The translations under genes were made by a program, and so were the position numbers. From Microbacteriaceae bacterium (GTDB lineage Bacteria; Actinomycetota; Actinomycetes; Actinomycetales; Microbacteriaceae), in assembly GCA_025464975.1 (NCBI GenBank), contig JAODMT010000020.1, positions 62,001-126,000 of the forward strand: a stretch of 64,000 nucleotides of DNA. The letters run 5' to 3'. The notes below the pieces were generated by a model. The model ran no database searches. It saw nothing but the letters and a program-made list of their open reading frames with translations, and had not been told where the DNA came from. This document shows, piece after piece, positions 1-64,000 of the stretch. Numbering within the stretch: the first letter of the stretch is position 1; each line of letters opens with the position of its first letter.

Positions 1-1
1 T

Positions 2-1294
2 GCGTTTCAACTCCTAATGGACCATTCCACCGGGCCAGACCTGCTCCTGTTCCTCGGAGACCAGGTCTACGCCGACTCGGCTAGTGAGGCGATGAAGGAG
101 TTCATCGAGTCCAGGCGGGACATCAAGGACCCTCCCGGGGACGAGCTCGCGGACTACGAGGAGTATTCCCACCTCTACAAGCTCGCGTGGTCCGACGAGG
201 CCAACCGGTGGCTGATGTCCACCGTGCCAATCGCGATGATGTTCGACGACCACGACATCCGGGACGACTGGAATTCTTCGGTGAGCTGGAAGCGTGACAT
301 GGAACGCAAGCCGTGGTGGCAGGGACGCATCGTCGCCGGACTCGCCTCGTACTGGGTGTACCAGCACCTCGGCAACCTGTCGCCGGGGGAGCGAAACGAG
401 GATCCGATCTGGCGGCTGATCGCGGCTCACCCGGACGAAGCAGAACTCGACCTGAGCGCCGCCATCGACGCGTTCGCCGACCGCTCCGACAAGGAGCCGA
501 CGAGCTACCGGTGGAGCTACTGCAGGGACTTCGACGACGTGCGGCTGATCGTGCTCGACTCACGCGCCTCGCGCGAGTTGGACCCGGAGCGGCGCGCAAT
601 CATTGACGCCGGTGAGACGGCGTGGCTCGATGGCAAGATGCGGGGTGAATTCCGACACGTCCTGCTCGGGACTTCCCTGCCGTTCCTGCTACCGACCGGC
701 CTGCACCATCTTGAGGCGTGGGACGAGGCCATCTCCCAGGGCGCATGGGGGAGCCCGGCCGCCTGGATCGGTGAACGGCTTCGCCGGGCGCTCGACCTCG
801 AGCACTGGGCGGCATTCCAGAACAGCTTCAGGGATGTGGCGGGGATGCTCACGGAGGTCGCTGACGGCAAGCGCGGCACGCCACCGCAGACCGTCACAAT
901 CCTTTCCGGTGACGTGCACTACTCGTACGTGTCGGAGGTGGATAGGGCGACGGGCAGCAGAATCATTCAGGCGGTGTGTTCGCCCATCCGCAATCCGCTG
1001 CCCAAATGGCTCCGCTACTTTGCCGCTCTTTCGTCCTACGAGATTCCCGCTCGACTGAGCGCCCGTCTGGCGCGAGCCGCGAACGTACCGGCTCCACCGA
1101 TCGCGTGGTCGCGCGTGAAGGGTCCGTGGTTCGACAACTGCCTGGCGACTCTCGCCGACACCCCGGCTGGTCTGCAGCTTCGCTGGGTGTCTGGTATCGA
1201 ATCACCTCACGACCGGCGGCATCCGCGAGTGAAGGAGGTAGTCGACATCATGGTGCGCCCTCGGGCGCCCGCTCGGCGCGACCGGCTCACGTGA
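2..1294 (+). CDS. PhoD-like alkaline phosphatase family protein, 5' truncated by the window edge
   Basis: Metallophosphatase of the PhoD / phosphodiesterase-phosphatase superfamily, expected to hydrolyse phosphoesters with bound metals. The frame is open to base 2 with no stop, so the Met at base 17 is probably internal and the N-terminal domain lies outside the window. Counting from that Met, the metal-binding blocks are GDQVYAD at residues 14-20, FDDHDIRDDW at 76-85 and GDVHYSY near 298, all typical of the family. No signal peptide can be judged because the start is missing. The exact substrate cannot be read from sequence. Confidence 0.85.
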   Translation, partial: AFQLLMDHSTGPDLLLFLGDQVYADSASEAMKEFIESRRDIKDPPGDELADYEEYSHLYKLAWSDEANRWLMSTVPIAMMFDDHDIRDDWNSSVSWKRDMERKPWWQGRIVAGLASYWVYQHLGNLSPGERNEDPIWRLIAAHPDEAELDLSAAIDAFADRSDKEPTSYRWSYCRDFDDVRLIVLDSRASRELDPERRAIIDAGETAWLDGKMRGEFRHVLLGTSLPFLLPTGLHHLEAWDEAISQGAWGSPAAWIGERLRRALDLEHWAAFQNSFRDVAGMLTEVADGKRGTPPQTVTILSGDVHYSYVSEVDRATGSRIIQAVCSPIRNPLPKWLRYFAALSSYEIPARLSARLARAANVPAPPIAWSRVKGPWFDNCLATLADTPAGLQLRWVSGIESPHDRRHPRVKEVVDIMVRPRAPARRDRLT

Positions 1295-1395
1295 GGCCGC
1301 CGGGGCGGCCGGTGGCAGGGAATGTTGCCGCAACTCCCGCCACCAGTGAGACTGAACCCGCGGCATCCGGCCGCCTGACCCTCAAGGAGTTGTGA

Positions 1396-2439
1396 ATGGC
1401 TGACGACGCCGACAACCGTGTGGCCGTGTACGTCGATTTCGACAACATCGTGATCTCGCGGTACAACCAGCTGCACGGGCGCGGAGCTTTCCAGTTTGAC
1501 CGGGTGCGGAATGTCGTGGTCTCCGACCCCTCCGTCGACGCGGACGTGGCGCGTCGGATCCGCGAGGCGACCGTCGACATCGGCGCGATCCTCGACTACG
1601 CCTCGTCGTTCGGACCAATCGTGATCAGTCGCGCCTACGCGGACTGGTCGCAGCCGGTGAACGCGGGCTACCGCAAGCAGCTGGTCGACCGCGCGATCGA
1701 CCTGACTCAGATGTTTCCGCTGTCGGCGACCAAGAACGGCGCCGACATCCGCCTGGCGATCGATGTCGTGGAGGATATGTTCCGCCTGGGCGACGTCACC
1801 CACGTGGTTCTCGTCGCGGGAGACTCCGACTATGTCGCGCTCGCGCAGCGAGTCAAGCGGCTGGGACGCTACATCGTGGCGGTTGGCGTGGCCGGCGCGA
1901 CGAGTAGGTCGCTGCCCGCTGCCTGCAACGACTTCAGCCTGTACGACGATCTGCCGGGTACCGGCGCGGAAGACGCCGAAACGGATGCCGCTGCCGCGGA
2001 TCTCCCTGAGGTGGCGGCCGCTCCGCATAAGCCGGCCACCACCAATTCGTCGCCTGGGAAGGAGGCGGCAGCGAAGAAGACAACGGCGAAGAAGTCGACC
2101 GACGTCACGCCCCAGCAACCGGTCAGGGCAACCGAGGCGGACATCGACGAGCCGGGCGCCGTCGGCGGAGATCAGGCGGCAAAGATGTCGCCGCGTGCTG
2201 CCACTAAGCTGCTCCGGCGGGCGCTCGAATTGGGTCACGACAAGAACGACGAGGAATGGCTGCACACCTCCACGGTGAAGCAGCAGATCAAGCGAATGGA
2301 CCCATCGTTCCACGAGAAGTCACTGGGCTACGACTCGTTCAGCGACTTTGTGAAGTCCCGGTCGAACTTCGCCGAATTCGACAGGGCCTCCAACGGGCAG
2401 AAAGTGAGGCTACGGCCTCCGGCCGCCGCCGCGTCCTGA
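1396..2439 (+). CDS. NYN (LabA/DUF88) domain protein with C-terminal OST-HTH/LOTUS domain
   Basis: Predicted RNA-acting protein of 347 residues. The N-terminal NYN domain (about residues 8-185) carries the PIN-like acidic sites DFDN at 14-17 and AGDSDY near 140, which in the family form a metal-dependent RNase centre. A low-complexity Ala/Lys linker (about 190-260) leads to an OST-HTH/LOTUS domain (about 270-340), a fold known to bind RNA. AAGGAG lies 7 bases before the ATG, supporting this start. It converges on the SDR gene, leaving only 18 bases between stops. The RNA target is unknown. Confidence 0.85.
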   Translation: MADDADNRVAVYVDFDNIVISRYNQLHGRGAFQFDRVRNVVVSDPSVDADVARRIREATVDIGAILDYASSFGPIVISRAYADWSQPVNAGYRKQLVDRAIDLTQMFPLSATKNGADIRLAIDVVEDMFRLGDVTHVVLVAGDSDYVALAQRVKRLGRYIVAVGVAGATSRSLPAACNDFSLYDDLPGTGAEDAETDAAAADLPEVAAAPHKPATTNSSPGKEAAAKKTTAKKSTDVTPQQPVRATEADIDEPGAVGGDQAAKMSPRAATKLLRRALELGHDKNDEEWLHTSTVKQQIKRMDPSFHEKSLGYDSFSDFVKSRSNFAEFDRASNGQKVRLRPPAAAAS

Positions 2440-2457
2440 CCCGCACGCGTCGGGTCG

Positions 2458-3342
2458 TTACCCGGCCGACGGCTGTCGCTCGCCGCGGGCACCGACGACG
2501 AAGGTGTGCACGAAATCGCCGAGTGTCGTGGGTTTAACGCCGAACCGGGCACTCGGACCGCTCATGTCCAGCGGCGAATCGTAGGTTTCGAGCACCGAAA
2601 GGAGATCGACCAGGAGGGGCGCCATGCCCGGAACCTCGGCGCCGATGGGAACGTAGCTCACGGCGATCTCCCGACCCAGTTCGCGTTCGAACGCCGCGAC
2701 GACGTCACGCCACGACAACGGCTCTGGACCCCCGACAGGCAGCGTCAGTCCCACGGCGTCGTCGCGATCGAGCGCGGCAACCGCGTACTCCGCCACGTCT
2801 GTCATCGAAACGAGAGAATGCATGCGTCGGCCTTCGCCCACCAGGGTGACGGGCTCTCCGGCCAGCGCGGGAGCGCCGATTACAAACACGGGAAGCATTT
2901 CCATGAAGAAGTCCGGCTGCAGGATGACGGCCGGTATTCCGCTCTCGCGGAGGTGCGTCTCGGCTTCACCCTTAGCGCTCAGGAGCGCCATGGGGCTTTC
3001 GGCAGCGGCGCCAAGCAGCGACACGAAAACGAAGCGTTCGACGCCGCGTTCGGCCGCCGCATCGATAAGGTTCCGGTTGCCGGCCCGGTCCACCGACTCG
3101 ATATCCGCGCCACCGCTGGAAAGGGAGTTTGCCGTCGTGATGACCGCGCTCACTCCCGAACAGGCGGCGGCGAGCGAGTCTGGATCCCGCAGGTCGCCGA
3201 CCGCGAGGGTTGCTCCGGCGGCCGTAAGCCAGCCGCACTCGGACGGGTTGCGCACCAGCGCGCGCACGCTCTCTCCGCGCGCCAGCAACAACCGGGTGAT
3301 CAGTCCGCCGAGCCGGCCTGTGGCTCCAACGACGAGAATCAT
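2458..3342 (-). CDS. NmrA/SDR-type NAD(P)-binding oxidoreductase
   Basis: Atypical short-chain dehydrogenase of 294 residues, NmrA-like, with the dinucleotide motif GATGRLGG at residues 6-13 and a Rossmann fold through the first half. A longer open frame exists upstream but it overlaps the SnoaL gene; the chosen ATG overlaps that gene's stop as ATGA, with GGAGGG 5-10 bases before it, so translation is probably coupled. No clear Tyr-x-x-x-Lys catalytic pair is seen, which fits NmrA-type redox sensors or quinone/flavin reductase-like proteins rather than classical SDRs. Substrate unknown. Confidence 0.8.
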   Translation of the reverse strand: MILVVGATGRLGGLITRLLLARGESVRALVRNPSECGWLTAAGATLAVGDLRDPDSLAAACSGVSAVITTANSLSSGGADIESVDRAGNRNLIDAAAERGVERFVFVSLLGAAAESPMALLSAKGEAETHLRESGIPAVILQPDFFMEMLPVFVIGAPALAGEPVTLVGEGRRMHSLVSMTDVAEYAVAALDRDDAVGLTLPVGGPEPLSWRDVVAAFERELGREIAVSYVPIGAEVPGMAPLLVDLLSVLETYDSPLDMSGPSARFGVKPTTLGDFVHTFVVGARGERQPSAG

Positions 3343-3794
3343 GATTGTCCCTCCGAGTGAGCGACGGACCCGGCGCCCACCGTTCGTTCGACGGCGGCGT
3401 CGATGTCGCCCGTCGTCTGCTCCACTTCTTCCAGGTAGAACCGCACCCGGGTCAACAGCCCCTCCGAGGCGGTGAAGATCATCACTCCGCGCATCAGGTG
3501 CGCAGTGCCGTCCTGCCGTGTGCCACGGTGTTCCCATTCGGTCCACGCGGTGTCCTGGTCGACGACGGATGCGATGATCTCAGCCTGTACGTCCGGAACG
3601 GCCGCGAAGATGCGCTCCCAGTTGCGGCGCACCTGCTCCCTGCCGCGGAAGCTCCGCAGAGGATGAGCCGGTGTCTCGTTCACATAGTCGTCGGCGAAGC
3701 AGTTGACGACAGCGTCCAAATCATGGGCGTTGGTGGCTTGCACGAGGCGGTCGATCACGTCGGCGACGGATTCGGTACCGGGTGTTGGGTGCAT
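3339..3794 (-). CDS. SnoaL-like / NTF2-fold protein
   Basis: A 151-residue protein with the NTF2-like cone fold signature: an N-terminal helix with the pattern HDLDAVVNCFADDY, a RGREQVRRNW block and a sheet-rich C-terminal half. Proteins of this fold act as small isomerases, cyclases or dehydratases, or have no known activity; no catalytic role can be assigned here. It is the first gene of a two-gene operon with the SDR protein (ATGA overlap) and is divergent from a TetR regulator, which is the likely controller of both. Confidence 0.75.
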   Translation of the reverse strand: MHPTPGTESVADVIDRLVQATNAHDLDAVVNCFADDYVNETPAHPLRSFRGREQVRRNWERIFAAVPDVQAEIIASVVDQDTAWTEWEHRGTRQDGTAHLMRGVMIFTASEGLLTRVRFYLEEVEQTTGDIDAAVERTVGAGSVAHSEGQS

Positions 3795-3839
3795 GATGCA
3801 CTACCTTTGATTACAGTTAACCTTACTCATTACAGAAGT
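3795..3839. promoter_or_regulatory. Divergent control region between SnoaL/SDR operon and tetR, with a direct repeat
   Basis: This 45-base gap holds the sequence ATTACAG twice (3810-3816 and 3829-3835), 19 bases apart, flanking GTTAAC. It is AT-rich relative to its surroundings and is the only room for both promoters and a TetR operator. That the repeat is the operator is inference. Confidence 0.4.
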
Positions 3840-4499
3840 ATGGAATCGTTTATGGACACAGTCAAGGGCCGTCGCCCATATAACTCCGGCAGTCGGCAAG
3901 CATCCGCGCTGCGGAATCGTGATGCGATCCTCGACGCCGCGGAGCGCCGATTCCTCGAGTGGGGATTTGCAGGAGCGACGGTCGCCGCGATCGCGACAGA
4001 GGCCGGCGTTTCGGTCGAAACGATATACAAGGCCTTCGGCGGCAAGCCGGGGATCGTGCGGGCGATCTACGAGCGCGGGCTGGGCGGGAGTGGCACGACC
4101 GCGGCGTACGCCCGCTCCGACGCGATGCGCCTGCACGAGACCGACCCAATCTCATTGATGAGCAAGTGGGGGGAGCTGACCGCGGAGGTGGCTGCGCGGG
4201 TCAACCCCATCCTGTTGCTCGTTCGATCCGGCGCATCCACTGACGCGAACATGGCGGCGTTGCTCGAGCAGAGCAACGCCGACCGATTGGAGCGGATGCG
4301 ACACAACGCGCGTTTCCTGGACGCTCGGGGGTTCCTGCGGGCGGAGGTCAGCTTCGAGGAAGCGGTGGACGTGATGTGGCTGCACAGCTCGCCCGACCTC
4401 TATGACCTGCTTGTGCTCCAGCGCGGGTGGAGTTCCGAACGCTTCGGTCGGTATGTCGGGGACTCCATGGCCGCCGCCCTTGTGCGTCGACCGAGCTGA
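3840..4499 (+). CDS. TetR/AcrR-family transcriptional regulator
   Basis: A 219-residue one-component repressor. The N-terminal DNA-binding domain contains the helix-turn-helix at about residues 45-68 (pattern TVAAIATEAGVSVETIYKAF), followed by a helical ligand-binding domain without close family marks. The ATG at 3840 is chosen because the frame upstream runs through the divergent gene; a second Met five codons later (residue 5) is possible. It faces away from the SnoaL-SDR operon and likely represses it and itself. The ligand is unknown. Confidence 0.85.
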   Translation: MESFMDTVKGRRPYNSGSRQASALRNRDAILDAAERRFLEWGFAGATVAAIATEAGVSVETIYKAFGGKPGIVRAIYERGLGGSGTTAAYARSDAMRLHETDPISLMSKWGELTAEVAARVNPILLLVRSGASTDANMAALLEQSNADRLERMRHNARFLDARGFLRAEVSFEEAVDVMWLHSSPDLYDLLVLQRGWSSERFGRYVGDSMAAALVRRPS

Positions 4500-4611
4500 G
4501 CCAATTTTCACTGTTCAGCGACGGTTTCAGGCAATGCCGATCACAGCAATCAGGGATTCGGTAACGGGCGTACGGTGTCGGTATCCGAGCAACGGCGCAA
4601 AGGAGCCCGTC

Positions 4612-4980
4612 ATGACCGCCATGATCCGCAAGAGCCTGAACGAACCCGAAGAAACGCGTCCATTTGACGAAGGGAAGGGAAAGGTCGACCTCGTCAACGT
4701 TGAGGCAGGAGCCCTCGGCAGGGCGACTTTTCAACCCGGCTGGCAGTGGTCCAAACACGTTAAACCGATCGCCAATACGGACAGTTGCCAGGTCGCCCAC
4801 ACGGGCTACGTCATATCCGGACGAATGAAGGTCGTCATGAATGACGGAGAAGAAAATGAGTTTGGCGCCGGCGACTACATGGGTATCCCGCCGGGTCACG
4901 ACGCGTGGACGCTCGGGGACGAGGCATGTGTCGTCATCGACTGGCAGGGGATGAACGACTACGCCAAGCGCCAGGTGTAG
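4612..4980 (+). CDS. Cupin-domain protein
   Basis: A single-domain cupin of 122 residues. The conserved core runs from about residue 50 to 115, with the turn HTGYVISGRM and the second motif GAGDYMGIPPGHDAW giving two histidines that could sit near a metal. AAAGGAG lies five bases before the ATG, which decides this start over an upstream Met in the same open frame. Small cupins of this kind act as dioxygenases, isomerases or ligand-binding proteins; nothing in the context fixes the role. Confidence 0.75.
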   Translation: MTAMIRKSLNEPEETRPFDEGKGKVDLVNVEAGALGRATFQPGWQWSKHVKPIANTDSCQVAHTGYVISGRMKVVMNDGEENEFGAGDYMGIPPGHDAWTLGDEACVVIDWQGMNDYAKRQV

Positions 4981-5069
4981 TGATATTGCGTTTCGCGGAA
5001 CCTTTCTCGCGCGCCATCCAGCGATCACGCGTCCGATAGCCCGGGACGGTAACCGTTAGACAAGGAAGC

Positions 5070-5105
5070 TTGACAGACGGGGTTCGACCGAGCATGATCG
5101 AGCCA
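5070..5105 (+). promoter_or_regulatory. Sigma70-type promoter giving a leaderless transcript
   Basis: TTGACA at 5070-5075 is followed after exactly 17 bases by CATGAT at 5093-5098. The ATG of the next gene starts seven bases after the -10 box, so transcription would begin at or next to the start codon and the mRNA would have no leader. No Shine-Dalgarno sequence precedes that ATG, which agrees with this reading. Confidence 0.55.
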
Positions 5106-5521
5106 TGACAAGCAACCTTGACAGTGCCGGCGTCAGTGCCGGCGATCGCGCTATTTCGCGGGCCTACCGGCGTGAGTTCGGGCTCGGAATGATCGCCTAC
5201 TTCGTAACGCTGGCCGCGATGTTGCTGTGGGGTCAGTTGGATGGCGAAAGTCCGTGGCGATTCGTGTGGGCCCTGCTGCCGGTGATTCCCGCACTCTGGA
5301 TAGTCGTTGCCATCCTTCGCCATGTTCGCCGGATTGACGACTATCAGCGCCAGCTTCTTCTCCAGGGGCTCGGCGTAGGGTTTGCTCTCGCGATGGTGGC
5401 GTCGGTGACGCTGGGCTTCCTTGCGATCGCCGGGCTCACGGTGCCCGGCGTGGCCTGGATCATTTACAGCGTGGGGATGCTGGGCTGGTTGATAACGACC
5501 CAGGTCGTCAAGAATCGATGA
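5105..5521 (+). CDS. Four-helix membrane protein paired with an XRE regulator
   Basis: A 138-residue integral membrane protein with four predicted hydrophobic segments (about residues 28-46, 57-76, 87-112, 114-134) and a polar N-terminus. It has no recognised catalytic motif. The stop overlaps the next gene's start as ATGA, so it is cotranslated with a small XRE-type regulator. This gene pair layout is common in Gram-positive bacteria, where the role is largely unknown. Its promoter appears to be leaderless. Confidence 0.7.
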   Translation: MTSNLDSAGVSAGDRAISRAYRREFGLGMIAYFVTLAAMLLWGQLDGESPWRFVWALLPVIPALWIVVAILRHVRRIDDYQRQLLLQGLGVGFALAMVASVTLGFLAIAGLTVPGVAWIIYSVGMLGWLITTQVVKNR

Positions 5522-5742
5522 AGAACCATCTCAAGGCACTTCGCCAAGACCGCGGTTGGACGCAAGCTGCTCTGGCTGACCACCTTGGCGTTTCAAGGCA
5601 GACGGTCAACGCACTTGAAACGGGCCGTTACGACCCTGCCCTTCCCTTGGCGTTCCGCATTGCCCACCTATTTGACCAACCACTCGAGTCGATATTCACC
5701 CCCTCACTCGACGCGGCGTCGCCTTCTCAAGAGTCGGGATGA
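5518..5742 (+). CDS. Small XRE-family helix-turn-helix regulator
   Basis: A 74-residue DNA-binding protein that is little more than a Cro/C1-type helix-turn-helix (about residues 5-60, core TQAALADHLGVSRQTVNALE) with the LFDQPLESIF tail seen in the YozG-like group. It overlaps the upstream membrane protein gene by four bases. It likely regulates this pair or a linked stress response; no operator was identified. Confidence 0.85.
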   Translation: MKNHLKALRQDRGWTQAALADHLGVSRQTVNALETGRYDPALPLAFRIAHLFDQPLESIFTPSLDAASPSQESG

Positions 5743-5864
5743 GCCGGAGTTTCGACTGCGCCAAGCGGCGCTTCAGCGCGACTAACTGGAGTCCCGGGCA
5801 GAGCTGATTGCGAACATCGATGAGATAGCCGAGGGCGCTGAGCGTGTCCAAGCGGTGCTCTGCG
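5743..5864. other. Short gap with a possible decayed coding tail
   Basis: After the XRE stop one frame reads a short stretch, a TAA at about 5782-5784, then a helix-like run ending near 5880 (includes ELIANIDEIAEGAERVQ). This could be remains of a longer regulator tail, but it is too short to claim. Nothing else is visible here. Confidence 0.2.
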
Positions 5865-6395
5865 CTAGATCGGGTGCGGTCCCATGCGCGTAGGTGATGG
5901 CGGATTGTCGTTGTGCGAGAAGGTAACAGCCGTATTCGCGCTCAGCGCTTCGTTCAGAGCTTCCAGATGCAGCTGCAACGTTGCGGCGTCGGCGCCTTGC
6001 GCGCTCGAGTCCACGATGACTTGCTGAATGGCGAAATCGAATTCAGCATAGATCCAGGCAACGGCCTGCTCGCCGGCGGGAGTTGCGCGGATCACGAGGC
6101 TGCGACGATCGTCGGGATTGGTGTTGCGGCTCAGGAAACCGGATTTCTCAACGCGATCGAGCAGCGCCGTCATGGTTCCGGACGTCATGTCCATCCGCGC
6201 ACCCAATTCCCTGGGGGTTAGGGGGCCCAGCTCGCACAAAAATGCCAGCACGGTCAGATCGCTTTTCCCCAAATGCAGTTGTTGGGCGCGTTGCTGCCGG
6301 AATCGCTCCCCGCTGAGGATGAGGCGGCGCAGGGCAACGGTGACTGCGCGAATGTCGTCGCCGTGTGGCGACTCCGTGTTGTTCATAAGGGTCAC
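5865..6395 (-). CDS. MarR-family transcriptional regulator
   Basis: A 176-residue winged-helix regulator. The MarR core is about residues 25-140, with recognition region LTPRELGARMDMTSGTMTALLDR and wing NPDDRRSLVIRAT. The GTG at 6395 is used; an ATG three codons later is the alternative, and an AAGAGA lies before the GTG. No partner gene is coupled to it; the neighbouring divergent gene is the small secreted protein 350 bases away. Ligand and targets are unknown. Confidence 0.85.
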   Translation of the reverse strand: MTLMNNTESPHGDDIRAVTVALRRLILSGERFRQQRAQQLHLGKSDLTVLAFLCELGPLTPRELGARMDMTSGTMTALLDRVEKSGFLSRNTNPDDRRSLVIRATPAGEQAVAWIYAEFDFAIQQVIVDSSAQGADAATLQLHLEALNEALSANTAVTFSHNDNPPSPTRMGPHPI

Positions 6396-6748
6396 GGGTC
6401 TCTTGATCCTCGGAGTAGGGCTTGTCGGGTTAGTGAGGCAATCTCGTAAACTGTAGCGGGCTACGTTGCCTTGCGGATCATTGAATCACCGATTACTTGG
6501 AAATCCTCCCCACAACTGGGGTCACTCGTCTAGATACTCGATCGTCGATCTAGTTGATCGCCGGTAGTTCTTCGGTTAGTTTGGCAATAGCCACTTGCAA
6601 GTGGTGGTGGGGCGGACTCGAACCTGACCACGCCCGGCACGAGCGTGTCCCGAGACAATCGTCGAGAAATCGCCTTTTAGCGCGATGAGGGCAACCACTC
6701 TGCGGCCTCCCGCGTCGGAGGTCGACCATCGAAAAGAAGGAAATCACT
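6396..6748. other. Intergenic region with operator-like palindromes and a tRNA-like fragment
   Basis: No gene is supported here. It holds GTAGC-GG-GCTAC at 6454-6465, about 60 bases upstream of the MarR start; a 24-base imperfect palindrome at 6530-6553 (CTAGAT-N3-CGATCG-N3-ATCTAG); and, on the minus strand around 6602-6690, a tRNA-like T-loop (GGTTCGAGTCC) followed by CCACCACCA that does not fold into a full cloverleaf. AAGAAGGAAAT just before 6749 is the ribosome site of the next gene. Confidence 0.4.
6530..6553. promoter_or_regulatory. Operator-like 24-bp imperfect palindrome
   Basis: CTAGAT and ATCTAG form 6-bp arms around a perfect CGATCG centre, 18 of 24 bases symmetric. It sits in the divergent gap between the MarR gene and the secreted-protein gene, so it is a candidate site for a dimeric regulator; assignment to the MarR protein is inference. 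Confidence 0.35.
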
Positions 6749-7132
6749 ATGCGTAAATCACTCAAGATCGCCGGCGCCTTCGGCATCGCAGCCCTCGCCT
6801 TTGCTGGAAGCGCCGCGTTCACTGGCACCGGTGTCGCCAACACCGCCGGGTCCAGTCAGTTCATCGGCGGTACGGTCAGCCAGACCGTGACGGGCGCAAC
6901 CCTGACCAACATCCTCTATGGGTTCACGGACACCACGAACACCGCGGTAAACCAAGTGACCTTGACGTTCGCAGACGCCACCGGCGGAAAGACGCCCACC
7001 CTTTCCCTTACGGGCGGTACCGCGGCGACCTTCACGTGCACCCCGATCGATCTCAGCAGCTTCATCTCCACGTGCGACGCAACCACTGGTAGCCAGACCG
7101 GTGTCACGAGCGTATCCGTAACCGTCTCCTAA
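6749..7132 (+). CDS. Small secreted protein linked to a SipW-type signal peptidase
   Basis: A 127-residue protein with a typical export signal: positively charged start (MRKSLK), a hydrophobic stretch to about residue 26 and small residues before GVANTAG. The mature part is rich in Thr, Ser and Gly, with two cysteines (CTP and STCDA), and looks beta-rich. In Gram-positive bacteria such proteins next to SipW-type peptidases are often fibre or surface proteins of the TasA/camelysin sort; sequence similarity to TasA itself is not obvious. RBS AAGAAGGAAAT precedes the ATG. The downstream hairpin may set its level above the peptidase. Confidence 0.65.
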   Translation: MRKSLKIAGAFGIAALAFAGSAAFTGTGVANTAGSSQFIGGTVSQTVTGATLTNILYGFTDTTNTAVNQVTLTFADATGGKTPTLSLTGGTAATFTCTPIDLSSFISTCDATTGSQTGVTSVSVTVS

Positions 7133-7150
7133 GACTGCGCCAGCGACCAG

Positions 7151-7180
7151 CGACCCGTCCCCTATGGCAGGGGCGGGTCG
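7151..7180 (+). terminator. GC-rich hairpin between secreted protein and signal peptidase genes
   Basis: CGACCCG and CGGGTCG pair with an inner TCCCC/GGGG stem around a short loop. There is no T-run after it, so it may be a partial terminator or an RNA stabiliser that uncouples expression of the two genes rather than a full stop. Confidence 0.5.
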
Positions 7181-7207
7181 TTGCCGCACTGACCTACGAC
7201 GAGAACC

Positions 7208-8719
7208 GTGATGCTCCAGCCGCGTGTGCGCCGCTCACCGATCGCGAGGATCCTCGTAGTGACTTTCGAGCTTCTCGTGGTGGCCGCGGTTGCGGCGCTT
7301 GGGCTGCTCGCTACCGGCGCATTCGCCGTCGTTATGACTCACGGCGTCAGCATGAATCCCGTCTATTACCAGGGCGATCTGGTCGTGGTGGAGCGCGCAA
7401 ACTCCTACCGGGTGGGCGAGATTGTCGCTTACCACCTGCCGTCGGATAACGCTGTCGTCCTTCATCGCATCATCGGGATCGACCCGAAAGGTTTCCGCAT
7501 CAAGGGCGACAACAACCAGTCCGTGGATTTCACGCGGCCAACCACCAAGGAGATCATCGGCCACGCGGTGCTGCACATCCCTCAGGGAGGCACGTGGCTC
7601 CGCAACCTCTCGGCGCCCCCGATACTCGCCCTTGCCATATTCGGCCTACTTACCGGCGGCGCTTCCGCTCGTAAACGCGGCCATAAGAGGAAACGCACAA
7701 CAATGTCACGGCACAATCGCATCCGCTCCGGCTCTTTTCGCACGATGCCGGCCGGTCTTCGAGTCATCGCAGCGGCTGCGGCCGCACTCGGTGTGTTGGG
7801 CCTGACGACTGCCGCTTTCGCGTGGAATGGCCCTCTCGAGCAAAACGCGGCCGCAGCCGACTCATCCCGCGGCCGGATGGACTTTTCCTACACGGCAACG
7901 GTGCAACCCGGGGCGGCATACGACGGAACAACGGTTACTTCTCCGGATCCGATCTTCCGTACCGCCGTCGATGTGCTGCAGGTGCATCTCGCGTATCACG
8001 GAGAATCCGGTTCCCTCAGCGTTAGTGCAGACCTCTCCACCCAGGACGGCTGGCACACGAGCGTCCCTCTTAGCCCGCTTACCAAGTTTGCCGGTACCAG
8101 CCACGAGACCACGGTCACTCTCGATCTGAACGCCCTCGACGCGCGAGCACAGGCGGGAGCGGCGGCAACAGGAATACCTGCCGGCACCGTGAACGTTGCC
8201 GTGACCGCCCATATTCTGTCCGTGTCCGGCGCGCACTTTACGCCCGCCCTCGAGCTTCATCTAAGCCCACTCGAGGCGAATCTGGTCGAAGGAACGCAAG
8301 GCCTCACTATTACGGATCCGTCGGTTGTATCGCACCCCGTAGTCGTGGAACGCACACTCGGGATGAACAACTGGACGATCACGGTCGCGAACGCCCGCAT
8401 AGTTGCCATCGCGGTGCTTCTCGCTGCCATCCTCGGCGCGGTTTTCGTCGTTATCGCGCCCCGGCGTCTGACGTCTGAGACCGAGAGCGAAGCGATACGG
8501 AGAAAATACGCGCCCGTGCTTGCTCGTGTGCAGCCTGTGTCGTTGCCGACAGATTCCCGTGTCGTCGATGTCAATGCTTTTGCGACGTTGGCCAAAATAG
8601 CCGAGCGTTGCGGGTCACTCGTCCTGCACTGGGTCCATTCAGGCGGGGAGACGTTTATCGTCCAGGATGAAAACACCACCTACCGCTACCAGCTGAGCAG
8701 TGGGCCGTCCCGGCGATGA
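7208..8719 (+). CDS. SipW-type signal peptidase I fused to a DUF5305-like domain
   Basis: A 503-residue membrane protein that joins two modules in one frame. Residues 15-43 are a membrane anchor, followed by the S26B peptidase core: Ser48 in HGVSMNP, His86 in VVLHRII (the archaeal/SipW-type Ser-His pair instead of Ser-Lys) and KGDNN at 100-104. Further helices at about 135-152 and 185-205 precede a beta-rich extracellular region (about 206-395), another helix at 398-420 and a cytosolic tail, the layout of DUF5305 proteins. An ATG at 7703 after AGAGGAAA could give the second module alone. It likely processes the upstream secreted protein. Confidence 0.75.
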   Translation: MMLQPRVRRSPIARILVVTFELLVVAAVAALGLLATGAFAVVMTHGVSMNPVYYQGDLVVVERANSYRVGEIVAYHLPSDNAVVLHRIIGIDPKGFRIKGDNNQSVDFTRPTTKEIIGHAVLHIPQGGTWLRNLSAPPILALAIFGLLTGGASARKRGHKRKRTTMSRHNRIRSGSFRTMPAGLRVIAAAAAALGVLGLTTAAFAWNGPLEQNAAAADSSRGRMDFSYTATVQPGAAYDGTTVTSPDPIFRTAVDVLQVHLAYHGESGSLSVSADLSTQDGWHTSVPLSPLTKFAGTSHETTVTLDLNALDARAQAGAAATGIPAGTVNVAVTAHILSVSGAHFTPALELHLSPLEANLVEGTQGLTITDPSVVSHPVVVERTLGMNNWTITVANARIVAIAVLLAAILGAVFVVIAPRRLTSETESEAIRRKYAPVLARVQPVSLPTDSRVVDVNAFATLAKIAERCGSLVLHWVHSGGETFIVQDENTTYRYQLSSGPSRR

Positions 8720-8778
8720 GAGCCGAGTAGGGCCAGCGAGCGCGCGAACGGATATGGTCGGTAGACGAGCCTCGAGAG

Positions 8779-8804
8779 GAGCCGCGGGTGCCCACTCGCG
8801 GCCC
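8779..8804 (+). terminator. Hairpin after the signal peptidase fusion gene
   Basis: GCCGCGGGTG and CACTCGCGGC pair at nine of ten positions around a two-base loop, 60 bases past the stop. It is GC-rich without a T-tract, so termination strength is uncertain. Confidence 0.45.
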
Positions 8805-8865
8805 CTACGCTCGCGTCAACCGTCACCTCTGACTCTTCACTTCCTCAGACGAACCGGAGCATCCC

Positions 8866-9921
8866 ATGACCAATGATCGCGTCGCCGGGCCACCGGAACC
8901 GTTGCTGCTTTCAGCAAACCAGCCGCTCGATCGGCCCTACAAAGGAGGGTCGGGCATCGCCCGATTCCGGGGTATGGAGCACCACGATCCGTATACTCCG
9001 GAGGACTTCGTCGCGTCGACCACCGAGGTCTTCTCGGGCCACGGCGTTGGTCTGTCGAGGCTTCCCGACGGCCGCACACTCCGGGATGCCGTTGCCGCCG
9101 ACCCATTGGGGTATCTGGGTCCGGAACACGTCCGCCGCTTCGGCGCCAACAGCAACCTCCTGGTCAAACTGCTGAGCACCGACGAGCGACTCTTCGTTCA
9201 CTACCACCCGGATGCCGCGTTCGCTTCTTCGCGGCTGGGCCGGACGGTGGGCAAGACCGAAGCCTGGATCATCGTCAACACCGACGGGCAGGATGACGCA
9301 TACGCATATCTCGGATTCAACCGGCCGGTCAGCGATGACGAAGTGCAAACCTGGGTGACCAACCAGCAGGTAGAGGAGATGCTGACCGCGATGAACCGAG
9401 TGACGCTGCACGTCGGGGACACCCTGTTCGTGCCCGCCGGCATCGCCCACAGCATTGGCCCCGGCATCACGCTCGTGGAACTCCAGGAACCCACCGATCT
9501 CTCGATTCTTCTCGAGTACGACGGCTTTCCCGGCTTCACTCTGTCGAACGCGCTGTTGGGCCTCGACATTCCGTCGGCGATCTCGGGGCTGCAGCGGTCG
9601 CTACTCAATGCAGATCAACTCACGGCCCTGTCTGCCGGACGTCGCGATGGTCGCTCCACCGCGCAGCAGCTCTTTCCCGCCGAAGCGGACCCCTTCTTCA
9701 CTGCATGGCGGCTCGACGTTGAAGTGCACCACACCATCGCTCGGGGGTTCGCCGTGCTCGTGGTCACCGACGGCGATGCGCGCTTGGAATTCGATGCCGG
9801 CAGCCTGGATCTCGAGCCCGGCGCCACCGTTCTCATTCCCTACGACGCCGGTGACGTGTCGATTGTCGGACGCATGCGCGGCATCCTGTGCGCGCCCCCG
9901 GCACTGCCCAAGCGGGGCTGA
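8866..9921 (+). CDS. Class I mannose-6-phosphate isomerase-like protein
   Basis: A 351-residue double-cupin protein of the phosphomannose isomerase type I family. FVHYHPD near residue 107 matches the QVHPDD metal site, GKTEAW near 130 matches the GKPEAW active-site block, and LHVGDTLFVPAGIAHSIG near 185 is the second metal-binding stretch. The first motif is altered from the canonical enzyme, so the substrate may be another sugar phosphate or the protein may be a sugar isomerase of different specificity. It stands alone, with a hairpin upstream and a convergent gene downstream. Confidence 0.75.
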   Translation: MTNDRVAGPPEPLLLSANQPLDRPYKGGSGIARFRGMEHHDPYTPEDFVASTTEVFSGHGVGLSRLPDGRTLRDAVAADPLGYLGPEHVRRFGANSNLLVKLLSTDERLFVHYHPDAAFASSRLGRTVGKTEAWIIVNTDGQDDAYAYLGFNRPVSDDEVQTWVTNQQVEEMLTAMNRVTLHVGDTLFVPAGIAHSIGPGITLVELQEPTDLSILLEYDGFPGFTLSNALLGLDIPSAISGLQRSLLNADQLTALSAGRRDGRSTAQQLFPAEADPFFTAWRLDVEVHHTIARGFAVLVVTDGDARLEFDAGSLDLEPGATVLIPYDAGDVSIVGRMRGILCAPPALPKRG

Positions 9922-9922
9922 C

Positions 9923-10573
9923 TCAGTCGCGTCCCATCCAGGTGGCAACGTCGGCTTCGTTACCCTCGGCGTCGGCCAGGGTCCACCAGGCCGGCGCGTA
10001 TTCGCCGCTGACCAGGTGGCCGCCGGCGGCGATCGCCGCCGCCACACGCGCCTCGGCCTGGTCGTGCGGCACGAAGACGTCGATGTGGATGCGATTGCGT
10101 TGCGGCCGCGGGACATCCATCTGCTGGAACCACATCGCCGGCCAACGCCGATGGGGGTCGACCAGGTCCTCGTCACCCTCCTGCTCGTAGCCGAGCACGG
10201 CCCGCCAGAATGGCATCACGTCCGGGCCGACTAGCGCGTCGATCGTGACGTCGACGTCCTGCACGAGGGACGGGTCCGCGCGGAGGTCTAACTCCCTGGC
10301 GACCGCGGAGATCTGTTGCGCCAACTTGAGGTCGCGTTCGCTCAACCCGCCGATGTCGTGGCTGAACAGCCGCACGGTCACCCCCGCGTACCGCAGGTCC
10401 ACGTCGGGATGGTGGTTGGCGGCGTCGGCTAGCTCGCCAATGCCCTCCACCAGCGCGACACCCGCTCCGAACGACCCGGTGCGGAAGTGTGCGCTCGCCC
10501 CGTGCGCCAACACCCGCCAGTCCTCGATGCCGTCGGCCTCGTGGAACTGCCGCGGCGTGATCCGCTCTGTCAT
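9923..10573 (-). CDS. Pterin-4a-carbinolamine dehydratase fused to a VOC (glyoxalase-like) domain
   Basis: A 216-residue two-domain protein. Residues 1-98 match 4a-hydroxytetrahydrobiopterin dehydratase, including the active-site HHPDV block (54-58) and His72. Residues 105-216 form a glyoxalase/bleomycin-resistance fold with one VOC repeat. The start is the ATG at 10573 because the frame upstream shows no homology. No aromatic amino acid hydroxylase is nearby, so the dehydratase part may serve another pterin-dependent step. The fusion is known in some actinomycetes; its function has not been settled to my knowledge. Confidence 0.8.
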   Translation of the reverse strand: MTERITPRQFHEADGIEDWRVLAHGASAHFRTGSFGAGVALVEGIGELADAANHHPDVDLRYAGVTVRLFSHDIGGLSERDLKLAQQISAVARELDLRADPSLVQDVDVTIDALVGPDVMPFWRAVLGYEQEGDEDLVDPHRRWPAMWFQQMDVPRPQRNRIHIDVFVPHDQAEARVAAAIAAGGHLVSGEYAPAWWTLADAEGNEADVATWMGRD

Positions 10574-10688
10574 ATTTTCACCGTACCGCCGAGCGGGCCG
10601 GGCCGGAAGGCTGCCGACTCGGATACGATTCCCTGTGCGATGCGGTCCAGCTCGCGAGAGCAGTTTCGCCGCGAGGAAGAACGAGCCG

Positions 10689-10895
10689 ATGACTGAACCT
10701 GAGGATGCGGAGTCTGTCGCGGACGACGGCTCCAAACCCACCCCGACCCAGCAGGAGCGCGCCATCGCGGCGATCAATGCGATCGCCGCGGGCGCAGATC
10801 CATCAAGGGAAGCGTTTCGGCTCGCCAACGACTTCACCGATCGGCACACGGCGAAGCTTTCTGACTGGGTGGGCCGCTTGAAGCGGAGGCGCTAG
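10689..10895 (+). CDS. Small acidic/basic hypothetical protein
   Basis: A 68-residue protein with an acidic N-terminus (MTEPEDAES), a helix with repeated Ala-Ile (AIAAINAIAAG) and a basic end (GRLKRRR). It is plausible as a gene because of its codon use and its GAACGAGC upstream, but there is no recognisable domain. It is divergent from the pterin dehydratase fusion. Confidence 0.45.
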   Translation: MTEPEDAESVADDGSKPTPTQQERAIAAINAIAAGADPSREAFRLANDFTDRHTAKLSDWVGRLKRRR

Positions 10896-10926
10896 TCGTA
10901 GCCACCCCGCGAGTTGGCCGATCCCG

Positions 10927-11370
10927 CTACGAAGCCGGCCTTCCCCCGTTGGACTCTGATGCGCGGTGTCCGAAGGTGCCCGAGGTGACCGTTCGAAAGG
11001 ACTCGGCGACGATTGCTCCAAGTACATTGAGGTCGACTTTGCTTAGGTCCCTGATGTACAGGCAACCAACACTCGCGGTGTGCTCGCCAAGCCATTCGAG
11101 TCGCTCGGCGTATGTGCCGACCCCGTCCGCCAAGTAGATAACGGTGGCAGGCTTGCGCGGCGAGAAACCGGCGGCCGCAGAATCGCCTTCCCGACCGCTC
11201 GCATATTTTTAGTGGTATTGTCCGAAGCCAATGATCGACGAGCCGAACATCCGCGGAGCTTCACCGGTGACACGAGTCATCAATTCCAGCATCGTCGCGG
11301 CGTCACGTCGCCTGGTCGGGCTGGCAACCTTGTCGATGAAGGTTCGCACGGCTTCGTCGAGATCTCCCAC
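10927..11370 (-). pseudogene. DUF1801-family gene interrupted by one in-frame stop
   Basis: Reading the minus strand from a GTG at 11370 gives a DUF1801 (YdhG-like) protein: early part FIDKVASPTRRRDA, middle SSIIGFGQYH, then SGREGD, GFSPRK and SCLYI-like GCLYIRDLSKVDLNVL, all in one frame ending at 10927. Codon 54 is TAA (bases 11211-11209), where relatives have Tyr in an HYKY motif. A single TAT/TAC to TAA change explains it, with the rest of the frame intact for 93 codons. It is a fresh pseudogene, or a sequencing error. Confidence 0.8.
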
Positions 11371-11585
11371 GACCACTCCAATCTGCGCGAGCTAAGGCTA
11401 CCTAGAGGCATCCTCTTCGGGCACGCGCGGCTCACAAATCACCACTGGGATGTCGCGACTGGTCTTCCGCTGGCGGGGCTCACAGTCACCCCGGTGCACT
11501 CGGTTTATCCACTTCGGGGACACATCCGTTAACCCATTGCGCATCTTCATGGTGGAAGTCTGGTCCCAACTGGCACGATTGACCC
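11371..11585. other. Intergenic, nothing assigned
   Basis: A 150-codon plus-strand frame crosses this area but is antisense to the DUF1801 remains and has no homology-like features. I see no RNA or repeat here apart from room for the promoter of the following repair gene. Confidence 0.4.
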
Positions 11586-12158
11586 ATGACTGTCGAACTT
11601 CACATCACCGGTGATCCCGAGGCTGATTCACTGCTTTCTACCGATCCGCTCGGGCTGCTAATTGGCATGCTGCTCGACCAGCAGATCGCGATGGAGACCG
11701 CCTTTGTGGGGCCGGCGAAGATCCGAAACCGGATCGGAGGAATCGACGCCGCAACGATTGCCGGATACGACCCCGAGTCGTTCGTCGAGGTGTTCCGCAC
11801 GACACCGTCCGTCCACCGCTTTCCCGGCTCAATGGCCGCACGGGTGCAACAACTCTGTGCGGCACTCGTCGAGAACTGGGGCGGCGAGGCATCGGCTATC
11901 TGGACCCGCGGCAACCCGGACGGTGCCGAGATCCTTTCCCGGCTGAAAGCCCTCCCGGGTTTCGGCGAGCAGAAGGCGAAGATCTTCCTTGCGCTGCTCG
12001 GCAAGCAATACGGCGTGACGGCAGACGGATGGCGCGAGGCGGCAGGCGACTACGGAACCGAAGGCTCATATCGCTCGGTCGCCGACATCGTCGATCCCGA
12101 CTCGCTCACCAAGGTGCGCGAGTTCAAGCGGGCCGCGAAGGCCGCCGCCAAGAAATGA
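11586..12158 (+). CDS. HhH-GPD-type DNA base excision repair protein
   Basis: A 190-residue protein of the uncharacterised actinobacterial HhH-GPD group. DQQIAMETAF near residue 31 opens the helical glycosylase fold and LKALPGFGEQKAKIFLALL near 125-143 is the helix-hairpin-helix that grips DNA. There is no Fe-S cluster cysteine set. The catalytic Asp of endonuclease III-like enzymes is not clearly placed, so base specificity is unknown. It ends in a lysine/alanine-rich tail common in high-GC actinomycetes. Confidence 0.85.
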   Translation: MTVELHITGDPEADSLLSTDPLGLLIGMLLDQQIAMETAFVGPAKIRNRIGGIDAATIAGYDPESFVEVFRTTPSVHRFPGSMAARVQQLCAALVENWGGEASAIWTRGNPDGAEILSRLKALPGFGEQKAKIFLALLGKQYGVTADGWREAAGDYGTEGSYRSVADIVDPDSLTKVREFKRAAKAAAKK

Positions 12159-12195
12159 GACCCGGTTGCTCCTTGAATTGAGGGCGGATGCCGCG

Positions 12196-12241
12196 TTGAC
12201 TTTGATCACGTGAGGCCCACGTGGCCCACCTGATCAGGAGG
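12196..12241 (+). promoter_or_regulatory. Promoter/operator region of the alcohol dehydrogenase gene
   Basis: A 32-base imperfect inverted repeat at 12204-12235 (GATCAnGTG ... CACnTGATC, with CACGTG near its centre) follows a TTGACT at 12196. The ribosome site AGGAGG at 12236-12241 lies directly after it, seven bases from the ATG. The repeat is a candidate operator. Confidence 0.4.
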
Positions 12242-12247
12242 TCGGCA

Positions 12248-13300
12248 ATGAAGGCGCTCGTCTACAAGGGACCAGGGGAGAAGAGTTGGGAAGAAGTTCC
12301 CAATCCCCAGATTCAGCAGCCGACGGATGTGATCGTGAAGATGGACGCGACGACGATCTGCGGCACCGATCTTCACATACTCAAGGGCGACGTGCCCGCA
12401 GTCCAGGTCGGCCGGGTGCTCGGACACGAGGGGATCGGCGTCGTCACGGAGATCGGCTCAGGCGTGACCCAACTTGCAGTCGGCGACCGCGTCATCCTGG
12501 CCTGTGTGAGCTCATGCGGTCGATGCACCAATTGCCGCATCGGGCTCTACAGCCACTGTCTCAACCCCGAAGGTGTTGCCGGCATCGGGTGGATCTTCGG
12601 TCACATGATCGACGGCACCCAGGCCGAGTACGTTCGCGTTCCGTTTGCGGAGAACTCCGCGTACAAGCTGCCCGAGGGGGTAACGGACGCGGAAGGAATC
12701 CTGCTGTCCGACATTCTGCCGACCGGATTCGAGATCGGCGTGCAGTATGGCCGGGTGAAGCCAGGCGATGTTGTCGCAGTGGTGGGGGCCGGCCCGGTCG
12801 GGCTGTCCGCCGTGGTGACATCGCGACTGTACGGCCCGTCGAAGGTCATTGCGATCGACCTCGACCCCGCCCGGCTGGCGCGGGCGAAGTCGTTTGGGGC
12901 GACAGACACGGTCAACTCCGGCGACTCCGACTGGAAAGAGCAGGTTTTCGCTCTGACCGACGGGTCCGGCGTCGACGTTGCGATTGAAGCCGTTGGCATA
13001 CCCCGGACATTCACCATGGCGACGGAGCTTGTGCGCCCAGGCGGGAACATCGCAAACATCGGCGTGCACGGCGAGTCGGTCGACCTTGCTCTCAACGAGC
13101 TGTGGATCAAGAACATCACCATCTCGACCGGGCTCGTGAATACCAACACTCTCGGGATGCTCCTGAAGTTGGTGGCCGAGCACTCACTCCCCGTCGAGCA
13201 GTTCGTGACCCACGAGTTCTCGTTCGACAAGATTATGGAGGCCTACGAGGTCTTCGGAAACGCAGGGAAGCATGACGCGCTGAAGGTGCTCATCCATTAA
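12248..13300 (+). CDS. Zinc-dependent alcohol dehydrogenase
   Basis: A 350-residue medium-chain dehydrogenase. Catalytic zinc ligands are Cys38 in ICGTDLH and the GHEGIGVV block at 59-66; the structural zinc site is the cysteine cluster CGRCTNCRIGLYSHC near residues 91-105; the NAD(P)-binding loop is VGAGPVG near 178. Family members oxidise short alcohols or reduce aldehydes. It lies 4 kb from the formaldehyde-fixing hxl genes, which makes an alcohol-to-aldehyde role attractive but unproven. Confidence 0.9.
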   Translation: MKALVYKGPGEKSWEEVPNPQIQQPTDVIVKMDATTICGTDLHILKGDVPAVQVGRVLGHEGIGVVTEIGSGVTQLAVGDRVILACVSSCGRCTNCRIGLYSHCLNPEGVAGIGWIFGHMIDGTQAEYVRVPFAENSAYKLPEGVTDAEGILLSDILPTGFEIGVQYGRVKPGDVVAVVGAGPVGLSAVVTSRLYGPSKVIAIDLDPARLARAKSFGATDTVNSGDSDWKEQVFALTDGSGVDVAIEAVGIPRTFTMATELVRPGGNIANIGVHGESVDLALNELWIKNITISTGLVNTNTLGMLLKLVAEHSLPVEQFVTHEFSFDKIMEAYEVFGNAGKHDALKVLIH

Positions 13301-13306
13301 TCAGGG

Positions 13307-14446
13307 TCAGCGGGCGTCGACGATACTTGCCATAGTCTGCGCCGCCTTGAGCCCCGATCCGCTGAGCACCATCACGGTCGTGTCGTCGGGGTGCAGAAGC
13401 CCCTGGCGAACGAATCCGGGAACGGCCGCGGCCGCGATCGAACTCGTCGGCTCCGCGTAAAGGCCCTTCGCCGCGAGGGAGAGCACCGCGGCGGGGATCT
13501 GCTGCTCCGAAACGGTCTGGAATCCGCCGCCGGACGCGACCACTGCGCTCAGCACCTCCCGATCGCGCACCGGCCGAGCGATAGAGGTCCCCTCGGCCAG
13601 GGTGGGTGTCCAGTCGCCGTCAGCGACGGCGACCTCACGCGACGAGAACGCGCGGGCGAGCGGGCTGCAGTTCTCCGGTTGCGCGACCAGCAGTCGCGGC
13701 ATCCGGGGGATCGCGCCGGAGGCGACCAGCTCCCCGAAGCCGATGAAGCATCCGAGAACCAGACTGCCCGCCCCGGCCGGAACGATCACGTTATCTGGCG
13801 CGGCGAAGCCCAGATCCTCCCAGATCTCGTAGGCCAGCAGCTTCGTGCCCTGCAGGAAAAACGGATGCCAGTTGTGGCTGGCGTAGAACCGGGTCGACGC
13901 TTGGCGGATCGCCTCGTCCGACGTCGCGGTTCGGTTTCCTGGCACGAGCTCGATTTCGGCTCCGTGAACCCGGCTCTGGATGATCTTGGCCGGAGAAGTG
14001 CTCTCTGGCGCCAGGATCTTCGCGGCGATTCCCGCGGCGGCCGCATAGGCCGCGACCGACGATCCGCCGTTTCCGGAACTGTCCTCAAGCATCTCGGCGA
14101 TGCCTTGGTTCGCCAGAACCGAGATCATCACCGATGTGCCGCGGTCTTTGAAACTGGCGGTGGGGTTGAACCATTCGGGCTTCACCCGAAGCGGGATGCC
14201 GTCGATTGTTACCCGCAGCAGCGGCGTGCACCCCTCGCCGAGTGACACCCAGGTCGGCAGGTCCACGGGCAAGGAGGCGCGGTAGCGCCACTGCGAGCGC
14301 TCGGAACGATCAATGTCCTGCTCGGTGATGCCGGGTAAGGCCGAGACCATGAGCGGCGAGCCGTCTTCGCCCTGCCACCGTGGCTCGGCGATAGGGTAAC
14401 GCGCGCCACTGCGGTCGTAGAGGTAGGGCTCAGTACTGGTCGCCAT
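13307..14446 (-). CDS. Threonine synthase-like PLP-dependent enzyme
   Basis: A 379-residue fold-type II PLP enzyme. Lys100 in NPTASFKDRG is the cofactor-binding lysine, EDSSGNGGSSVAAYA near 120-135 holds the phosphate/substrate loop, and VPAGAGSLVLG near 220 and LSGSGLKA near 365 complete the PLP pocket. The closest general match is threonine synthase (phosphohomoserine to threonine), but no hom or thrB neighbours are present, so this may be a paralogue acting on another substrate such as a diaminopropionate-type amino acid. Confidence 0.75.
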   Translation of the reverse strand: MATSTEPYLYDRSGARYPIAEPRWQGEDGSPLMVSALPGITEQDIDRSERSQWRYRASLPVDLPTWVSLGEGCTPLLRVTIDGIPLRVKPEWFNPTASFKDRGTSVMISVLANQGIAEMLEDSSGNGGSSVAAYAAAAGIAAKILAPESTSPAKIIQSRVHGAEIELVPGNRTATSDEAIRQASTRFYASHNWHPFFLQGTKLLAYEIWEDLGFAAPDNVIVPAGAGSLVLGCFIGFGELVASGAIPRMPRLLVAQPENCSPLARAFSSREVAVADGDWTPTLAEGTSIARPVRDREVLSAVVASGGGFQTVSEQQIPAAVLSLAAKGLYAEPTSSIAAAAVPGFVRQGLLHPDDTTVMVLSGSGLKAAQTMASIVDAR

Positions 14447-14556
14447 ATGCAGGTGTCCTCGAATAGTCGTGCCGTTGAATGGTCATGCCGCCGCACGCCG
14501 GGTGCACATTAACTCTGCCGCAGAATCGAGGTTGCCGGGTTCACGCATCGCGGCAG

Positions 14557-15822
14557 TCAGCGAACGAGCGCTGCGAGCTCTCCGCGGGTCGTGGCGCCCA
14601 CCTTTCTGAGCAGGTTGGCGACGTGGAACTTCACCGTGTTCTCGCTGATCGACAGCGACTGGGCGACCGCCCGGTTTCGGGCACCGGCGACGACCAGGCC
14701 GAGCACTTCGTATTCCCGCTTGCTCAGCCCCCATTCCGCAGAAGCCGCCGGGGCAGCCGTCGGGGCGTCGAGCGGCAACAGGACGGCGATTTCGGATCCC
14801 CAGCCCGAGGTGGCGTTCACCCGCAGCGTGCCGTCAAGGGCATCGACCCGTGCCGCGAGCTGTCTCACACTCGCGACCTGCGGGGTGAGGCCGCCCGGGC
14901 CGTCGTCGCGGATGTTGATCAGCAGGTTGCGGCCGTCACAGTCCCACTGCACCCGGATGCGTGACACGTCCGCCTGGTCGATGAGCGCGAGCACCGCGCC
15001 GCGGACTATCGCGCGGCCCGCGTGGGCGACTTCACCGGGAAGCGCGCGGCCGTTCACCGGTGGTTCGACGAACTGCATGTCGAGATCGCCGAACCGCACG
15101 AGCGGGCGAAGGTCATCCCTGAGGCGCTCGAATGCGGTCGCGACCGGTTCTTCCGAGATCAGGCGATCCCGATCCGACACCGCGCGCAGCTGCACCATCG
15201 CGTTGGCGGCGATATCGACCGCCGACTGCCGTGCCGCCGAGTCGCCCGTGGCGCGCGATCGCAACACAGCCAGCAGCGACTCGAGTGTGGTCGAATGCGC
15301 GTCGGTGAGTTCGGCGATAGTGCGCGCCCGCTCCACGGATGCGGCCCTCGAGTCGGCAAGATAGGCCGGAGTCGCGGCGGCCACCTGGTGCCGGATGCCC
15401 TGGGCGACAAGTTGCCAGAGCCGGCCAACCAGCGTGAGCACCTCATCCATCGCGCCGTCTGCAGCACGGCGTGACGGGTCGGTCAGTACAAGAAGCGCGC
15501 CGGTGCTCGCCATCCACGCGACAAACGGATGTTGCCGCCCGGCGATCAGGGCCGAGGCATCCGCCAGCCAGGTGGTGTGCTCGGCGAAGCCGGCGCGGAT
15601 GGCATCCAGTTCCGCGAGCGTCACACGATCGACTATCGTCCGGTCGCCAGCCGTCTTCGTCGGTCGGCCAGTGCAGTCCTCGGTGAAGATCAGCAGCGCG
15701 CTGTGGCCGAGCAGGGGGCCAAGGGCACGAGAGAACGCCGGCGCCACCTCCAACAGAGGGCTGGCGAGAACTCGGTGCACGCCATCCAACAGATCGATCG
15801 GGCCGGGGTACGTGAGGGTCAT
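14557..15822 (-). CDS. Single-protein regulator: HATPase-like domain fused to LuxR-type helix-turn-helix
   Basis: A 421-residue protein. The N-terminal 150 residues look like a GAF-type sensor. A dimerisation-like helix region without a phospho-accepting His precedes a histidine-kinase-type ATPase fold whose G boxes read IRDDGPGG and TSGWGSEIAVLLPL (about 310-360). The C-terminus is a NarL/LuxR helix-turn-helix (WGLSKREYEVLGLVVAGARN through FHVANLLRKV). Such kinase-regulator fusions are unusual. The ATG at 15822 is used; a TTG nine bases upstream is possible. It is divergent from the hxl genes and likely controls them. Confidence 0.8.
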   Translation of the reverse strand: MTLTYPGPIDLLDGVHRVLASPLLEVAPAFSRALGPLLGHSALLIFTEDCTGRPTKTAGDRTIVDRVTLAELDAIRAGFAEHTTWLADASALIAGRQHPFVAWMASTGALLVLTDPSRRAADGAMDEVLTLVGRLWQLVAQGIRHQVAAATPAYLADSRAASVERARTIAELTDAHSTTLESLLAVLRSRATGDSAARQSAVDIAANAMVQLRAVSDRDRLISEEPVATAFERLRDDLRPLVRFGDLDMQFVEPPVNGRALPGEVAHAGRAIVRGAVLALIDQADVSRIRVQWDCDGRNLLINIRDDGPGGLTPQVASVRQLAARVDALDGTLRVNATSGWGSEIAVLLPLDAPTAAPAASAEWGLSKREYEVLGLVVAGARNRAVAQSLSISENTVKFHVANLLRKVGATTRGELAALVR

Positions 15823-15897
15823 GAGATTCAAGTTAACTACCCGCTGCTGAGCTACTCATCCGAGCGGGCGAGACTGTTAATCTCCACCTTGGTTGCG

Positions 15898-15943
15898 CAA
15901 TAAGTCATATGTATCGGCTGGCTTTCAATAGTATGACTTATTG
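15898..15943. promoter_or_regulatory. 12-bp perfect inverted repeat, candidate operator of the LuxR/hxl divergent promoter
   Basis: CAATAAGTCATA (15898-15909) is repeated as TATGACTTATTG (15932-15943) across a 22-base spacer. It lies alone in the 200-base gap between the LuxR-type regulator and the hxl-linked genes. Arm length and separation fit binding of a regulator dimer or two dimers; assignment to the LuxR protein is inference. Confidence 0.55.
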
Positions 15944-16025
15944 TGTGCTTGCTTGCCTTGTCCGGAACGGGCGCCAAAGAGCGCCCCAATGAGTGAGCCT
16001 GACGCATCGCAGAAAAGGAATCGGT

Positions 16026-16340
16026 ATGACCATTACTCGCCACACGGCGCCCATCGTCGACGAGCTCATCCGGCTCGATGCTCTCCTTGAGCAGGAAATC
16101 GACCTGGATCTCCATACCGAGCACATCTGCCAGTCGGACCACACCACTATCTCCGGCCATAGCACCGGCACGTGCCTGAAGACCGTCACCCACCGGTGGC
16201 GCGCCACTCACGCGACTGGACGCACGCTCAACATCTGCGTCGCCGCCGCCGGGTACGCCGCGGCCTGTATGAAACTGCCGAACCGTGCATGCGTGTGCGG
16301 GCGGCCCGCCAGCGAATGCTGGCACCTCTACCCCATCTAG
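16026..16340 (+). CDS. Small Cys/His-rich protein upstream of hxlB
   Basis: A 104-residue protein of unknown function. AAAAGGA precedes the ATG at 16026. It holds six cysteines and about ten histidines, grouped as HTEHIC, GTCLKTVTHRW, a short hydrophobic stretch (ICVAAAGYAAAC) and ACVCGRPASECWHLYP, which looks like a metal-binding or redox protein but matches no family I know. It is the first gene after the inverted-repeat operator and about 100 bases before hxlB, so co-expression with formaldehyde fixation is likely. Confidence 0.6.
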   Translation: MTITRHTAPIVDELIRLDALLEQEIDLDLHTEHICQSDHTTISGHSTGTCLKTVTHRWRATHATGRTLNICVAAAGYAAACMKLPNRACVCGRPASECWHLYPI

Positions 16341-16444
16341 GCGAGCGAGGCTGCCACGACCGGCTGTCGACCTACTCATCCGGGTGGGAAAGACCGCCCA
16401 TCCGGTGGGCCGCACCCCCGAATGGCAGGGGCGACGATGGGACA

Positions 16445-17032
16445 ATGGGTACCAGCTCGACCGCCGCTTCAACTGTCACCGGTTCGCTCGTCGACCTCCT
16501 GGAGGAGAACTCCAGGCTTGTCGACCGAATGGTCCCGTCGGTCAGCGCGCCCCTCGACGAAGCAGCCAGCCTGATCCGGGATGCGCCTCGTGTCTTTGTG
16601 CTCGGCGCCGGGCGTTCGGGCCTCGCCCTGCGAATGACGGCCATGCGGCTGATGCATCTGGGGCTCACGGTGCATGTTGTCGGCGAAACCACGACTCCGG
16701 CGATCGGCAAGAGTGACGTGCTGCTCGTGGCGAGTGGCTCGGGCACGACGCCCGGAATCGTGCGCGCGGCCGAGACGGCGAGCGCAGTCGGCGCCTCCAT
16801 CATCGCCCTGACCACGGACGCTAGCTCTGCACTCTCCGCTCTGGCGCGCACCGTGATTGTCGTGCCCGCCGCGCAGAAACAGGACCACACCGGCGCGGTT
16901 TCCATTCAGTACGCCGGTGGCCTGTTCGAACAGGCGATCGTGCTCATCGGCGATGCCATCTTCCACACGCTCTGGAAGCTATCCGGCATCGATGCCGCGC
17001 AGCTCTGGCCCCGTCACGCGAACATCGAGTGA
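16445..17032 (+). CDS. hxlB: 6-phospho-3-hexuloisomerase
   Basis: A 195-residue SIS-fold isomerase that converts D-arabino-3-hexulose 6-phosphate to fructose 6-phosphate, the second RuMP step. The sugar-phosphate-binding SIS core includes FVLGAGRSGLALRM (about residues 47-60), VGETTTPAIGKSDVLLVASGSG (78-99) and a C-terminal FEQAIVLIGDAIF. The length is typical. The start is chosen from ATGGGTACC at 16445, though the SD signal is weak. It sits 81 bases upstream of hxlA. Confidence 0.9.
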   Translation: MGTSSTAASTVTGSLVDLLEENSRLVDRMVPSVSAPLDEAASLIRDAPRVFVLGAGRSGLALRMTAMRLMHLGLTVHVVGETTTPAIGKSDVLLVASGSGTTPGIVRAAETASAVGASIIALTTDASSALSALARTVIVVPAAQKQDHTGAVSIQYAGGLFEQAIVLIGDAIFHTLWKLSGIDAAQLWPRHANIE

Positions 17033-17113
17033 CCCCGACTTCCTCCGACGGCCGCGTCGCTGCTTCCCAGGACCCGGCGCAAACACCCAACCGCAATACA
17101 GAAAGCAGAAACC

Positions 17114-17737
17114 ATGAAGCTCCAGGTAGCAATGGACGTTCTCACCACAGAAGCCGCGCTCGAACTAGCAGGTAAGGTCGCGCCGTACGTCGACATCCTC
17201 GAGCTGGGCACTCCGCTCGTTAAGGCCGAGGGACTCCGCGCCATCACCGCCGTCAAGGAGGCGCACCCCGACAAGATCGTATTCGCGGACCTGAAGACGA
17301 TGGACGCCGGCGAGCTCGAGGCGGGCATGGCCTTCGCCGCGGGCGCCGACCTCGTCACGGTCTTGGGCACCGCGGGGGATAGCACGATCGTCGGCGCGGT
17401 GAAGGCGGCCGAGGCCCATGGAAAGGGCATCGTCGTCGATCTGATCGGGGTGAAGGACAAGGTCGGTCGTGCGCGCGAGGTGCACGCCCTCGGCGCGACG
17501 TTCGTGGAGATGCACGCAGGTCTCGACGAGCAGGCCGAGGCCGGATTCACCTTCGAGACCCTGCTGACCGATGGCGAGGCATCCACCGTTCCGTTCTCGG
17601 TGGCCGGTGGCGTGAAGCTGTCGACCATCGCGTCGGTGCAGAAGGCCGGGGCCGAGGTCGCAGTCGCCGGTGGCGCGATCTACGGCGCGGCTGACCCGGG
17701 CGCCGCGGCGGCCGAACTTCGGGCCGCGATCATCTAA
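17114..17737 (+). CDS. hxlA: 3-hexulose-6-phosphate synthase
   Basis: A 207-residue enzyme of the orotidine-decarboxylase superfamily that condenses formaldehyde with ribulose 5-phosphate. The TIM-barrel signature is present: Asp8 in AMDVL, then FADLKTMDAG with Asp59, Lys61 and Asp64, and a phosphate loop VAGGVKL/AVAGGAIYG near 160-190. CAGAAAGCAGAAACC precedes the ATG. Together with hxlB it forms a complete formaldehyde fixation or detoxification module; no methanol dehydrogenase is seen. Confidence 0.92.
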   Translation: MKLQVAMDVLTTEAALELAGKVAPYVDILELGTPLVKAEGLRAITAVKEAHPDKIVFADLKTMDAGELEAGMAFAAGADLVTVLGTAGDSTIVGAVKAAEAHGKGIVVDLIGVKDKVGRAREVHALGATFVEMHAGLDEQAEAGFTFETLLTDGEASTVPFSVAGGVKLSTIASVQKAGAEVAVAGGAIYGAADPGAAAAELRAAII

Positions 17738-17763
17738 CGATCGGCGCCGAGTAGGGTGGCGCC

Positions 17764-18291
17764 ATGACCCTCGCGCGCACCGTAGATCCGAGCGGTGCCA
17801 CATCGGAGGATCGCGCACTCTACAGGCGCGCGAGCGGCGAGCTCGCGAAGGGCGTCGCCATCATCTCGGCGGTTCACGGCGGGCGGGATCACGCATCCAC
17901 CATCATCGACTATCTGTCGGTCTCGTACGACCCGCCGACGATGGTGGCGAGCCTGTACGGGCTGTCCCGCATCGCCGATGCCGTGGAGGAGGCCGGCGGA
18001 TGGGCACTCAGCGTGCTCGCCGCCGATCAGCGGTGGATTGCGGATCGACTCGGCTCGCAAGGGGCACCGCTCATTGCGTTACTCGACCAGATTCCGCACC
18101 ACCGTCGTGAGGAGGGCGCCCCGGCGCTCATCGACGGCGCACTGGCGCACTTCGAACTGCGTTCGGTGGCGATGCACGCCGCCGCCACCCACACCCTCGT
18201 CGTCGGCGAGGTGACCTGGATGGAGATGCCGTCGGCCGGGCCCGGGCGTCCGCTCATCCGCTATCGCTCGGGGTACGGCGGGATGAGCTGA
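17764..18291 (+). CDS. Flavin reductase-like FMN-binding protein
   Basis: A 175-residue split-barrel flavoprotein of the flavin reductase family. The core runs from GELAKGVAIISAV (about residue 26) through DHASTIIDYLSVSYDPPTMVASL, where relatives bind FMN, to a C-terminal VVGEVTWMEM strand. Such proteins supply reduced flavin to a monooxygenase or act as small flavin oxidoreductases. It follows hxlA by 26 bases on the same strand and may belong to that transcript. Confidence 0.8.
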   Translation: MTLARTVDPSGATSEDRALYRRASGELAKGVAIISAVHGGRDHASTIIDYLSVSYDPPTMVASLYGLSRIADAVEEAGGWALSVLAADQRWIADRLGSQGAPLIALLDQIPHHRREEGAPALIDGALAHFELRSVAMHAAATHTLVVGEVTWMEMPSAGPGRPLIRYRSGYGGMS

Positions 18292-18323
18292 TTTGCGCGG
18301 CGGGCCGTCCTTACCGTGCAGCC

Positions 18324-18461
18324 ATGACCGCGTACGCCCGCTCATTGCCGAATCGGTTGGTCAGTGTTCGCGCAGGGCGTGCCACGACCATCAGCCAACC
18401 GGGCTATTCCGTTGTTGAATCAATGCAGGAGCATTCTCAGAACGGAATCGTCGATGGATGA
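18324..18461 (+). CDS. Possible 45-residue small protein overlapping the htrA start
   Basis: An ATG at 18324 opens a 45-codon frame (MTAYARSLPNR...GIVDG) whose TGA overlaps the htrA start as ATGGATGA. That arrangement would couple its translation to the protease. No ribosome site is visible and there is no domain, so this may be chance. Confidence 0.25.
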   Translation: MTAYARSLPNRLVSVRAGRATTISQPGYSVVESMQEHSQNGIVDG

Positions 18462-19437
18462 GCGCGAATCTTCCCGCATCGAGCCCGAGGATGACGATGC
18501 GCTGGATGCCTATTCCCGGATTGTGTCGCGGGTCGCCGCCACGGTGACGAAACAGGTGGCCGCCATCGAAATGTTCGCGACGGGCCCCCGTGGGACAGTG
18601 CGACGCGGGGCCGGCTCGGCGGTGCTCTTCTCCGAGGCAGGAAACCTGTTGACCAACGCTCACGTGGTCAGCGGCGCGGATTCCGGCTACGCCCTCTTCT
18701 CCGACGGCTCGCGTAGCGCTCTTGACGTAGTCGGATCCGATCCGCTGTCAGACCTGGCCGTGCTTCATGCCGGCTCGGAACACCTCCCGCCGCCAGCACG
18801 ATTGGGTAACGCGGACAATCTGCGAGTCGGTCAACTCGTCGTTGCAGTGGGAAACCCGATGGGACTCGCCGGGTCCGTGACGGCCGGCGTGGTGAGTGGG
18901 CTAGGGCGTTCGCTGCCGACCCGATCCGGTGCGGCCGGGCGCGTGATCGAGGACGTCATTCAGACGGATGCCGCGCTCAACCCGGGCAATTCTGGCGGTG
19001 CGCTCGCCGACTCGCACGGCGTCGTCATCGGAATCAACACGGCCGTCGCCGGTATCGGCCTCGGCCTGGCGGTTCCCATCAATCCGACCTCCCGGCGGAT
19101 CATCGATGCCCTCCTGCGAGACGGTCGCGTCCGTCGCGCGTATCTGGGGTTGGTCAGCACGCCGACCCCGCTTGCCCCCGAGGTTGCCGCTCGGGTCGGG
19201 CAGGAGATCGCGCTTCGCGTGGTCGACGTCGTCGAGCGGTCGCCGGCTCATCGCGCGGGGTTGAAACCGAACGACCTTATCCTGGCCGTTGGCAGGCGCC
19301 CGGTGCACGATGCTCAGGGGCTGCAGCGACTGCTGTTCGCCGACGCGATCGGCCAGCCGCTTCCGGTGACCGTTCTGCGGGGGACCGCGATGGTCGACGT
19401 TATTGCGGAGCCAGAGGAATTAGCGGCGTTGCGGTGA
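18454..19437 (+). CDS. HtrA/DegP-like trypsin-fold serine protease with PDZ domain, no membrane anchor
   Basis: A 327-residue S1C protease. The catalytic triad is His70 (TNAHVV), Asp100 (SDLAVL) and Ser180 (GNSGGA); a PDZ domain occupies about residues 225-320. Unlike most HtrA proteins it has no signal peptide or transmembrane helix: the N-terminus is acidic and soluble (MDERESSRIEPEDDD). It therefore probably works in the cytoplasm or the start is wrong, although the upstream open frame adds no hydrophobic segment either. A second, membrane-anchored HtrA is present at 58.3 kb. Confidence 0.85.
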   Translation: MDERESSRIEPEDDDALDAYSRIVSRVAATVTKQVAAIEMFATGPRGTVRRGAGSAVLFSEAGNLLTNAHVVSGADSGYALFSDGSRSALDVVGSDPLSDLAVLHAGSEHLPPPARLGNADNLRVGQLVVAVGNPMGLAGSVTAGVVSGLGRSLPTRSGAAGRVIEDVIQTDAALNPGNSGGALADSHGVVIGINTAVAGIGLGLAVPINPTSRRIIDALLRDGRVRRAYLGLVSTPTPLAPEVAARVGQEIALRVVDVVERSPAHRAGLKPNDLILAVGRRPVHDAQGLQRLLFADAIGQPLPVTVLRGTAMVDVIAEPEELAALR

Positions 19438-19660
19438 GCTCCGTGGCACGGTCGGTTTCCCGACGGCCGCCGAGGATCGCATCCAGCCGCAAATGGGCGG
19501 TGTCATTTCTGCGCGGCCCGACAGCTGAAAACGCAGGACATTCACCACCAACGGGGCAACTTCCGCCGCGTGGTGCCCGTGGAGTGGTGATTTTCCTGCG
19601 TTTTCGGTAGGCGGGTGCCCTGGAAACGACTCCGGCCACAGGCCGAGCGACGAGGCGCCG
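19438..19660. other. Gap between convergent genes, containing a palindromic repeat
   Basis: Apart from the palindromic repeat at 19527-19605, described separately, no gene or terminator is seen. Confidence 0.4.
19527..19605. repeat. Palindromic repeat element, copy 1
   Basis: Left arm at 19527-19548 (begins GAAAACGCAGGA, ends TTCACCAC) and right arm at 19584-19605 (begins GTGGTGA, ends CCTGCGTTTTC) are inverted copies matching at 20 of 22 bases. The 35-base centre contains a second weak stem (ACGGGGCA / TGCCCGT). A second copy with the same arms but an unrelated centre is at 41646-41724. It lies between the convergent htrA and FBP genes and may also act as a terminator. Confidence 0.75.
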
Positions 19661-20179
19661 TCATGCCTCGCCCGCCGCATCCGGCCGTGAAGCGTTGCCA
19701 AGGACCGCGCGCGCGAATCCCTGGGCACGAACGCGAAGGTCGATGACTCGTTTCTCTCGAGCCGCGTCGACGTCGAAGCCGATGTACGCGAGCGGAGGTC
19801 GCTTCCGCACGTTCGCTGAGCAGCCAAAGTTCGCGCAGATCAGGGTGCCAACAGTGTCGCCTTTCCTGCCTGATTGACCGGCTCGCTTCGCACCGTAGAA
19901 CACGACCTCGTTCGTGAGATTGACGTCCTGACACCACGAGCACTGCGCCCGGGTGCGGGGAACTGCTTCGGCCTGCCTGAGCAGGACACCGACGGGGGAG
20001 CCGTCGAGCCAGACGAAGACGTAGGCGCGGCGCGGCGCCTTGCGGTCGCGCCAACCAAAGCAGTCCAAACGGTCCCAAGCGGTTGTGGCGAAATCGAGCG
20101 GTAGTGCGAGGTCGCTGATCTCCTTGCGGGAGGCGTTGACGAATGAATACTGGATCTGTGTTTCTGTCAATGGGAGCAT
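19661..20179 (-). CDS. FBP (EF-G-binding/FusB-like) treble-clef zinc-finger protein
   Basis: A 172-residue protein with an N-terminal four-helix part and a C-terminal treble-clef zinc site made by Cys80 and Cys83 (QCSWCQD) and Cys115 and Cys120 (LICANFGCS). This is the signature of the FBP domain family related to FusB, which binds elongation factor G and rescues it from fusidic acid. It is common in actinomycetes without proof of resistance function. It is single-gene, convergent with htrA across the palindromic repeat. Confidence 0.85.
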   Translation of the reverse strand: MLPLTETQIQYSFVNASRKEISDLALPLDFATTAWDRLDCFGWRDRKAPRRAYVFVWLDGSPVGVLLRQAEAVPRTRAQCSWCQDVNLTNEVVFYGAKRAGQSGRKGDTVGTLICANFGCSANVRKRPPLAYIGFDVDAAREKRVIDLRVRAQGFARAVLGNASRPDAAGEA

Positions 20180-20500
20180 GAAGGATCACCAATCGAATCG
20201 ACCCCTTGGCCGGGGTCGTGTTGGCGGGCAGTTGCCCGCGGTTACGTTAGAAGGTCGCGTTCCAATGAATCGCGGCGCGCAAGGCCAGCCTGATTCAGGG
20301 TGTGTTCCTCGCAGTATGCGGCGAGGATGATCGTCGAATTGGTGACGTTACCTCTCGCCGGCGAGAGAGACGCCGACGACCTCCTCACGCCCTGCGGGCG
20401 GTGGGAGGAGCGAAAACAACATGTCGCAACCGTATCAAACGTGCCCGGAGCCCGATTATGGTGGTGGCTTGCTGGATGCGGCACCGCTTAGGTTTGCTCC
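20180..20500. other. Intergenic region, nothing assigned
   Basis: A short frame on each strand crosses this 321-base stretch but none has coding character. It must contain the promoters of the FBP gene (minus) and the LysE gene (plus). A small perfect palindrome CTCGCCGGCGAG near 20357 is the only structure I noticed. Confidence 0.4.
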
Positions 20501-21130
20501 GTGACCCTCACCACAACGCTGCTGCCTGCCCTGCTGGGTCTCGGCACCGGCCTCGCCCTCATCATCGCGATAGGTGCCCAGAACGCGTACGTTCTCCGGC
20601 TCGGGATCGAGGGTCGCAACCGCGTCATCCTGCCCGTCGTTCTGGTGTGTGCGCTCTCAGATGCGGTGCTCATCGCGGCCGGCGTGCTCGGAATCGGCGC
20701 CATCGTTCAGAGCGCGCCGGTGGCGCTGGTCGTCATCCGGGTGATCGGTTCAGGCTTTCTCGTCGTCTACGGCATTTTCGCTGCGGTACGGGCATTCCGC
20801 CCGAAGGTGCTCGAACCGACGGATGCTCCGGGGCAGGTCTCATTGCGGGCTGCCGTCGGAACAATGGTCGCTCTCACATGGCTCAATCCGCACGTTTACC
20901 TCGACACCGTGATCTTCCTCGGCTCCGTCGCCAACCAGCAGGGTGTCGACGAGCGCTGGTGGTGGGCAGCGGGTGCGGCCACCGGCAGCTTCATCTGGTT
21001 CTTCGGCCTCGGGTTCGGCGCACGGCTGCTCCGACCGTTCTTCGCGAGGCCGGGAACGTGGCGCATCCTGGACGCGTTCATTGCGGCCGTGATGCTGTTC
21101 CTCGGCATCCGGATGGCGGTCGGCTTCTAG
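20501..21130 (+). CDS. LysE/ArgO-family amino acid exporter
   Basis: A 209-residue membrane permease with six predicted helices. The family signature IIAIGAQNAYVLRLGI lies near residues 22-37 and LTWLNPHVYLDTVIFLG near 126-142, both hallmarks of the L-lysine/arginine exporters. It likely pumps basic amino acids out of the cell. Translation starts at a GTG directly following GGTTTGCTCC. No LysG-type activator is adjacent, unlike the corynebacterial lysEG pair. Confidence 0.9.
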   Translation: MTLTTTLLPALLGLGTGLALIIAIGAQNAYVLRLGIEGRNRVILPVVLVCALSDAVLIAAGVLGIGAIVQSAPVALVVIRVIGSGFLVVYGIFAAVRAFRPKVLEPTDAPGQVSLRAAVGTMVALTWLNPHVYLDTVIFLGSVANQQGVDERWWWAAGAATGSFIWFFGLGFGARLLRPFFARPGTWRILDAFIAAVMLFLGIRMAVGF

Positions 21131-21134
21131 GCGA

Positions 21135-21971
21135 TTATGCGGGGAGACACGCTAGCGGCCCACCATCCCAGCCGATTCTGAAGTTCTGGATGCGCTCCTC
21201 GGGCGAACCATGGTCTCCTGGCATTCCCCACGGGCTGCTGTCCGCGATGTCGGTAAGCCCGGTTTCAATCTCTTGGAGATCTCCTTCTTCGAGCTGAAGG
21301 GTGCCGTCATTCACTCCGCCATCCAGCGCGGCGCCGGCGAAGCAATCCGCCTGCAATTCCGCTGCTATTGATTGGCTGGCTGCACTCAACCGGTATTGGA
21401 TTGCGTGGCCCCACTCGTGCGCAACGATCATGTACACGAACATGTCGCCGTTGTACCGAGCGCGACCCAAGAAATTGACGTCGTAGGCAACCCAGTCGTC
21501 GCCGTCGGCACAATACGCCGCGTTATCCGGGCCGAGAAGCGCGCCCCCGCAAATCACGACGTCCACCGTGCCGTCATACAACCCGGCCGCGCGGTCGGGC
21601 ACCGAAATCAATTTCGGCGGGACGTAGCTGCCCGGGAAGAAGTCGGCCCAATGCGCTGTCCAGTACTGATTCACGACTTGGAGAGCGCCGTAGTAGTCCT
21701 GGTAGAACTCCTCGGACGTGTACGGTGCCGGAGCGGTAGCGGCGGTGGGGGGCGCCGCCGCGGTAGCGACTCCGCGGCTTAGAGAAAGCGCGGCCCTACT
21801 GTTCGGGCTCGACAGTGCAGGCGATTCGGGTTCGGGGCTCGGTTGCACCGTCTCTTGTGATTTGGGGCTCTGGCTGTTTGTGTCGGAGGAGCCGTAGGCG
21901 CTACCGCCCGCGAAGCCGGTCAACGTCAGCGTCACCGCGGTGGCGATGACACTCAGACGTGATGGAATCAT
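21135..21971 (-). CDS. Secreted YpfJ-like neutral zinc metallopeptidase
   Basis: A 278-residue exported protein. A signal peptide spans about residues 1-28, followed by a Ser/Pro/Ala-rich linker to about 85. The catalytic motif is HEWGH (185-189) and AELQADCFAG near 206 supplies the third zinc ligand, as in the putative neutral zinc metallopeptidase family COG2321. AAAGGAG eight bases before the ATG at 21971 fixes the start. Target proteins are unknown. Confidence 0.88.
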   Translation of the reverse strand: MIPSRLSVIATAVTLTLTGFAGGSAYGSSDTNSQSPKSQETVQPSPEPESPALSSPNSRAALSLSRGVATAAAPPTAATAPAPYTSEEFYQDYYGALQVVNQYWTAHWADFFPGSYVPPKLISVPDRAAGLYDGTVDVVICGGALLGPDNAAYCADGDDWVAYDVNFLGRARYNGDMFVYMIVAHEWGHAIQYRLSAASQSIAAELQADCFAGAALDGGVNDGTLQLEEGDLQEIETGLTDIADSSPWGMPGDHGSPEERIQNFRIGWDGGPLACLPA

Positions 21972-22131
21972 CTCGTCATCTCCTTTTTTAGAAAAGATGA
22001 TCCGCGCTTTGTGCCTCGCGTCTAGGGGAAGTGGGGTCGGAATCCCGCAATTAAGACCGGTCGGGTCCCGGCACGCGTCGTCGCCGCACAACCGGCACGG
22101 GGGAGCGCCCCTGATTCCGAGCCGGTCCTCG

Positions 22132-22830
22132 TCACTCGAGGGGCGGCGCGGCGGGTGCGCTTTCGACGATTGCGAAGCCTCGTCCGCGGAGGCGACGACG
22201 TTCCTCAGACAGGAAGCGCAGGGTTCGCTCGGTAGTTCCACGATTGTGTGCCAGTACCAGCGCTACGGCACGGTCTGCGTCGCGAAGTCGCAAGGCGGCG
22301 ACGATGGCGCGGTGTTCGTCCCTCGCTTGCTTGCGGGACTCTGCCGTTCGCACCTCAAGCCAGCGGGTTCGCAACAGGCGGGTCATCACTCCGCGGATTG
22401 ACTCTGCCATGAACGAGTTCCCGGAGAGCTGAGCCAGCAGGGCGTGGAAGTCGCTGCCGGACTGGATGCCTTCTTCCTCTGTCGCGAACTCGGCGTCGTC
22501 ATCCAGCGAACTGGAGAGCGCCAATAGGTCGCTATGTGAGGCACGCTCCGCCGCCAGGCGAACCGCTGCCGCCTCAACCGCCTCGCGGTACTCAGACAGC
22601 GCGCGAATCTCGGTCAGGTCGATCGGCGTAACACACCACCCCCGGCCATCCCGTCGCACGAGGCCGGCGGCCTCCAGGCGAAGAAGGGCCGCCCGAATCG
22701 GAGTGCGCGATGCGTCAAGGTCTGCCTCCAGACCACGCTCGGTCAGCTTCTCGCCCGGCACATAGCCCAACGAGAGGATCGCGGCGCGAAGCCGGTCATA
22801 CAACGAGCCTCCCGCGATTAAATCGGACAT
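22132..22830 (-). CDS. GntR-family regulator with FCD ligand domain
   Basis: A 232-residue transcription factor. The winged helix lies at about residues 10-70 (LTERGLEADLDASRTPIRAALLRLEAAGLV) and the C-terminal FCD all-helical domain at about 78-215, with FHALLAQLSGN and AHNRGTTER contributing metal-site positions typical of the group. It is divergent from an MFS transporter and probably represses it in response to a small organic acid. Confidence 0.88.
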   Translation of the reverse strand: MSDLIAGGSLYDRLRAAILSLGYVPGEKLTERGLEADLDASRTPIRAALLRLEAAGLVRRDGRGWCVTPIDLTEIRALSEYREAVEAAAVRLAAERASHSDLLALSSSLDDDAEFATEEEGIQSGSDFHALLAQLSGNSFMAESIRGVMTRLLRTRWLEVRTAESRKQARDEHRAIVAALRLRDADRAVALVLAHNRGTTERTLRFLSEERRRLRGRGFAIVESAPAAPPLE

Positions 22831-22918
22831 CGGTGACCTTTCAGGTTCTTGGGATACCAAGTTGGTGCGCACAATCGTATACCGTAGGTCGGGACCAATC
22901 GTTTCAGGAACGGAAAGA
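22831..22918. promoter_or_regulatory. Divergent promoter between GntR and MFS genes
   Basis: The 88-base gap contains the palindrome GTGCGCAC at 22865-22872 inside TTGGTGCGCACAA and the sequence GTATAC near 22877-22882. These are candidate GntR operator and promoter elements; FCD-type GntR proteins bind short palindromes with TnGTnnnACnA-like arms, which fits only loosely. Confidence 0.35.
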
Positions 22919-24139
22919 ATGCACACAACGACGGCCAAAACGTCAACTGTCGTTCCGGCTCGTGCGTGGAGTATGCTCACGCTCGGCGTCGCGGCGCAAG
23001 TCGCCGGCACCGTCTTCGTCAGCACGCCGGCCTTTCTGATCCCGCTTCTGCACACCGAACGCGGCATCCCCCTCGCCCAGGCAGGCCTGCTCGCCTCGGC
23101 GCCGACAATCGGCATGGTGCTCACGCTCGTGGCCTGGGGTGCACTCGCCGACCGCTTCGGCGAACGATGGGTCATTTCAATCGGTCTCGCGCTGACGGCC
23201 GCGGCCGCCGTCGGAGCGCTCGCGGCCAGCAGCTTCACCTCACTCGCGGTCTTCTTTCTCCTGGGAGGCGCTGCGTCGGCGAGCGCGAATGCGGCCAGCG
23301 GGCGGGTGGTCGTCGGATGGTTCCCGCGGGAGCGCCGCGGACTCGCAATGGGCATCCGACAGATGTCGCAACCCCTCGGGGTCACCGTCGCCGCCGTGGC
23401 GGTGCCTGGATTGGCATCCGCAGACGGCATCGGGGCGGCCGTCGCCCTGTCGTTGGCCGTTAATGCCGTACTAGCGATCGTTTGCGCTATTGGGATCGTC
23501 AACCCCACCCGCCCGACCGCTGTTCGCGGGGGCGCCGTGGCCACTGCGGTGGCAAACCCGTACCGGTCGAGCTCGTTCCTCGTTCGCATCCACGCGGTCT
23601 CCGTGCTGCTGGTCGTGCCCCAGTTCACCCTCTCGATATTCGGGATCGTCTGGCTCGTGTCGGAAATGCATTGGAACGCAACCGGGGCCGGCATCCTCAT
23701 CGGGGTTGCCCAGTTCATCGGCGCGATCGGGCGTATCGGGATGGGAGTCTTGAGCGACCGGGTCGGAAGCCGAGTTCGAGTTCTCCGTTGGGTGGCCGTC
23801 GCCGGATGTGTTGCGATGCTCGCCGTCGCCGCCACCGATCTGGTCGGCTGGGGTCCGGTGGCAGCGGTGGCGTACATCGTCGCCACGACGATCAGCGTCG
23901 CGGACAACGGCCCCGCCTTTACTTCCGTCGCCGAAGCAGCGGGAACGCGCTGGTCCGGGAAAGCCCTCGGGATGCAAAACACGGGTCAATTCCTTGCCGC
24001 GTCCGCCGTCGGGCCACTGGTAGGTGCCCTCATCGCCCTGATCGGATACCCGTTGACGTTCGCCACGATTGCAGTGGCCCCCGCCCTGTCCATTCCCCTG
24101 ATACCGATCAAGGACAGGGCGGAACCAAGCGGGCCGTGA
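22919..24139 (+). CDS. Major facilitator superfamily transporter
   Basis: A 406-residue permease with twelve predicted helices. The inter-helix 2-3 loop reads GALADRFGERW, and the second half repeats it as GVLSDRVGSRVRV, both typical of MFS carriers. ATG at 22919 follows AACGGAAAG; an upstream TTG would add 19 unsupported residues. It resembles the oxalate/formate and aromatic-acid type MFS groups, but no substrate can be named. Regulation by the divergent GntR protein is likely. Confidence 0.85.
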   Translation: MHTTTAKTSTVVPARAWSMLTLGVAAQVAGTVFVSTPAFLIPLLHTERGIPLAQAGLLASAPTIGMVLTLVAWGALADRFGERWVISIGLALTAAAAVGALAASSFTSLAVFFLLGGAASASANAASGRVVVGWFPRERRGLAMGIRQMSQPLGVTVAAVAVPGLASADGIGAAVALSLAVNAVLAIVCAIGIVNPTRPTAVRGGAVATAVANPYRSSSFLVRIHAVSVLLVVPQFTLSIFGIVWLVSEMHWNATGAGILIGVAQFIGAIGRIGMGVLSDRVGSRVRVLRWVAVAGCVAMLAVAATDLVGWGPVAAVAYIVATTISVADNGPAFTSVAEAAGTRWSGKALGMQNTGQFLAASAVGPLVGALIALIGYPLTFATIAVAPALSIPLIPIKDRAEPSGP

Positions 24140-24140
24140 C

Positions 24141-25067
24141 TTAGCCCTTCTCGCCGCCCTCGGTGGTGTTCATGATCTTCCGCTGGAAGATGAAGAAGAT
24201 CACGGCGACCGGAATGGTCATGAGGATGGCGGCAGCGAGCTTCAGCGGGAACTGATTGCCAGAGCCCAGTTGCCCGGAGAACAGGCCAGCGATGCCCGTG
24301 GTGAGCGTGCGAAGTCCCGGGCTCTGCGTTGACACGATGAAACTGCCGAATTCGTTCCAGGAGCCCTGAAAGCTCAGGATGAAGAGGGTCACCAGTGCGG
24401 GACGGGCCATCGGCAGCACGATGGTCCAGAAGGTACGGAAGATGCCGGCTCCGTCGATCCGCGCGGCTTCCTCCACGCTCACCGGGATGGACTCAAAGAA
24501 CTGTTTCATGATGAAGATGCCGCCCGCGTCGACGATGAGCGGGATGATCATCCCCATATAGGTGTCGTACATGCCGAACTGCTTCAAAACGAGGAAACGC
24601 GGGATGAGCAGCACCACGTTCGGCACCGACATGACGGCGATCAGGCTGCTGAAGATGAGTGTGCGTCCGCGAAAACTAAGGCGTGACAGCGCATACGCGG
24701 CGAGGGAGTCGAGAAACACGCGGCACACCGTCACGACCACAGTGACGATGATCGAGTTCATCGCCCAGAGGGGGAGCGGCACATTCGTGAACAGCCTCGT
24801 GTACGCGGCGAACGACCAGTCCCGCGGAATCAGTTGCAGCGGATTGGCGGTGGCGTCGGCATCCGTCTTGAAAGAGCCCGAGAGCGCCACCAGGAACGGG
24901 TAGATGTAGATTGCCGCGAAGAGGATGAGCATCGCGTAGCTGAGGATCGGCCCGACACGGTATCGCTGCCAGGCCGAGCGACGGCCGGCCCGGCGAACCG
25001 GCAGCTGCGCCTTGATCGTCGCCTGGATGGCGGTGTCGACCTCGGCGGGAAGAGCTGTCGTGCTCAT
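24141..25067 (-). CDS. ABC sugar transporter permease, MalG type
   Basis: A 308-residue integral membrane permease with six helices. The ATPase-coupling EAA loop is EEAARIDGAGIFRTFWTIVLPM. Its start overlaps the stop of the MalF-type gene as ATGA, and it is the last gene of the LacI-binding protein-permease-permease operon. No ATPase gene is linked, so the locus probably shares a general MsiK-type ATPase encoded elsewhere. Confidence 0.92.
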   Translation of the reverse strand: MSTTALPAEVDTAIQATIKAQLPVRRAGRRSAWQRYRVGPILSYAMLILFAAIYIYPFLVALSGSFKTDADATANPLQLIPRDWSFAAYTRLFTNVPLPLWAMNSIIVTVVVTVCRVFLDSLAAYALSRLSFRGRTLIFSSLIAVMSVPNVVLLIPRFLVLKQFGMYDTYMGMIIPLIVDAGGIFIMKQFFESIPVSVEEAARIDGAGIFRTFWTIVLPMARPALVTLFILSFQGSWNEFGSFIVSTQSPGLRTLTTGIAGLFSGQLGSGNQFPLKLAAAILMTIPVAVIFFIFQRKIMNTTEGGEKG

Positions 25068-26206
25068 TGTGCACCGCCGTTCGATCGGATGCTGTCGTCG
25101 CGCAGCAGTCTCGCCAGCGGCTTGTCGAGCCGCTCCTTGTTGCTGCGGTCGCGCAGGATGATGCGCTGCAACGCGGTCAGCACGACAATGATCGCGAACA
25201 GGATGAACGAGATCGCTGCGCCATCGCCCCAGTTGAGGCTCTTGAACGAGGTCTGATAGGCGAGGAACGCAGGGGTCAGGGTCGTATTTGCCGGCTTGCC
25301 TCCGCCGAGGATATAGATCTGGTCAAAAATCTGCCAGGTACCAATGAGCCCGAGGGTCAACACGGTGAACAGGATCGGCTTGAGCATCGGAAGGGTCACT
25401 CCGAAGAACTTGCGGAACGGACCTGCCCCGTCCACGAGCGCCGCCTCCTCAATCTCGCCACCGATGTTCTGAAGCGCCGCGAGGAACAGCAGCATGAAGG
25501 TCCCGGATGTCGTGAAGACCACCAAAATGATGATCACGCACATGGCGACGCTTGGCCCGGACAGCCAGTCCCACCAGCTCAACTCGAGCAGCGCTGTGCC
25601 CGAAAGCGCCGGCGGATTGTTGCCCACTCCGAACCAGCTGGCGACGATGTGGAAGATGCCCCGAGAGTCCGCGAACCAGGTCGGGCCGGTGCCGCCGAGC
25701 GCCGCGATGATCTGGTTGACCGCGCCGGAACTGGCGAACAGGAAGATGAAGATTCCGGTGATGGCGACGGCGCTGGTGACGGACGGGAAGTAGAACGCCG
25801 TGCGGAAGAAGCCACGGGCGCGAAGAAGCCGCCGGTTGACCTGCACCGCAAGGAACAGGGCAATCGCCGTCTGCAGCGGCACGACGAAGACGACGAACCA
25901 GAGGTTGTTGCGAATGGAGGTACCGAAGGTTTGCTCGGCCAGCCCGCCAGCGGTCAGCACGCTCTGGTAGTTCTTGGCGCCGACGAAGCCAACCTGCGAG
26001 TTGATCGGCGAGCCGAGACCGCTCCAGTCGCTGACGCTCACCCACAGCGCGAGGAAGATCGGCAACACAAGGAAGACGCCGATGATGATGATCGCCGGTG
26101 CGGTGAACAACCAGCCGTAGCGGCCCTCGCCGGAGCGGATGCCATTGCCGCGGGTGGGCCTCTTGTCCCCTCGGCGGGCAGCGTGGGGCAGGGCATTCGC
26201 GGTCAT
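25064..26206 (-). CDS. ABC sugar transporter permease, MalF type
   Basis: A 380-residue permease with six or more helices and the EAA loop IEEAALVDGAGPFRKFFGVTLP. An upstream part of the open frame has no hydrophobicity or homology and is left out; the ATG at 26206 starts MTANALPHAARR. It is coupled to the MalG-type gene by a four-base overlap. It forms the channel for the substrate delivered by the lipoprotein. Confidence 0.9.
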   Translation of the reverse strand: MTANALPHAARRGDKRPTRGNGIRSGEGRYGWLFTAPAIIIIGVFLVLPIFLALWVSVSDWSGLGSPINSQVGFVGAKNYQSVLTAGGLAEQTFGTSIRNNLWFVVFVVPLQTAIALFLAVQVNRRLLRARGFFRTAFYFPSVTSAVAITGIFIFLFASSGAVNQIIAALGGTGPTWFADSRGIFHIVASWFGVGNNPPALSGTALLELSWWDWLSGPSVAMCVIIILVVFTTSGTFMLLFLAALQNIGGEIEEAALVDGAGPFRKFFGVTLPMLKPILFTVLTLGLIGTWQIFDQIYILGGGKPANTTLTPAFLAYQTSFKSLNWGDGAAISFILFAIIVVLTALQRIILRDRSNKERLDKPLARLLRDDSIRSNGGAQ

Positions 26207-26270
26207 CTCTGGCACCGTGGTGCATGAGTTCCGATCACGATGTGCCCTGCCTTCCGCTGCCTGTCGTCTT

Positions 26271-27503
26271 CTACTTGGTAGCGTCCAGCGCGGCCTGCAG
26301 GTTCTTCTGCAGCGACGCGAGGATCGTCTTCGGATCAGCGGTGGCAATTCCCTCGAGCTGGGAGTTGAAGTCGGTGATGACGGTCGCGGCTCCCGCGAAT
26401 GCCACCGGACTCACGGCGTAGTCGTTGCCCTTGACGAACGCGGCGTTGCCCGGGTATTTCGTCGCGTACTCCTTGGCTGCGGTCTCCGTGGAGGGGATGA
26501 CCCCGAACGCTGCCGAGAACTTGAGCTGCTGGGCGTCGCTCGTGAGGGATTTCACAAGGCTCTGCGCCTCAGCAGAGGTCTTCGACTGCGCGGGAATGCC
26601 CCAGCAATTGCTGAACGTGAACGTGGACTTCTCCTTGCCAGCGGGCAATTCGGCCACCGTGTATTTCAGGTTGGGATAGTCGGTCTTGAGCCCACTGATC
26701 CACGGACCCTCGATCACCATCGCGGCCTTGCCCTTTCCGAGGGCCTCGCCACTCCACCCGGAGTCCAGCGCCGACGGGAACTTGAGCACGCCTTCTGTGG
26801 CCAGCTTCTTCACCTCCTCGAGCCCGGCAACGTTCGCGGCCGAGTCGGCCGTGACCTTCTTGCCGTCCTTGCTCAGAAGCGAACCGCCGGCCTGATTCAT
26901 GAAGACGCCCATGCGGGCGTACTCCGGGCCGAAGGATAGCCCGACCGTGTCACCGGTCGTCAGCTTCTTGGCGGCTGACTCGAGACCGGCCCAATCCTTC
27001 GGGATGTCGGCATCCGTCAATCCCGCAGCCGCCCACTTGTCGGTGTTGATGATGAGACCGAGTGTGGAGAAGTCTTTCGGCTCACAGTAGAACTTGCCGC
27101 CGTAGCTGAACGCGCTTTTCAGCGCGGGATAGAACGCGGACGCATTAGCCTGCTGGCCCGCGTACGGATCGAGGTACTTCTTGCTCGCATAGGTCTGGAA
27201 CTGGTCCCAACTCATGTAGAACAGGTCTGGCGGGTTGCCACCGGAGAAGCCTTGGCCGAGTTGCTGTGTGAGGTCACTCGCCGCCGTCACGGTCACCTTT
27301 GTCTTGTTGGCCTTTGCCCAACTGCTCGCGGCCGCCTGCACTGCCTGGGTCTCAGCATCGCCGCTTGACCCGATCATCAGCGTCATCGGCGTGTACTTGC
27401 TTGTGTCAGTTCCACCCGAACCGCTCGAACTTGAGGAACAGCCAGTGAGGCTCGCGACGAGCCCTGCTGCCGCGACAAGCGCGACCCACCCCTTCGTGTT
27501 CAT
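26271..27503 (-). CDS. ABC transporter extracellular sugar-binding lipoprotein
   Basis: A 410-residue solute-binding protein of family 1 (maltose/oligosaccharide type). The signal peptide ends in the lipobox LTGC (about residue 22), so the protein is lipid-anchored outside the membrane. The body shows the usual features, including DQFQTYASKKYLDPYAGQ and the ligand-side WGIPAQSK. The start overlaps the LacI stop by four bases. With the neighbouring debranching-type enzyme, an alpha-glucan or similar oligosaccharide is a likely ligand. Confidence 0.92.
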   Translation of the reverse strand: MNTKGWVALVAAAGLVASLTGCSSSSSGSGGTDTSKYTPMTLMIGSSGDAETQAVQAAASSWAKANKTKVTVTAASDLTQQLGQGFSGGNPPDLFYMSWDQFQTYASKKYLDPYAGQQANASAFYPALKSAFSYGGKFYCEPKDFSTLGLIINTDKWAAAGLTDADIPKDWAGLESAAKKLTTGDTVGLSFGPEYARMGVFMNQAGGSLLSKDGKKVTADSAANVAGLEEVKKLATEGVLKFPSALDSGWSGEALGKGKAAMVIEGPWISGLKTDYPNLKYTVAELPAGKEKSTFTFSNCWGIPAQSKTSAEAQSLVKSLTSDAQQLKFSAAFGVIPSTETAAKEYATKYPGNAAFVKGNDYAVSPVAFAGAATVITDFNSQLEGIATADPKTILASLQKNLQAALDATK

Positions 27504-28606
27504 GGTCTTTCCCTTTCTTCGTGATTGCCTGGTGCATTCGTGGCTGCCGCTCGGTCGAACAGCGGAAGATGGCGTGGCGAACGGATAACGAGCTCCGGTG
27601 TGATGAGACGGTGCGCCTCGCCCGGGCTGAGATCCGCGCCGACGATGTCGTTGCCCGTCGAACCCAGGAGCAACTCGAGCGCTCCGGCTGCGACGTCACC
27701 GAGGCATTGCTCCACGCTCGAGAGGCCGACCGCGGCGGCCACCGGCGTGTTGTCGAAACCGACTATCGGCAGGCCGCTTAGGCCGGCGGATGCTGCGGCC
27801 GTCATGGCGCCGAGTGCGAGCGAGTCGCTGACGCACACGATGGCGTCCGGCGCGGGGAAGGCGGCCAGCAGCGGGGAGACCGCGGCGCTTCCCTGCACAA
27901 CGCCCTCTTCGGCGGTCACGTGTAGCCCGTCCAAATCGGCGTCGTTCCAGCCCAGGCGGTCGCGCATTGCGCTTTCCCAGCCGCGGCGGCGGTCGTCTCC
28001 GGTTCCGGACGGACTCGGCCAACCCACGTAGAGGATGCGCCGGGCGCCGGTATCAATCAGGTGCTCGGTTGCGGCGCGGGTTCCGGCCGCGCCATCCACG
28101 TCCACCCACAGGTGCTGCGGATCGTTCATGTCGTCGATTCCCCAGGGGCGGCCGAAGGTGACGAACGGCACGTCGTTCGCAATGAGCCACTCGGTGCGTG
28201 GGTCGCGATGGAACGTGGAGGTGAGCACGAAGGCATCGACGTCCGCGCCGTCGCGGAGTCGGCTGATCTGGTCGATTTCGCCTTGGGGTCCGCTTGCGGT
28301 GAAAAGCATCACCCGCATGCCGCGCTCGTCCGCTTGCTCGGTCAGTGCGTGGAGGAAGCGGTCGAGAATGGAACCGGAGATCCCGTCGGCCATTGGATCG
28401 AGACGAATGCCAAGGGTTGCGGACTTGCGCGTGCGCAATCGCCGGGCCGAGGCATTTTGGCGGTAACCCAACTCGACGATGGCCGCTTCCACGCGCTCCC
28501 GTGTGGTCGCCTTGACGACGTGCGGGCTGTTCAACACGTTCGATACGGTCTGCCGCGAGACGCTCGCGACGCGAGCCACGTCTTCGACCGTTGGTAGCTG
28601 CGCCAC
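27500..28606 (-). CDS. LacI-family transcriptional regulator
   Basis: A 368-residue repressor. The GTG at 28606 is chosen because AAAGGAGG lies 4 bases before it; a longer frame starting inside the operator is not credible. The helix-turn-helix is PTVEDVARVASVSRQTVSNVLN, followed by the hinge YRQNASARRLRTRKS and a periplasmic-binding-protein fold for the inducer. It is the first gene of the sugar uptake operon and probably represses both this operon and the divergent debranching gene. Confidence 0.92.
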   Translation of the reverse strand: MAQLPTVEDVARVASVSRQTVSNVLNSPHVVKATTRERVEAAIVELGYRQNASARRLRTRKSATLGIRLDPMADGISGSILDRFLHALTEQADERGMRVMLFTASGPQGEIDQISRLRDGADVDAFVLTSTFHRDPRTEWLIANDVPFVTFGRPWGIDDMNDPQHLWVDVDGAAGTRAATEHLIDTGARRILYVGWPSPSGTGDDRRRGWESAMRDRLGWNDADLDGLHVTAEEGVVQGSAAVSPLLAAFPAPDAIVCVSDSLALGAMTAAASAGLSGLPIVGFDNTPVAAAVGLSSVEQCLGDVAAGALELLLGSTGNDIVGADLSPGEAHRLITPELVIRSPRHLPLFDRAAATNAPGNHEERERP

Positions 28607-28627
28607 GCCGCCTCCTTTGGCTGCTTT

Positions 28628-28639
28628 TTGAACGTTCAA
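28628..28639. promoter_or_regulatory. LacI-type operator 1
   Basis: TTGAACGTTCAA is a perfect 12-bp palindrome with the central CG typical of LacI-family sites. It lies 22 bases before the LacI start codon, where bound repressor would block its own transcript. Confidence 0.7.
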
Positions 28640-28692
28640 GTAGCTCGGTGCACGCCCGCCAGTTTGACTGCCGGGTCCGGGGCATAAAAACT

Positions 28693-28720
28693 TTGATCGT
28701 TCAAATTCTTGGTGTTAGGT
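28693..28720 (+). promoter_or_regulatory. LacI-type operator 2 overlapping the debranching gene promoter
   Basis: TTGATCGTTCAA at 28693-28704 matches operator 1 except for one base. Its left half doubles as a -35 box (TTGATC), followed after 16 bases by TTAGGT at 28715-28720 as a possible -10. Operator and promoter therefore overlap, the classical layout for repression. Confidence 0.6.
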
Positions 28721-28798
28721 TACCTCAGGTGGACGAGTTGTCAATCCCGACCACCCTCGCAAAGCCGCTCGCGGCCCCGACGATCGCGAATCACACAC

Positions 28799-30844
28799 AT
28801 GCCAGACCGACTTCAGCCTCTGCTTCACGATGAAACCGTCGTTCTGCGCGCGCCAACGCAGGTGTGGTCTGCGCCGGACGGATCGATGGGGTCTTCCGCG
28901 ATTCACGGCGTGTTCTTCTCGGATGTGCGGCTCGTCTCGTCGCTGAAGTTGTCGATCGGCGAGGGCGCGGGGGAGCACATCGCCACTCTTCCGCACGCCG
29001 CAGACTCGGTCGGATTCGTCGCCCTGCAGCGACATCTCAACGGCTCGGGCGCCGACCCGCGGGTCCGTTCGACCCACACTCGCAGCACGAGCATCACCGG
29101 TGTGACCGAGACCGTGCGCGTCGAATCCCAGCTGTCCCATGCGCTTCACACCACCGTGAGCTTCACCGTTCGAGCAGACCTCGGCGACTTGGATGCCGTC
29201 AAGGCCGGCGTCGCGACCGCCACGAATCCCCCGGTCACACTCAACGGCGAGAGTGCGACATGGTCGAACGGCGCCGTGAACGTCGCCGTCGCCGCGCCCG
29301 GGGCATCCCTCTCCCGGGACAGCGACGGCAGTATCGTCATCGGCTGGACGGTTTCGATCGCCGCGCACGGCAGCATCGAGCTCGGGTGGACACTTGACGC
29401 CCATGATTCGGGCGCCGTGGTGCGCGGGGCCTCCGGACCAGCGGGATGGTCGGTGCCCCGCATTCGCGCCGGAGACGACCGCATCACCCGCTGGGTCTCG
29501 AGGGCGCTCGGTGATCTGGACGCTCTGCGGCTGACCACCGTCGCGCAACCGGGCCTCGAATTCCTCGCGGCGGGCGCCCCTTGGTTCTTCACCCTGTTCG
29601 GCCGCGACTCGATCTGGGCAGCGCGCTTCCTGCTGCCGCTCGGCACCGGCATCGCCGGCGAAACCTTGCGGGTGTTAGCCGGGCTGCAGGGCAAGTCGGA
29701 GGTCGCCGAGACCGCCGAGCAGCCCGGAAAGATCATGCACGAGTTGCGGCGCGGCACGCTGTCCATCCCTGGCGAGAACATCTCTCTGCCACCGCTCTAC
29801 TACGGCACGGTCGACGCCACAGCGCTCTGGGTGACGCTGCTGCACGACTCCTGGAAGTGGGGCCTGCCCGACCCCGAGGTGCGCGCGCTGCTGCCGAACC
29901 TGATTTCCGCGCTCGAATGGATGCGCGACTTCGGCGACTCGGACGGCGACGGCTTACTCGAGTACGTCGACGCAAGCGGGCGGGGCCTCGCCAATCAGGG
30001 TTGGAAGGACTCCGGCGACTCGGTTCAGTGGCGCGACGGTTCGCTCGCCACCGGCCCGATCGCCCTCTGTGAGGTGCAGGCGTACGCCTACGAGGCGGCC
30101 ACTCGCGGCGCCGATCTGCTCGACCATTTCGGTCTGAGGGGAGCCTCGGAGTGGCGGAGCTGGGCCGCCAATCTGCGTGATCGCTTCCACGAGACCTTCT
30201 GGATTTCCGATGCCAGCGGCGACTACCCCGCGATCGCGCTCGACGCGAACAAGCGCCCGGTCGACACCGTGACGAGTAACCTCGGACACCTGCTCGGCAC
30301 GGGTCTGCTCGACGCACGGCAGTCCGCACTCGTCGCCCGTCGCCTCGTCTCTCCAGAGCTGAACTCCGGTTATGGGCTGCGCACGATGTCGACCGATTCC
30401 GCGGGTTACTGGCCGCTCAGCTATCACGGCGGCAGTGTCTGGACCCACGACACCGCGATCGCGATCTCCGGTCTCGCGCGCGACGGCTTCACCGAAGAGG
30501 CCGCCTCGCTGGTGTCGGGGCTCCTTGCCGCGGCATCCGCCTTCGGCTATCGGATGCCCGAACTCCACTCGGGCGACCCGGCCGCCCTGTTCCCGGCACC
30601 GATTCCCTATCCGGCGGCCTGTCGCCCGCAGGCGTGGTCGGCGGCGGCGGCGATCTCGGTGCTCGGCAGCGGCCTCGGCCTCGAGCCCGATGCGCCACGC
30701 ACCACTCTCTCGGTGTCGCCAACCGCCATCTTCGGCGCGCTTCGCGTAGACGGGCTACGCCTCGGCACTGCGGACGTCTCGATCACGGTGAATGCCGACG
30801 GGGAGGTCACCGCCGCTTCCGGCGCGCACCTCGAGGTGCGGTAG
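28799..30844 (+). CDS. Glycogen debranching-type glycosidase (MGH1/amylo-alpha-1,6-glucosidase family)
   Basis: A 681-residue protein. The N-terminal GDE-type beta domain covers about residues 8-225 and the six-hairpin (alpha/alpha)6 glycosidase domain about 235-600. Motifs include FFTLFGRDSIWAARFLLP near 263-280 and SGDSVQWRDG near 406-415, which supply the acidic residues expected of this family. No signal peptide, so it acts in the cytosol on imported sugar. It is divergent from the LacI-ABC operon and shares its operators. Confidence 0.88.
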   Translation: MPDRLQPLLHDETVVLRAPTQVWSAPDGSMGSSAIHGVFFSDVRLVSSLKLSIGEGAGEHIATLPHAADSVGFVALQRHLNGSGADPRVRSTHTRSTSITGVTETVRVESQLSHALHTTVSFTVRADLGDLDAVKAGVATATNPPVTLNGESATWSNGAVNVAVAAPGASLSRDSDGSIVIGWTVSIAAHGSIELGWTLDAHDSGAVVRGASGPAGWSVPRIRAGDDRITRWVSRALGDLDALRLTTVAQPGLEFLAAGAPWFFTLFGRDSIWAARFLLPLGTGIAGETLRVLAGLQGKSEVAETAEQPGKIMHELRRGTLSIPGENISLPPLYYGTVDATALWVTLLHDSWKWGLPDPEVRALLPNLISALEWMRDFGDSDGDGLLEYVDASGRGLANQGWKDSGDSVQWRDGSLATGPIALCEVQAYAYEAATRGADLLDHFGLRGASEWRSWAANLRDRFHETFWISDASGDYPAIALDANKRPVDTVTSNLGHLLGTGLLDARQSALVARRLVSPELNSGYGLRTMSTDSAGYWPLSYHGGSVWTHDTAIAISGLARDGFTEEAASLVSGLLAAASAFGYRMPELHSGDPAALFPAPIPYPAACRPQAWSAAAAISVLGSGLGLEPDAPRTTLSVSPTAIFGALRVDGLRLGTADVSITVNADGEVTAASGAHLEVR

Positions 30845-30862
30845 GTATTCGACCCGTGCGGC

Positions 30863-32113
30863 TCAGTTGCGTGATCGCCCGTCGTCATTCGGTTGCGCCG
30901 GCTGGTTGAGTTCTGCTTGCAGCATCAGCGCGAGTTGTCGCAGCAACGGTCGCTCCCAGGACGGTTCGAAGACTCTCGGTTCCGGGTCCCAAATGCTGAG
31001 CGTCCCTACCCGTTCTCCACCCAACGCCTCGATAGGAAATGCCGCCCAGAACCGGACTCCCCCCGAGGCTTCCGCCTCCGGGTGATTGCGGAATCGTTCG
31101 TCCGCGAGAACATCATCCACCGTGAAAGCGCCACGGCTCACAATCGTCTCGCTGTTCAGGTCCCGGTAGAGGGCCAACTGCGTCACCTCCGCCCCCGCCA
31201 GGGACTTCGGGCGAAAATTGCCGCCCTCGATGAGGTTGAACGCCGCGGACTCGACACCGAAGATGCTGCGTGCGCGTTCGAGAATCCGGGTGAAGCGCGG
31301 CTCGGCCTCAGCGGCACTGATTCCCAGTTGGCGGATCGTCACATCTCCAAGCGGCACGAGAGTGGACTTGTCCAAGACAATGCGTCCGCTGTCTCTGAGA
31401 CCGGGGGAGCGAAGGAGGTCGAGTCGTGGGGCAACTACCGCTCCAATCACCTCGGCCCAGTGCCGGTATGAGCGCCCGTCGCCGAGAGCCCGCGACGGAA
31501 TCGCTTTCGCGGGGGGCATGGGAATGTAGGCGGTTCGAGGGTCGGTGGAGGCGATGCGCGCCGTCACGGCGTTCAATTCCTCGGCGTGATTTTCCGCGAT
31601 CATCCCGAACCTGGAATCGAACCCGAACACCGATCGGATCGGAGGGATGCCGGTGACGAAAAGCGCGGCAGCGGGGCAAGAGTTTTGCCTGACGTAGGCG
31701 AGCAGCTGCGAAAGGTTGGCTTCCCATCTGGGCACCGGCGTCAGGGGCAACGCGTCATTGGCTCCGAGCATCACGATGATCGCGTCGAAGCGTCTGATGT
31801 CGAGACTCCGCATTTCCGTTTCGGCGGTGCGCACGTTGATTCGCGGATCCGCGACGACAAACACGTCAGCACCGCGATGCGTGCGAGCCGCCAGCACCCT
31901 GCCGAGCGACCCTGGCAACGCAACGTCGTGGCTCACTGTTCCCCAGCCCACCGCGGGACCGGAACCGAAGAGGAGCACGCGATCGCTGTACGCCCCGGGC
32001 GCGTGCGTCTGCGGTGCATCTCTCGGACGCGGCACACTGTCGCCCCGCACCCGCTGCGCTACGAGCCACATCTTCATGACTGGCGCGAGGAGCGCCCGCT
32101 GAAAGCCCTGCAT
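30863..32113 (-). CDS. SGNH-hydrolase-like domain fused to a GAF domain
   Basis: A 416-residue two-domain protein. The N-terminal half follows the SGNH layout (LLFGSGPAVGWG, MLGANDALPL, DGRSYRHWAEVIG), but the usual GDS nucleophile reads GSG, with glycine where the catalytic serine normally sits; a weak or lost hydrolase activity is possible. Residues about 278-405 form a GAF sensor domain. This fusion occurs in other actinomycetes without an established role, perhaps in signalling. The start codon follows the stop of a short upstream frame within three bases. Confidence 0.7.
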   Translation of the reverse strand: MQGFQRALLAPVMKMWLVAQRVRGDSVPRPRDAPQTHAPGAYSDRVLLFGSGPAVGWGTVSHDVALPGSLGRVLAARTHRGADVFVVADPRINVRTAETEMRSLDIRRFDAIIVMLGANDALPLTPVPRWEANLSQLLAYVRQNSCPAAALFVTGIPPIRSVFGFDSRFGMIAENHAEELNAVTARIASTDPRTAYIPMPPAKAIPSRALGDGRSYRHWAEVIGAVVAPRLDLLRSPGLRDSGRIVLDKSTLVPLGDVTIRQLGISAAEAEPRFTRILERARSIFGVESAAFNLIEGGNFRPKSLAGAEVTQLALYRDLNSETIVSRGAFTVDDVLADERFRNHPEAEASGGVRFWAAFPIEALGGERVGTLSIWDPEPRVFEPSWERPLLRQLALMLQAELNQPAQPNDDGRSRN

Positions 32114-32115
32114 AT

Positions 32116-32238
32116 TCAGCTCAACCGCACTGTTCTCGCGGCGAAGACGGCCGCGACGAGATGGGGATTTGCGGCCTCGACACGCTCAAACTCCTTTTGT
32201 GAAGCCAGTCTGCCCTGACCGTATTCTGTGACCCACAT
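32116..32238 (-). CDS. Possible 40-residue protein upstream of the SGNH-GAF gene
   Basis: A frame of 40 codons (MWVTEYGQGRLASQKEFER... ending TVRLS) stops two bases before the SGNH-GAF start, which lacks its own clear ribosome site, so it could serve as a coupled leader. No domain is recognisable. The same frame is open upstream to 32310. Confidence 0.35.
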   Translation of the reverse strand: MWVTEYGQGRLASQKEFERVEAANPHLVAAVFAARTVRLS

Positions 32239-32413
32239 GCCACCATTGGCCGTACGCCGTTCCGGCGCCAGCGCCGGCATCGCGTCGTCAGGCGGGCATT
32301 TGGTTATCATACTGACAAAGATCGACGTCGCATGAGACGTACAGCCGTGCTCCCGGCACCTTCCACACGTGGTACCGCTGTGCTGTCCCTCGACCGCGAC
32401 TTGACGGTCAGCA

Positions 32414-32459
32414 TTGCGTCCCGGTCTCGCCCGCGGTAACCTACAACCAAATGGTTGTA
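32414..32459 (+). promoter_or_regulatory. Leaderless promoter and inverted-repeat operator of the ArsR gene
   Basis: TTGCGT (32414-32419) and TAACCT (32437-32442) are spaced by 17 bases and point to a transcript start at the ATG at 32451. The inverted repeat TACAACC-N4-GGTTGTA at 32442-32459 covers the -10 end and the start codon itself. This is the usual geometry for autorepression by an ArsR protein. Confidence 0.55.
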
Positions 32460-32783
32460 AATGAAACGCGCGAGGTCGAGATCGATCGACTCTTTCAGGC
32501 CCTCGCTGATAGCACTCGCCGCGACATCGTCACGCGGGTAATTACGCGCGAACAGTCGGTCTCCGACCTGGCGCGCCAGTACGCCATGAGCTTTGCCGCC
32601 GTTCAGAAACACGTGGCTGTGCTCGAGCGGGCGATGCTCATCACCAAGGAACGTCGGGGGAGGGAGCAGATCGTGCATGGCGACCCGAGCATGTTGCGCA
32701 CGGCCGCTCGACTGCTCGAGGAGTACGAGGAGATCTGGCGCGCCCGAGCACAACGCATCGATCAGATCCTTGCCGAAGATTGA
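32451..32783 (+). CDS. ArsR/SmtB-family helix-turn-helix regulator
   Basis: A 110-residue winged-helix protein. The motif SVSDLARQYAMSFAAVQKHVAVLERA is the recognition region. Metal-binding cysteines (CxC) of SmtB-type sensors are absent, which matches the subgroup that is paired with AHSA1-domain proteins. No Shine-Dalgarno is seen, consistent with a leaderless start. It is followed by an SRPBCC gene 14 bases after its stop. Confidence 0.88.
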   Translation: MVVNETREVEIDRLFQALADSTRRDIVTRVITREQSVSDLARQYAMSFAAVQKHVAVLERAMLITKERRGREQIVHGDPSMLRTAARLLEEYEEIWRARAQRIDQILAED

Positions 32784-32797
32784 GAAAGGAGTGTGTC

Positions 32798-33292
32798 ATG
32801 ACCGTAGTAAGCACCGAAAAGGACACCGAAGCCCTGACCCTGACATTCGTCGCGGAGTTCGACGCGTCCGTGGACCGGGTGTGGCAGGTGTGGAAGGATC
32901 CGCGTCAACTCGAGCGCTGGTGGGGCCCGCCGACCTGGCCTGCGACCTTCGAGGAGCACGACTTCGAGGTCGGAGGGCGATCCGCCTACTTCATGACCGG
33001 ACCTGAAGGGGAGCGGGTCCGCGGATGGTGGGAGATTACCGCCATCGATGCGCCGACACGGTTCGAGTTCGATGACGGGTTCGCGGATGACGACGGCGCG
33101 CCGGACACGACCATGGATCCGACGCATTCGGTGGTGACGCTCGACAGGGTCGACAGCCAGACCCGAATGACCCTGGTCACGACATTCACCAGCGCAGATC
33201 AACTGGAGCAGATGATTCAGCTTGGCATGGAGGAGGGCTTGCGTCTGTCAGTCGGGCAGATCGACGGAATCCTCGCAAACGTCGCGGCGTGA
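32798..33292 (+). CDS. SRPBCC / AHSA1-domain protein
   Basis: A 164-residue START/Bet v1-type ligand-binding protein of the activator of Hsp90 ATPase homologue 1-like group. Key patterns are FDASVDRVWQVWKDPRQLERWWGPP near 20-45 and the C-terminal helix WxxGxxQx-like LGMEEGLRLSVGQIDGIL. GAAAGGAG precedes the ATG at 32798. ArsR-AHSA1 pairs are widespread; the protein likely binds a hydrophobic ligand and the pair may respond to it. Confidence 0.88.
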   Translation: MTVVSTEKDTEALTLTFVAEFDASVDRVWQVWKDPRQLERWWGPPTWPATFEEHDFEVGGRSAYFMTGPEGERVRGWWEITAIDAPTRFEFDDGFADDDGAPDTTMDPTHSVVTLDRVDSQTRMTLVTTFTSADQLEQMIQLGMEEGLRLSVGQIDGILANVAA

Positions 33293-33323
33293 GACCAAAT
33301 TCCGAGCCGCTACACTCTCGGGT

Positions 33324-33989
33324 ATGTCAGAGCAACGCCGGCTTCTCCTCGTGGAGGATGACCACGAGCTCGGACAAATGCTCGCCGGTCTGCTGACGGA
33401 GGAGGGCTACACCGTCACCTACGTTCGCGACGGTCAACAGGCGTTGCACAGAGGGCTGAGCGAGGAGTTCGATGTCGCGGTGTTAGACCGCGGTCTTCCG
33501 GTGATCGACGGATTGCACGTGCTAACCGCGCTTCGGGCCAAGGGCGTCTCCACCCCGATGCTCATCCTTTCCGCATTCGGCAACCCGGCTGACCGCGTCG
33601 ACGGGCTTGACGCTGGGGCAGAGGACTATCTCTCAAAGCCCTTCGACCTCGACGAGTTGCTCGCGCGAATCCGGGCCCTCCTGCGCCGTCACGCCAATCC
33701 GGCCGACCGTACCATCGTCGCGGGCGGAATCGTCGACCGCGGCAACCGCACCGTCATCCGGGCCGGTGGTGAGGAAATCCCTCTGTCCGAGCGTGAGTTT
33801 GCTCTCTATGACGAGCTGGCTCGCAACCCCAACCGCGCCTTCACTCGCGCGGAAATCCTCGAGTTTGCATTTCCTTCTGCCGAAGACCCGGGCGTCGTGG
33901 ACACCTACGTGCATTACCTCCGTCGCAAACTTGGACGCGGAAGCGTGCAGACCGTCCATGGGCTGGGCTATCGCATGGGCGCTCTTTGA
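33324..33989 (+). CDS. OmpR-family response regulator
   Basis: A 221-residue two-domain regulator. The receiver domain has the acidic pair VEDD at 10-13, phospho-acceptor Asp55 (AVLDRG), and the conserved Lys in LSKPFD near 105. The C-terminal winged helix (about 125-220) contains LSEREFALYDELARNPNRAFTRAEIL and ends YVHYLRRKL...GLGYRMGAL. It is coupled to the next histidine kinase by a TTGA overlap, and both lie beside the flavin electron-transfer genes. Confidence 0.92.
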   Translation: MSEQRRLLLVEDDHELGQMLAGLLTEEGYTVTYVRDGQQALHRGLSEEFDVAVLDRGLPVIDGLHVLTALRAKGVSTPMLILSAFGNPADRVDGLDAGAEDYLSKPFDLDELLARIRALLRRHANPADRTIVAGGIVDRGNRTVIRAGGEEIPLSEREFALYDELARNPNRAFTRAEILEFAFPSAEDPGVVDTYVHYLRRKLGRGSVQTVHGLGYRMGAL

Positions 33990-35233
33990 GCGCCGACACC
34001 GCGGCCGAACTACGCAAGGCCTCGCTGCGGCTCGCCCTCCTGACCGGCATACTGCTTGTCATCCTTCTCGCGATCTCGGGCGCAACAGTGCTGTACGCGG
34101 TGAGCGCTGGCCAACAGGAAGCGACAACACACACTCTGATCGATGTAACCGAGAATGTGGATCAGCCAAACGAAGCGCCGACCGGGGTCTGGGTCGTTAT
34201 CGACCGGCCGAACTTCGTTCGTGCGTCTTCTGCCGGTATCCCAACTGGCTTCCCCGACGAAACCGCAATCAGGAGGGTCTCGGCAGGCGCCGCCCCGATC
34301 ACCAGCCACACGAGCCTTCACGGCCACGACTACGTGGTTAGAACTGCGAAAACGCAGGGGCGCACTGTCCAGGCGATTGTCGACCAGCGTGAGAATTCCG
34401 AAGAACTAGGGCGGGTAGCGAGGGCGCTCGCCCTCGCTGGCGGGACGGCGATCATCCTTTCTAGCGTGCTGGCAATCTGGCTTGCCCGGCGAACCCTGCG
34501 ACCGATGGCGCACGCTCTCGCCCTCCAACGTCGGTTCGTGATGGATGCCAGCCACGAGCTTCGCACCCCGCTCACCCTGTTGAGTACCCGGGTGCAGCTA
34601 CTTCGCCGCAGGATCGGTGGGGCCTCGGTTGAGGACGTGCTCAGGGATATCGATCGGGTGGTCGAGGATTCGAGAGAGCTCACTGAGATTCTCGACGACC
34701 TCCTCATCGTCGCCGACACTCGAGAGAACGGGGCGCGCGAGCCGGTTGATCTGGCACTGCTCGCCGACGAACTGGTGGCCAGGGCGACGCCCCTCGCGGA
34801 GGAGCGTGGCATTTCGCTCGCGCGGACGGGTCAGCGATCGGGGGCGATGGTGACCGGAGCGCCTGTTGCCTTCGGACGGGCGATTGTCGCGCTCGTGGAC
34901 AATGCCATCGACTTCGCCAAATCCCGTGTTGACGTGCGCATCGAGACCGAGAAGGACGTCGTGGTCATCGTGGTCTCAGACGACGGGCCGGGCTTTCCGC
35001 CAGGCTCCACGGACACGCTGTTGAACCGATTCGCCTCGCACCGCGAACCCGAAACCAACGGTCGACGACACTACGGCATCGGTCTCGCGCTGGTGGCAGA
35101 AGTGGCGAAGCGTCACAGAAGTTCGTTGATCCTCACCAACGCCGAGAATGGTCGGTCGGGCGCCGTAGTCAGGCTGCGGGTGCCAACCACCGGCGCACGT
35201 CGCCCCCGTCGAGGAGATCGCCAGCGTCGGTGA
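33986..35233 (+). CDS. Sensor histidine kinase
   Basis: A 415-residue membrane kinase. Helices at about residues 15-40 and 148-168 flank an extracytoplasmic sensor loop of about 100 residues. The H-box DASHELRTPL places phosphorylated His190; the ATPase part shows N-box VDNAIDFA, and G-boxes DDGPGFPPGS and HYGIGLALV. It starts with TTG overlapping the regulator's stop (TTGA). Its last 65 bases overlap the 3' end of the convergent apbE gene. Confidence 0.9.
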   Translation: MSADTAAELRKASLRLALLTGILLVILLAISGATVLYAVSAGQQEATTHTLIDVTENVDQPNEAPTGVWVVIDRPNFVRASSAGIPTGFPDETAIRRVSAGAAPITSHTSLHGHDYVVRTAKTQGRTVQAIVDQRENSEELGRVARALALAGGTAIILSSVLAIWLARRTLRPMAHALALQRRFVMDASHELRTPLTLLSTRVQLLRRRIGGASVEDVLRDIDRVVEDSRELTEILDDLLIVADTRENGAREPVDLALLADELVARATPLAEERGISLARTGQRSGAMVTGAPVAFGRAIVALVDNAIDFAKSRVDVRIETEKDVVVIVVSDDGPGFPPGSTDTLLNRFASHREPETNGRRHYGIGLALVAEVAKRHRSSLILTNAENGRSGAVVRLRVPTTGARRPRRGDRQRR

Positions 35234-35918
35234 CCGCGAGGACTGCGCAGTCGTAGCGCTCCGCGGCCCAGCCCACCCCCACTTCACCCATTGCGTAGAC
35301 GGTTGTCGCCAAAACGTCGGCGACCGTAAGATCTGCCGAGATCACCGAAACGCTCGTCAGGCCGTGCGCGGGTCGCCGCGTTCTGCCGTCGACGATGTGG
35401 CGCCCACGTTCGTACGATCCTGAGGTCGCAACGCTCATGTCGGTGAGCGCAACGACCGCGATCATGGATTCGGGGGACTCAGGAGAGCGAACTCCCACGT
35501 TCCACGGCCGTCCAGGTTCCGGATGTCCCGCGGCGATCACATCACCGCCCGCGTTGAGACAGAAGTTGTGAAGGCCGTGAGACCGGAGCACTCCGGCGGC
35601 TTGGTCCGCCGCCCAGCCCTTGACTATGCCGTTGAGATCCCACCGTTCGTCGGCATCGTGCAGTGTGAACGCGCCGCCGGACACGGTGCTGAACTTTTCG
35701 GCGAGAGACAGCACCTCGATGAACTGATCGCCGGCGGCATCGAGCGTCAGCTCCGCCCGATTGAGTCGGCTGATCTCAGTGTCCGGACGGTAGGTGCTGA
35801 AGATGCTGTCGGCTCGACGTAGCTCGCCGAAGGCCTCGTCCACAGCAGGCCTGTGGTCGCCTTCGTCGCGAATGTCAAACGAGATGGGCAGACCCATCAC
35901 CGTTTCCACGTAGCGCAT
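35169..35918 (-). CDS. apbE: FAD:protein FMN transferase (ApbE family)
   Basis: A 249-residue enzyme that attaches FMN covalently to a threonine on partner proteins. The family core is present: ISFDIRDE strand, RADSIFSTYRPDTEISRLNR, GGAFTLHDADERWDLNGIVKGWA and LNAGGDVIAAG (about residue 120). A predicted signal peptide is not evident, so it may act at the membrane from inside or rely on another route. It follows the FMN-binding gene with a TGATG junction, and its substrate is probably that protein. Confidence 0.88.
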   Translation of the reverse strand: MRYVETVMGLPISFDIRDEGDHRPAVDEAFGELRRADSIFSTYRPDTEISRLNRAELTLDAAGDQFIEVLSLAEKFSTVSGGAFTLHDADERWDLNGIVKGWAADQAAGVLRSHGLHNFCLNAGGDVIAAGHPEPGRPWNVGVRSPESPESMIAVVALTDMSVATSGSYERGRHIVDGRTRRPAHGLTSVSVISADLTVADVLATTVYAMGEVGVGWAAERYDCAVLAVTDAGDLLDGGDVRRWLAPAA

Positions 35919-36430
35919 CAGCCGAGCTTATCGATCGCAGACTGAACCGATTGCAGGTACCCGTCGGAGGTGTAAGTCGCGCCGCTGACGCTGTCGACCC
36001 GTGCCGATTGGGACTGCAGGACCTCCTGTTGGAGGATCGGCACCGAGTAGCTGGCGATCTCCTGATCCCGCCCACTTTCCTGGGGCACCTGGAGAACATC
36101 AATTTTCGTGATCGTCTTGCCGGAAAACGTGACCTTCACCTGAACGTTGCCGAACCTCGTTTGCACGGCGTTTCCCGTCACGGTTTGCACGGCAGTCGAT
36201 GCCGCCGCCGACGGGGACGGCGCCGGTGCCGCGGCGGAGGTGCCTGACGGTGAGGGTGACGGTGCCGCGCCCGACGAATCGGTGCTCGTCGAACCGGTGC
36301 CCGCGGCCGATTGTGATGTCGTTGCGATCGGCTGAGAGCCGGTCGAGTAGAACTTCAGCCCGAACGTCGCCCCAAGCACGGCGAGAATCGAAAGGAACAG
36401 GGTGGTGCCTCGCCATTTGCGTTGCTTCAT
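35918..36430 (-). CDS. FMN-binding domain protein, likely flavinylated by ApbE
   Basis: A 170-residue exported protein. An N-terminal signal-anchor (about residues 8-28) is followed by a Ser/Pro/Ala-rich spacer to about 82 and an FMN-binding domain. The sequence DSVSGATYTS at 146-155 contains the ApbE target motif in which Thr152 would carry FMN. It lies between ApbE and the ferric-reductase-like protein, so it probably carries electrons outside the membrane. Confidence 0.88.
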   Translation of the reverse strand: MKQRKWRGTTLFLSILAVLGATFGLKFYSTGSQPIATTSQSAAGTGSTSTDSSGAAPSPSPSGTSAAAPAPSPSAAASTAVQTVTGNAVQTRFGNVQVKVTFSGKTITKIDVLQVPQESGRDQEIASYSVPILQQEVLQSQSARVDSVSGATYTSDGYLQSVQSAIDKLG

Positions 36431-36446
36431 TTCTTCGTCCTACCTC

Positions 36447-37805
36447 TCACGCCATACTCAGCTCTTCGCGATGAATCATTTGAACCGGCAAGCCAAGCGA
36501 GCGCAGTGACGCTTCGACCGTGGTTGCCATTCCGGTAGGTCCGCAGATGTAAACCTCCCGGTCGCGAACGTCGCGCACCAAGCGGCGCAACGCCTTCGGA
36601 TCAAACGGGTCACCACCGAGTTCGCGCCTGCTGCCCACGACCGTGTGAATGGTAATGGGGCTCAGTGCCCGGAGTTCGTGTTCGAGTGCCAGGCCATTGA
36701 CGGGTGTGCTGCGATAGACGACCACGACGTCGCGGCCGTGCCGCACGAAGTCCTCCGCCAACGCCCGGATGGGCCCGATGCCCGCTCCGCCGGCAATCAG
36801 GAGGATCTTTCGGCGGGTACTTCGAGCGGCGGTGAATATGCCGAACGGGCCCTCTGCGAAGACCAGCGTTCCTGGCTTCAGGTGGCGAAACTGTGAGGTG
36901 TGATCGCCCAACGCTCCGACGCTGATTCGTAGCACCTTTCCGTCCGGAGCCCGAGACAGGGAGAACGGGTGCGCCGTCAGCAAATGCCCGCGTGTGAGAA
37001 ACCGGAAGAGAAAGAACTGTCCAGCGACCGCCTTCATCTCGTGCAGCCGCTTTCCCTCCAGCCAGACGCTGATGATTCCGGCGCCCTCATCCACCACGCT
37101 GAGCACGCGTAGCCGGTGTCGCCAGGCTGCCATAGCGGGAAGGATCACGCGCCAGGTCAGCACCGCTGAGGCCGTTGCGAGATACAGCGCGATCCATGCC
37201 GCCCGGTTGAGGGGATTGGAGTCGAAGTGCACCCCGGCGCTGATCTGATGCAGGAAGGTCAGGAAGACCGCAACGTACGCGGTGGTATGCAGCCAGTACC
37301 AAATCTCGTAGGACAGTTTCTGCCGGGGGATGCGCGCGCTTGAGATGCCGATTGCCCAGAAGAGAAGCGTGCCGATGAGTGCGGTCAGCATGTCTGGATA
37401 GGTGGTCAAGACGGCGAAAGTAGCGGTCCACGGTGCTTGGGAGGCGATGAGCTGTTGCCCGAAGATCATCGCAATCACATGGGTCACGATGAGAAAAAGA
37501 ACGGAGGCACCGAGAGTGCGATGCCAGGCCACCAGGTGGTCCATTCCTATGGCTCGTTCCAGCCACGGCACTCGCGCGATCAGGAGCACCTGGATGCAGA
37601 CCAAGAAGCCGCCGACCATCCCGGTAAGTTCCCCGAAGGAGGTCACGGTGGCGCCTGGTGTAGTGATGAAGGGGCCCGGCCCGCCGGCCCACCACATCAC
37701 GATGACGATGAGCACGCCCAGAACGATGACACTTCGCAGGAGCCGCCCGGTCCGGACGGACGAGGACGATCGTAGCGCGCTGGGTCGGGCTGCATACGTT
37801 GTCAT
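36447..37805 (-). CDS. Ferric-reductase-like transmembrane protein with ferredoxin-reductase domain
   Basis: A 452-residue membrane flavocytochrome. The N-terminal region has six helices with paired histidines (HRTLGASVLFLIVTH and WLHTTAYVAVFLTFLHQ) that likely bind two haems. The C-terminal part is a FAD/NAD(P)H-binding reductase module: AHPFSLSRAP (FAD site), LIAGGAGIGPIRALAE (NAD site) and CGPTGMATTVEASL. It probably passes electrons from NAD(P)H through the membrane to the FMN-binding protein. The gene precedes it with a 16-base gap. Confidence 0.88.
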   Translation of the reverse strand: MTTYAARPSALRSSSSVRTGRLLRSVIVLGVLIVIVMWWAGGPGPFITTPGATVTSFGELTGMVGGFLVCIQVLLIARVPWLERAIGMDHLVAWHRTLGASVLFLIVTHVIAMIFGQQLIASQAPWTATFAVLTTYPDMLTALIGTLLFWAIGISSARIPRQKLSYEIWYWLHTTAYVAVFLTFLHQISAGVHFDSNPLNRAAWIALYLATASAVLTWRVILPAMAAWRHRLRVLSVVDEGAGIISVWLEGKRLHEMKAVAGQFFLFRFLTRGHLLTAHPFSLSRAPDGKVLRISVGALGDHTSQFRHLKPGTLVFAEGPFGIFTAARSTRRKILLIAGGAGIGPIRALAEDFVRHGRDVVVVYRSTPVNGLALEHELRALSPITIHTVVGSRRELGGDPFDPKALRRLVRDVRDREVYICGPTGMATTVEASLRSLGLPVQMIHREELSMA

Positions 37806-37884
37806 AGTTTTGAGGCTACGGAGCGCTTCTTAGAAGAATCTTTCCCACGCTGCGTGGCGGCTGGGATTGGCTTATGAATGGCCT

Positions 37885-37973
37885 ATGGCTGATCCTCCGG
37901 CGGATTCCTGTTTCACGAGCCCGATGAACGCGCGGGACACGGCTGGCCGATTCCTGTTCGAGGGAATAGCGAG
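37885..37973 (-). pseudogene. Duplicated LysR-gene 3' end
   Basis: These 89 bases match 38828-38916 (the tail of the LysR gene) at 79 of 89 positions without gaps. In the minus frame they read LAIPSNRNRPAVSRAFIG, close to the LysR C-terminus LAIPSHRNLSAVSRAFIG, and continue to a stop (GGSAIGHS). The matching stretch ends exactly at the stop codon of the lipoprotein gene. It is a remnant, with no start or regulator body upstream. Confidence 0.75.
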
Positions 37974-38735
37974 TCAGCCACCATAGGGCTCGAGAATTTG
38001 AACTGGCGAACCGTTCGCCTCGCAGAGCTGTTCGACGATGTGAGTCGCAGCGTTGAACGAAGACGGGCCGGATTCTCCAAAATCGCCCGGTTTCGCGTCG
38101 GGGGCGGTGACGGCGCGCGTCAGGACCGCGAGCTGACCGCGCAGCATCCCCGTTGTCGGTTCCAGAACGCGAAGGTCGCCCGCGGCTTTCTTCATCCTCG
38201 CGGCCCAGACGACCGCGGTCACGTCGTGATGCGCGTATCCCTGGTCCGCGGCCTGGATCGCGGTGCCGACCTTGGACAGCGCGTCACAGTTGGCCGCCAG
38301 GCCTTCGTTGTGAGCCGCTCGGGTGGGGAGAAAGGTGACGGTCATCGCGAACGAAGTGGTGTCATCGACGGTGACGTTCACCTGCGGGAAGGATGTCGCG
38401 ACATCGACCGTGTACGTGGCAAGGTGTCCGCACCCTCCCGAGCGACCTCCGCCTACTGTTGGGTTGATAACGAGGTTGTAGACCGCCAGGTGTACGTCCG
38501 TGCAGGCGAACGCGATACGCATCGACTCTGCACCCTGGGGAATGTCGATCTTTTCCCTCGTCTGGCCCGTGCCGGTAAAGGCCAACTCGTGCCAGTGCGC
38601 GGGCGTCTTTGCGGTCTGCCGCGAAGATACTGCGGAACCGGCTTGGTCGGAAGCGCATCCACTCAGCGCCACAGCCACCAAGGCGGCGCCGAGCCCGATG
38701 AATGCGATGGCGCGCGCTGATCGCACTGAAAGCAT
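37974..38735 (-). CDS. Lipoprotein of unknown function
   Basis: A 253-residue exported protein. The signal peptide ends in the lipobox LSGC (about residue 26), predicting a lipid anchor on the outer face. The mature part holds a conserved-looking core (CTDVHLAVYNLVINP, a Gly-rich loop, YTVDVATSFPQVNVTVDD) and a later helix-rich section. No domain is recognised. The ATG at 38735 gives a proper signal peptide; an upstream Met would spoil it. The gene is bracketed by the LysR tail and its duplicate. Confidence 0.75.
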   Translation of the reverse strand: MLSVRSARAIAFIGLGAALVAVALSGCASDQAGSAVSSRQTAKTPAHWHELAFTGTGQTREKIDIPQGAESMRIAFACTDVHLAVYNLVINPTVGGGRSGGCGHLATYTVDVATSFPQVNVTVDDTTSFAMTVTFLPTRAAHNEGLAANCDALSKVGTAIQAADQGYAHHDVTAVVWAARMKKAAGDLRVLEPTTGMLRGQLAVLTRAVTAPDAKPGDFGESGPSSFNAATHIVEQLCEANGSPVQILEPYGG

Positions 38736-38832
38736 GATTTCCCCGATTCCCCGGGCCATCCTGCCACCGCTTTCGTGGTGTGTCGAGGATTTCCCGTCTA
38801 TGGGCCGCCTGGGGATCGTCGATCCGCATGGC

Positions 38833-39726
38833 TCATCCTCCGTTGGATTCCTGTTTCACGAGCCCGATGAACGCGCGGGACACTGCCGACAGATTCCTGT
38901 GTGAGGGAATGGCGAGCGAAATGTCGAGCGCGAGCGATGGTTGGACCGGGACCAGCCGGATTTTCGACTGGTCAACCCGACCCGATCTAGGCAAGAATCC
39001 CAATCCGAGACCAGCGCTCACCAGCTCGGCAAGGGTCGACAGATCGGCGACTTCCACCGTCACTTGACGCTGGGCATTTGCGCGGGCGAAGGCGAGGTCG
39101 GTCGCGAGCCTGGTGCCCCAGCCGGATGGGCTTTCGACAAAGGTCTCACCATCCAGTTCCTCAATCGAGACGACAGGGCGAGATTCGAGCGGATGTCCCG
39201 GAGGCACCGCGAGAAGAATCGGGTCCGAGGCTAGCGCGATCAACTCAATGCCAGCCGGCGCGTGCAGGTGCCCGGGCACGGAGACAAAAGCAAGATCAAG
39301 TTCATCCCGTTCGACGTCAAGGATGAGCTCCGTCGATCCGCCGCTCGTCGGTCTCGGGAGAAGCTGTACCCCTGGACGCTCACGATGGAATCGAGTGAGG
39401 AGTCCGGCGAGGTCGATGACGCCAAGAGACTGCATGATGCCAAGGCGGAGAGTTCCTCGGAGGCCTCCGATGGCCGAATTCACGGCGTCCCAGGCCGCTT
39501 CGGCGGCCGCAATCGTCTTGCGGGCCTCGGGAAGGAGCACGTGTCCCGCGTCGGTCAGGTCGACCTGGTGTGTTGTGCGTCGAAAGAGGTCGGTGCCCAA
39601 CTCCCTTTCGAGGGTCTTGATTGACACCGATAGGGCCGACTGAACCAGATTGAGGCGGCGCGACGCCCGGGTGAAGTTCCGCTCTTCCGCAACCGCCACG
39701 AAATGCTCAAGCCGCCTCAGTTCCAT
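38833..39726 (-). CDS. LysR-family transcriptional regulator
   Basis: A 297-residue activator/repressor. The winged helix starts MELRRLEHFVAVAEERNFTRASRRLNL and the effector domain has two alpha/beta subdomains with LLAVPPGHPL and LGFLPRSGRV. It is divergent from an MFS transporter with palindromes between, the classical LTTR arrangement. An open frame extends upstream but runs into the MFS gene. The inducer is unknown. Confidence 0.9.
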   Translation of the reverse strand: MELRRLEHFVAVAEERNFTRASRRLNLVQSALSVSIKTLERELGTDLFRRTTHQVDLTDAGHVLLPEARKTIAAAEAAWDAVNSAIGGLRGTLRLGIMQSLGVIDLAGLLTRFHRERPGVQLLPRPTSGGSTELILDVERDELDLAFVSVPGHLHAPAGIELIALASDPILLAVPPGHPLESRPVVSIEELDGETFVESPSGWGTRLATDLAFARANAQRQVTVEVADLSTLAELVSAGLGLGFLPRSGRVDQSKIRLVPVQPSLALDISLAIPSHRNLSAVSRAFIGLVKQESNGG

Positions 39727-39841
39727 GCCAATCCATTCTAAATTTAGATAACTGTTGTGTTTTCTATTCGTTGGACAGAATAGCCGATGTTGGACAGGGT
39801 AGAAGAATGACAAATTCCACCCACGCCGAGACGACCATCTA
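39727..39841. promoter_or_regulatory. LysR/MFS divergent control region with two palindromes
   Basis: TCTAAATTTAGA at 39737-39748 is a perfect 12-bp palindrome. CTATTC-N8-GAATAG at 39764-39783 has the T-N11-A pattern typical of LysR-type binding sites. Both are in the 115-base gap between the divergent genes. Assigning one as the activation and the other as the repression site is inference. Confidence 0.55.
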
Positions 39842-41083
39842 ATGAGTGCACAGACTTCCGGGAGTAACGACAGGCCGAATCGCAGGAGCGCGCGGGCACA
39901 CCACTGGGGCTTTTGGGTCGCGGCGGTTGCCTTTCTGTTGAACATGGCATTTTCTGCTGTTCCAACTCCGCTGTACGCGATCTATGCTGCCCGGGACGGG
40001 TTGAACAGCGTCACAATCACCTTGATCTACGCCGTCTACGCCGTTGGCGTCATTGCCAGCCTGTTCTTCGGCGGTCACGTCTCTGACTGGATCGGCCGCA
40101 AGGTCGTCTTCGTCCCCGCGCTCCTGCTGAACGTGGTGAGCGCCATCGTGTTCATTTTGTGGCCGAGCCTGGCAGGGCTGATCGTGGCACGCATCATCTC
40201 CGGGGTTTCGGTGGGACTCACAACGGCAACGGCGACCGCCTACCTGGGCGAGTTGCATGTCGGTGCACGCCCCGGGGTCCACGGGCGTCGAGCCCAAATA
40301 GTGGCCATCGCCGCAAACCTTGGCGGCATTGGCGTGGGGCCGCTCATTGCGGGTTTCTTGGCGCAATACGAACCTGACCCGCTTCGGCTGCCGTACATCG
40401 TCTTCGGGATTGCGATTGCCGTGTTGGCGATTCTCGTCGGTCTCTCTCCCGAAACTGCTCTGATCCAGACTCCCATTCCCCCCTACCGCCCACAGCGGAT
40501 CGCGGTCCCGAAGACTTCCCGCGGGACCTTCTACAGTGCGGCGGCGGCCGGCATCGCCGCCTTCGCGGTTTTCGGCGTCTTCAACTCGCTCGTGCCGTCG
40601 TTCCTGGTCGACAGCATGCACGAGACATCCCACGCAGTGGCCGGGGCGGTTGCCTTCGCCGCCTTCGCCGCGGGCGGCTTGGCTCAGATCGTGTTGGCGC
40701 GGTGGGACACCCGCACGATGCTCCGGCGAGCCGTCCCGATCTTGACTGTAGGCCTGGCCTTGTTCGCCGCCGGAATGTGGTTGCCGAGCGTCGTGGTGTT
40801 CGTCGTCGGTGGCATCGTGACTGGCGCCGGGGCTGGTCTAATTTTCCGGGCAGCGATGGTCACTGCCGGTTCCGCGGCGCTCCCGGAAGCTCGAGCCGAG
40901 GTACTCGCCGGTTTCTTCCTCGGCGCCTACATCGGCCTATCTGTGCCGGTGATTGGTTTGGGAATCGCGACGCTGTATTTCCCGCCTCGGGATGTGATGC
41001 TCGTTTTCATCGTTCTCGTTCTGGCCGCCCTCATCGCAGCGGTCGTGAGCATCGTGCGGCGGCCGGAGATTCGACCGGCCTAG
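39842..41083 (+). CDS. Major facilitator superfamily transporter
   Basis: A 413-residue permease with twelve predicted helices. The helix 2-3 loop reads GGHVSDWIGRKVVF, and the sugar-porter-like gate motif YLGELHVGARPGVHGRRAQ near 135-153 supports an MFS drug or metabolite carrier. It starts with MSAQTSGSN at 39842. It is likely controlled by the divergent LysR protein. A strong bidirectional terminator follows. Confidence 0.88.
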   Translation: MSAQTSGSNDRPNRRSARAHHWGFWVAAVAFLLNMAFSAVPTPLYAIYAARDGLNSVTITLIYAVYAVGVIASLFFGGHVSDWIGRKVVFVPALLLNVVSAIVFILWPSLAGLIVARIISGVSVGLTTATATAYLGELHVGARPGVHGRRAQIVAIAANLGGIGVGPLIAGFLAQYEPDPLRLPYIVFGIAIAVLAILVGLSPETALIQTPIPPYRPQRIAVPKTSRGTFYSAAAAGIAAFAVFGVFNSLVPSFLVDSMHETSHAVAGAVAFAAFAAGGLAQIVLARWDTRTMLRRAVPILTVGLALFAAGMWLPSVVVFVVGGIVTGAGAGLIFRAAMVTAGSAALPEARAEVLAGFFLGAYIGLSVPVIGLGIATLYFPPRDVMLVFIVLVLAALIAAVVSIVRRPEIRPA

Positions 41084-41110
41084 CCGCACGCTCAACCAAT
41101 GCTTTGCTCC

Positions 41111-41143
41111 ACTCTCGCCGACGGCCAAGCCGTCGGCGAGAGT
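41111..41143. terminator. Bidirectional hairpin terminator
   Basis: ACTCTCGCCGACGGC at 41111-41125 and its exact reverse complement at 41129-41143 form a perfect 15-bp stem with a three-base loop (CAA). It sits between the stops of convergent genes (41083 and 41146), where a two-way terminator is expected. There is no long T-run, so function rests on the stem. Confidence 0.75.
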
Positions 41144-41145
41144 GA

Positions 41146-41403
41146 TCAGCGCGCGAGCTTGTAGACGTAGTCGGAGAGCTTGCCGACAAGGCCCTTGAGA
41201 CCATGTGGCGTCGATCGCTCCGACGTTAGGTGAAGATATGACCTGTCGAGGGTGCCGTCGGGGTGGAACTCCTCGACGAATAGCACCGCAGCCCATTCGG
41301 ACACAACGATGTTGCGGCCGCCCTGCTTGGCGCGAGCGTAGTCGGCGAGTGCCTCGACGAGTACCTCGTCCGGAGTACGCTGGGTGGTCTCATTGGAGTG
41401 CAT
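41146..41403 (-). CDS. Small hypothetical protein
   Basis: An 85-residue protein starting MHSNETTQ, chosen because GAAGGA lies six bases before this ATG, although an in-frame Met at 41433 exists. It contains DEVLVEALADYARAK, a short hydrophobic VVSEWAAVLFVEEF and a basic C-terminus. No family is recognised. It ends 3 bases past the bidirectional terminator. Confidence 0.6.
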   Translation of the reverse strand: MHSNETTQRTPDEVLVEALADYARAKQGGRNIVVSEWAAVLFVEEFHPDGTLDRSYLHLTSERSTPHGLKGLVGKLSDYVYKLAR

Positions 41404-41737
41404 AACCTGTCCTTCCGAAATTTCCTTCGGCAATCATAAGAGATCCGATGTTTCGGGCAGGTGAATGGTCATACTATTTTCGCTAGGAACGCGCTGGGAG
41501 TTTGCCGGGTGGCCTCCACCGTGGGCGGCACCGAACGCGCCCCGGCCACGTTCAACGAAAGCGCGGTCCCGTCGTCGCTCGTCGGGGATCAGGGGAGCGG
41601 CAATTCGAGCGCCGCCGACAGCAGGCCGTCGGAATGGCTGTCACCGGAAACGCAGGAGTTTCACCACAGAACAGCGCGACACCACGCCAAATTCGCCCGG
41701 CGGTGGTGAATGTCCTGCGTTTTGGGTTGGGGAACGC
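41404..41737. other. Intergenic region containing the second palindromic repeat
   Basis: No gene is supported. Its only notable content is the palindromic repeat at 41646-41724 and the promoter zone of the small gene on the left. Confidence 0.4.
41646..41724. repeat. Palindromic repeat element, copy 2
   Basis: Left arm at 41646-41667 (GGAAACGCAGGA...TTCACCAC) and right arm at 41703-41724 (GTGGTGAATGTCCTGCGTTTTG) are near-inverted copies. The right arm's complement matches copy 1's left arm at 21 of 22 bases, yet the 35-base centres share no clear similarity. It lies 14 bases from the end of the MetX-like gene, again at a 3' end. Confidence 0.75.
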
Positions 41738-42757
41738 TCAGTCGGCGAGCCATTCTCGAACGTTGGCGATGAGGAACTCCAGGTCGGCCGGGATAGACCG
41801 CGGATTTCCCGCCCGATGCCCCCAGACGCTTTCGATGGGTGCAAGACGCCCGTGTCTGAGGTGTTCGAGTTCTGCCTCATTGTCCGCGACCCGAAAGTAC
41901 AGGTCGGTGGTGCTTGGCATGAGCAGCACCCGGGCCTGGATGGATGACAACGCCGCCGTGAGGTCGCCGCCGTGGTGCGGAGTGGCGCTGATGTCGGCCT
42001 CCTGCCAGGTGACGGCCTCGGCGTACAGGTTTGCCGCCCTCTTTCGCCCGAAGGACTCCTCCCAGTCCGTGCGGAGAAAGGAATCGAGGTCTGGCGCGCC
42101 GAGCGCGGTCTCGAAGAGCCGCTCCCGGTAGAAGTCCTGGCTCAGCCCCCAACCGGCATAGACATGGGCAAAGGCTCGAAGGGCTGCGACAGGTTCGGTC
42201 TCGAACCGGCCGTTGCCCAGGTACTCCGGTGCGGCCTCGAGGACGCGCAGCAGGCTGGAGAGAAACACCTGATTGTGAATCGAGGTGCGAGCGCTGCCGC
42301 AGACGATGATCGCCCGCTCCACAAGTTCCGGATAGAGGGCGGCCCAGTGGTAGGCCTGCCCCGCTCCCATGGAGAATCCATAGGATGCGGCAACGCGAGT
42401 CGCCCCGAAGACCTCCGTGAGCAGCCGATACTGCGCGCGCACGTTGTCCGCCATCGTGACCACGGCGGGGTAGTCGTCATACTGGGCCGCGCTGGAGGAG
42501 ACCCCGCCGGAGAACATGTCGGCGATCACGATGAACCACCGTTCCGGGTCAAGCACCAGATCGGGGCCGATCAGCCAGGAGAGGTCGCTGTGGGTGGCGC
42601 CGTAACTGCACGGGTAGACGATCACATTGTCGCGCGCCGCATTCAGCGTCCCGTGCGTCTGCCAGGACAATCGAGCATCACGGATGACTCCGCCGCGTTC
42701 AACCTCGAGGTCGCCGAGCTCGAGAACGCCGTTCTCGACCGGCCAGCTCGCGCTCAA
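41738..42757 (-). CDS. MetX-like alpha/beta hydrolase (homoserine acyltransferase family)
   Basis: A 339-residue alpha/beta-hydrolase. Nucleophile Ser129 sits in GFSMGAG, followed by Asp in STTDLYF near 293 and His in WGHRAG near 321. The overall layout is that of homoserine O-acetyltransferase-type enzymes, but the upstream partner and several side motifs differ, so another acyl substrate or esterase role is possible. TTG at 42757 overlaps the acetamidase stop as TTGA, indicating coupled translation; a longer open frame upstream is a shadow. Confidence 0.75.
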   Translation of the reverse strand: MSASWPVENGVLELGDLEVERGGVIRDARLSWQTHGTLNAARDNVIVYPCSYGATHSDLSWLIGPDLVLDPERWFIVIADMFSGGVSSSAAQYDDYPAVVTMADNVRAQYRLLTEVFGATRVAASYGFSMGAGQAYHWAALYPELVERAIIVCGSARTSIHNQVFLSSLLRVLEAAPEYLGNGRFETEPVAALRAFAHVYAGWGLSQDFYRERLFETALGAPDLDSFLRTDWEESFGRKRAANLYAEAVTWQEADISATPHHGGDLTAALSSIQARVLLMPSTTDLYFRVADNEAELEHLRHGRLAPIESVWGHRAGNPRSIPADLEFLIANVREWLAD

Positions 42758-43677
42758 ACGAGCACCCCGTTCGGCAGCACCGCGTGAACGCCCCAGGTCT
42801 GATTCGCGACCTGCGTGACCCGCAGGTCGACGACGGTGCTTGCCAGCGCGAGCGCGGTCGGCTTGTCCACAGCGAAGAGCACCTGCATCCACCGCACCAT
42901 GGCATCGAGCGCGTCGCCCATCGCGACATTGAGATCGGCGTCGAATCCGAAGGTCACCCGGCCGACGGGGGTCTCGGCGTGGATCGAGTCGATCGGCCGG
43001 TCGTGCGCAATGTCCAGCACTGCTTCGGTGCGCATCGGGCATTCGATGGCCGTTCCCCCGACTTCTCCGTCCCCCTGGGCGGCGTGACCGTCGCCCAGGT
43101 ATAGCAGCGCGTCGTTCACCTGTACCGGCAGGTACAGCGTCGATCCGGCGACTAGCTCCTTGCAGTCGATGTTTCCACCGCTGGAGGCGCGCGGCGGGGT
43201 TGTGGAGTGTTCCCCTGGCTCGGCCGGGGAGAGTCCCATCACGCCGAGGAATGGCGCCAACGTGCGACTGAACCCGCGACTCTCGGTGCCCGTTCCCGCA
43301 TCGGAGTCGAGCTCCCAGAGGAGCCACGAAGGGGCGCCGGCGACGAGGTCCAATCGGCGGGTGATCGGAGACTCAATCGCCCCGGCAACGGTCCAGCCCC
43401 AGTCGCCGGGGCGAATGTCGACAAGGCGGAGAGCGAGCATGTCGCCGGGCAGGGCGCCGCGCACGGCGATTGGTCCGGTCAAGCAGTGACCGCGCCGTTC
43501 CGCGAACATCCGGGGCCGTGTCTCACCGGGGACGGTCTGCCGCTCGAGGTATCCGGATGCGTCGAGGGAGCCAACGACGATCGTGTCGCCCGGGTCAATG
43601 GTGAGAACGGCGGCGTGGGCGGAGCTGAATACGTCCGCGGTTGTCTCCGGCGAGGGCTCGAGGGTGTGGATCGTCAT
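42754..43677 (-). CDS. Acetamidase/formamidase family protein
   Basis: A 307-residue amidase of the FmdA/AmdA family that hydrolyses short amides to ammonia and the acid. Metal- and substrate-site patterns include YLGDGHAAQGDGEVGGTAIE near 193-212 and early HCLTGPIAVRGALPGDML. It is coupled to the MetX-like hydrolase downstream. No nitrilase, urea or amide transporter gene is near, so the natural amide is unknown. Confidence 0.85.
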   Translation of the reverse strand: MTIHTLEPSPETTADVFSSAHAAVLTIDPGDTIVVGSLDASGYLERQTVPGETRPRMFAERRGHCLTGPIAVRGALPGDMLALRLVDIRPGDWGWTVAGAIESPITRRLDLVAGAPSWLLWELDSDAGTGTESRGFSRTLAPFLGVMGLSPAEPGEHSTTPPRASSGGNIDCKELVAGSTLYLPVQVNDALLYLGDGHAAQGDGEVGGTAIECPMRTEAVLDIAHDRPIDSIHAETPVGRVTFGFDADLNVAMGDALDAMVRWMQVLFAVDKPTALALASTVVDLRVTQVANQTWGVHAVLPNGVLV

Positions 43678-43907
43678 GCTGTCGTTTCTCTACGTGTCAT
43701 CGTGTTGTCATTGGCGTCGTCGCTGCCGATAGCATCCCCGGTTCGCGGTGGGCCAATCAATTCATAGTGGCATGCCAGCGCGGTGGGGGGATGCCGTGGG
43801 CGCCCTGTGGCCCGTCGATTGGTCCGATCCCCAGCAGCCTGTCAGGTACGTCAGCCCACGCAGCTCTTCGTCGCTGGTCTTGCTGCGCCTGTCGCGATTC
43901 CGACCGC
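43678..43907. other. Intergenic, nothing assigned
   Basis: About 230 bases with only antisense frames. The acetamidase promoter should lie here; no repeat or RNA was seen. Confidence 0.35.
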
Positions 43908-44174
43908 TCAGGGCAGCATTCCGCCGTCGCGCCACCGATCAAGCAGGTCGATCTGCTGTGGCGACCACGGTCCATCACATGGCATCGAGCCTGCGTCGAG
44001 CCGGTCCCGGATCGCGTCGAGGTTGTCAACGACATCCCGGTACGACCACAGATCAAAGTACGTCTCCATTGAGTCGCGATCGGTCTCGCGAAAGAGCGGT
44101 CGGATGTCCGCGGCGAAGCCGACGATGGGCTGACCTGGCGAGGGGGTGCGTGTACCGGAGTCATCGGTGGCCAT
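43908..44174 (-). CDS. Small conserved hypothetical protein
   Basis: An 88-residue soluble protein. AGGAGAG precedes the ATG at 44174. The pattern FAADIRPLFRETDRDSM...WSYRDVVDNLDAIRDRL...MPCDGPWSPQQIDLLDRWRDGGM recurs in other actinobacterial proteins of this size without known function and resembles the c-type cytochrome-like N-terminal helices of some planctomycete proteins, although the haem CxxCH motif is absent here. Confidence 0.6.
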   Translation of the reverse strand: MATDDSGTRTPSPGQPIVGFAADIRPLFRETDRDSMETYFDLWSYRDVVDNLDAIRDRLDAGSMPCDGPWSPQQIDLLDRWRDGGMLP

Positions 44175-44262
44175 TTCGCAGCTCTCCTGTCTGGACTCGA
44201 GCGTCGTCTTGAAACCAGACCATACTCCGAGACCGCCGCCCACGGCTCGACAATCGGCAAAG

Positions 44263-45405
44263 CTATCGAACGGGATCGACGCTTCTGATCTCTCGCTTCG
44301 CGCGTGGGCTGTGGAACGGCCGCCCGGTCAACGCGAGACTCAGCGGCGTTCGTCTCGCGACTTCCGCGACAACTATCGAACCGGCGACAACCGCGAGGTA
44401 CATCACGATGGTGAGCCACGGCCGGGGAATCACCCGTTGGAGCCAGCCGCCGCCGACCCAGAGCAGGAACCACAGCACGAGCGGGTGCGCGAGAAAGATC
44501 CCAAAGGACCGGTCGGACGCGAGATCGACCGTCCTCGCGAACTTCCCCTCGGCCCTGCGTCGATCGGCCCAGAACGTGCCGATCGTGAGGAAGGCAAGTC
44601 CGACGGCAAGCGACCACACCTCGATACTCGGCTGGATGGGATTCGCCGAGTCAACGAGCGCGAGGCCGTTTTCCCACTGAACGACGTAGACCACGAGGGT
44701 CGCGATGGCGGTCAGTGCGGTGACGAGGGTGATGAGACGCCGGTGACCGCGAACCCAGGCCAGAAATTCGGAGGCGTGAGCGGCCAGCACCGCCCCAAGC
44801 ACGATGAATCCCTGATAGGTACTCACGTTGCTCACGATGTGAATCCAGTGCAGCGACCCCGGCTTGTAGAAGCTGAAGGCGCTCAGGATGATTTGGACCG
44901 CCATGCTGATAACGACGACGATCACGTGGTGGCCTCGCGTTTTGCGCACGAGCATCGCGAGCAGGGGGAAGAGCAGGTAGATCTGCATCGTCACGTATAC
45001 GAAATACAGGTGGTAGAACGCGGTGCCGGTGACAACGGCGTTCAGGTAGTCCGGAATCAGTGCCAGAAAGGCGACCTTTGGGGCGCTGAGCCATGGAACG
45101 ACGACATAGATTGCGGACCACACGAGATACGGGACGCCGACCAGGAGGAACCGACGCGGCCAGAACTTCCTCATCGGAACCGGTCGGGCCAAGTAGCTGT
45201 GCATCAGCACGAACCCGGTGAGCGCGAAGAACACATTGCGGGTGAAGTGAACGAGCGTGAGCACACCGATGAGACCGATGTCGTCCGGGGCCGTCGTATG
45301 GCTGATGGTGTGCACCGCGATCACGCACACGAAGGTCAGGATGCGCAGGATGTCGAGTTCGTATAGGTGACGTGCGCGCGGTTGAGTTGGCTGATCGTTC
45401 GTCAT
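44263..45405 (-). CDS. Acyltransferase 3 family membrane protein
   Basis: A 380-residue integral membrane acyltransferase with about ten helices. The early DILRILTFVCVIAVHTISH carries the catalytic-type His of this family, and LTLVHFTRNVFFALTGFVLMHSY supplies the RNxFFALTGFVL signature. Such enzymes O-acetylate or acylate extracellular sugars and polymers. A TagF-like gene lies 1.3 kb further on, so cell-wall polymer modification is a reasonable guess. Start MTNDQPTQPRA is chosen over an upstream Met. Confidence 0.85.
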   Translation of the reverse strand: MTNDQPTQPRARHLYELDILRILTFVCVIAVHTISHTTAPDDIGLIGVLTLVHFTRNVFFALTGFVLMHSYLARPVPMRKFWPRRFLLVGVPYLVWSAIYVVVPWLSAPKVAFLALIPDYLNAVVTGTAFYHLYFVYVTMQIYLLFPLLAMLVRKTRGHHVIVVVISMAVQIILSAFSFYKPGSLHWIHIVSNVSTYQGFIVLGAVLAAHASEFLAWVRGHRRLITLVTALTAIATLVVYVVQWENGLALVDSANPIQPSIEVWSLAVGLAFLTIGTFWADRRRAEGKFARTVDLASDRSFGIFLAHPLVLWFLLWVGGGWLQRVIPRPWLTIVMYLAVVAGSIVVAEVARRTPLSLALTGRPFHSPRAKREIRSVDPVR

Positions 45406-45421
45406 GGTGATTGCCTCTAGG

Positions 45422-45517
45422 TTAGCGCAGGGCAAGGATGACGAACGAGGCGCCTCCGCCGATGAAGCAGTACTGGCCGCCGACGAGCGCCGGGAGGATC
45501 ACGGCGTAGCCGAGGCT
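45422..45517 (-). pseudogene. Possible membrane-protein 3' remnant
   Basis: The minus frame ending at 45422 reads a hydrophobic stretch (SLGYAVILPALVGGQYCF then IGGGASFVILALR) like the end of a membrane protein, but the part before it is low-complexity and lacks a start. It abuts a tandem 18-base duplication. This is a weak call. Confidence 0.25.
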
Positions 45518-45553
45518 CGAAACGGGAAACAGTTCCGAAACGGGAAACAGTTC
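45518..45553. repeat. Tandem duplication of an 18-base unit
   Basis: CGAAACGGGAAACAGTTC occurs twice in exact tandem (45518-45535, 45536-45553). In the minus frame of the possible remnant it encodes SELFPV twice, i.e. an in-frame duplication of six residues. It is a slippage-prone or recently duplicated site. Confidence 0.7.
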
Positions 45554-45611
45554 GCTGAGCCCTGGGCGGCACGCACGACCACGGCCTCCCGGTAACTCAG
45601 GTGACCGATGT

Positions 45612-46280
45612 CTAGTCAGTCTCAGTTGGCGTCGAGCTCTTGCGGCGGCGCGCGCGCAGCATCTCGATCCCGACGGGAACCAGGGAGACGACGACGATCG
45701 CAACGGCGATCAGGTCGACGTTGTTGGCCACGAAGGGAATGCGCCCGAGCCACAGGCCGGCAAGCACCGCAATAACTGCCCAGGCGATCCCGCCAAGCGC
45801 GTTCCAGAGCAGGAATTTGCGGTAGGGAAGGCGAGACATCCCGACCACCGGGGGCACATAGGTGCGCACGATTGGCACGAATCGGGCGAGTACAAGGGCG
45901 CGAGCCCCGTATCGCAGAAAGAAGGCGTCGGCGCGGTCAAGATAGCGGGTCTTGAAGACACGGGCGCGCGGCGAGAACAGCCTTCTGCCGAAGCGCTTTC
46001 CGATCAGGTATCCAACCTGGTCGCCGGCGAACGCCGCCGCGGCGGCGACCAGAATGAGCAACGGTACCGGAAGGCCCAGCCGCACACTCAGCAACCCAGC
46101 GGTGAACAGCAGGCTGTCTCCCGGCAGGAATGGGAAGAGGAGTCCCGTTTCGATGAAGACGAAGACCACGATCAGCGCCAACACCCAGGGACCGGTCCCG
46201 GTCAGCAGTGCCGAGGGGTCCAGGATTCCGCCGGATGCCGTCAGGGTTCCGCCGATGGCCGCAATCGCAAAAGAATTCAT
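45612..46280 (-). CDS. DedA-family membrane protein
   Basis: A 222-residue protein with five to six helices, of the DedA (flippase-like) family. The family core is ETGLLFPFLPGDSLLFTAGLLSV and ALVLARFVPIVRTYVPPVVGMSRLPYRKF. DedA proteins move phospholipids or undecaprenyl phosphate across the membrane and support wall synthesis. It carries a basic C-terminal tail. The nearby acyltransferase and TagF-like genes fit a cell-envelope neighbourhood. Confidence 0.9.
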   Translation of the reverse strand: MNSFAIAAIGGTLTASGGILDPSALLTGTGPWVLALIVVFVFIETGLLFPFLPGDSLLFTAGLLSVRLGLPVPLLILVAAAAAFAGDQVGYLIGKRFGRRLFSPRARVFKTRYLDRADAFFLRYGARALVLARFVPIVRTYVPPVVGMSRLPYRKFLLWNALGGIAWAVIAVLAGLWLGRIPFVANNVDLIAVAIVVVSLVPVGIEMLRARRRKSSTPTETD

Positions 46281-46519
46281 GTCGTAAGAGGATGCACAGA
46301 GCGTCTCTAAGAATCTCGTAAGAAGCCCGAGTGCGCGGCAAAGCTGAGGAGGGACCGCACTAGCAACTGCGATGTTTCGGTCATCCGAGACACTAACCGG
46401 TCATCTCTTAGCGGATTCTGTGAGGGCGCTACCCAGACTCGTTGGCGAGGGCGGCCCGTGCCCCACCGAGTGTGCACCCGCGTAACTCGACCGCCGCCGG
46501 TCTCGAGGAGAGAGGAGTC

Positions 46520-46648
46520 GTGGTGATCTGGATGATCGTTGCGCTCGTCATGGTCTCGATCGTCGTGGTCCTTCTGGCCATCGGTTGGTTCACCTTCGTA
46601 CTCCTCTCCGAGGTCTCGGAGCGGTTGGACGACAACGACGACATCTGA
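46520..46648 (+). CDS. Small single-helix membrane protein
   Basis: A 42-residue protein too short for usual gene finders. GTG at 46520 follows AGAGGAG by 4 bases. Residues 3-28 form one hydrophobic helix with IGWFTFVLL, ending in an acidic tail (SERLDDNDDI). No family is known to me. It converges on the teichoic-acid gene. Confidence 0.5.
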   Translation: MVIWMIVALVMVSIVVVLLAIGWFTFVLLSEVSERLDDNDDI

Positions 46649-46672
46649 TCGGTGGCGCCGCTGGCCGCGCGG

Positions 46673-49201
46673 TCAGGCTCTGCGGGTGTTCCCAGGACGA
46701 CGCACTCCGATTAGGGCGTCATCGAATTCGCGAAGCGCCGCCGCGTTGTAGACGGCAACGTCGAGGTGCGCTGGGCCGACCTGGCCGTCGAGGAATGCGA
46801 GCATTCCCTCGGCAAGCGCGTCATCCGTCTGATCGACCACCCGCATCTCGCCCTCCGGCAGTGCGTCCTCGATGGATCCGAAGTCGACCGAAACGATCGG
46901 CAGTCCCGTGATGGCCGCCTCTAACAGCACCATCGGCTGTCCCTCGTAGTCGCTCGACAGCACGAAGCAATCGGCGGCGGCCATGATCGGGAACGGGTTG
47001 GCGTATGGACCAACCACGAAAGCGCTCTCGGCCAGACCGAGATTTTCGGCGGTCCGCTCGAGAGTGGAACGAAGTGGACCGTAGCCGACAATCAGGAGCC
47101 GCGAATCCGGCCGCAGTTCGTGCACCTTCGCGAACGCCCGCAGCAGGCGCGCCTGGTTCTTTTCGGTGGAGAAGCGGCCGACGGTAACGAACCAATTTTT
47201 CTGCTCGTGCGTGGCGAGATCGTCGACCCAGCCGGGCACGAGCGGCAGTTGGGTTTCCTCGTCGAGCGGATGCCCGGCGAGGTCCGCGAGATTCGCTCCT
47301 ATCCCGGTGAGCACCCGGGATTCGTTGACGAGGTTACGCGCGGAGACGAACGCAGCCGGGTCGAGATGGTAGCTCTCCGCCAGCGCCGAACGGTTTACGG
47401 CGCTAAGACTGTCTGAGACCGAGACGAGCCGGTCGAACTGCGAATAGAGGGCGAAAACCGCACGAAGAGAGCGGCGCATCCGCTTCCTTCCGCGAATCAG
47501 CCGGTGTTCCTCCGAGGCCATGTCGTTGTGCATCCAGATCGAGCGGGTCGAGCCGGGGGAGTGCAGCAGAAGCGTCGCCCAAAACGGGCTGTACCCGCTG
47601 AAGTCGGCGACGGCACCGAACCTCAGGTCGCCGAAACAGCGCTTCCACTCGGCATCCCACAGGCGCGCCTGGGAGGCGAGAGCCCGGTGGTCCTCCGGCC
47701 TCGCGCTGGCTTGCGACAGCCGGCGAAGCAGATGGGCAACCTTGCTGCCATTCATCCCGCCGGCGCGATGGAACTGCCGGATGCGCGGGTCGATGAGACC
47801 CTGGTTGGCGCGCTGCTGGGCGCTCCAAGGTTTTCCGATGACTATCGACACATCGAACCGGTCGTGGTCGATGGAGGACAGCAGATTGAGCGCCGAGGTC
47901 GTGATGCCGTTCGACCGCATGCCCCCGAGGTGCAGAAGGACGGGCACGCGGGTGTCGCTCGTTACCGACAGCGCCCGTTGCGGATCAAGCACGCCGCGGA
48001 AGACGGCGTCGACGACTCGTGACGCCGACGATCCGTCATCACGCGGAAGAAACCGTTCGCGCCAGTCGCGTCGCGTCGTCGCCCAGGGTGAATCGGCGCC
48101 CTCGGCGGCCTGCGCGCGAATCGAGGCGGCGACCTGGGCGACCTCGACGCACACCGGGCCGGGCAACTCCTCAGGGGGGAAATAGGTGCCGCGCGAGGCC
48201 GAATATTCCGCGACATCCGGCGTGAAGAACACGATGGGGCGTTCACTCTGAAGGTAGTCGAAGAAGATGGAGGAGTAGTCGGTGACGAGAGTACTCGTGA
48301 GCCCGAGCACTACGTTCGTCGGAATGTCGTTGGGCACCAGCAGGCTTCGAAACTCCGGTCGAGCGGCCGCGAGCTGATGCACGGCCTGGTGCGTCTTGAG
48401 CAGAACAACGTATTGCTCGGACCCGAGAAGACTCTGCAGCTGCCTGGCGGACTCGATGAGCTGCATTGCATCGTCGTCCGGGGAGGAGAAGGAATCACCC
48501 TTCCAGGTGGGGGCGAAGAGCACGATGTTGCGTCCGCCGAGTTCGATTCCGGCCGCTTCCAGCAGAGCCCGTCCGTCAAGGAACTCGTTTTGGTCGATAA
48601 CCTGTCGATCGACCCGCGGGTAGCCCTCCTCGAGGATGAGGCCGCGGAATGCTCCGCGCAAGCGGTAGGCCTGCTCGTACATCTGCCGGGTCATGAACTC
48701 GTTTTGAGAGAGCAGAAAGTCGGCCGAAACGAAGTTGCGGAGGGTGTTGGCCGCCTCAATCGCCCCGTTCGGCATGTCGTAGCCCATCAGCTTGAGCGGT
48801 GTGCCATGCCAGGTATTGAGGTACGTCTGCCCGGCCCGCTTTCCGAACTCATGCGGAAAGGTCGCGTTGTTGATCAGGTAGCCGCTCGTGGCTATCGCGC
48901 GAAAGTAGGCGGCGGATCGGTACTTCACAAACCGAACGCGAGGGTCACCGGCGAATTCCCGGCGAATGTCGTGGTGTCGCTTTGGGTCGTCCAACACCCA
49001 GATGTGACGGAGGTCGGCCATGTCGGGGGCGCGAAGAAGTTCGCGGAAAATGGCCTCTGGGTTGCACAGCGCGCCGTTCCCGGCGAACGACTCGTAGAGT
49101 ACCGTGCGCGGTCGCACCGACCCCCGTGATGCGATGGCGCGAATCTCCGAGTGCCACGCTCGACGAAGTTGGCGCAGACGTCGTCTCGCTAGTTGCAGCA
49201 C
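46673..49201 (-). CDS. Bifunctional CDP-glycerol/teichoic-acid polymerase-like plus GT4 glycosyltransferase
   Basis: An 842-residue fusion protein. The N-terminal half (about residues 1-390) matches CDP-glycerol glycerophosphotransferases (TagB/TagF type), including QTYLNTWHGTPLKLMGYD and LTSTLVTDYSSIFFDYLQ. The C-terminal half (about 400-840) has the GT4 glycosyltransferase pattern, including WFVTVGRFSTEKNQARLLRAF and LSSDYEGQPMVLLEAAITGLP. GTG at 49201 follows GGAGGG. It probably adds polyol-phosphate units and a sugar to a wall glycopolymer at the cytoplasmic face. Confidence 0.88.
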   Translation of the reverse strand: MLQLARRRLRQLRRAWHSEIRAIASRGSVRPRTVLYESFAGNGALCNPEAIFRELLRAPDMADLRHIWVLDDPKRHHDIRREFAGDPRVRFVKYRSAAYFRAIATSGYLINNATFPHEFGKRAGQTYLNTWHGTPLKLMGYDMPNGAIEAANTLRNFVSADFLLSQNEFMTRQMYEQAYRLRGAFRGLILEEGYPRVDRQVIDQNEFLDGRALLEAAGIELGGRNIVLFAPTWKGDSFSSPDDDAMQLIESARQLQSLLGSEQYVVLLKTHQAVHQLAAARPEFRSLLVPNDIPTNVVLGLTSTLVTDYSSIFFDYLQSERPIVFFTPDVAEYSASRGTYFPPEELPGPVCVEVAQVAASIRAQAAEGADSPWATTRRDWRERFLPRDDGSSASRVVDAVFRGVLDPQRALSVTSDTRVPVLLHLGGMRSNGITTSALNLLSSIDHDRFDVSIVIGKPWSAQQRANQGLIDPRIRQFHRAGGMNGSKVAHLLRRLSQASARPEDHRALASQARLWDAEWKRCFGDLRFGAVADFSGYSPFWATLLLHSPGSTRSIWMHNDMASEEHRLIRGRKRMRRSLRAVFALYSQFDRLVSVSDSLSAVNRSALAESYHLDPAAFVSARNLVNESRVLTGIGANLADLAGHPLDEETQLPLVPGWVDDLATHEQKNWFVTVGRFSTEKNQARLLRAFAKVHELRPDSRLLIVGYGPLRSTLERTAENLGLAESAFVVGPYANPFPIMAAADCFVLSSDYEGQPMVLLEAAITGLPIVSVDFGSIEDALPEGEMRVVDQTDDALAEGMLAFLDGQVGPAHLDVAVYNAAALREFDDALIGVRRPGNTRRA

Positions 49202-49343
49202 AGTGCCCTCCAGGTTCCGACCCGAGGAGCATTTTCTTCGAGCGGAATAGGGGTGCCTCTAGGAAAGCGCCGTTGGAGTCGGGACATAGCCTAACGCGAG
49301 AGCTCGGGCTAGGCGCGGCGATAGTCGTGATCGCGGGCTCGGC

Positions 49344-50357
49344 CTATCGGGTTCGCGCGGAGGGAATTCGAATCTCAATTTCCGTTCCGGCCTCGGATGA
49401 CGCGGCGACGACCACCGTTCCGCCGAACCGTTCAACGGTGTCGCGAACGAGCGCGAGTCCAATACCGAATCCGGTGCGGGTTGACCCGCCTTCGCTGATC
49501 GTGGCTCCGGATCTGGCAAAACGATCGAATATTCGGGACGGATCGATTCCGGTGATGCCCGGCCCCTCATCCCGAATGCTGATCCGTACCATTCCTCTCG
49601 ACTCGGTGAGCCTGACATGCACCGTCGAGCCCATCGGGGCGAAGCCGAGGGCGTTGTCGAGGAGGGCGAGCATGCAGCGGTGAATTCCCGCCGCCGGAAC
49701 CAGAGTTGCGAATTCGCCGGCCGACGTGGTCGCGATCGTCACCGAGCGATCTGCGGCGACGATTTGCATGGACTCGACCGCTTGCATCACCGGGGGATTG
49801 AGGTCGACCGGAACGCTGCTCTTGACCTGGCCGCCCGATTCGGCCAAGGCCAGAAGGTCGTTGACAATCTCGATGAGCGTAGTCGTGTCCCGTCTGAGGT
49901 CGGTCACGATCGGTGCGGCGGGATCCTCGGACTTGAGGCCGCGCTGAAGAAGTTGAAGCCGCGCGTCGAGCACGGCCAGCGGAGTGCGAAGCTCGTGGCT
50001 CGCATCGGACACGAACGCCCGCTGCAACCGGAGAACGTCCCCCAACGGGCGGACTGCGCGACGGGTGGCAAACCAGCTCATCGTTCCGGCAAGGATTACC
50101 GCGATCAGACCGATGCTTAGGCCGCCGACCAGGATATCGATGCCCCCAACGTCGATGGTGGTCTCGTGCGCTCGTTGCAGGTCGAAGAGCCTCCCCGGTG
50201 GGATGTGCGCGAAGACGAAAACAAACGCCGAAATGAGCACGGCGAGAACGAGCACGCTCGACGTGATGGTGATTCTCAAACCGACCTCGCGAGACGCCCG
50301 TCGAATCGCGCGGGCATCCGCGTCATCGATGTCCGGATGTCCGTCGCGTCGCGTCAC
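49344..50357 (-). CDS. Sensor histidine kinase (short sensor)
   Basis: A 337-residue kinase with two helices near residues 31-52 and 80-97 separated by under 30 residues, so it has almost no external sensor loop and may sense within the membrane. The H-box DASHELRTPL gives His121; the ATPase domain shows LLDNALGFAP, DEGPGITG and GFGIGLALV. GTG at 50357 overlaps the regulator's stop as GTGA. No target operon is linked; a wall-related role is only suggested by the neighbours. Confidence 0.9.
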   Translation of the reverse strand: MTRRDGHPDIDDADARAIRRASREVGLRITITSSVLVLAVLISAFVFVFAHIPPGRLFDLQRAHETTIDVGGIDILVGGLSIGLIAVILAGTMSWFATRRAVRPLGDVLRLQRAFVSDASHELRTPLAVLDARLQLLQRGLKSEDPAAPIVTDLRRDTTTLIEIVNDLLALAESGGQVKSSVPVDLNPPVMQAVESMQIVAADRSVTIATTSAGEFATLVPAAGIHRCMLALLDNALGFAPMGSTVHVRLTESRGMVRISIRDEGPGITGIDPSRIFDRFARSGATISEGGSTRTGFGIGLALVRDTVERFGGTVVVAASSEAGTEIEIRIPSARTR

Positions 50358-51019
50358 TCCGCTCCCAGCCGGTAGCCCTGACCGCGCACGGTCGTGATGA
50401 GGTGACTCTCTGTCTTGCGCCGCACGTAGTGTACGTACGTGTCGACAGTACCGGGCTGATCGCCAGCCTCGAACACCTCCCGCAGAATCTGTTCCCGGGA
50501 GAAGGTGCGCTGAGGATGCCCGCAGAACAGGCGCAGCAGGTCGTTCTCTCGCTGAGTCAACAGGATGCGGCCGTCGTACGGGGAGTAGATCGTGCGGCTC
50601 TCCGGATAGAACTCCCAGAGTCCGATTCGAACGAACGGTCCCTCCCCGGTGTACACCCGGCGAATTGCCCTGAGCCGGGCGAACAGCTCATCGAACTCGA
50701 ATGGTTTGACCAGATAGTCGTTGGCGCCGGCATCCAGACCGCGCACCTTATCTTCGACGGTGCCGAGGGCGGTGAGTACGAGGATCGGCGTGGCGATGCC
50801 CTTTTGGCGCAGGCCCTCAATCATGCTGAGCCCGTCGAGGTGGGGCAGTCGCCGATCGACGATCATCACATCGAAGTCGCTGCTGAGCGCGACGGTGATC
50901 CCCTCGGCTCCGTCCGCCACGAGGGTGACCGTGTAGACCTCGTCGAGCACCTGTTGCATGAGGGGGCCGAGTTCCGGGTCGTCTTCGAGGAGCAGCAGAC
51001 GCGGCCTGGTGTCGATCAT
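50354..51019 (-). CDS. OmpR-family response regulator
   Basis: A 221-residue regulator. Receiver Asp55 lies in MIVDRRLPHLDG, with VKPFEFDELF near 105 providing the conserved Lys. The winged helix covers about 125-220 and ends with YVHYVRRKTE and RGQGYRLG. The start MIDTRPR follows GAAAGGG; an upstream ATG nine codons earlier is less likely. It is coupled to the kinase gene. Confidence 0.9.
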   Translation of the reverse strand: MIDTRPRLLLLEDDPELGPLMQQVLDEVYTVTLVADGAEGITVALSSDFDVMIVDRRLPHLDGLSMIEGLRQKGIATPILVLTALGTVEDKVRGLDAGANDYLVKPFEFDELFARLRAIRRVYTGEGPFVRIGLWEFYPESRTIYSPYDGRILLTQRENDLLRLFCGHPQRTFSREQILREVFEAGDQPGTVDTYVHYVRRKTESHLITTVRGQGYRLGAE

Positions 51020-51315
51020 GAATCCCTTTCGGTAGCCCTCACCCATTAAACCGCCTGCCGCCTGTGATGCGCCGTGCCGTCAACTGTTGCCCGGCCACGT
51101 CTCCCTGTTCCCTTGGGAGCCCCGATTCTCGGAGAGTCGGGGACGGAGTCGCGCCCCCGGTTGGGGGCGTAACACGGGGGCAACACCGGCGTAACCGATG
51201 GGCAATCGCTCGCCCGTACGGTTACGAGCAACCCTCCGCCGCCATTAGTCGGCGCACTTTTGCGTAGGGGAGCTGCCGGTCCACGGTCGCACCGAGAAAG
51301 ATTTGGTCCACACAG
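51020..51315. other. Divergent intergenic region with two GC-rich hairpins
   Basis: Two stem-loops lie at 51120-51142 (CCCCGA / TCGGGG with an inner TCTC/GAGA stem) and 51152-51169 (CGCCCCC / GGGGGCG around GGTT). They are candidate attenuator or transcript-end structures in the leader of the amidase gene. No gene is seen. Confidence 0.45.
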
Positions 51316-52935
51316 ATGAAGCTCAGCCACAAGGCGGTCATTGCCGCCATCGTTCCGGTACTCGCGTTTGGCGTTGTCAGCGCCGGGGGAGTGGCCGCCG
51401 ACGCCGCGAACGGACCTCTCCCGAAATTCGACCCCGATAGTCAGAGTCTCAGCCAGATCGAGGGAGCGTTGCGGTCCGGCAAGGTCACGTCGGTGCAGCT
51501 GGTCGACTTCTATCTCGAGCGCATCAATGAGTACGACAAGCAGGGACCGAAGCTCAACGCGATTATCAAGATCAACGGGAAAGCGGAGTCGGATGCCGCG
51601 GCGCTCGACAAGGCACGGAGCGCCGGCGCGAAGGCCGGCCCGCTCTACGGGATCCCGTTTGTCGTTAAGGACAACTACGACGTGGTGGGGTTGCCGACAA
51701 CGGGCGGTTCGGTTGCGCTGGCCAACAACTACCCGACCAAAAACGCCACAGTAGTGCAGAGGCTCATCGACCAGGGCGCGATTGTGCTCGCGAAGACGAA
51801 CATGTCCGAGCTGGCCGCGTCCTATGGTCGCCTCGGCTACAGCTCGATCGACGGGCTAACACTCAACCCGTTTGACCTGAATCGAAACGCCTCCGGATCG
51901 AGCAGCGGCACGGCCGTGGCAGTCGCGGCCAACTTCGCCCCGTTCGGTCTCGGCACCGACACGTCCGGTTCCGTTCGCGGTCCGGCCTCCGTCACCGGCC
52001 AGGTCGGCATCCGTCCGACGCTCGGCCTGACCAGCAGGCAGGGTGTGATTCCGTTGTCCCTGTCGGCCGATACCACCGCGCCGATCGCGCATTCCGTCGC
52101 CGACGAAGCGGTAGTGCTTCAGGCCATCGCCGGTACTGACCCGGCCGATCCGGCCACCGCTGACGCCGGATCGACCCATTCCTACGCCTCGGACCTCAGC
52201 TCCAAAGCAATCAAGGGCAGCCGGGTCGGCGTGCTAACGGGATTCTTCGGTGGCAACGCCCAGGTTGACAGCTCGGTGAATGCGGCCATCTCCAAGCTCA
52301 AGTCACAGGGAGCGACCGCCGTCCCGGTGGATCTCGGCGCCCAGTACGCGACGCTCTGGAACGACGTTCTCGGACCGGTCGGCGACGTGGAGTTCTCCTC
52401 CGAATTCGCCAAGTACCTGTCGGCGGAACCGGCCGGAACCATCAAGTCGGTCCAGGATCTCCTGTCGATCAGCAGCTCCGCCGGTGTCACCGCATCGGCG
52501 ACACCGGTCAACCCGGGACGGATCGACGGATTCAAGGCGGCCATTGCGGCCGCCCCGCAGATGGGATCGGCGCAATACCTCACCATCACGCAGACCGTGA
52601 TGCCGGCGCTTCGCCAGCACGTCGAAGACGTGATGAAGTCGCAAAAACTCGACGCGCTTGTGTTCCCGACGCTGTCTTGCGTCGCGTCCCCTCGGTTCGA
52701 CCAGCCCGATTCGACCTACTCCTGCAAGGCGGGTGACCCATACGCGGCGTCGTACATCTCGTCGGCGACCGGACTGCCGGAGGTCACCATTCCGGTCGGG
52801 TCCGACTCGCAGGGACTCCCGATCGGCATGTCGTTCCTCGGCAAGGCGTACGACGAGCAGACCATTCTGAACCTCGCCGACTCGTGGGAGACCTCGAATG
52901 GGTTGCGCCTGACCCCGAAGACCGTCGGCCGCTAG
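51316..52935 (+). CDS. Secreted amidase-signature family protein
   Basis: A 539-residue enzyme. The signal peptide spans about residues 1-31. The Ser-Ser-Lys triad is Lys118 (FVVKDN), Ser197 in the GSSSG loop, and Ser219 in DTSGSVRG. The mature protein spans a full amidase domain with no extra module. Exported amidases of this group act on amides or peptides outside the cell; the substrate is unknown. It lies divergent from the two-component system. Confidence 0.9.
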   Translation: MKLSHKAVIAAIVPVLAFGVVSAGGVAADAANGPLPKFDPDSQSLSQIEGALRSGKVTSVQLVDFYLERINEYDKQGPKLNAIIKINGKAESDAAALDKARSAGAKAGPLYGIPFVVKDNYDVVGLPTTGGSVALANNYPTKNATVVQRLIDQGAIVLAKTNMSELAASYGRLGYSSIDGLTLNPFDLNRNASGSSSGTAVAVAANFAPFGLGTDTSGSVRGPASVTGQVGIRPTLGLTSRQGVIPLSLSADTTAPIAHSVADEAVVLQAIAGTDPADPATADAGSTHSYASDLSSKAIKGSRVGVLTGFFGGNAQVDSSVNAAISKLKSQGATAVPVDLGAQYATLWNDVLGPVGDVEFSSEFAKYLSAEPAGTIKSVQDLLSISSSAGVTASATPVNPGRIDGFKAAIAAAPQMGSAQYLTITQTVMPALRQHVEDVMKSQKLDALVFPTLSCVASPRFDQPDSTYSCKAGDPYAASYISSATGLPEVTIPVGSDSQGLPIGMSFLGKAYDEQTILNLADSWETSNGLRLTPKTVGR

Positions 52936-53066
52936 AGGCGGCACTCTAGGCAGTATTCCTCCGTTGTCCCGCGAGACAGACGCGAGTACCGTTCACCCCG
53001 CGGGGCCCAAGACAGATTAGTTGGTGCTCTTTTCTTGGGCTCGCTCAACTAAGAGGGTGGAAGCGC

Positions 53067-53447
53067 ATGAATTCAGGCACGATAGTCACGATCATTGTCG
53101 TGGTCGTCATTGTTCTCATCGCCGCGGGGTTGCTCATCTACTTCGCTCAGCGGCGCAAGGCCGACGTCAATCGGCGCCGGGCCGCGGAGATGCGGGAGAA
53201 GGCGAAGCTGGACGAACTCGGCGCCCGGGAGCGTGAGGCAAAGGCCTCTCGTGCGGAGGCGGATGCCCAGCAGGCCGAGATTGACGCCGAGCGACTTCGA
53301 CGGGAGGCGCAGCAGCGCCAGGACGAGGCCGAGTCGGTGCGCGCACAGTCCGATGAGCAGGTTCGACGGGCGGACCAGCTCGACCCGGACGTCCACGCGC
53401 GTGGACAGCGGGCGGATGACCGCAACGACAACCGCAACCGGCACTGA
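53067..53447 (+). CDS. Small membrane-anchored coiled-coil protein
   Basis: A 126-residue protein with one N-terminal transmembrane helix (about residues 7-26) and a long charged coiled coil (about 30-105) with repeating Arg/Glu/Ala heptads (MREKAKLDELGAREREAK...). The tail is rich in Asp/Arg/Asn. Its shape recalls small cell-division or stress-membrane scaffold proteins, but no family is recognised. Confidence 0.7.
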   Translation: MNSGTIVTIIVVVVIVLIAAGLLIYFAQRRKADVNRRRAAEMREKAKLDELGAREREAKASRAEADAQQAEIDAERLRREAQQRQDEAESVRAQSDEQVRRADQLDPDVHARGQRADDRNDNRNRH

Positions 53448-53489
53448 ACTCGCACAACGGCTGGCTCGCACAACGGCGGGCACGCGCCG

Positions 53490-53855
53490 TTAGTCGCTCC
53501 CGCTCAGTTCGTGTTCGACCCACCAATCGGTGAAGTCCGTGGCGCGACTGTCGTCACCGAACCGGATCACCCACAGGTTGCTGTAGTCCGGCGCCTCGAG
53601 ATAGCGAGTCTCCCCGCGCACGAAGGCGACATCCTCGGTTTCGGCCAGGAGGTTCCACTGGAAGGTGTAGCTTCCGGGCCCGTCCGCGGCGGCGAGCCAT
53701 CCGTCGACGATCGCCTCCTGACCGCGCAGCGGCTCGTGATACGGGTCGAAGTGATAGGTGGCGTCTTCGGTGAAGAGAGCGCGGATGTCGTCGGGGCTGT
53801 TGCTGTCCCACGCACGGCGGTACCCCTCGACCCATCGCACCACTCGCTCGTTCAT
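53490..53855 (-). CDS. NTF2-like (SnoaL-type) protein
   Basis: A 121-residue protein starting MNERVVRWVEGYRRAWDS. It shows the NTF2-fold pattern ALFTEDATYHFDPYHEPLRGQEAIVDGW and a central beta-sheet (TFQWNLLAETEDVAFVRGET). It probably binds a small ligand or acts as an isomerase or hydrolase-like enzyme; no catalytic evidence exists. It overlaps no neighbour. Confidence 0.75.
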   Translation of the reverse strand: MNERVVRWVEGYRRAWDSNSPDDIRALFTEDATYHFDPYHEPLRGQEAIVDGWLAAADGPGSYTFQWNLLAETEDVAFVRGETRYLEAPDYSNLWVIRFGDDSRATDFTDWWVEHELSGSD

Positions 53856-54276
53856 GTCTCTATCGGTACACCCGAGCGGCCACATTTCAAACCCGCGTCG
53901 ACTGCCGCCGACCCATCGACAAGGGGGCAACGGCTGCGACGGTAAGAGGCCGGTGCCGTTCTGATCCCACGGGCACCGGCCTCTACCTAGGAGGAGACCG
54001 ACCACCCGAAGACCGTTCTCCTCCGCCCTGACTTGAGCAGGGCACTCGCGCAAGCGCGCCGCGCGAGAGCTTGTTTTACTGTGGTTTCGTAAAGCTTGCG
54101 GACAGCCTAATTTGGCCAAGCTGGGAATGGCCGGTTGGTTTGCCGTGGGTCACCCGGGCCACAGCCAGTCCACAGCCGGATCACAGGCAGGTCACAGCGG
54201 GAAACGCCGCGTTGCGGTATGCAGGATTCACCGCGACGCGCGGTGCGATAGTGGAACGGTGGAAGGGACCGCAGTC
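53856..54276. other. Intergenic region before zwf with four consecutive hairpins
   Basis: No coding frame is credible in this 421-base gap, but a run of four stem-loops at 53941-54067 is visible and described separately. A weak inverted repeat (TTTTAC...GTAAAG) follows. The rest carries the zwf ribosome site GGAAGGGA at 54261-54268. Confidence 0.5.
53941..54078 (+). ncRNA. Candidate structured small RNA or zwf leader with four tandem hairpins
   Basis: Four consecutive stems are seen: (1) 53945-53984, AGAGGCCGGTGCC paired with its exact complement; (2) 53991-54023, GAGGAGA/TCTCCTC; (3) 54025-54043, GCCCTG/CAGGGC; (4) 54045-54067, CTCGCGC/GCGCGAG. The last is followed by AGCTTGTTTT, resembling an intrinsic terminator on the plus strand. 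This dense spacing without coding frames suggests a structured RNA of about 135 bases. It matches no class that I recognise. Confidence 0.5.
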
Positions 54277-55689
54277 ATGTCAGAAAGTTCAGGGGCAAAG
54301 CCCACCGTTTTTGTGTTGTTCGGAGCTACCGGGGACCTGGCCAAACGGATGGTTATCCCGGCGTTTTACGAGCTCGCGCGGCATGGGCTGCTTCCTGAGA
54401 AGTGGTTGCTGATCGGCAACGGCCGTGGGGACCAGTCCCACGAAGACTTCACGGCGCACGTCCATGACGTTCTGACCGAATTCGGGCCAAAGCCGGAGGG
54501 GGCGCAGTGGGACGCGTTCAAGGAGAACCTGCGGTTTGCCGGCGGCGGTTTCGAGAAGTCAAACCCGGGGTCGCTTCTCGATGTGCTGGGCGAGGCGAAA
54601 GACAAGCTGGGCGACGACACCCAGTACATTCACTATCTCGCAATTCCACCGGTCGCCTTCATCTCTGTGACGGAGGCGCTCGGCGAGCACGGTCTTGCCA
54701 CGGGATCGCGCGTCATCTACGAGAAGCCGTTTGGCACGAGCCCGGACAACTTCCGGGAATTGGATGCGGCCGTACACTCTGTGCTCGACGAATCGCAGGT
54801 CTTTCGCATTGATCACTTTCTCGGAAAGGAGGGGACTCAGAACCTGCATATCGTTCGCTTTGGCAATGGCCTGTTCGAGGGCGTATGGAATCGGGAGCAC
54901 ATTCGCGCGGTGCAGATCGACGTGCCGGAGGACCTCGACATTGCCGATCGGGCGGAGTTCTACGACCAGACCGGCGCCTTCCTCGACATGATCGTCACCC
55001 ACCTGTTCCAGGTCGCGGCCGAGATCGCGATGGAGCCCCCCGTGTCGATGGAGGCTGATGATCTACAGGCGGCTCGCGAGTCGGTCATTGCGGCGTTCCG
55101 CCCGCTCGCGAAGCAAGACGTCGTGTTCGGCCAGTTCGCGGGCTACGACCAGACCGACGGGATCTCGGATGGCTCGAAGACCGATACCTTTGTCGCGGCG
55201 CGGCTGTGGATCGACACGGACCGCTGGCGAGATGTGCCGTTCCTCTTGCGCACGGGAAAACAGCTTGCGGCCAGCGAGCAGCAGGTGAGTGTGCTCTTCC
55301 GGGAGCCGGATAGCGGGCCGCTCAAGCACGCGGCACTGATGGCCGGGAACGTGCTTACCGTCTCACTTTCGGGCAGCGGTTCCATCCGGCTGAAGCTTGT
55401 GATCAAGGAGCCCGGTGCCGAGCTCGACCTCGCGACCGGAGAGACAGATTTGCCGCTTTCGGAGGTGAAGAACGCCGATCCGCTCCCGCCCTACGTCAAG
55501 CTCATCAATGACGTGGTTGTCGGTGACCGGTCGCTGTTCACACGACCCGACGGCCTCGAGCATGCCTGGGAGGTAATCGCACCCATTCTCGACGATCCAC
55601 CAGAGGTCCAGTCCTATCAGCGCGGATCCTGGGGTCCGGAGGCCGCAGCCGACCTCGCCGCCCCCGATGGGTGGCTGCTCGGACAGTAG
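54277..55689 (+). CDS. zwf: Glucose-6-phosphate 1-dehydrogenase
   Basis: A 470-residue NADP-dependent enzyme that feeds the pentose phosphate pathway. The dinucleotide motif FGATGDLAKRM lies at 15-25, the active-site block YEKPFGTS near 148-155 and RIDHFLGKEG near 178-187. It is missing the usual linked opcA, tkt and tal genes, so this may be a secondary isozyme, though all catalytic blocks are present. The ATG at 54277 is favoured over an upstream start because no homology extends beyond it. Confidence 0.95.
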   Translation: MSESSGAKPTVFVLFGATGDLAKRMVIPAFYELARHGLLPEKWLLIGNGRGDQSHEDFTAHVHDVLTEFGPKPEGAQWDAFKENLRFAGGGFEKSNPGSLLDVLGEAKDKLGDDTQYIHYLAIPPVAFISVTEALGEHGLATGSRVIYEKPFGTSPDNFRELDAAVHSVLDESQVFRIDHFLGKEGTQNLHIVRFGNGLFEGVWNREHIRAVQIDVPEDLDIADRAEFYDQTGAFLDMIVTHLFQVAAEIAMEPPVSMEADDLQAARESVIAAFRPLAKQDVVFGQFAGYDQTDGISDGSKTDTFVAARLWIDTDRWRDVPFLLRTGKQLAASEQQVSVLFREPDSGPLKHAALMAGNVLTVSLSGSGSIRLKLVIKEPGAELDLATGETDLPLSEVKNADPLPPYVKLINDVVVGDRSLFTRPDGLEHAWEVIAPILDDPPEVQSYQRGSWGPEAAADLAAPDGWLLGQ

Positions 55690-55694
55690 GCGAG

Positions 55695-55919
55695 TCAGCT
55701 CGCGCCGGGCAGGCGATCGGCGAGCGCGAGGATCTGATCGCGGTCCAGCCGAATGCCGGCATCGGAGAGACGAAGGGTGAGGAGCGCGAACCCATCTTCC
55801 TCCGGCCGGAGTTCGAGGTCCGCGGAGACCTGACTCAGGATGCCAGTCACCTTGTCGTCCTGTGACGCGTCGCCGCTTCCCTGTTGGATCGGCTCGTCCT
55901 GCTCCTGTTCGTTCGACAT
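55695..55919 (-). CDS. Small acidic hypothetical protein
   Basis: A 74-residue protein starting MSNEQEQDEPIQ, with a low-complexity acidic front and a structured helix-rich end (LRLSDAGIRLDRDQILALADRLPG). No family is recognised. It converges with zwf, ending 5 bases past its stop. Confidence 0.6.
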   Translation of the reverse strand: MSNEQEQDEPIQQGSGDASQDDKVTGILSQVSADLELRPEEDGFALLTLRLSDAGIRLDRDQILALADRLPGAS

Positions 55920-55977
55920 CCGTGCACGCTCCGTCTGAGCTCGTTGACACCGGTCGGCGGTCCGTCGACCGTCCTCA

Positions 55978-57018
55978 TTAAGTGTGCGCGGGTGCCGTGG
56001 CTTTCGTCCATCCGATCGCCGGCGCGATGTGCGCCGCAATCGTCTCGAGCAGCGTCGCGTTGTAATCAACCCCGAGCTGATTCGGCACGGTGAGCAATAT
56101 CGTGTCTGCGTCACGAACCGCGGCGTCCTTCGCGAGTTCCTCTGCGATGATGTCTGGTTCGCCGACATAGCTTCGCCCGAACCGTGCGAGGCCACCGTCG
56201 AGATGGCCGACCTGATCCTTGCTGTCGGATGAGCGTCCACCGAAGTATGCGCGATCCCGATCGGTGACGATCGGAAGCACGCTGCGACTGACCGAGACGC
56301 GGGGTTCCCGTTCCCAGCCGGCTTCCTTCCAGGCGGCGCGGTACAGCGCGATCTGCTCGGCCTGCAGCTCGTCGAACGGCACACCGGTGTCCTCCGTCAG
56401 CAGCGTGGAACTCATCAGGTTCATGCCGCGCTCCGCGGTCCAGACTGCGGTCTTGCGGGTTCCCGATCCCCACCAGATCCGGTCGGCGAGACCGGGGGAC
56501 TGCGGCTGAATGGCAAGGGCACCGTCGTGTCCGGTCATCTGTGGGCTGGCCAGAACCACGCCCGCGCCGTCGATCGCCGCGCGGAATAGCTCGGTGTGTG
56601 CCCGAGCCTCGTCGGCATCCGATCGACCGTCCGCAGGAACGTACCCGAAGGCCTCCGACCCGTTAAGCGCCGGCTCGGGTGATCCGCGGCTGATGCCGAG
56701 CTGAAGTCGTCGGTTGCTGATCAGGTCAGTCACGGCTGCTTCCTCGGCCATGTAGAGCGGGTTCTCGTATCGCATGTCGATGACCCCGGTTCCGATCTCG
56801 ATTCGACTCGTTCGGGCTGCCATGGCGGCGAGAAGGGGAAAGGGGGAGGCGAGCTGCGGGGCGAAGTGGTGCACGCGAACAAAGGCCCCGTCGATGCCAA
56901 GTTCCTCCGCGGCAACTGCGAGTTCGATGGTCTGCACTATGGCATCCCGGGCGGTCGGAGTCTGCGACCCGGCGACGTCTTGCCAGTGCCCGAAGGTGAG
57001 GAACCCAATGCGTTTCAT
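55978..57018 (-). CDS. LLM-class (luciferase-like) flavin-dependent oxidoreductase
   Basis: A 346-residue TIM-barrel enzyme of the bacterial luciferase-like group, starting MKRIGFLTFGHWQ. Conserved features include the RVHHFAPQLASPFPLLAAMAARTSRIEIGTGVI block and NRRLQLGISRGSP near 102-114. It uses FMN or F420; the deazaflavin-type gene 700 bases away makes F420 possible. It acts on an unknown substrate by oxidation or reduction. Confidence 0.88.
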   Translation of the reverse strand: MKRIGFLTFGHWQDVAGSQTPTARDAIVQTIELAVAAEELGIDGAFVRVHHFAPQLASPFPLLAAMAARTSRIEIGTGVIDMRYENPLYMAEEAAVTDLISNRRLQLGISRGSPEPALNGSEAFGYVPADGRSDADEARAHTELFRAAIDGAGVVLASPQMTGHDGALAIQPQSPGLADRIWWGSGTRKTAVWTAERGMNLMSSTLLTEDTGVPFDELQAEQIALYRAAWKEAGWEREPRVSVSRSVLPIVTDRDRAYFGGRSSDSKDQVGHLDGGLARFGRSYVGEPDIIAEELAKDAAVRDADTILLTVPNQLGVDYNATLLETIAAHIAPAIGWTKATAPAHT

Positions 57019-57171
57019 ACCGGGTTCAGCGCCGAAAGGGCTTGCACTATTCCCGAGGGCCGCCCGCCCTGGCGCCCTGTGGGGCTGCGTCTACCATGTT
57101 GTTCAAATCGGGTCCCGGCCATGGCCGTGACGAATCGTCACAAGTAAATCCAGGTGCGAAGGAGTACAAGA

Positions 57172-57657
57172 ATGCAAACAATCAGCCCGTTCCTCTGGTT
57201 CACGGTCGAAGCGGAGGAAGCTGCCAAGTACTACGTGTCGATCTTCCCAAATTCCCGAATTCTGTCCGTCAATCGACTTCAGGACGCTCCCGGTCCGGAG
57301 AGCGAAGTCATCGTCGTGAGCTTCGTACTCGACGGCCTCGAAATGCAGGCCCTCAATGGCGGACCAGCGGGCTTCGGCTTCAATGAGTCCATCTCCTTCT
57401 TCGTGCGTGCAGAGACGCAAGAGAGGATCGACGAGCTGTGGGAGCGGCTGACGGCTGACGGCGGGGAACCGGGCCGGTGCGGATGGTTGAAGGACAAGTA
57501 CGGCCTGTCGTGGCAGATCATTCCGCCGGCGCTCGACGAATTGCTTAACGATCCCGACCCGGAACGAGCCAAGCGGGCGATGCAGGCGATGCTCGGAATG
57601 TCGAAGCTCGACATCGAGGAATTGCGCGCGGCCGCCGACGCCCGCGTGGCTCGCTGA
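57172..57657 (+). CDS. VOC-superfamily PhnB-like protein
   Basis: A 161-residue protein of the PhnB-like glyoxalase/3-demethylubiquinone-9-methyltransferase-related group. The pattern PFLWFTVEAEEAAKYYVSIFPNSRI opens a betaalphabeta fold, and NGGPAGFGFNESISFFV plus the later CGWLKDKYGLSWQIIP form the second half. GAAGGAG precedes the ATG. Metal ligands for catalysis are incomplete, so it may be a binding protein. Confidence 0.85.
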   Translation: MQTISPFLWFTVEAEEAAKYYVSIFPNSRILSVNRLQDAPGPESEVIVVSFVLDGLEMQALNGGPAGFGFNESISFFVRAETQERIDELWERLTADGGEPGRCGWLKDKYGLSWQIIPPALDELLNDPDPERAKRAMQAMLGMSKLDIEELRAAADARVAR

Positions 57658-57755
57658 TCTGCGCCAGCGACTTCCGCTCGACTGCGGCACGGGTCATCCG
57701 CACCGCAGTCGCTCGTTTCTCGAGATCCCGATTCTTCCGCAGGGTCGGTCCGAGA

Positions 57756-58163
57756 ATGATGCCGGCACTCGAGCGGACCATCGGATGGCTAAGCCGGGGC
57801 CGTGTCCAGGCCAGCGGGCTGCTCGTGCCGTCCCTCGTGCTGCACTCAACGGGGGCCAGGTCGGGTCTCGAGCGCAGCAATCACCTGATGTACTGCCCCG
57901 AGCAGGGCGGGCGGATGCTCGTGACCGGAAGCAACTTTGCACGCGATAACCATCCAACCTGGACGGCGAACCTTCTCGCGAATCCGCACGCGGCCGTGAC
58001 CATTCGGGGACACCGGATCCCGGTTCGGGCCACTCTTGTCGGCGACGACGAGCGAGAGGAAGTCTGGGCACGGCTCGAGTGTCAATGGCCGGGGTACCGA
58101 GGCTATGAGCGTGCCTCGGGGCGCACTCTTCGCATCTTCCGGCTCGAGCCGCGCGGCACCTGA
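57756..58163 (+). CDS. Deazaflavin (F420)-dependent nitroreductase family protein
   Basis: A 135-residue split-barrel protein of the Ddn-like group that uses F420H2 to reduce quinones or xenobiotics. The family core VLHSTGARSGLERSNHL, MLVTGSNFARDNHPTW and FRLEPRGT-type C-terminus are all present. A second ATG directly follows the first. It supports the idea that this organism makes F420. Confidence 0.85.
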   Translation: MMPALERTIGWLSRGRVQASGLLVPSLVLHSTGARSGLERSNHLMYCPEQGGRMLVTGSNFARDNHPTWTANLLANPHAAVTIRGHRIPVRATLVGDDEREEVWARLECQWPGYRGYERASGRTLRIFRLEPRGT

Positions 58164-58284
58164 TTCTTCGCCGGCGTTCATGATCCTCGAAGGCGGCGTT
58201 CGTCTCATCCATAGGACACGCATAGGGGAGTTGGGTGTGCTTGACATCACCAACGACGACCGAGTCGGGTGAAGGGAAAGCACA

Positions 58285-59571
58285 ATGAGCATCAACGAAG
58301 TCGGACCAAGCCAGGACATGCCCGCGGCGGGCGCGACCGCCGAGGGTGCTGCAGGTGTTCCGAGCCGACGGCGGTGGCGCACCGGCACCATCTTCGCCGT
58401 GAGCGCGGCCGGCGCCCTCGTGTTGGCCTCCGCGGCAACCGGAGTGCTCGCAACCGCGCGCATCGTCTCCATCGAGTCGCCGACCGCGGCCGGCAGTAGC
58501 CAATCGGCACCCGTCGCGCCCCAGCAGGGGACATCCGGTGGCCCGTCGCGGGCGGGAGTGACCACAGCGGCCACCCCGGCAACTAAGACGCAGTCGGTCG
58601 GCGTTGTCCTCATCGACACGGTCTTGAAGTACCAGGGGGCCGAGGCGGCGGGCACCGGTCTCATTCTCACCTCCAACGGGGAGATCCTCACCAATAATCA
58701 CGTGGTCGACGGTGCGACGAGCATCACTGTCACGGTCGCCTCAACCGGCACTTCCTACACAGCGAGCGTCGTCGGCACCGATCCGACAAAGGACGTTGCG
58801 GTATTGCAGCTATCCGGAGCGTCAGGTCTAACCCCGGCGACCACCGCCGCGTCCACAAAGCCGGCCACCGCCGACGCGGTGACCGCGGTAGGGAACGCCA
58901 ACGGCACAGGAACGCTGAGCCAGGCATCCGGCACGATCACCGCTCTCAACCAGTCGATCACCGCCGCGGGTGACGGCGGAAGCAACCCGGAGGCGCTGAC
59001 CGGCCTTATCGAGACGAACGCCGACGTCGTACCCGGGGACTCTGGTGGGCCTCTCTACGACTCGTCCGGTGCCGTGATCGGCATCGACACCGCCGCATCG
59101 TCCGGCTCGGCCGCGGTCACGGGCTTCGCGATCCCGATCTCCACGGCGCTCGGTGTTGCCCAGCAGATCGAGACCGGCACGGCGAGCTCCGGAATCACCA
59201 TCGGATACCCCGCCTTCCTTGGCGTCGAGGTCCAGCCGGACGGCGCCGCCACAGGTGTCCCGCAGGGTCCGTCCACAGGTGTCCCGCAGGGTCCGGCAAC
59301 CGGCACCACTCAGGTTCCTGCGACCGGAACCACGCCTCCGACCGGCGCCGTCATCGCCGGTGCCCTCGACGGCACGCCGGCGGCGACGCTCGGCCTCGCC
59401 GCCGGGGACGTTATCACCTCCGTCAACGGGACCGCGATCACGTCGTCGACGCAGCTCAGCACCGTGCTCGGCGGCTACAACCCCGGCGACACCGTGACGC
59501 TCGCCTGGACGGATGCCACGGGCGTTGCTCACTCCGCCAGCGTGACGCTCATCGAGGGAGCAGCCAACTAG
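58285..59571 (+). CDS. Membrane-anchored HtrA-like serine protease with PDZ domain
   Basis: A 428-residue S1C protease. An uncleaved N-terminal helix near residues 33-58 anchors it. The triad is His139 (NNHVV), Asp170 (KDVAVL) and Ser253 (GDSGGPL). A proline/threonine-rich linker with two tandem repeats precedes a C-terminal PDZ domain (about 345-425). It is likely an extracytoplasmic quality-control protease. A perfect 19-bp hairpin terminator follows. Confidence 0.92.
   Translation: MSINEVGPSQDMPAAGATAEGAAGVPSRRRWRTGTIFAVSAAGALVLASAATGVLATARIVSIESPTAAGSSQSAPVAPQQGTSGGPSRAGVTTAATPATKTQSVGVVLIDTVLKYQGAEAAGTGLILTSNGEILTNNHVVDGATSITVTVASTGTSYTASVVGTDPTKDVAVLQLSGASGLTPATTAASTKPATADAVTAVGNANGTGTLSQASGTITALNQSITAAGDGGSNPEALTGLIETNADVVPGDSGGPLYDSSGAVIGIDTAASSGSAAVTGFAIPISTALGVAQQIETGTASSGITIGYPAFLGVEVQPDGAATGVPQGPSTGVPQGPATGTTQVPATGTTPPTGAVIAGALDGTPAATLGLAAGDVITSVNGTAITSSTQLSTVLGGYNPGDTVTLAWTDATGVAHSASVTLIEGAAN
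59250..59297. repeat. Tandem repeat in the HtrA linker
   Basis: A 24-base unit (starting CACAGGTGTCCCGC) is repeated at 59250-59273 and 59274-59297 with two differences, encoding TGVPQGPS and TGVPQGPA. It lies in the flexible linker before the PDZ domain. Confidence 0.6.
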
Positions 59572-59586
59572 GCCGGCTCGCTACAT

Positions 59587-59629
59587 CAGACGGGACCGAT
59601 CGTGACACAGTCACGATCGGTCCCGTCTG
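59587..59629. terminator. Strong bidirectional hairpin terminator
   Basis: A perfect 19-bp inverted repeat (starting CAGACGGGACCGATC) with a five-base loop CACAG separates the convergent htrA and VOC genes. Stem length and position fit a two-way terminator. Confidence 0.8.
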
Positions 59630-59666
59630 TGCGTCGCAAGCGAAGCGGGTGGTCGAAGCGGTGTGC

Positions 59667-60038
59667 TTAGTCTCGCTTCGGCAACTGCTGCAGCGACCAG
59701 GTGTTTCCGTCCGGATCGGAGAACGTGACGAATCGCCCCCACTCGAGATCCTGCACCGGCGACGCTTCGACGCCCGCGGCCGTGAGACTCGCGAATGCGG
59801 CATCCGCGTCATCGACAACGACCTGGACGCCGCGCTGGGTTCCCGGCTCCATGTCGGTGATCCCGGTGCCGAGGCAGATGGAGCACGCCGATCCCGGAGG
59901 GGTTAGCTGCACAAACCGCAGTCCCTCGTTGACCTGATGGTCGTGATCGGCGTTGAATCCCACCTTGTCGACGTAGAACGCCTTCGCCCGGTCGACGTCG
60001 GTGACCGGTATGGTGACGAGTTCGATTTTCCAGTCCAT
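59667..60038 (-). CDS. VOC-superfamily (glyoxalase-like) protein
   Basis: A 123-residue protein. AAGGGA lies before the ATG at 60038. It contains two betaalphabeta modules: ELVTIPVTDVDRAKAFYVDKVGFN and VVVDDADAAFASLTAAG...FVTFSDPDGNTWSLQQLP, the last holding the typical GNTW motif. Possible lyase, dioxygenase or resistance protein; the substrate is unknown. Confidence 0.85.
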   Translation of the reverse strand: MDWKIELVTIPVTDVDRAKAFYVDKVGFNADHDHQVNEGLRFVQLTPPGSACSICLGTGITDMEPGTQRGVQVVVDDADAAFASLTAAGVEASPVQDLEWGRFVTFSDPDGNTWSLQQLPKRD

Positions 60039-60148
60039 TGCGTATCCCTTCGGTTTAGTTCCGATTGCCTGGGACAAGTTCCGCTCAGGTCCGTTGCCTG
60101 TGTCAAGCCCGAGATTAATCAGCGGGCGCTTGCGCCTGACGGCGGGGA

Positions 60149-60631
60149 TCAGTCGTCTTCGCCGATGTCTTCATTCCAGAGCGCCGGGTGTTCGGCGATG
60201 AATTGTCCCATCGTTGCGATGAGAGCCGGGTCGTTGACCACAGCCAATTCCACTCCGTTGTCGGCGAGCCAGTCCTGGCCGCCGAGGAAGGATACGTCGT
60301 CGCCGACCACAACGCGTCCGATGCCGAACTGGCGCACCAACCCGGAGCAATACCAGCACGGAGAAAGCGTGGTCACCATGACGGTGTCCCGATAGCTGCG
60401 CTGGCGACCGGCGTTGTGAAACGCGTTGGTTTCCGCGTGCATCGCCGCGTCGCCGTCCTGCACCCGTCGGTTGTGACCGCTGCCGAGGAGTGTTCCGTCG
60501 GAAGAAAACAGGGCCGCGCCGATCGGGATTCCCCCCTCGGACCTTCCCCGCTCGGCTTCAGCGACGGCGACTGCCAGTTTGTCGGCGTCGGTCGCGTAGA
60601 CGGCTCCGATCACCGGTGTCACGCTTGTCAC
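60149..60631 (-). CDS. Cytosine deaminase-like nucleoside/nucleobase deaminase
   Basis: A 160-residue zinc deaminase of the yeast-cytosine-deaminase/guanine-deaminase type. The zinc site consists of His65-Glu67 (MHAETNA) and Cys92/Cys95 (PCWYC). The linked cytosine-type permease makes cytosine or 5-methylcytosine a likely substrate. GTG at 60631 overlaps the permease stop as GTGA. Confidence 0.88.
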   Translation of the reverse strand: MTSVTPVIGAVYATDADKLAVAVAEAERGRSEGGIPIGAALFSSDGTLLGSGHNRRVQDGDAAMHAETNAFHNAGRQRSYRDTVMVTTLSPCWYCSGLVRQFGIGRVVVGDDVSFLGGQDWLADNGVELAVVNDPALIATMGQFIAEHPALWNEDIGEDD

Positions 60632-62100
60632 GCGACGTCATCCGCGGCATCCACGCCCACGACCAGCTCGGGAGCTTCGCCCAGCGGGCCGCCGACCGCG
60701 GGCCTTAGGGCCGAGAACAGCGCGTAATAGACGACTGCCGCAATGAGGAGTCCGAAGATCGCGGTGAGGTCACCGATCGCGGAGATGGAGAACTTTCCCG
60801 GAGGGGTGGTCGCGGTGACGAGCAGGCCGTGGAAGAACGTCTGGTTGGAGAACAGCGTGATCGACACAACGAGCCCGATTAGGAATGCCACCACGCCAGC
60901 CCTGTTTCGGTACTTTGCCTTGTCGGTCACCAGCGAGGCGATCTCGGTGTTCCGCCGCAAGTACCGGTCGACGAGCACGACACCAAGCCACGGGGCGATC
61001 CAGTATGCGATGACGAGAAGGAAGTTCTCATAGTCCGCGCTCAACTGCGCATTGAGCACCGCGCTGAGCGCGATGAAGAATCCGACGACACCGAAGCCGA
61101 GGGCGATAATGGCCCGTCGAAGCGCGAACCGGATCTTGATTCCGGCGGCGAGAAAGGACATTGCTCCGGAATAGATGTTGAGCGCGTTGGCGGCGATCGC
61201 GCCGACGGCGATGGCGACGAGGGTGAAGTCGCGAATCACCGACGGCATGCTCGCCGTGAACGACGCGGTCGGATCTCCAGGGTTGAACCCGGCGATGGTC
61301 GCAGCTGCGGCTCCGGCCGCCATGAGCACGATGCACGAGATGAAGTTGCCAAGACCCGCAGCCCACCCCATGGACTTGCGGCTGGTTGATGCCTTCAGGT
61401 ATCGGCTGTAGTCGGAGGCGTAGGGGTTCCAGCCGGCCGCGTATCCGAACGCGGCTCCGGCGGCAAGGGTGAACCCGCCGAAGCTGAAGTTGCCGCCCTT
61501 TTGCACGAGTCCGAGGTTGGCGTGAAGGAAGATGGTGACCGTCGCGACGACGAAGATCGCACCGAGCACGTAGCTCGAATAGCGCTCGAACACCTGCACG
61601 AGATCGTGTCCGATGAACGCGACTGCAACCTCGATTGCGACGACGACGATGAGCGCGAAGGCGACCGGCATACCCGTGAGGGTCGAGAGCGCGAAGGCCC
61701 CGCTGACGGAGTTCACGGCGAACCATCCGAGTCCGGCCATGATCGTGTTGATCGCCGCGGGAAGGATGTTGCCGCGGTACCCGAATGCGGTGCGGCTGAG
61801 CACCATCTGGGCGAGTCCCTCGCGTGGGCCCCAGGTGGACAGGATCCCCTGGGTCAGGGCCCCGGCCGCCGTCCCGAGCGCCAGGGCGAACATCGCCGGC
61901 CAGAATCCGAGGCCGAAATAGGCCACCGCAATGACCCCGACGAAGATCGTGGCGAACTCGAGGTTGGGCGCGGACCAGGTAGCAAACAGTTGCCAGGGGG
62001 AGCCGTGCCGGCGATCGGCCGGAATTGCCTCGATTCCGCCCGGCTCGACGGAGGTGGTTCGCGAGTGGGGCGGCTCCAGGGCCGTCGTCGTGTCGGTCAT
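60628..62100 (-). CDS. NCS1-family cytosine/purine permease
   Basis: A 490-residue transporter with twelve predicted helices, belonging to the nucleobase-cation-symport 1 family (CodB type). The signature near residues 120-140 (SRTAFGYRGNILPAAINTIMAGLGWF) and GWNPYASDYSRYL are characteristic. It is first in a two-gene operon with the deaminase, giving an uptake-and-deaminate pathway for cytosine. Confidence 0.92.
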   Translation of the reverse strand: MTDTTTALEPPHSRTTSVEPGGIEAIPADRRHGSPWQLFATWSAPNLEFATIFVGVIAVAYFGLGFWPAMFALALGTAAGALTQGILSTWGPREGLAQMVLSRTAFGYRGNILPAAINTIMAGLGWFAVNSVSGAFALSTLTGMPVAFALIVVVAIEVAVAFIGHDLVQVFERYSSYVLGAIFVVATVTIFLHANLGLVQKGGNFSFGGFTLAAGAAFGYAAGWNPYASDYSRYLKASTSRKSMGWAAGLGNFISCIVLMAAGAAAATIAGFNPGDPTASFTASMPSVIRDFTLVAIAVGAIAANALNIYSGAMSFLAAGIKIRFALRRAIIALGFGVVGFFIALSAVLNAQLSADYENFLLVIAYWIAPWLGVVLVDRYLRRNTEIASLVTDKAKYRNRAGVVAFLIGLVVSITLFSNQTFFHGLLVTATTPPGKFSISAIGDLTAIFGLLIAAVVYYALFSALRPAVGGPLGEAPELVVGVDAADDVA

Positions 62101-62197
62101 TCCCGAATCCTAAAGACACCGGACGATGGCAAAGGACGAAAGCGCCCGAATGTCACAAGTTGTTTACACGAGAGGGCTCTGCAATCCCCGCAACGGC

Positions 62198-62581
62198 TTA
62201 CTGTTCGCCCGTTCGACCGCGAAGTCGCTCGAGGTCGCGTCGCTCGCGTTTGGTTGGCCGGCCGGCCCCCCGGTCGCGCAACACGGTCGCCGGGATCCCC
62301 TCCTTTCGTGGAGGCGGCGGAGTGAGATCCACGAAGCACTCCGCGGCGATGACCGCTCCGACCCGTTTATTCACGAGCCGTGCCACGGTCACAGTGCGCT
62401 CAACGTCCGTGCCGCGCAGCCGGACCTCGTCGCCGACACGAAGCGGCTGAGCCGGTTTGGCTCGCTCGCCGTTGACCTGAACGTGACCGGCCTTGCAGGC
62501 GGCGGTAGCGGCCGATCGGGTCTTCGCGAGACGCACCGCCCACACCCAGGAGTCCACTCTGGCGCTCGAGACGGCATCCAT
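62198..62581 (-). CDS. S4-domain RNA-binding protein (Hsp15-like)
   Basis: A 127-residue protein with an N-terminal S4 fold (RVDSWVWAVRLAKTRSAATAACKAGHVQVNGERAKPAQPLRVGDEVRL) and a basic C-terminal tail (GRPTKRERRDLERLRGR). Hsp15-type proteins rescue stalled 50S subunits carrying a nascent chain. Single-gene unit. Confidence 0.88.
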   Translation of the reverse strand: MDAVSSARVDSWVWAVRLAKTRSAATAACKAGHVQVNGERAKPAQPLRVGDEVRLRGTDVERTVTVARLVNKRVGAVIAAECFVDLTPPPPRKEGIPATVLRDRGAGRPTKRERRDLERLRGRTGEQ

Positions 62582-62639
62582 GTTCAGACTCTACGTCCGA
62601 ATGCAGATGCCGGTGCGACCGCTCTCGCCGCCGCTTTGG

Positions 62640-63074
62640 TCAATGCGAGGCTCGCCAATCCACGAGTCCGCGTACCGTCGCGCTGTCGTCCCGCGCCAGT
62701 CGTTCGAGCACGTCGCCCGGGGCTGTGACATTGAGAGCGAGGAAGCCGCGCACGCGCTCCGAAGGGTCGTCGACCAGCGACCTCAGCACGCCGATCGGGG
62801 CGCGGTCGTTACGGGCAACGCTCGAGCGCACCGTCTCGTCCGGGTCGCTCGCCAGATGTGCAAACAGGTCGACTGGCGCGTGCGGGCTACTCGCTGCACT
62901 CTCCCGGATCTTCGGGTTGCCATCGGCGCCGAGAAGTCGAAGACGGCGAATCTTGCTCTCGGTCACCGGGGGAGCAGGGTGTAACGCGGCCGCCTGATCC
63001 GGGCTGAGCATGACCGGGCGGTGGTCTCGCATCGCTTGCCGTTGGTCTGGGGTATTGAACCGGATGCAGGACAT
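62640..63074 (-). CDS. LRV/HEAT-like repeat protein
   Basis: A 144-residue helical repeat protein with recurring patterns of the leucine-rich repeat variant type: PKIRESAASSPHAPVDLFAHLASDPDE, then SVARNDRAPIGVLRSLVDDPSE, then LALNVTAPGDVLERLARDDSA. Such proteins may scaffold or sense proteins; no iron-sulphur cysteines are present. It starts MSCIRFNTPDQRQ at 63074. Confidence 0.75.
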   Translation of the reverse strand: MSCIRFNTPDQRQAMRDHRPVMLSPDQAAALHPAPPVTESKIRRLRLLGADGNPKIRESAASSPHAPVDLFAHLASDPDETVRSSVARNDRAPIGVLRSLVDDPSERVRGFLALNVTAPGDVLERLARDDSATVRGLVDWRASH

Positions 63075-63126
63075 GACTCGACGTTACTGCCGACGCCGCA
63101 CGAATGCATCCGGCCACGCTTCGGTG

Positions 63127-63945
63127 TTACTCATTGACACTTTCCGGCTCGCGACGCGGCGGCCACGGGACGCTCGGTGATACACGCTGTTGATAGAGCG
63201 CGTACTCCGGGTACTTCGCGCGGGTGAGTGCCTCGGTGAACCTGGTCGAGCCGATGAAGAGGATGCTGAGCAGGGCCGCCCCGACCACGGTCCACTGCAG
63301 AATCGAGTTGGCGGCGACGGCACCGAACAGAAATATCACCCACCATTGCGCCTGTTCGAAAAAGAAGTTCGGGTGTCGAGACACCCGGAACAGTCCGGTC
63401 TGCAGAAAGCGGGGGGACGGTTCGCGTCCGGCGGCCAACTCTGACTTCTTCCACTCATGGAAATTCCACTGCTGTTGGTCAGCGACTGTCTCGCCGGCGA
63501 GGAATAGGAGGAACGCCATGACGAGCACCCCGTCGAGGAGGCCGAAAGGGGAGCGGTTTTGATACGCGGTCAGGGCGGGCAGAGTGAGCGCCACCAGGAT
63601 GATGTTCTGGTAGATCACGATGAAAAAGAAGTTGAACAGTTGGAATTGCCATCGCCGCATGCGAGAACGCAAGACCGGCCAACGATAGTCTTCGCGTCCC
63701 GAGTAGCCGCCCTTTTTGGCGAAATTGAAGGTGAGGCGGACTCCCCACAGCGTCACGAGCACGGCCATCACGGTGAGCCGAACGTCTGACAGACCGGCAA
63801 ACGTCGCGAAGACCCAGAGATACGCGACCGGAACCAACGACCAGATGCGGTCGACCCAGGAGTTGTCTCCCGTCGCCAGGGAGGCGATCCAGGCGAAGCC
63901 GCAGACCGCGCCGAAGATCGTTGCGATCAGCAGGATCGGAGACAT
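63127..63945 (-). CDS. DUF1295 / steroid 5-alpha-reductase-like membrane protein
   Basis: A 272-residue membrane protein with several helices. It contains the DUF1295 core GYSGREDYRW, FFFIVIYQNIILVAL and the C-terminal RVSRHPNFFFEQAQWWVIF, typical of the steroid 5-alpha-reductase C-terminal fold (reductase or isoprenylcysteine methyltransferase-like). Start MSPILLIATIF at 63945 is preferred to an upstream Met. Substrate unknown. Confidence 0.88.
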   Translation of the reverse strand: MSPILLIATIFGAVCGFAWIASLATGDNSWVDRIWSLVPVAYLWVFATFAGLSDVRLTVMAVLVTLWGVRLTFNFAKKGGYSGREDYRWPVLRSRMRRWQFQLFNFFFIVIYQNIILVALTLPALTAYQNRSPFGLLDGVLVMAFLLFLAGETVADQQQWNFHEWKKSELAAGREPSPRFLQTGLFRVSRHPNFFFEQAQWWVIFLFGAVAANSILQWTVVGAALLSILFIGSTRFTEALTRAKYPEYALYQQRVSPSVPWPPRREPESVNE

Positions 63946-64000
63946 GGCCCGAATCCTACCGGCGGGCGTCACCCTGCGCCGAGGCTACGGGACGGCGTTG
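63946..64000. other. Window end, no feature
   Basis: The final 55 bases hold only the upstream region of the DUF1295 gene; nothing else is seen. Confidence 0.3.

Follow-up and report, generated by a model that had tools for sequence, protein, structure and literature searches.

Paired Half-Site Elements in a Microbacteriaceae Genome and Their Association with a Predicted AbiEi/Vsr-like Nuclease Gene

Introduction

What maintains a palindrome whose arms recur almost unchanged around a centre that is free to vary? The question is raised by two palindromes in a 64,000-nt stretch of DNA from a Microbacteriaceae bacterium (hereafter the window; GCA_025464975.1, contig JAODMT010000020.1, positions 62,001-126,000 of the forward strand; genome G000 in our survey). 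An initial annotation described them as members of a dispersed repeat family, perhaps MITE or REP-like, whose arms might be under selection or gene conversion and might serve as bidirectional terminators.

Results

Two Palindromes Lie between Converging Genes

Both palindromes, with their 22-base arms and 35-base centres, were recovered as described. Element 1 (19527..19605, no strand; 79 bp, or 77 bp from AAAA to TTTT) consists of a left outer half-site, AAAACGCAGGA (19528..19538, +), a left inner half-site, TCACCAC (19542..19548, +), a 35-bp centre (19549..19583, no strand), a right inner half-site (19584..19590, -), and a right outer half-site (19594..19604, -). Element 2 (41646..41724, no strand; 79 bp) has the same layout: left outer half-site GAAACGCAGGA (41647..41657, +), left inner half-site TCACCAC (41661..41667, +), 35-bp centre (41668..41702, no strand), right inner half-site (41703..41709, -), and right outer half-site AAAACGCAGGA (41713..41723, -). 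Allowing up to three mismatches, the arm pattern matched the window five times, and four of these matches were the arms of the two elements, with 0 mismatches; shuffled versions of the window gave a mean of 0.20 and at most 2.

The elements had been said to adjoin the 3′ ends of minus-strand genes. This is true of the right-hand neighbors but incomplete, as the nearest Pfam-supported genes converge on both elements. A trypsin-like/PDZ protease gene (18364..19437, +) ends 89 bp to the left of element 1, and the 3′ end of an FBP_C treble-clef zinc-finger gene (19661..20179, -) lies 55 bp to its right. At element 2, the 3′ end of an MFS transporter gene (39842..41083, +) faces the element from the left, and an alpha/beta-hydrolase gene (predicted at 41738..42757, -; a longer ORF extends to 43327) has its 3′ end 13 bp to the right. 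Small candidate ORFs lie between 41084 and 41646, between the MFS gene and element 2.

The Elements Form a Dispersed, Intergenic Family

Searching the whole genome with the arms gave 53 + 53 matches, compared to 4 + 2 for a reversed control pattern. A script resolved 46 full elements, and looser matching raised this to 47, so that the genome holds at least 47. Each carries an inverted pair of half-sites, in which AAAACGCAGGA forms the outer and TCACCAC the inner part, and the spacing hardly varies. The core is 75 bp long in 40 of the 47 and 74 bp in the other seven; across copies, the centre is nearly fixed in length and free in sequence. The centres, first described as unrelated, are so at most loci, but the centre of element 1 is recognizably the same at its orthologue in the sister genome G012 (L220), and some copies within the genome have similar centers. 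As some of these copies also share flanks, and others are in tandem, copying is implied.

The arms recur in relatives as well and are not confined to one gene end, so the repeat-family reading survives the search of genomes and relatives that had been proposed for it. With a crude gene caller, 46 of the 47 elements were intergenic (25 codirectional, 16 convergent, and 5 divergent). The divergent share was not clearly distinct from that of the window background (p 0.13, a value that presumes an independence that related genomes lack). An arm search beyond the family returned at least 101 stretches, and we compared sequences for 80 of the 101 listed. Among the matches listed, 12 of 101 were from outside Microbacteriaceae (by record title, seven Flavobacteriales, four Phycisphaerae, and one Lachnospiraceae). 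We took these as unrelated rather than as family members, because those from Flavobacteriales are near-identical copies of two stretches and the others are few and dissimilar.

The Arms Are Conserved in Place

We compared 19 elements with their orthologues in G012, pairs being selected by flank homology with three short or weak flank matches excluded. Outer arms diverged by 1.0%, flanks by 11.9%, and centres by 13.4%; substitutions numbered 4/418 in outer arms, 5/114 in spacers, 8/266 in inner half-sites, 88/659 in centres, and 607/5082 in flanks. These pairs bear out the suggestion that the arms are under selection. Gene conversion of the arms alone, the other cause proposed, is unlikely, since the centers between them diverge as much as the flanks.

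Orthologous sites in other genomes told a similar story: outer arms were kept while the centre and neighboring DNA were scrambled (four of seven inspected pairs). An automatic scan for empty sites scored 88 sites as occupied and flagged 15, with some loci counted repeatedly. Of the seven pairs inspected, four were occupied on realignment, two looked absent, and one ran off its contig. Both apparent absences lie in poorly alignable sequence, and the scan yielded no clean empty site.

RNA Hairpins and Classical MITEs Fit the Arms Poorly

If the elements were bidirectional intrinsic terminators or another structured RNA, a stem with A- and T-runs would end transcription from converging genes. The arms run from AAAA to TTTT and can pair, predicted folds are strong (z -3.5 to -6.1), and many copies lie downstream of genes. 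However, the arms did not covary: pairing was 69.0% observed versus 72.2% shuffled, was at or near expectation in other element groups, and was not maintained by compensatory change. An Rfam scan of the window returned 0 matches above the gathering score. A terminator also has no need to keep its length almost constant around a 35-bp centre of free sequence, and would leave the lineage-specific arms beside nuclease genes (see below) unexplained. We thus consider this reading improbable, and we disfavor an RNA or cruciform structure, as the folds are strong but covariation is absent; termination could nonetheless be a side effect of the elements.

Inverted ends and dispersal would also suit a classical MITE mobilized by a DDE or other standard transposase, and the elements do have terminal inverted repeats. 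Nevertheless, 47 copies gave no signal of target-site duplication over shuffles, the arms are selected in place, and no transposase family appears among the Pfam matches of the gene beside the elements or of its homologues. In its plain form, the classical MITE is refuted by these three observations, and we regard it as very improbable. The other half of the initial proposal, a REP-like element, points in the right direction: short repeats are paired in inverted orientation at constant spacing, extragenic, and present in many copies, as in REPINs. With neither covariation nor target-site duplication, the elements look more like paired half-sites for protein binding than like RNA hairpins or classical MITEs.

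Elements Flank a Predicted Nuclease Gene

A search for an autonomous element sharing these ends had also been proposed. The nearest candidate, and only a putative one, is a gene outside the window (G000:C3:584442-585506) that has an element on both sides. Its predicted protein fuses an AbiEi-like winged helix to a Vsr/DUF559-type nuclease (EDxHD, homing-endonuclease-like), with fold matches to AbiEi (6y8q) and I-Bth0305I (3r3p). Among 30 members, including homologues, Pfam matches were to DUF559 (15), AbiEi_4 (13), and MTES_1575 (10), as well as Vsr, RAP, and AbiEi_3_N, with no transposase family, Y1/HUH included, among them. E192, D219, E229, and D231 are invariant across the 30 aligned proteins, and together with the fold match this alignment places conserved acidic residues in a Vsr-like catalytic fold. 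Curated NCBI families gave at most weak matches to the nuclease-bearing members studied. Each of 16 genomes has a single member of the clade (E<1e-50). When we surveyed clade loci for the neighbors manA, galE, and gltA, manA adjoined the gene at 13 of 21.

In a first survey, the gene was found at E<1e-89 in 10 distinct genomes out of 24 handles, with an element on both sides in all 10. Eleven further homologues (41-59% identity) mostly have other arms (CGAAGGA, CGACGGA, CTGAGGA, or GCGAGGA), and 10 are flanked, on one or both sides, by the arms of their own lineage, seven of these on both sides. In nine of these 11 genomes we counted 9-78 matches to a degenerate arm pattern, the copies beside the gene among them (0 for the reversed control). 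Paralogues behave alike, paralogue-type elements occurring in six of seven genomes (control, 0). A perfect inverted repeat with 12-bp arms adjoins at least one side of 31 of 37 such genes versus 0 of 52 window control genes; allowing up to one mismatch, repeats on both sides were found at 32 of 37 versus 2 of 52. From one protein lineage to another the arms change, but the length of the element hardly does. The gene-element association is strong, although partly built in, as the arm patterns were derived from gene flanks, several being picked post hoc with the data already seen, and related genomes are non-independent samples.

In some lineages, copies lie close to the gene: 4 of 16 (G102) and 4 of 11 (G288) of the listed non-flanking copies on the contig are within 10 kb of it. 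No such clustering within 10 kb was seen in G037 or in the genome containing the window. AbiEi_4-domain genes are common in the class Actinobacteria (59 of 118 genomes). Among 30 class-level loci taken from a longer list, one of them from Microbacteriaceae, an adjoining perfect-arm inverted repeat was found at 5 of 13 nuclease-type loci; of the long loci lacking the motif, 1 of 8 had one, as did 1 of 9 of the short AbiEi-like loci.

Repeat type tracks the type of the adjoining gene imperfectly. On the tree, G288 (CGAAGGA) sits inside the CGCAGGA fork, and the G288, G180, G228, and G125 proteins are 51-56% identical to that of G000, about equal to some CGCAGGA members. G180 and G228 carry the gene with only 0 and 1 pattern matches. 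Conversely, no close homologue was found in six genomes with CGCAGGA elements (G002, G006, G012, G310/G010, G312, and G084); G002 (98% complete) has 13 elements, G006 has 3, and G012 (64% complete) has 26. In G084, AAACGCAGGA elements adjoin a homologue of another clade. G001 has 12 degenerate-pattern matches with the close homologue absent, and ten genomes with CGA[AC]GGA elements had no protein match at E<1e-50.

Discussion

The match between the dispersed repeats and those flanking the nuclease gene points to an unrecognized partnership of enzyme and repeat. We think it probable that the elements are a genome-wide population of paired half-sites belonging to the resident nuclease gene, a REPIN/RAYT-like arrangement with an unrelated enzyme. 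Acting as a dimer or a pair, the protein would bind the outer half-sites and bridge ~66 bp, and its nuclease domain may break or nick the element. Repair-linked copying would then spread elements, near the gene in some lineages, and the same protein binding would keep the arms intact.

That the arms are conserved in place beyond what is expected of purely selfish repeats counts against this explanation. Such conservation would be natural if the protein were instead a domesticated regulator or chromosome organizer that binds intergenic half-sites for the host, in insulation, termination, or nucleoid architecture, with negligible mobility today. The intergenic position of nearly all elements (by the crude gene caller), the converging genes around both window copies, and the frequent presence of manA beside the gene are in keeping with such a role. 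We nevertheless find it doubtful, given the invariant acidic nuclease residues, the clustering of G102 and G288 copies around the gene, and the signs of copying in the genome itself. Purifying selection at many separate sites, together with the AbiEi-like N-terminal half of the protein, might also suggest self-recognition or immunity sites that mark or decoy the chromosome for an AbiEi-kind defense nuclease. To this idea we give little credence, as copy number varies from 2 to 78 between genomes and clustering near the gene in two of them is not predicted.

Beyond the partnership of nuclease gene and half-sites in this lineage, we lean slightly toward a broader interpretation: that Actinobacteria contain a new, convergent class of AbiEi-winged-helix/Vsr-like nucleases, each of which would own and spread private elements, with lineages re-tuning the arms along with the protein. 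Such a class would often have several nuclease clades per genome, elements that are palindromic half-sites of nearly fixed length, and an enzyme of homing-endonuclease-like origin. AbiEi-nuclease proteins would gain a testable candidate DNA target, readable from the flanks of the gene itself, and their naturally varied protein-target pairs would lend themselves to studies of DNA recognition. There would also be a second, unrelated instance of the RAYT-REPIN puzzle, the long-lasting association of a single-copy enzyme with its repeats. Among the matches listed in a search of open-access PMC, no paper linked palindromic repeats to DUF559 or AbiEi-nuclease genes.

ERIC and NEMIS are dispersed intergenic palindromic repeats, and the elements resemble them in this respect; here, however, conservation mainly concerns the half-sites and their spacing, and there is a linked cognate gene. 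With AbiEi antitoxins of the AbiE type IV toxin-antitoxin system (PDB 6y8q), the protein has an N-terminal winged-helix region in common but bears a C-terminal nuclease. It shares its C-terminal fold and conserved acidic residues with Vsr-like/EDxHD homing endonucleases such as I-Bth0305I (PDB 3r3p). Unlike these, it has an AbiEi-like N-terminal domain, its gene lies between two complete elements and occupies a chromosomal locus that is conserved across many genomes, and the putative target is present in numerous copies that carry no gene. The closest likeness is to REPIN/RAYT, which PMC3116915 describes as conserved inverted repeat pairs at constant distance, extragenic and dispersed, with each repeat type beside its own single-copy enzyme gene and clustered near that gene. 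The RAYT enzyme is an IS200-like Y1/HUH tyrosine transposase, whereas the protein here combines an AbiEi winged helix with a Vsr/DUF559 nuclease and has no Y1/HUH domain among its Pfam matches; likewise, the arms do not covary and the half-sites sit in a 77-bp unit. The two nonetheless have in common paired inverted repeats at constant distance, an extragenic location, a type-specific adjoining single-copy gene, and clusters near the gene.

An element population with conserved arms

The two 79-bp palindromes reported in the initial annotation (element 1, window 19527-19605; element 2, window 41646-41724) were borne out by a sequence check. Each consists of an outer arm, a 3-bp spacer, an inner arm and a 35-bp centre, followed by the mirrored arms. 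Across the 3.22 Mb of this genome (G000; G and L numbers denote compared genomes and loci cut from them), the arm pattern gave 53 + 53 matches with up to three mismatches, compared to 4 + 2 for the reversed pattern. A script recovered 46 full elements and looser matching 47, of which 40 have a core (AAACGC to GCGTTT) of 75 bp and seven one of 74 bp. In the 75-bp-core elements (n = 40), the outer arms hardly vary and little information is contained in the 35-bp centre; a few bases beyond the arms are also kept. Target-site duplications around these elements did not exceed shuffles. Since some copies have centres and flanks in common and tandem copies occur at two loci, element copying has happened in this genome. 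The tandem pairs (L047:3061-3262 and L042:3046-3270) are 124 and 147 bp apart; a sister-genome contig, L226, stops within the tandem-pair region, leaving comparison there incomplete. The window also contains an 89-bp direct repeat (37885-37973 and 38828-38916; 89% identical, 943 bp apart).

Selected pairing is expected to produce compensated changes in the arms. Arm pairing in the G000 elements was 69.0% (shuffles, 72.2%), and their covariation score lay beneath all 500 shuffles, which speaks against a hairpin under selection. In other genomes, pairing was at or near expectation. The symmetry of the elements is best explained if each half independently matches a single half-site motif.

Flank homology paired 19 G000 elements with elements of a sister genome, G012 (64% complete, 26 elements). 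Differences affected 4 of 418 sites in outer arms, 5 of 114 in 3-bp spacers, 8 of 266 in inner arms, 88 of 659 in centres and 607 of 5082 in 150-bp flanks (359 of 1510 in the 45-bp flanks alone, some alignment noise included). The centres contained four indels, each 1 bp; as most indels in the flanks also span 1 bp, these pairs alone do not prove a length constraint. The constant length in 47 copies and across genomes does suggest a constraint on element length. At orthologous sites in more distant genomes, outer arms are kept and the centre and adjoining DNA align poorly. The inner motif, which varies from genome to genome in a genus survey, has changed in place (TCACCAC in L041 vs TCGCCAC in L082 and L211).

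A nuclease gene flanked by elements

Between-genome comparison of flanks revealed one locus with two or three elements around a gene of ~1 kb, which in G000 (C3:584442-585506, outside the window) encodes 355 amino acids from the likely start. The gene was found at E<1e-89 in 10 distinct genomes (24 handles searched; G011/G311 and G005/G306, apparently the same genomes, were each counted once), and the G000 product is 55-67% identical to those of the nine other carriers. In all 10 carriers, the gene stands between two AAACGCAGGA elements; in some of these elements the two arms show a mismatch. In G000, the gene ends within the downstream element, whose arm encodes the C-terminal RKRR; stop codons also fall within it in L245, L248 and L250, and at L020:2820-2851, where the arm encodes RKRR at the C terminus, and most clade members have an RKRR-like C terminus. 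Because 13 of 21 clade loci contain manA and others contain galE, we conclude that the gene was mostly inherited at one place.

The AlphaFold2 model of the G000 protein (pLDDT 86.4, pTM 0.79) matches the AbiEi antitoxin 6y8q (E 1.7e-5), a predicted winged-helix likeness, and the catalytic domain of homing endonuclease I-Bth0305I, 3r3p (E 3.7e-4); a sequence profile search matched 3hrl and 3r3p. At E 0.01, the protein has no Pfam match to DUF559, AbiEi_4, REase_MTES_1575 or Vsr, families found in 15, 13, 10 and 1 of 30 aligned members, respectively. E192, R196, D219, E229 and D231 are invariant in the alignment. PMC3710099 describes MTES_1575 as a novel REase domain of the Vsr family.

Arm types and protein lineages

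The exact outer pattern occurs in 7 of 299 family genomes (G000, 39; G002, 13; G003, 4; G007, 18; G034, 6; G056, 11; G084, 2; control, 0). Among the matches listed, CGCAGGA-type elements occur in Lacisediminihabitans profunda and in MAGs labelled Rhodoglobus, Salinibacterium, Homoserinimonas and Frigoribacterium. No close nuclease homologue was found in G002, G006, G012, G310/G010, G312 and G084, which have CGCAGGA elements; some such genomes are incomplete, but G002 is not. At L198 (Microbacteriaceae RYN_102), a AAACGCAGGA element locus, galE lies near the contig end, and a search of that genome found no close homologue.

Family-wide, 16 of 299 genomes have one member each at E<1e-50, five in the CGCAGGA group and 11 others. 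Inverted repeats of their own lineage stand on both sides of seven of these 11 homologues and on one side of three (in G125, the other flank is lost at a contig end); G228 has none. Arms at the gene are AAAACGAAGGA in G288, G112, G041 and G125 (a T/C variant in G180), AAAACTGAGGA in G053, AAAACGACGGA in G072 and G102, CGACGGT in G020 and GAAAGCGAGGA in G037, and core length is again ~77 bp. Degenerate arm patterns, counted with the copies flanking the gene, matched 20 times in G288, 31 in G125, 18 in G112, 50 in G041, 9 in G053, 78 in G072, 18 in G102, 31 in G020, 19 in G037, 0 in G180 and 1 in G228 (controls, 0); same-genus genomes without a close homologue gave 0 (G004) and 12 (G001). CGA[AC]GGA elements occur in 17 of 299 genomes and in none of the five CGCAGGA genomes carrying the gene. 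Among genomes that carry the gene, 12 of 16 have AAACG[CA][AC]GGA elements, vs 12 of 283 that lack it (Fisher p 5e-12, a guide only, as flanking copies are included and genomes are related). In the protein tree, the CGCAGGA proteins and G288, whose arms are CGAAGGA, lie on a single fork. Arm type changes with the protein, with exceptions. One is G084, where a AAACGCAGGA element (L084:1501-1577) adjoins a homologue (L084:1682-2533) that belongs to another protein clade and shares 45% identity with the L259 protein. In G165, G214 and G295 (genus g12), the centre of many listed elements contains an extra half-site, either ACGACGGA or the complement of it.

Paralogues and gene controls

The pattern recurs in DUF559-type genes of other clades: at 14 of 16 loci, inverted repeats (12-bp arms, ≤1 mismatch) lie on either side of the gene, L255 and L266 being apparently one gene counted twice. 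The flank test covered 37 of 41 loci, after removal of three duplicate loci and one whose flanks were short. A perfect 12-bp arm on at least one side was present at 31 of 37 nuclease loci vs 0 of 52 window genes; with ≤1 mismatch, both sides scored at 32 of 37 vs 2 of 52. Single sides of the window genes scored in 7 and 8 of 52, and the looser threshold admits chance pairs (e.g., L273 upstream, L281 downstream). AAATG[AC][AC]GGA-armed elements number 26 in G006, 18 in G310, 16 in G307, 9 in G001, 7 in G308, 4 in G003 and 0 in G000 (control, 0), and several of those listed flank paralogue genes. Loci taken from across the class follow the rule less well (5 of 13 of the nuclease type). L312, from the class-level genome G398, has 102-bp inverted repeats with the common arm GAAGTTGATCACTTGA on both sides of a nuclease-type AbiEi gene. 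Paralogous nuclease genes lie beside citrate synthase in three genomes (L256, L261 and L267), which suggests a second conserved locus.

Proposed mechanism and relation to known systems

Of the non-flanking copies listed on the gene's contig, 4 of 16 in G102 and 4 of 11 in G288 (list covering 13 of 18 elements) lie <10 kb from the gene; in G053, 3 of 3 copies on that contig are within 100 kb, and G037 and G000 have none within 10 kb. These positions fit local copying in some lineages. We consider it fairly probable that the elements are a population of paired half-sites belonging to the resident nuclease gene; genomes with elements in which no close homologue was found lower that probability slightly. 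Most likely, the winged helix would read the outer half-sites, two protein subunits would bridge the near-fixed distance between them, the Vsr-like domain would cut or nick the element, and copying would follow repair. Arms at each site may be kept up either by a host function of binding or by the cost of damaged elements.

We found no paper joining such nucleases to repeats in the open-access literature; as only open-access papers were covered, the novelty of the link is provisional. Although the G000 nuclease does not belong to the enzyme type that defines REPIN/RAYT systems, element and gene behave like the REPINs and RAYTs portrayed in PMC3116915.
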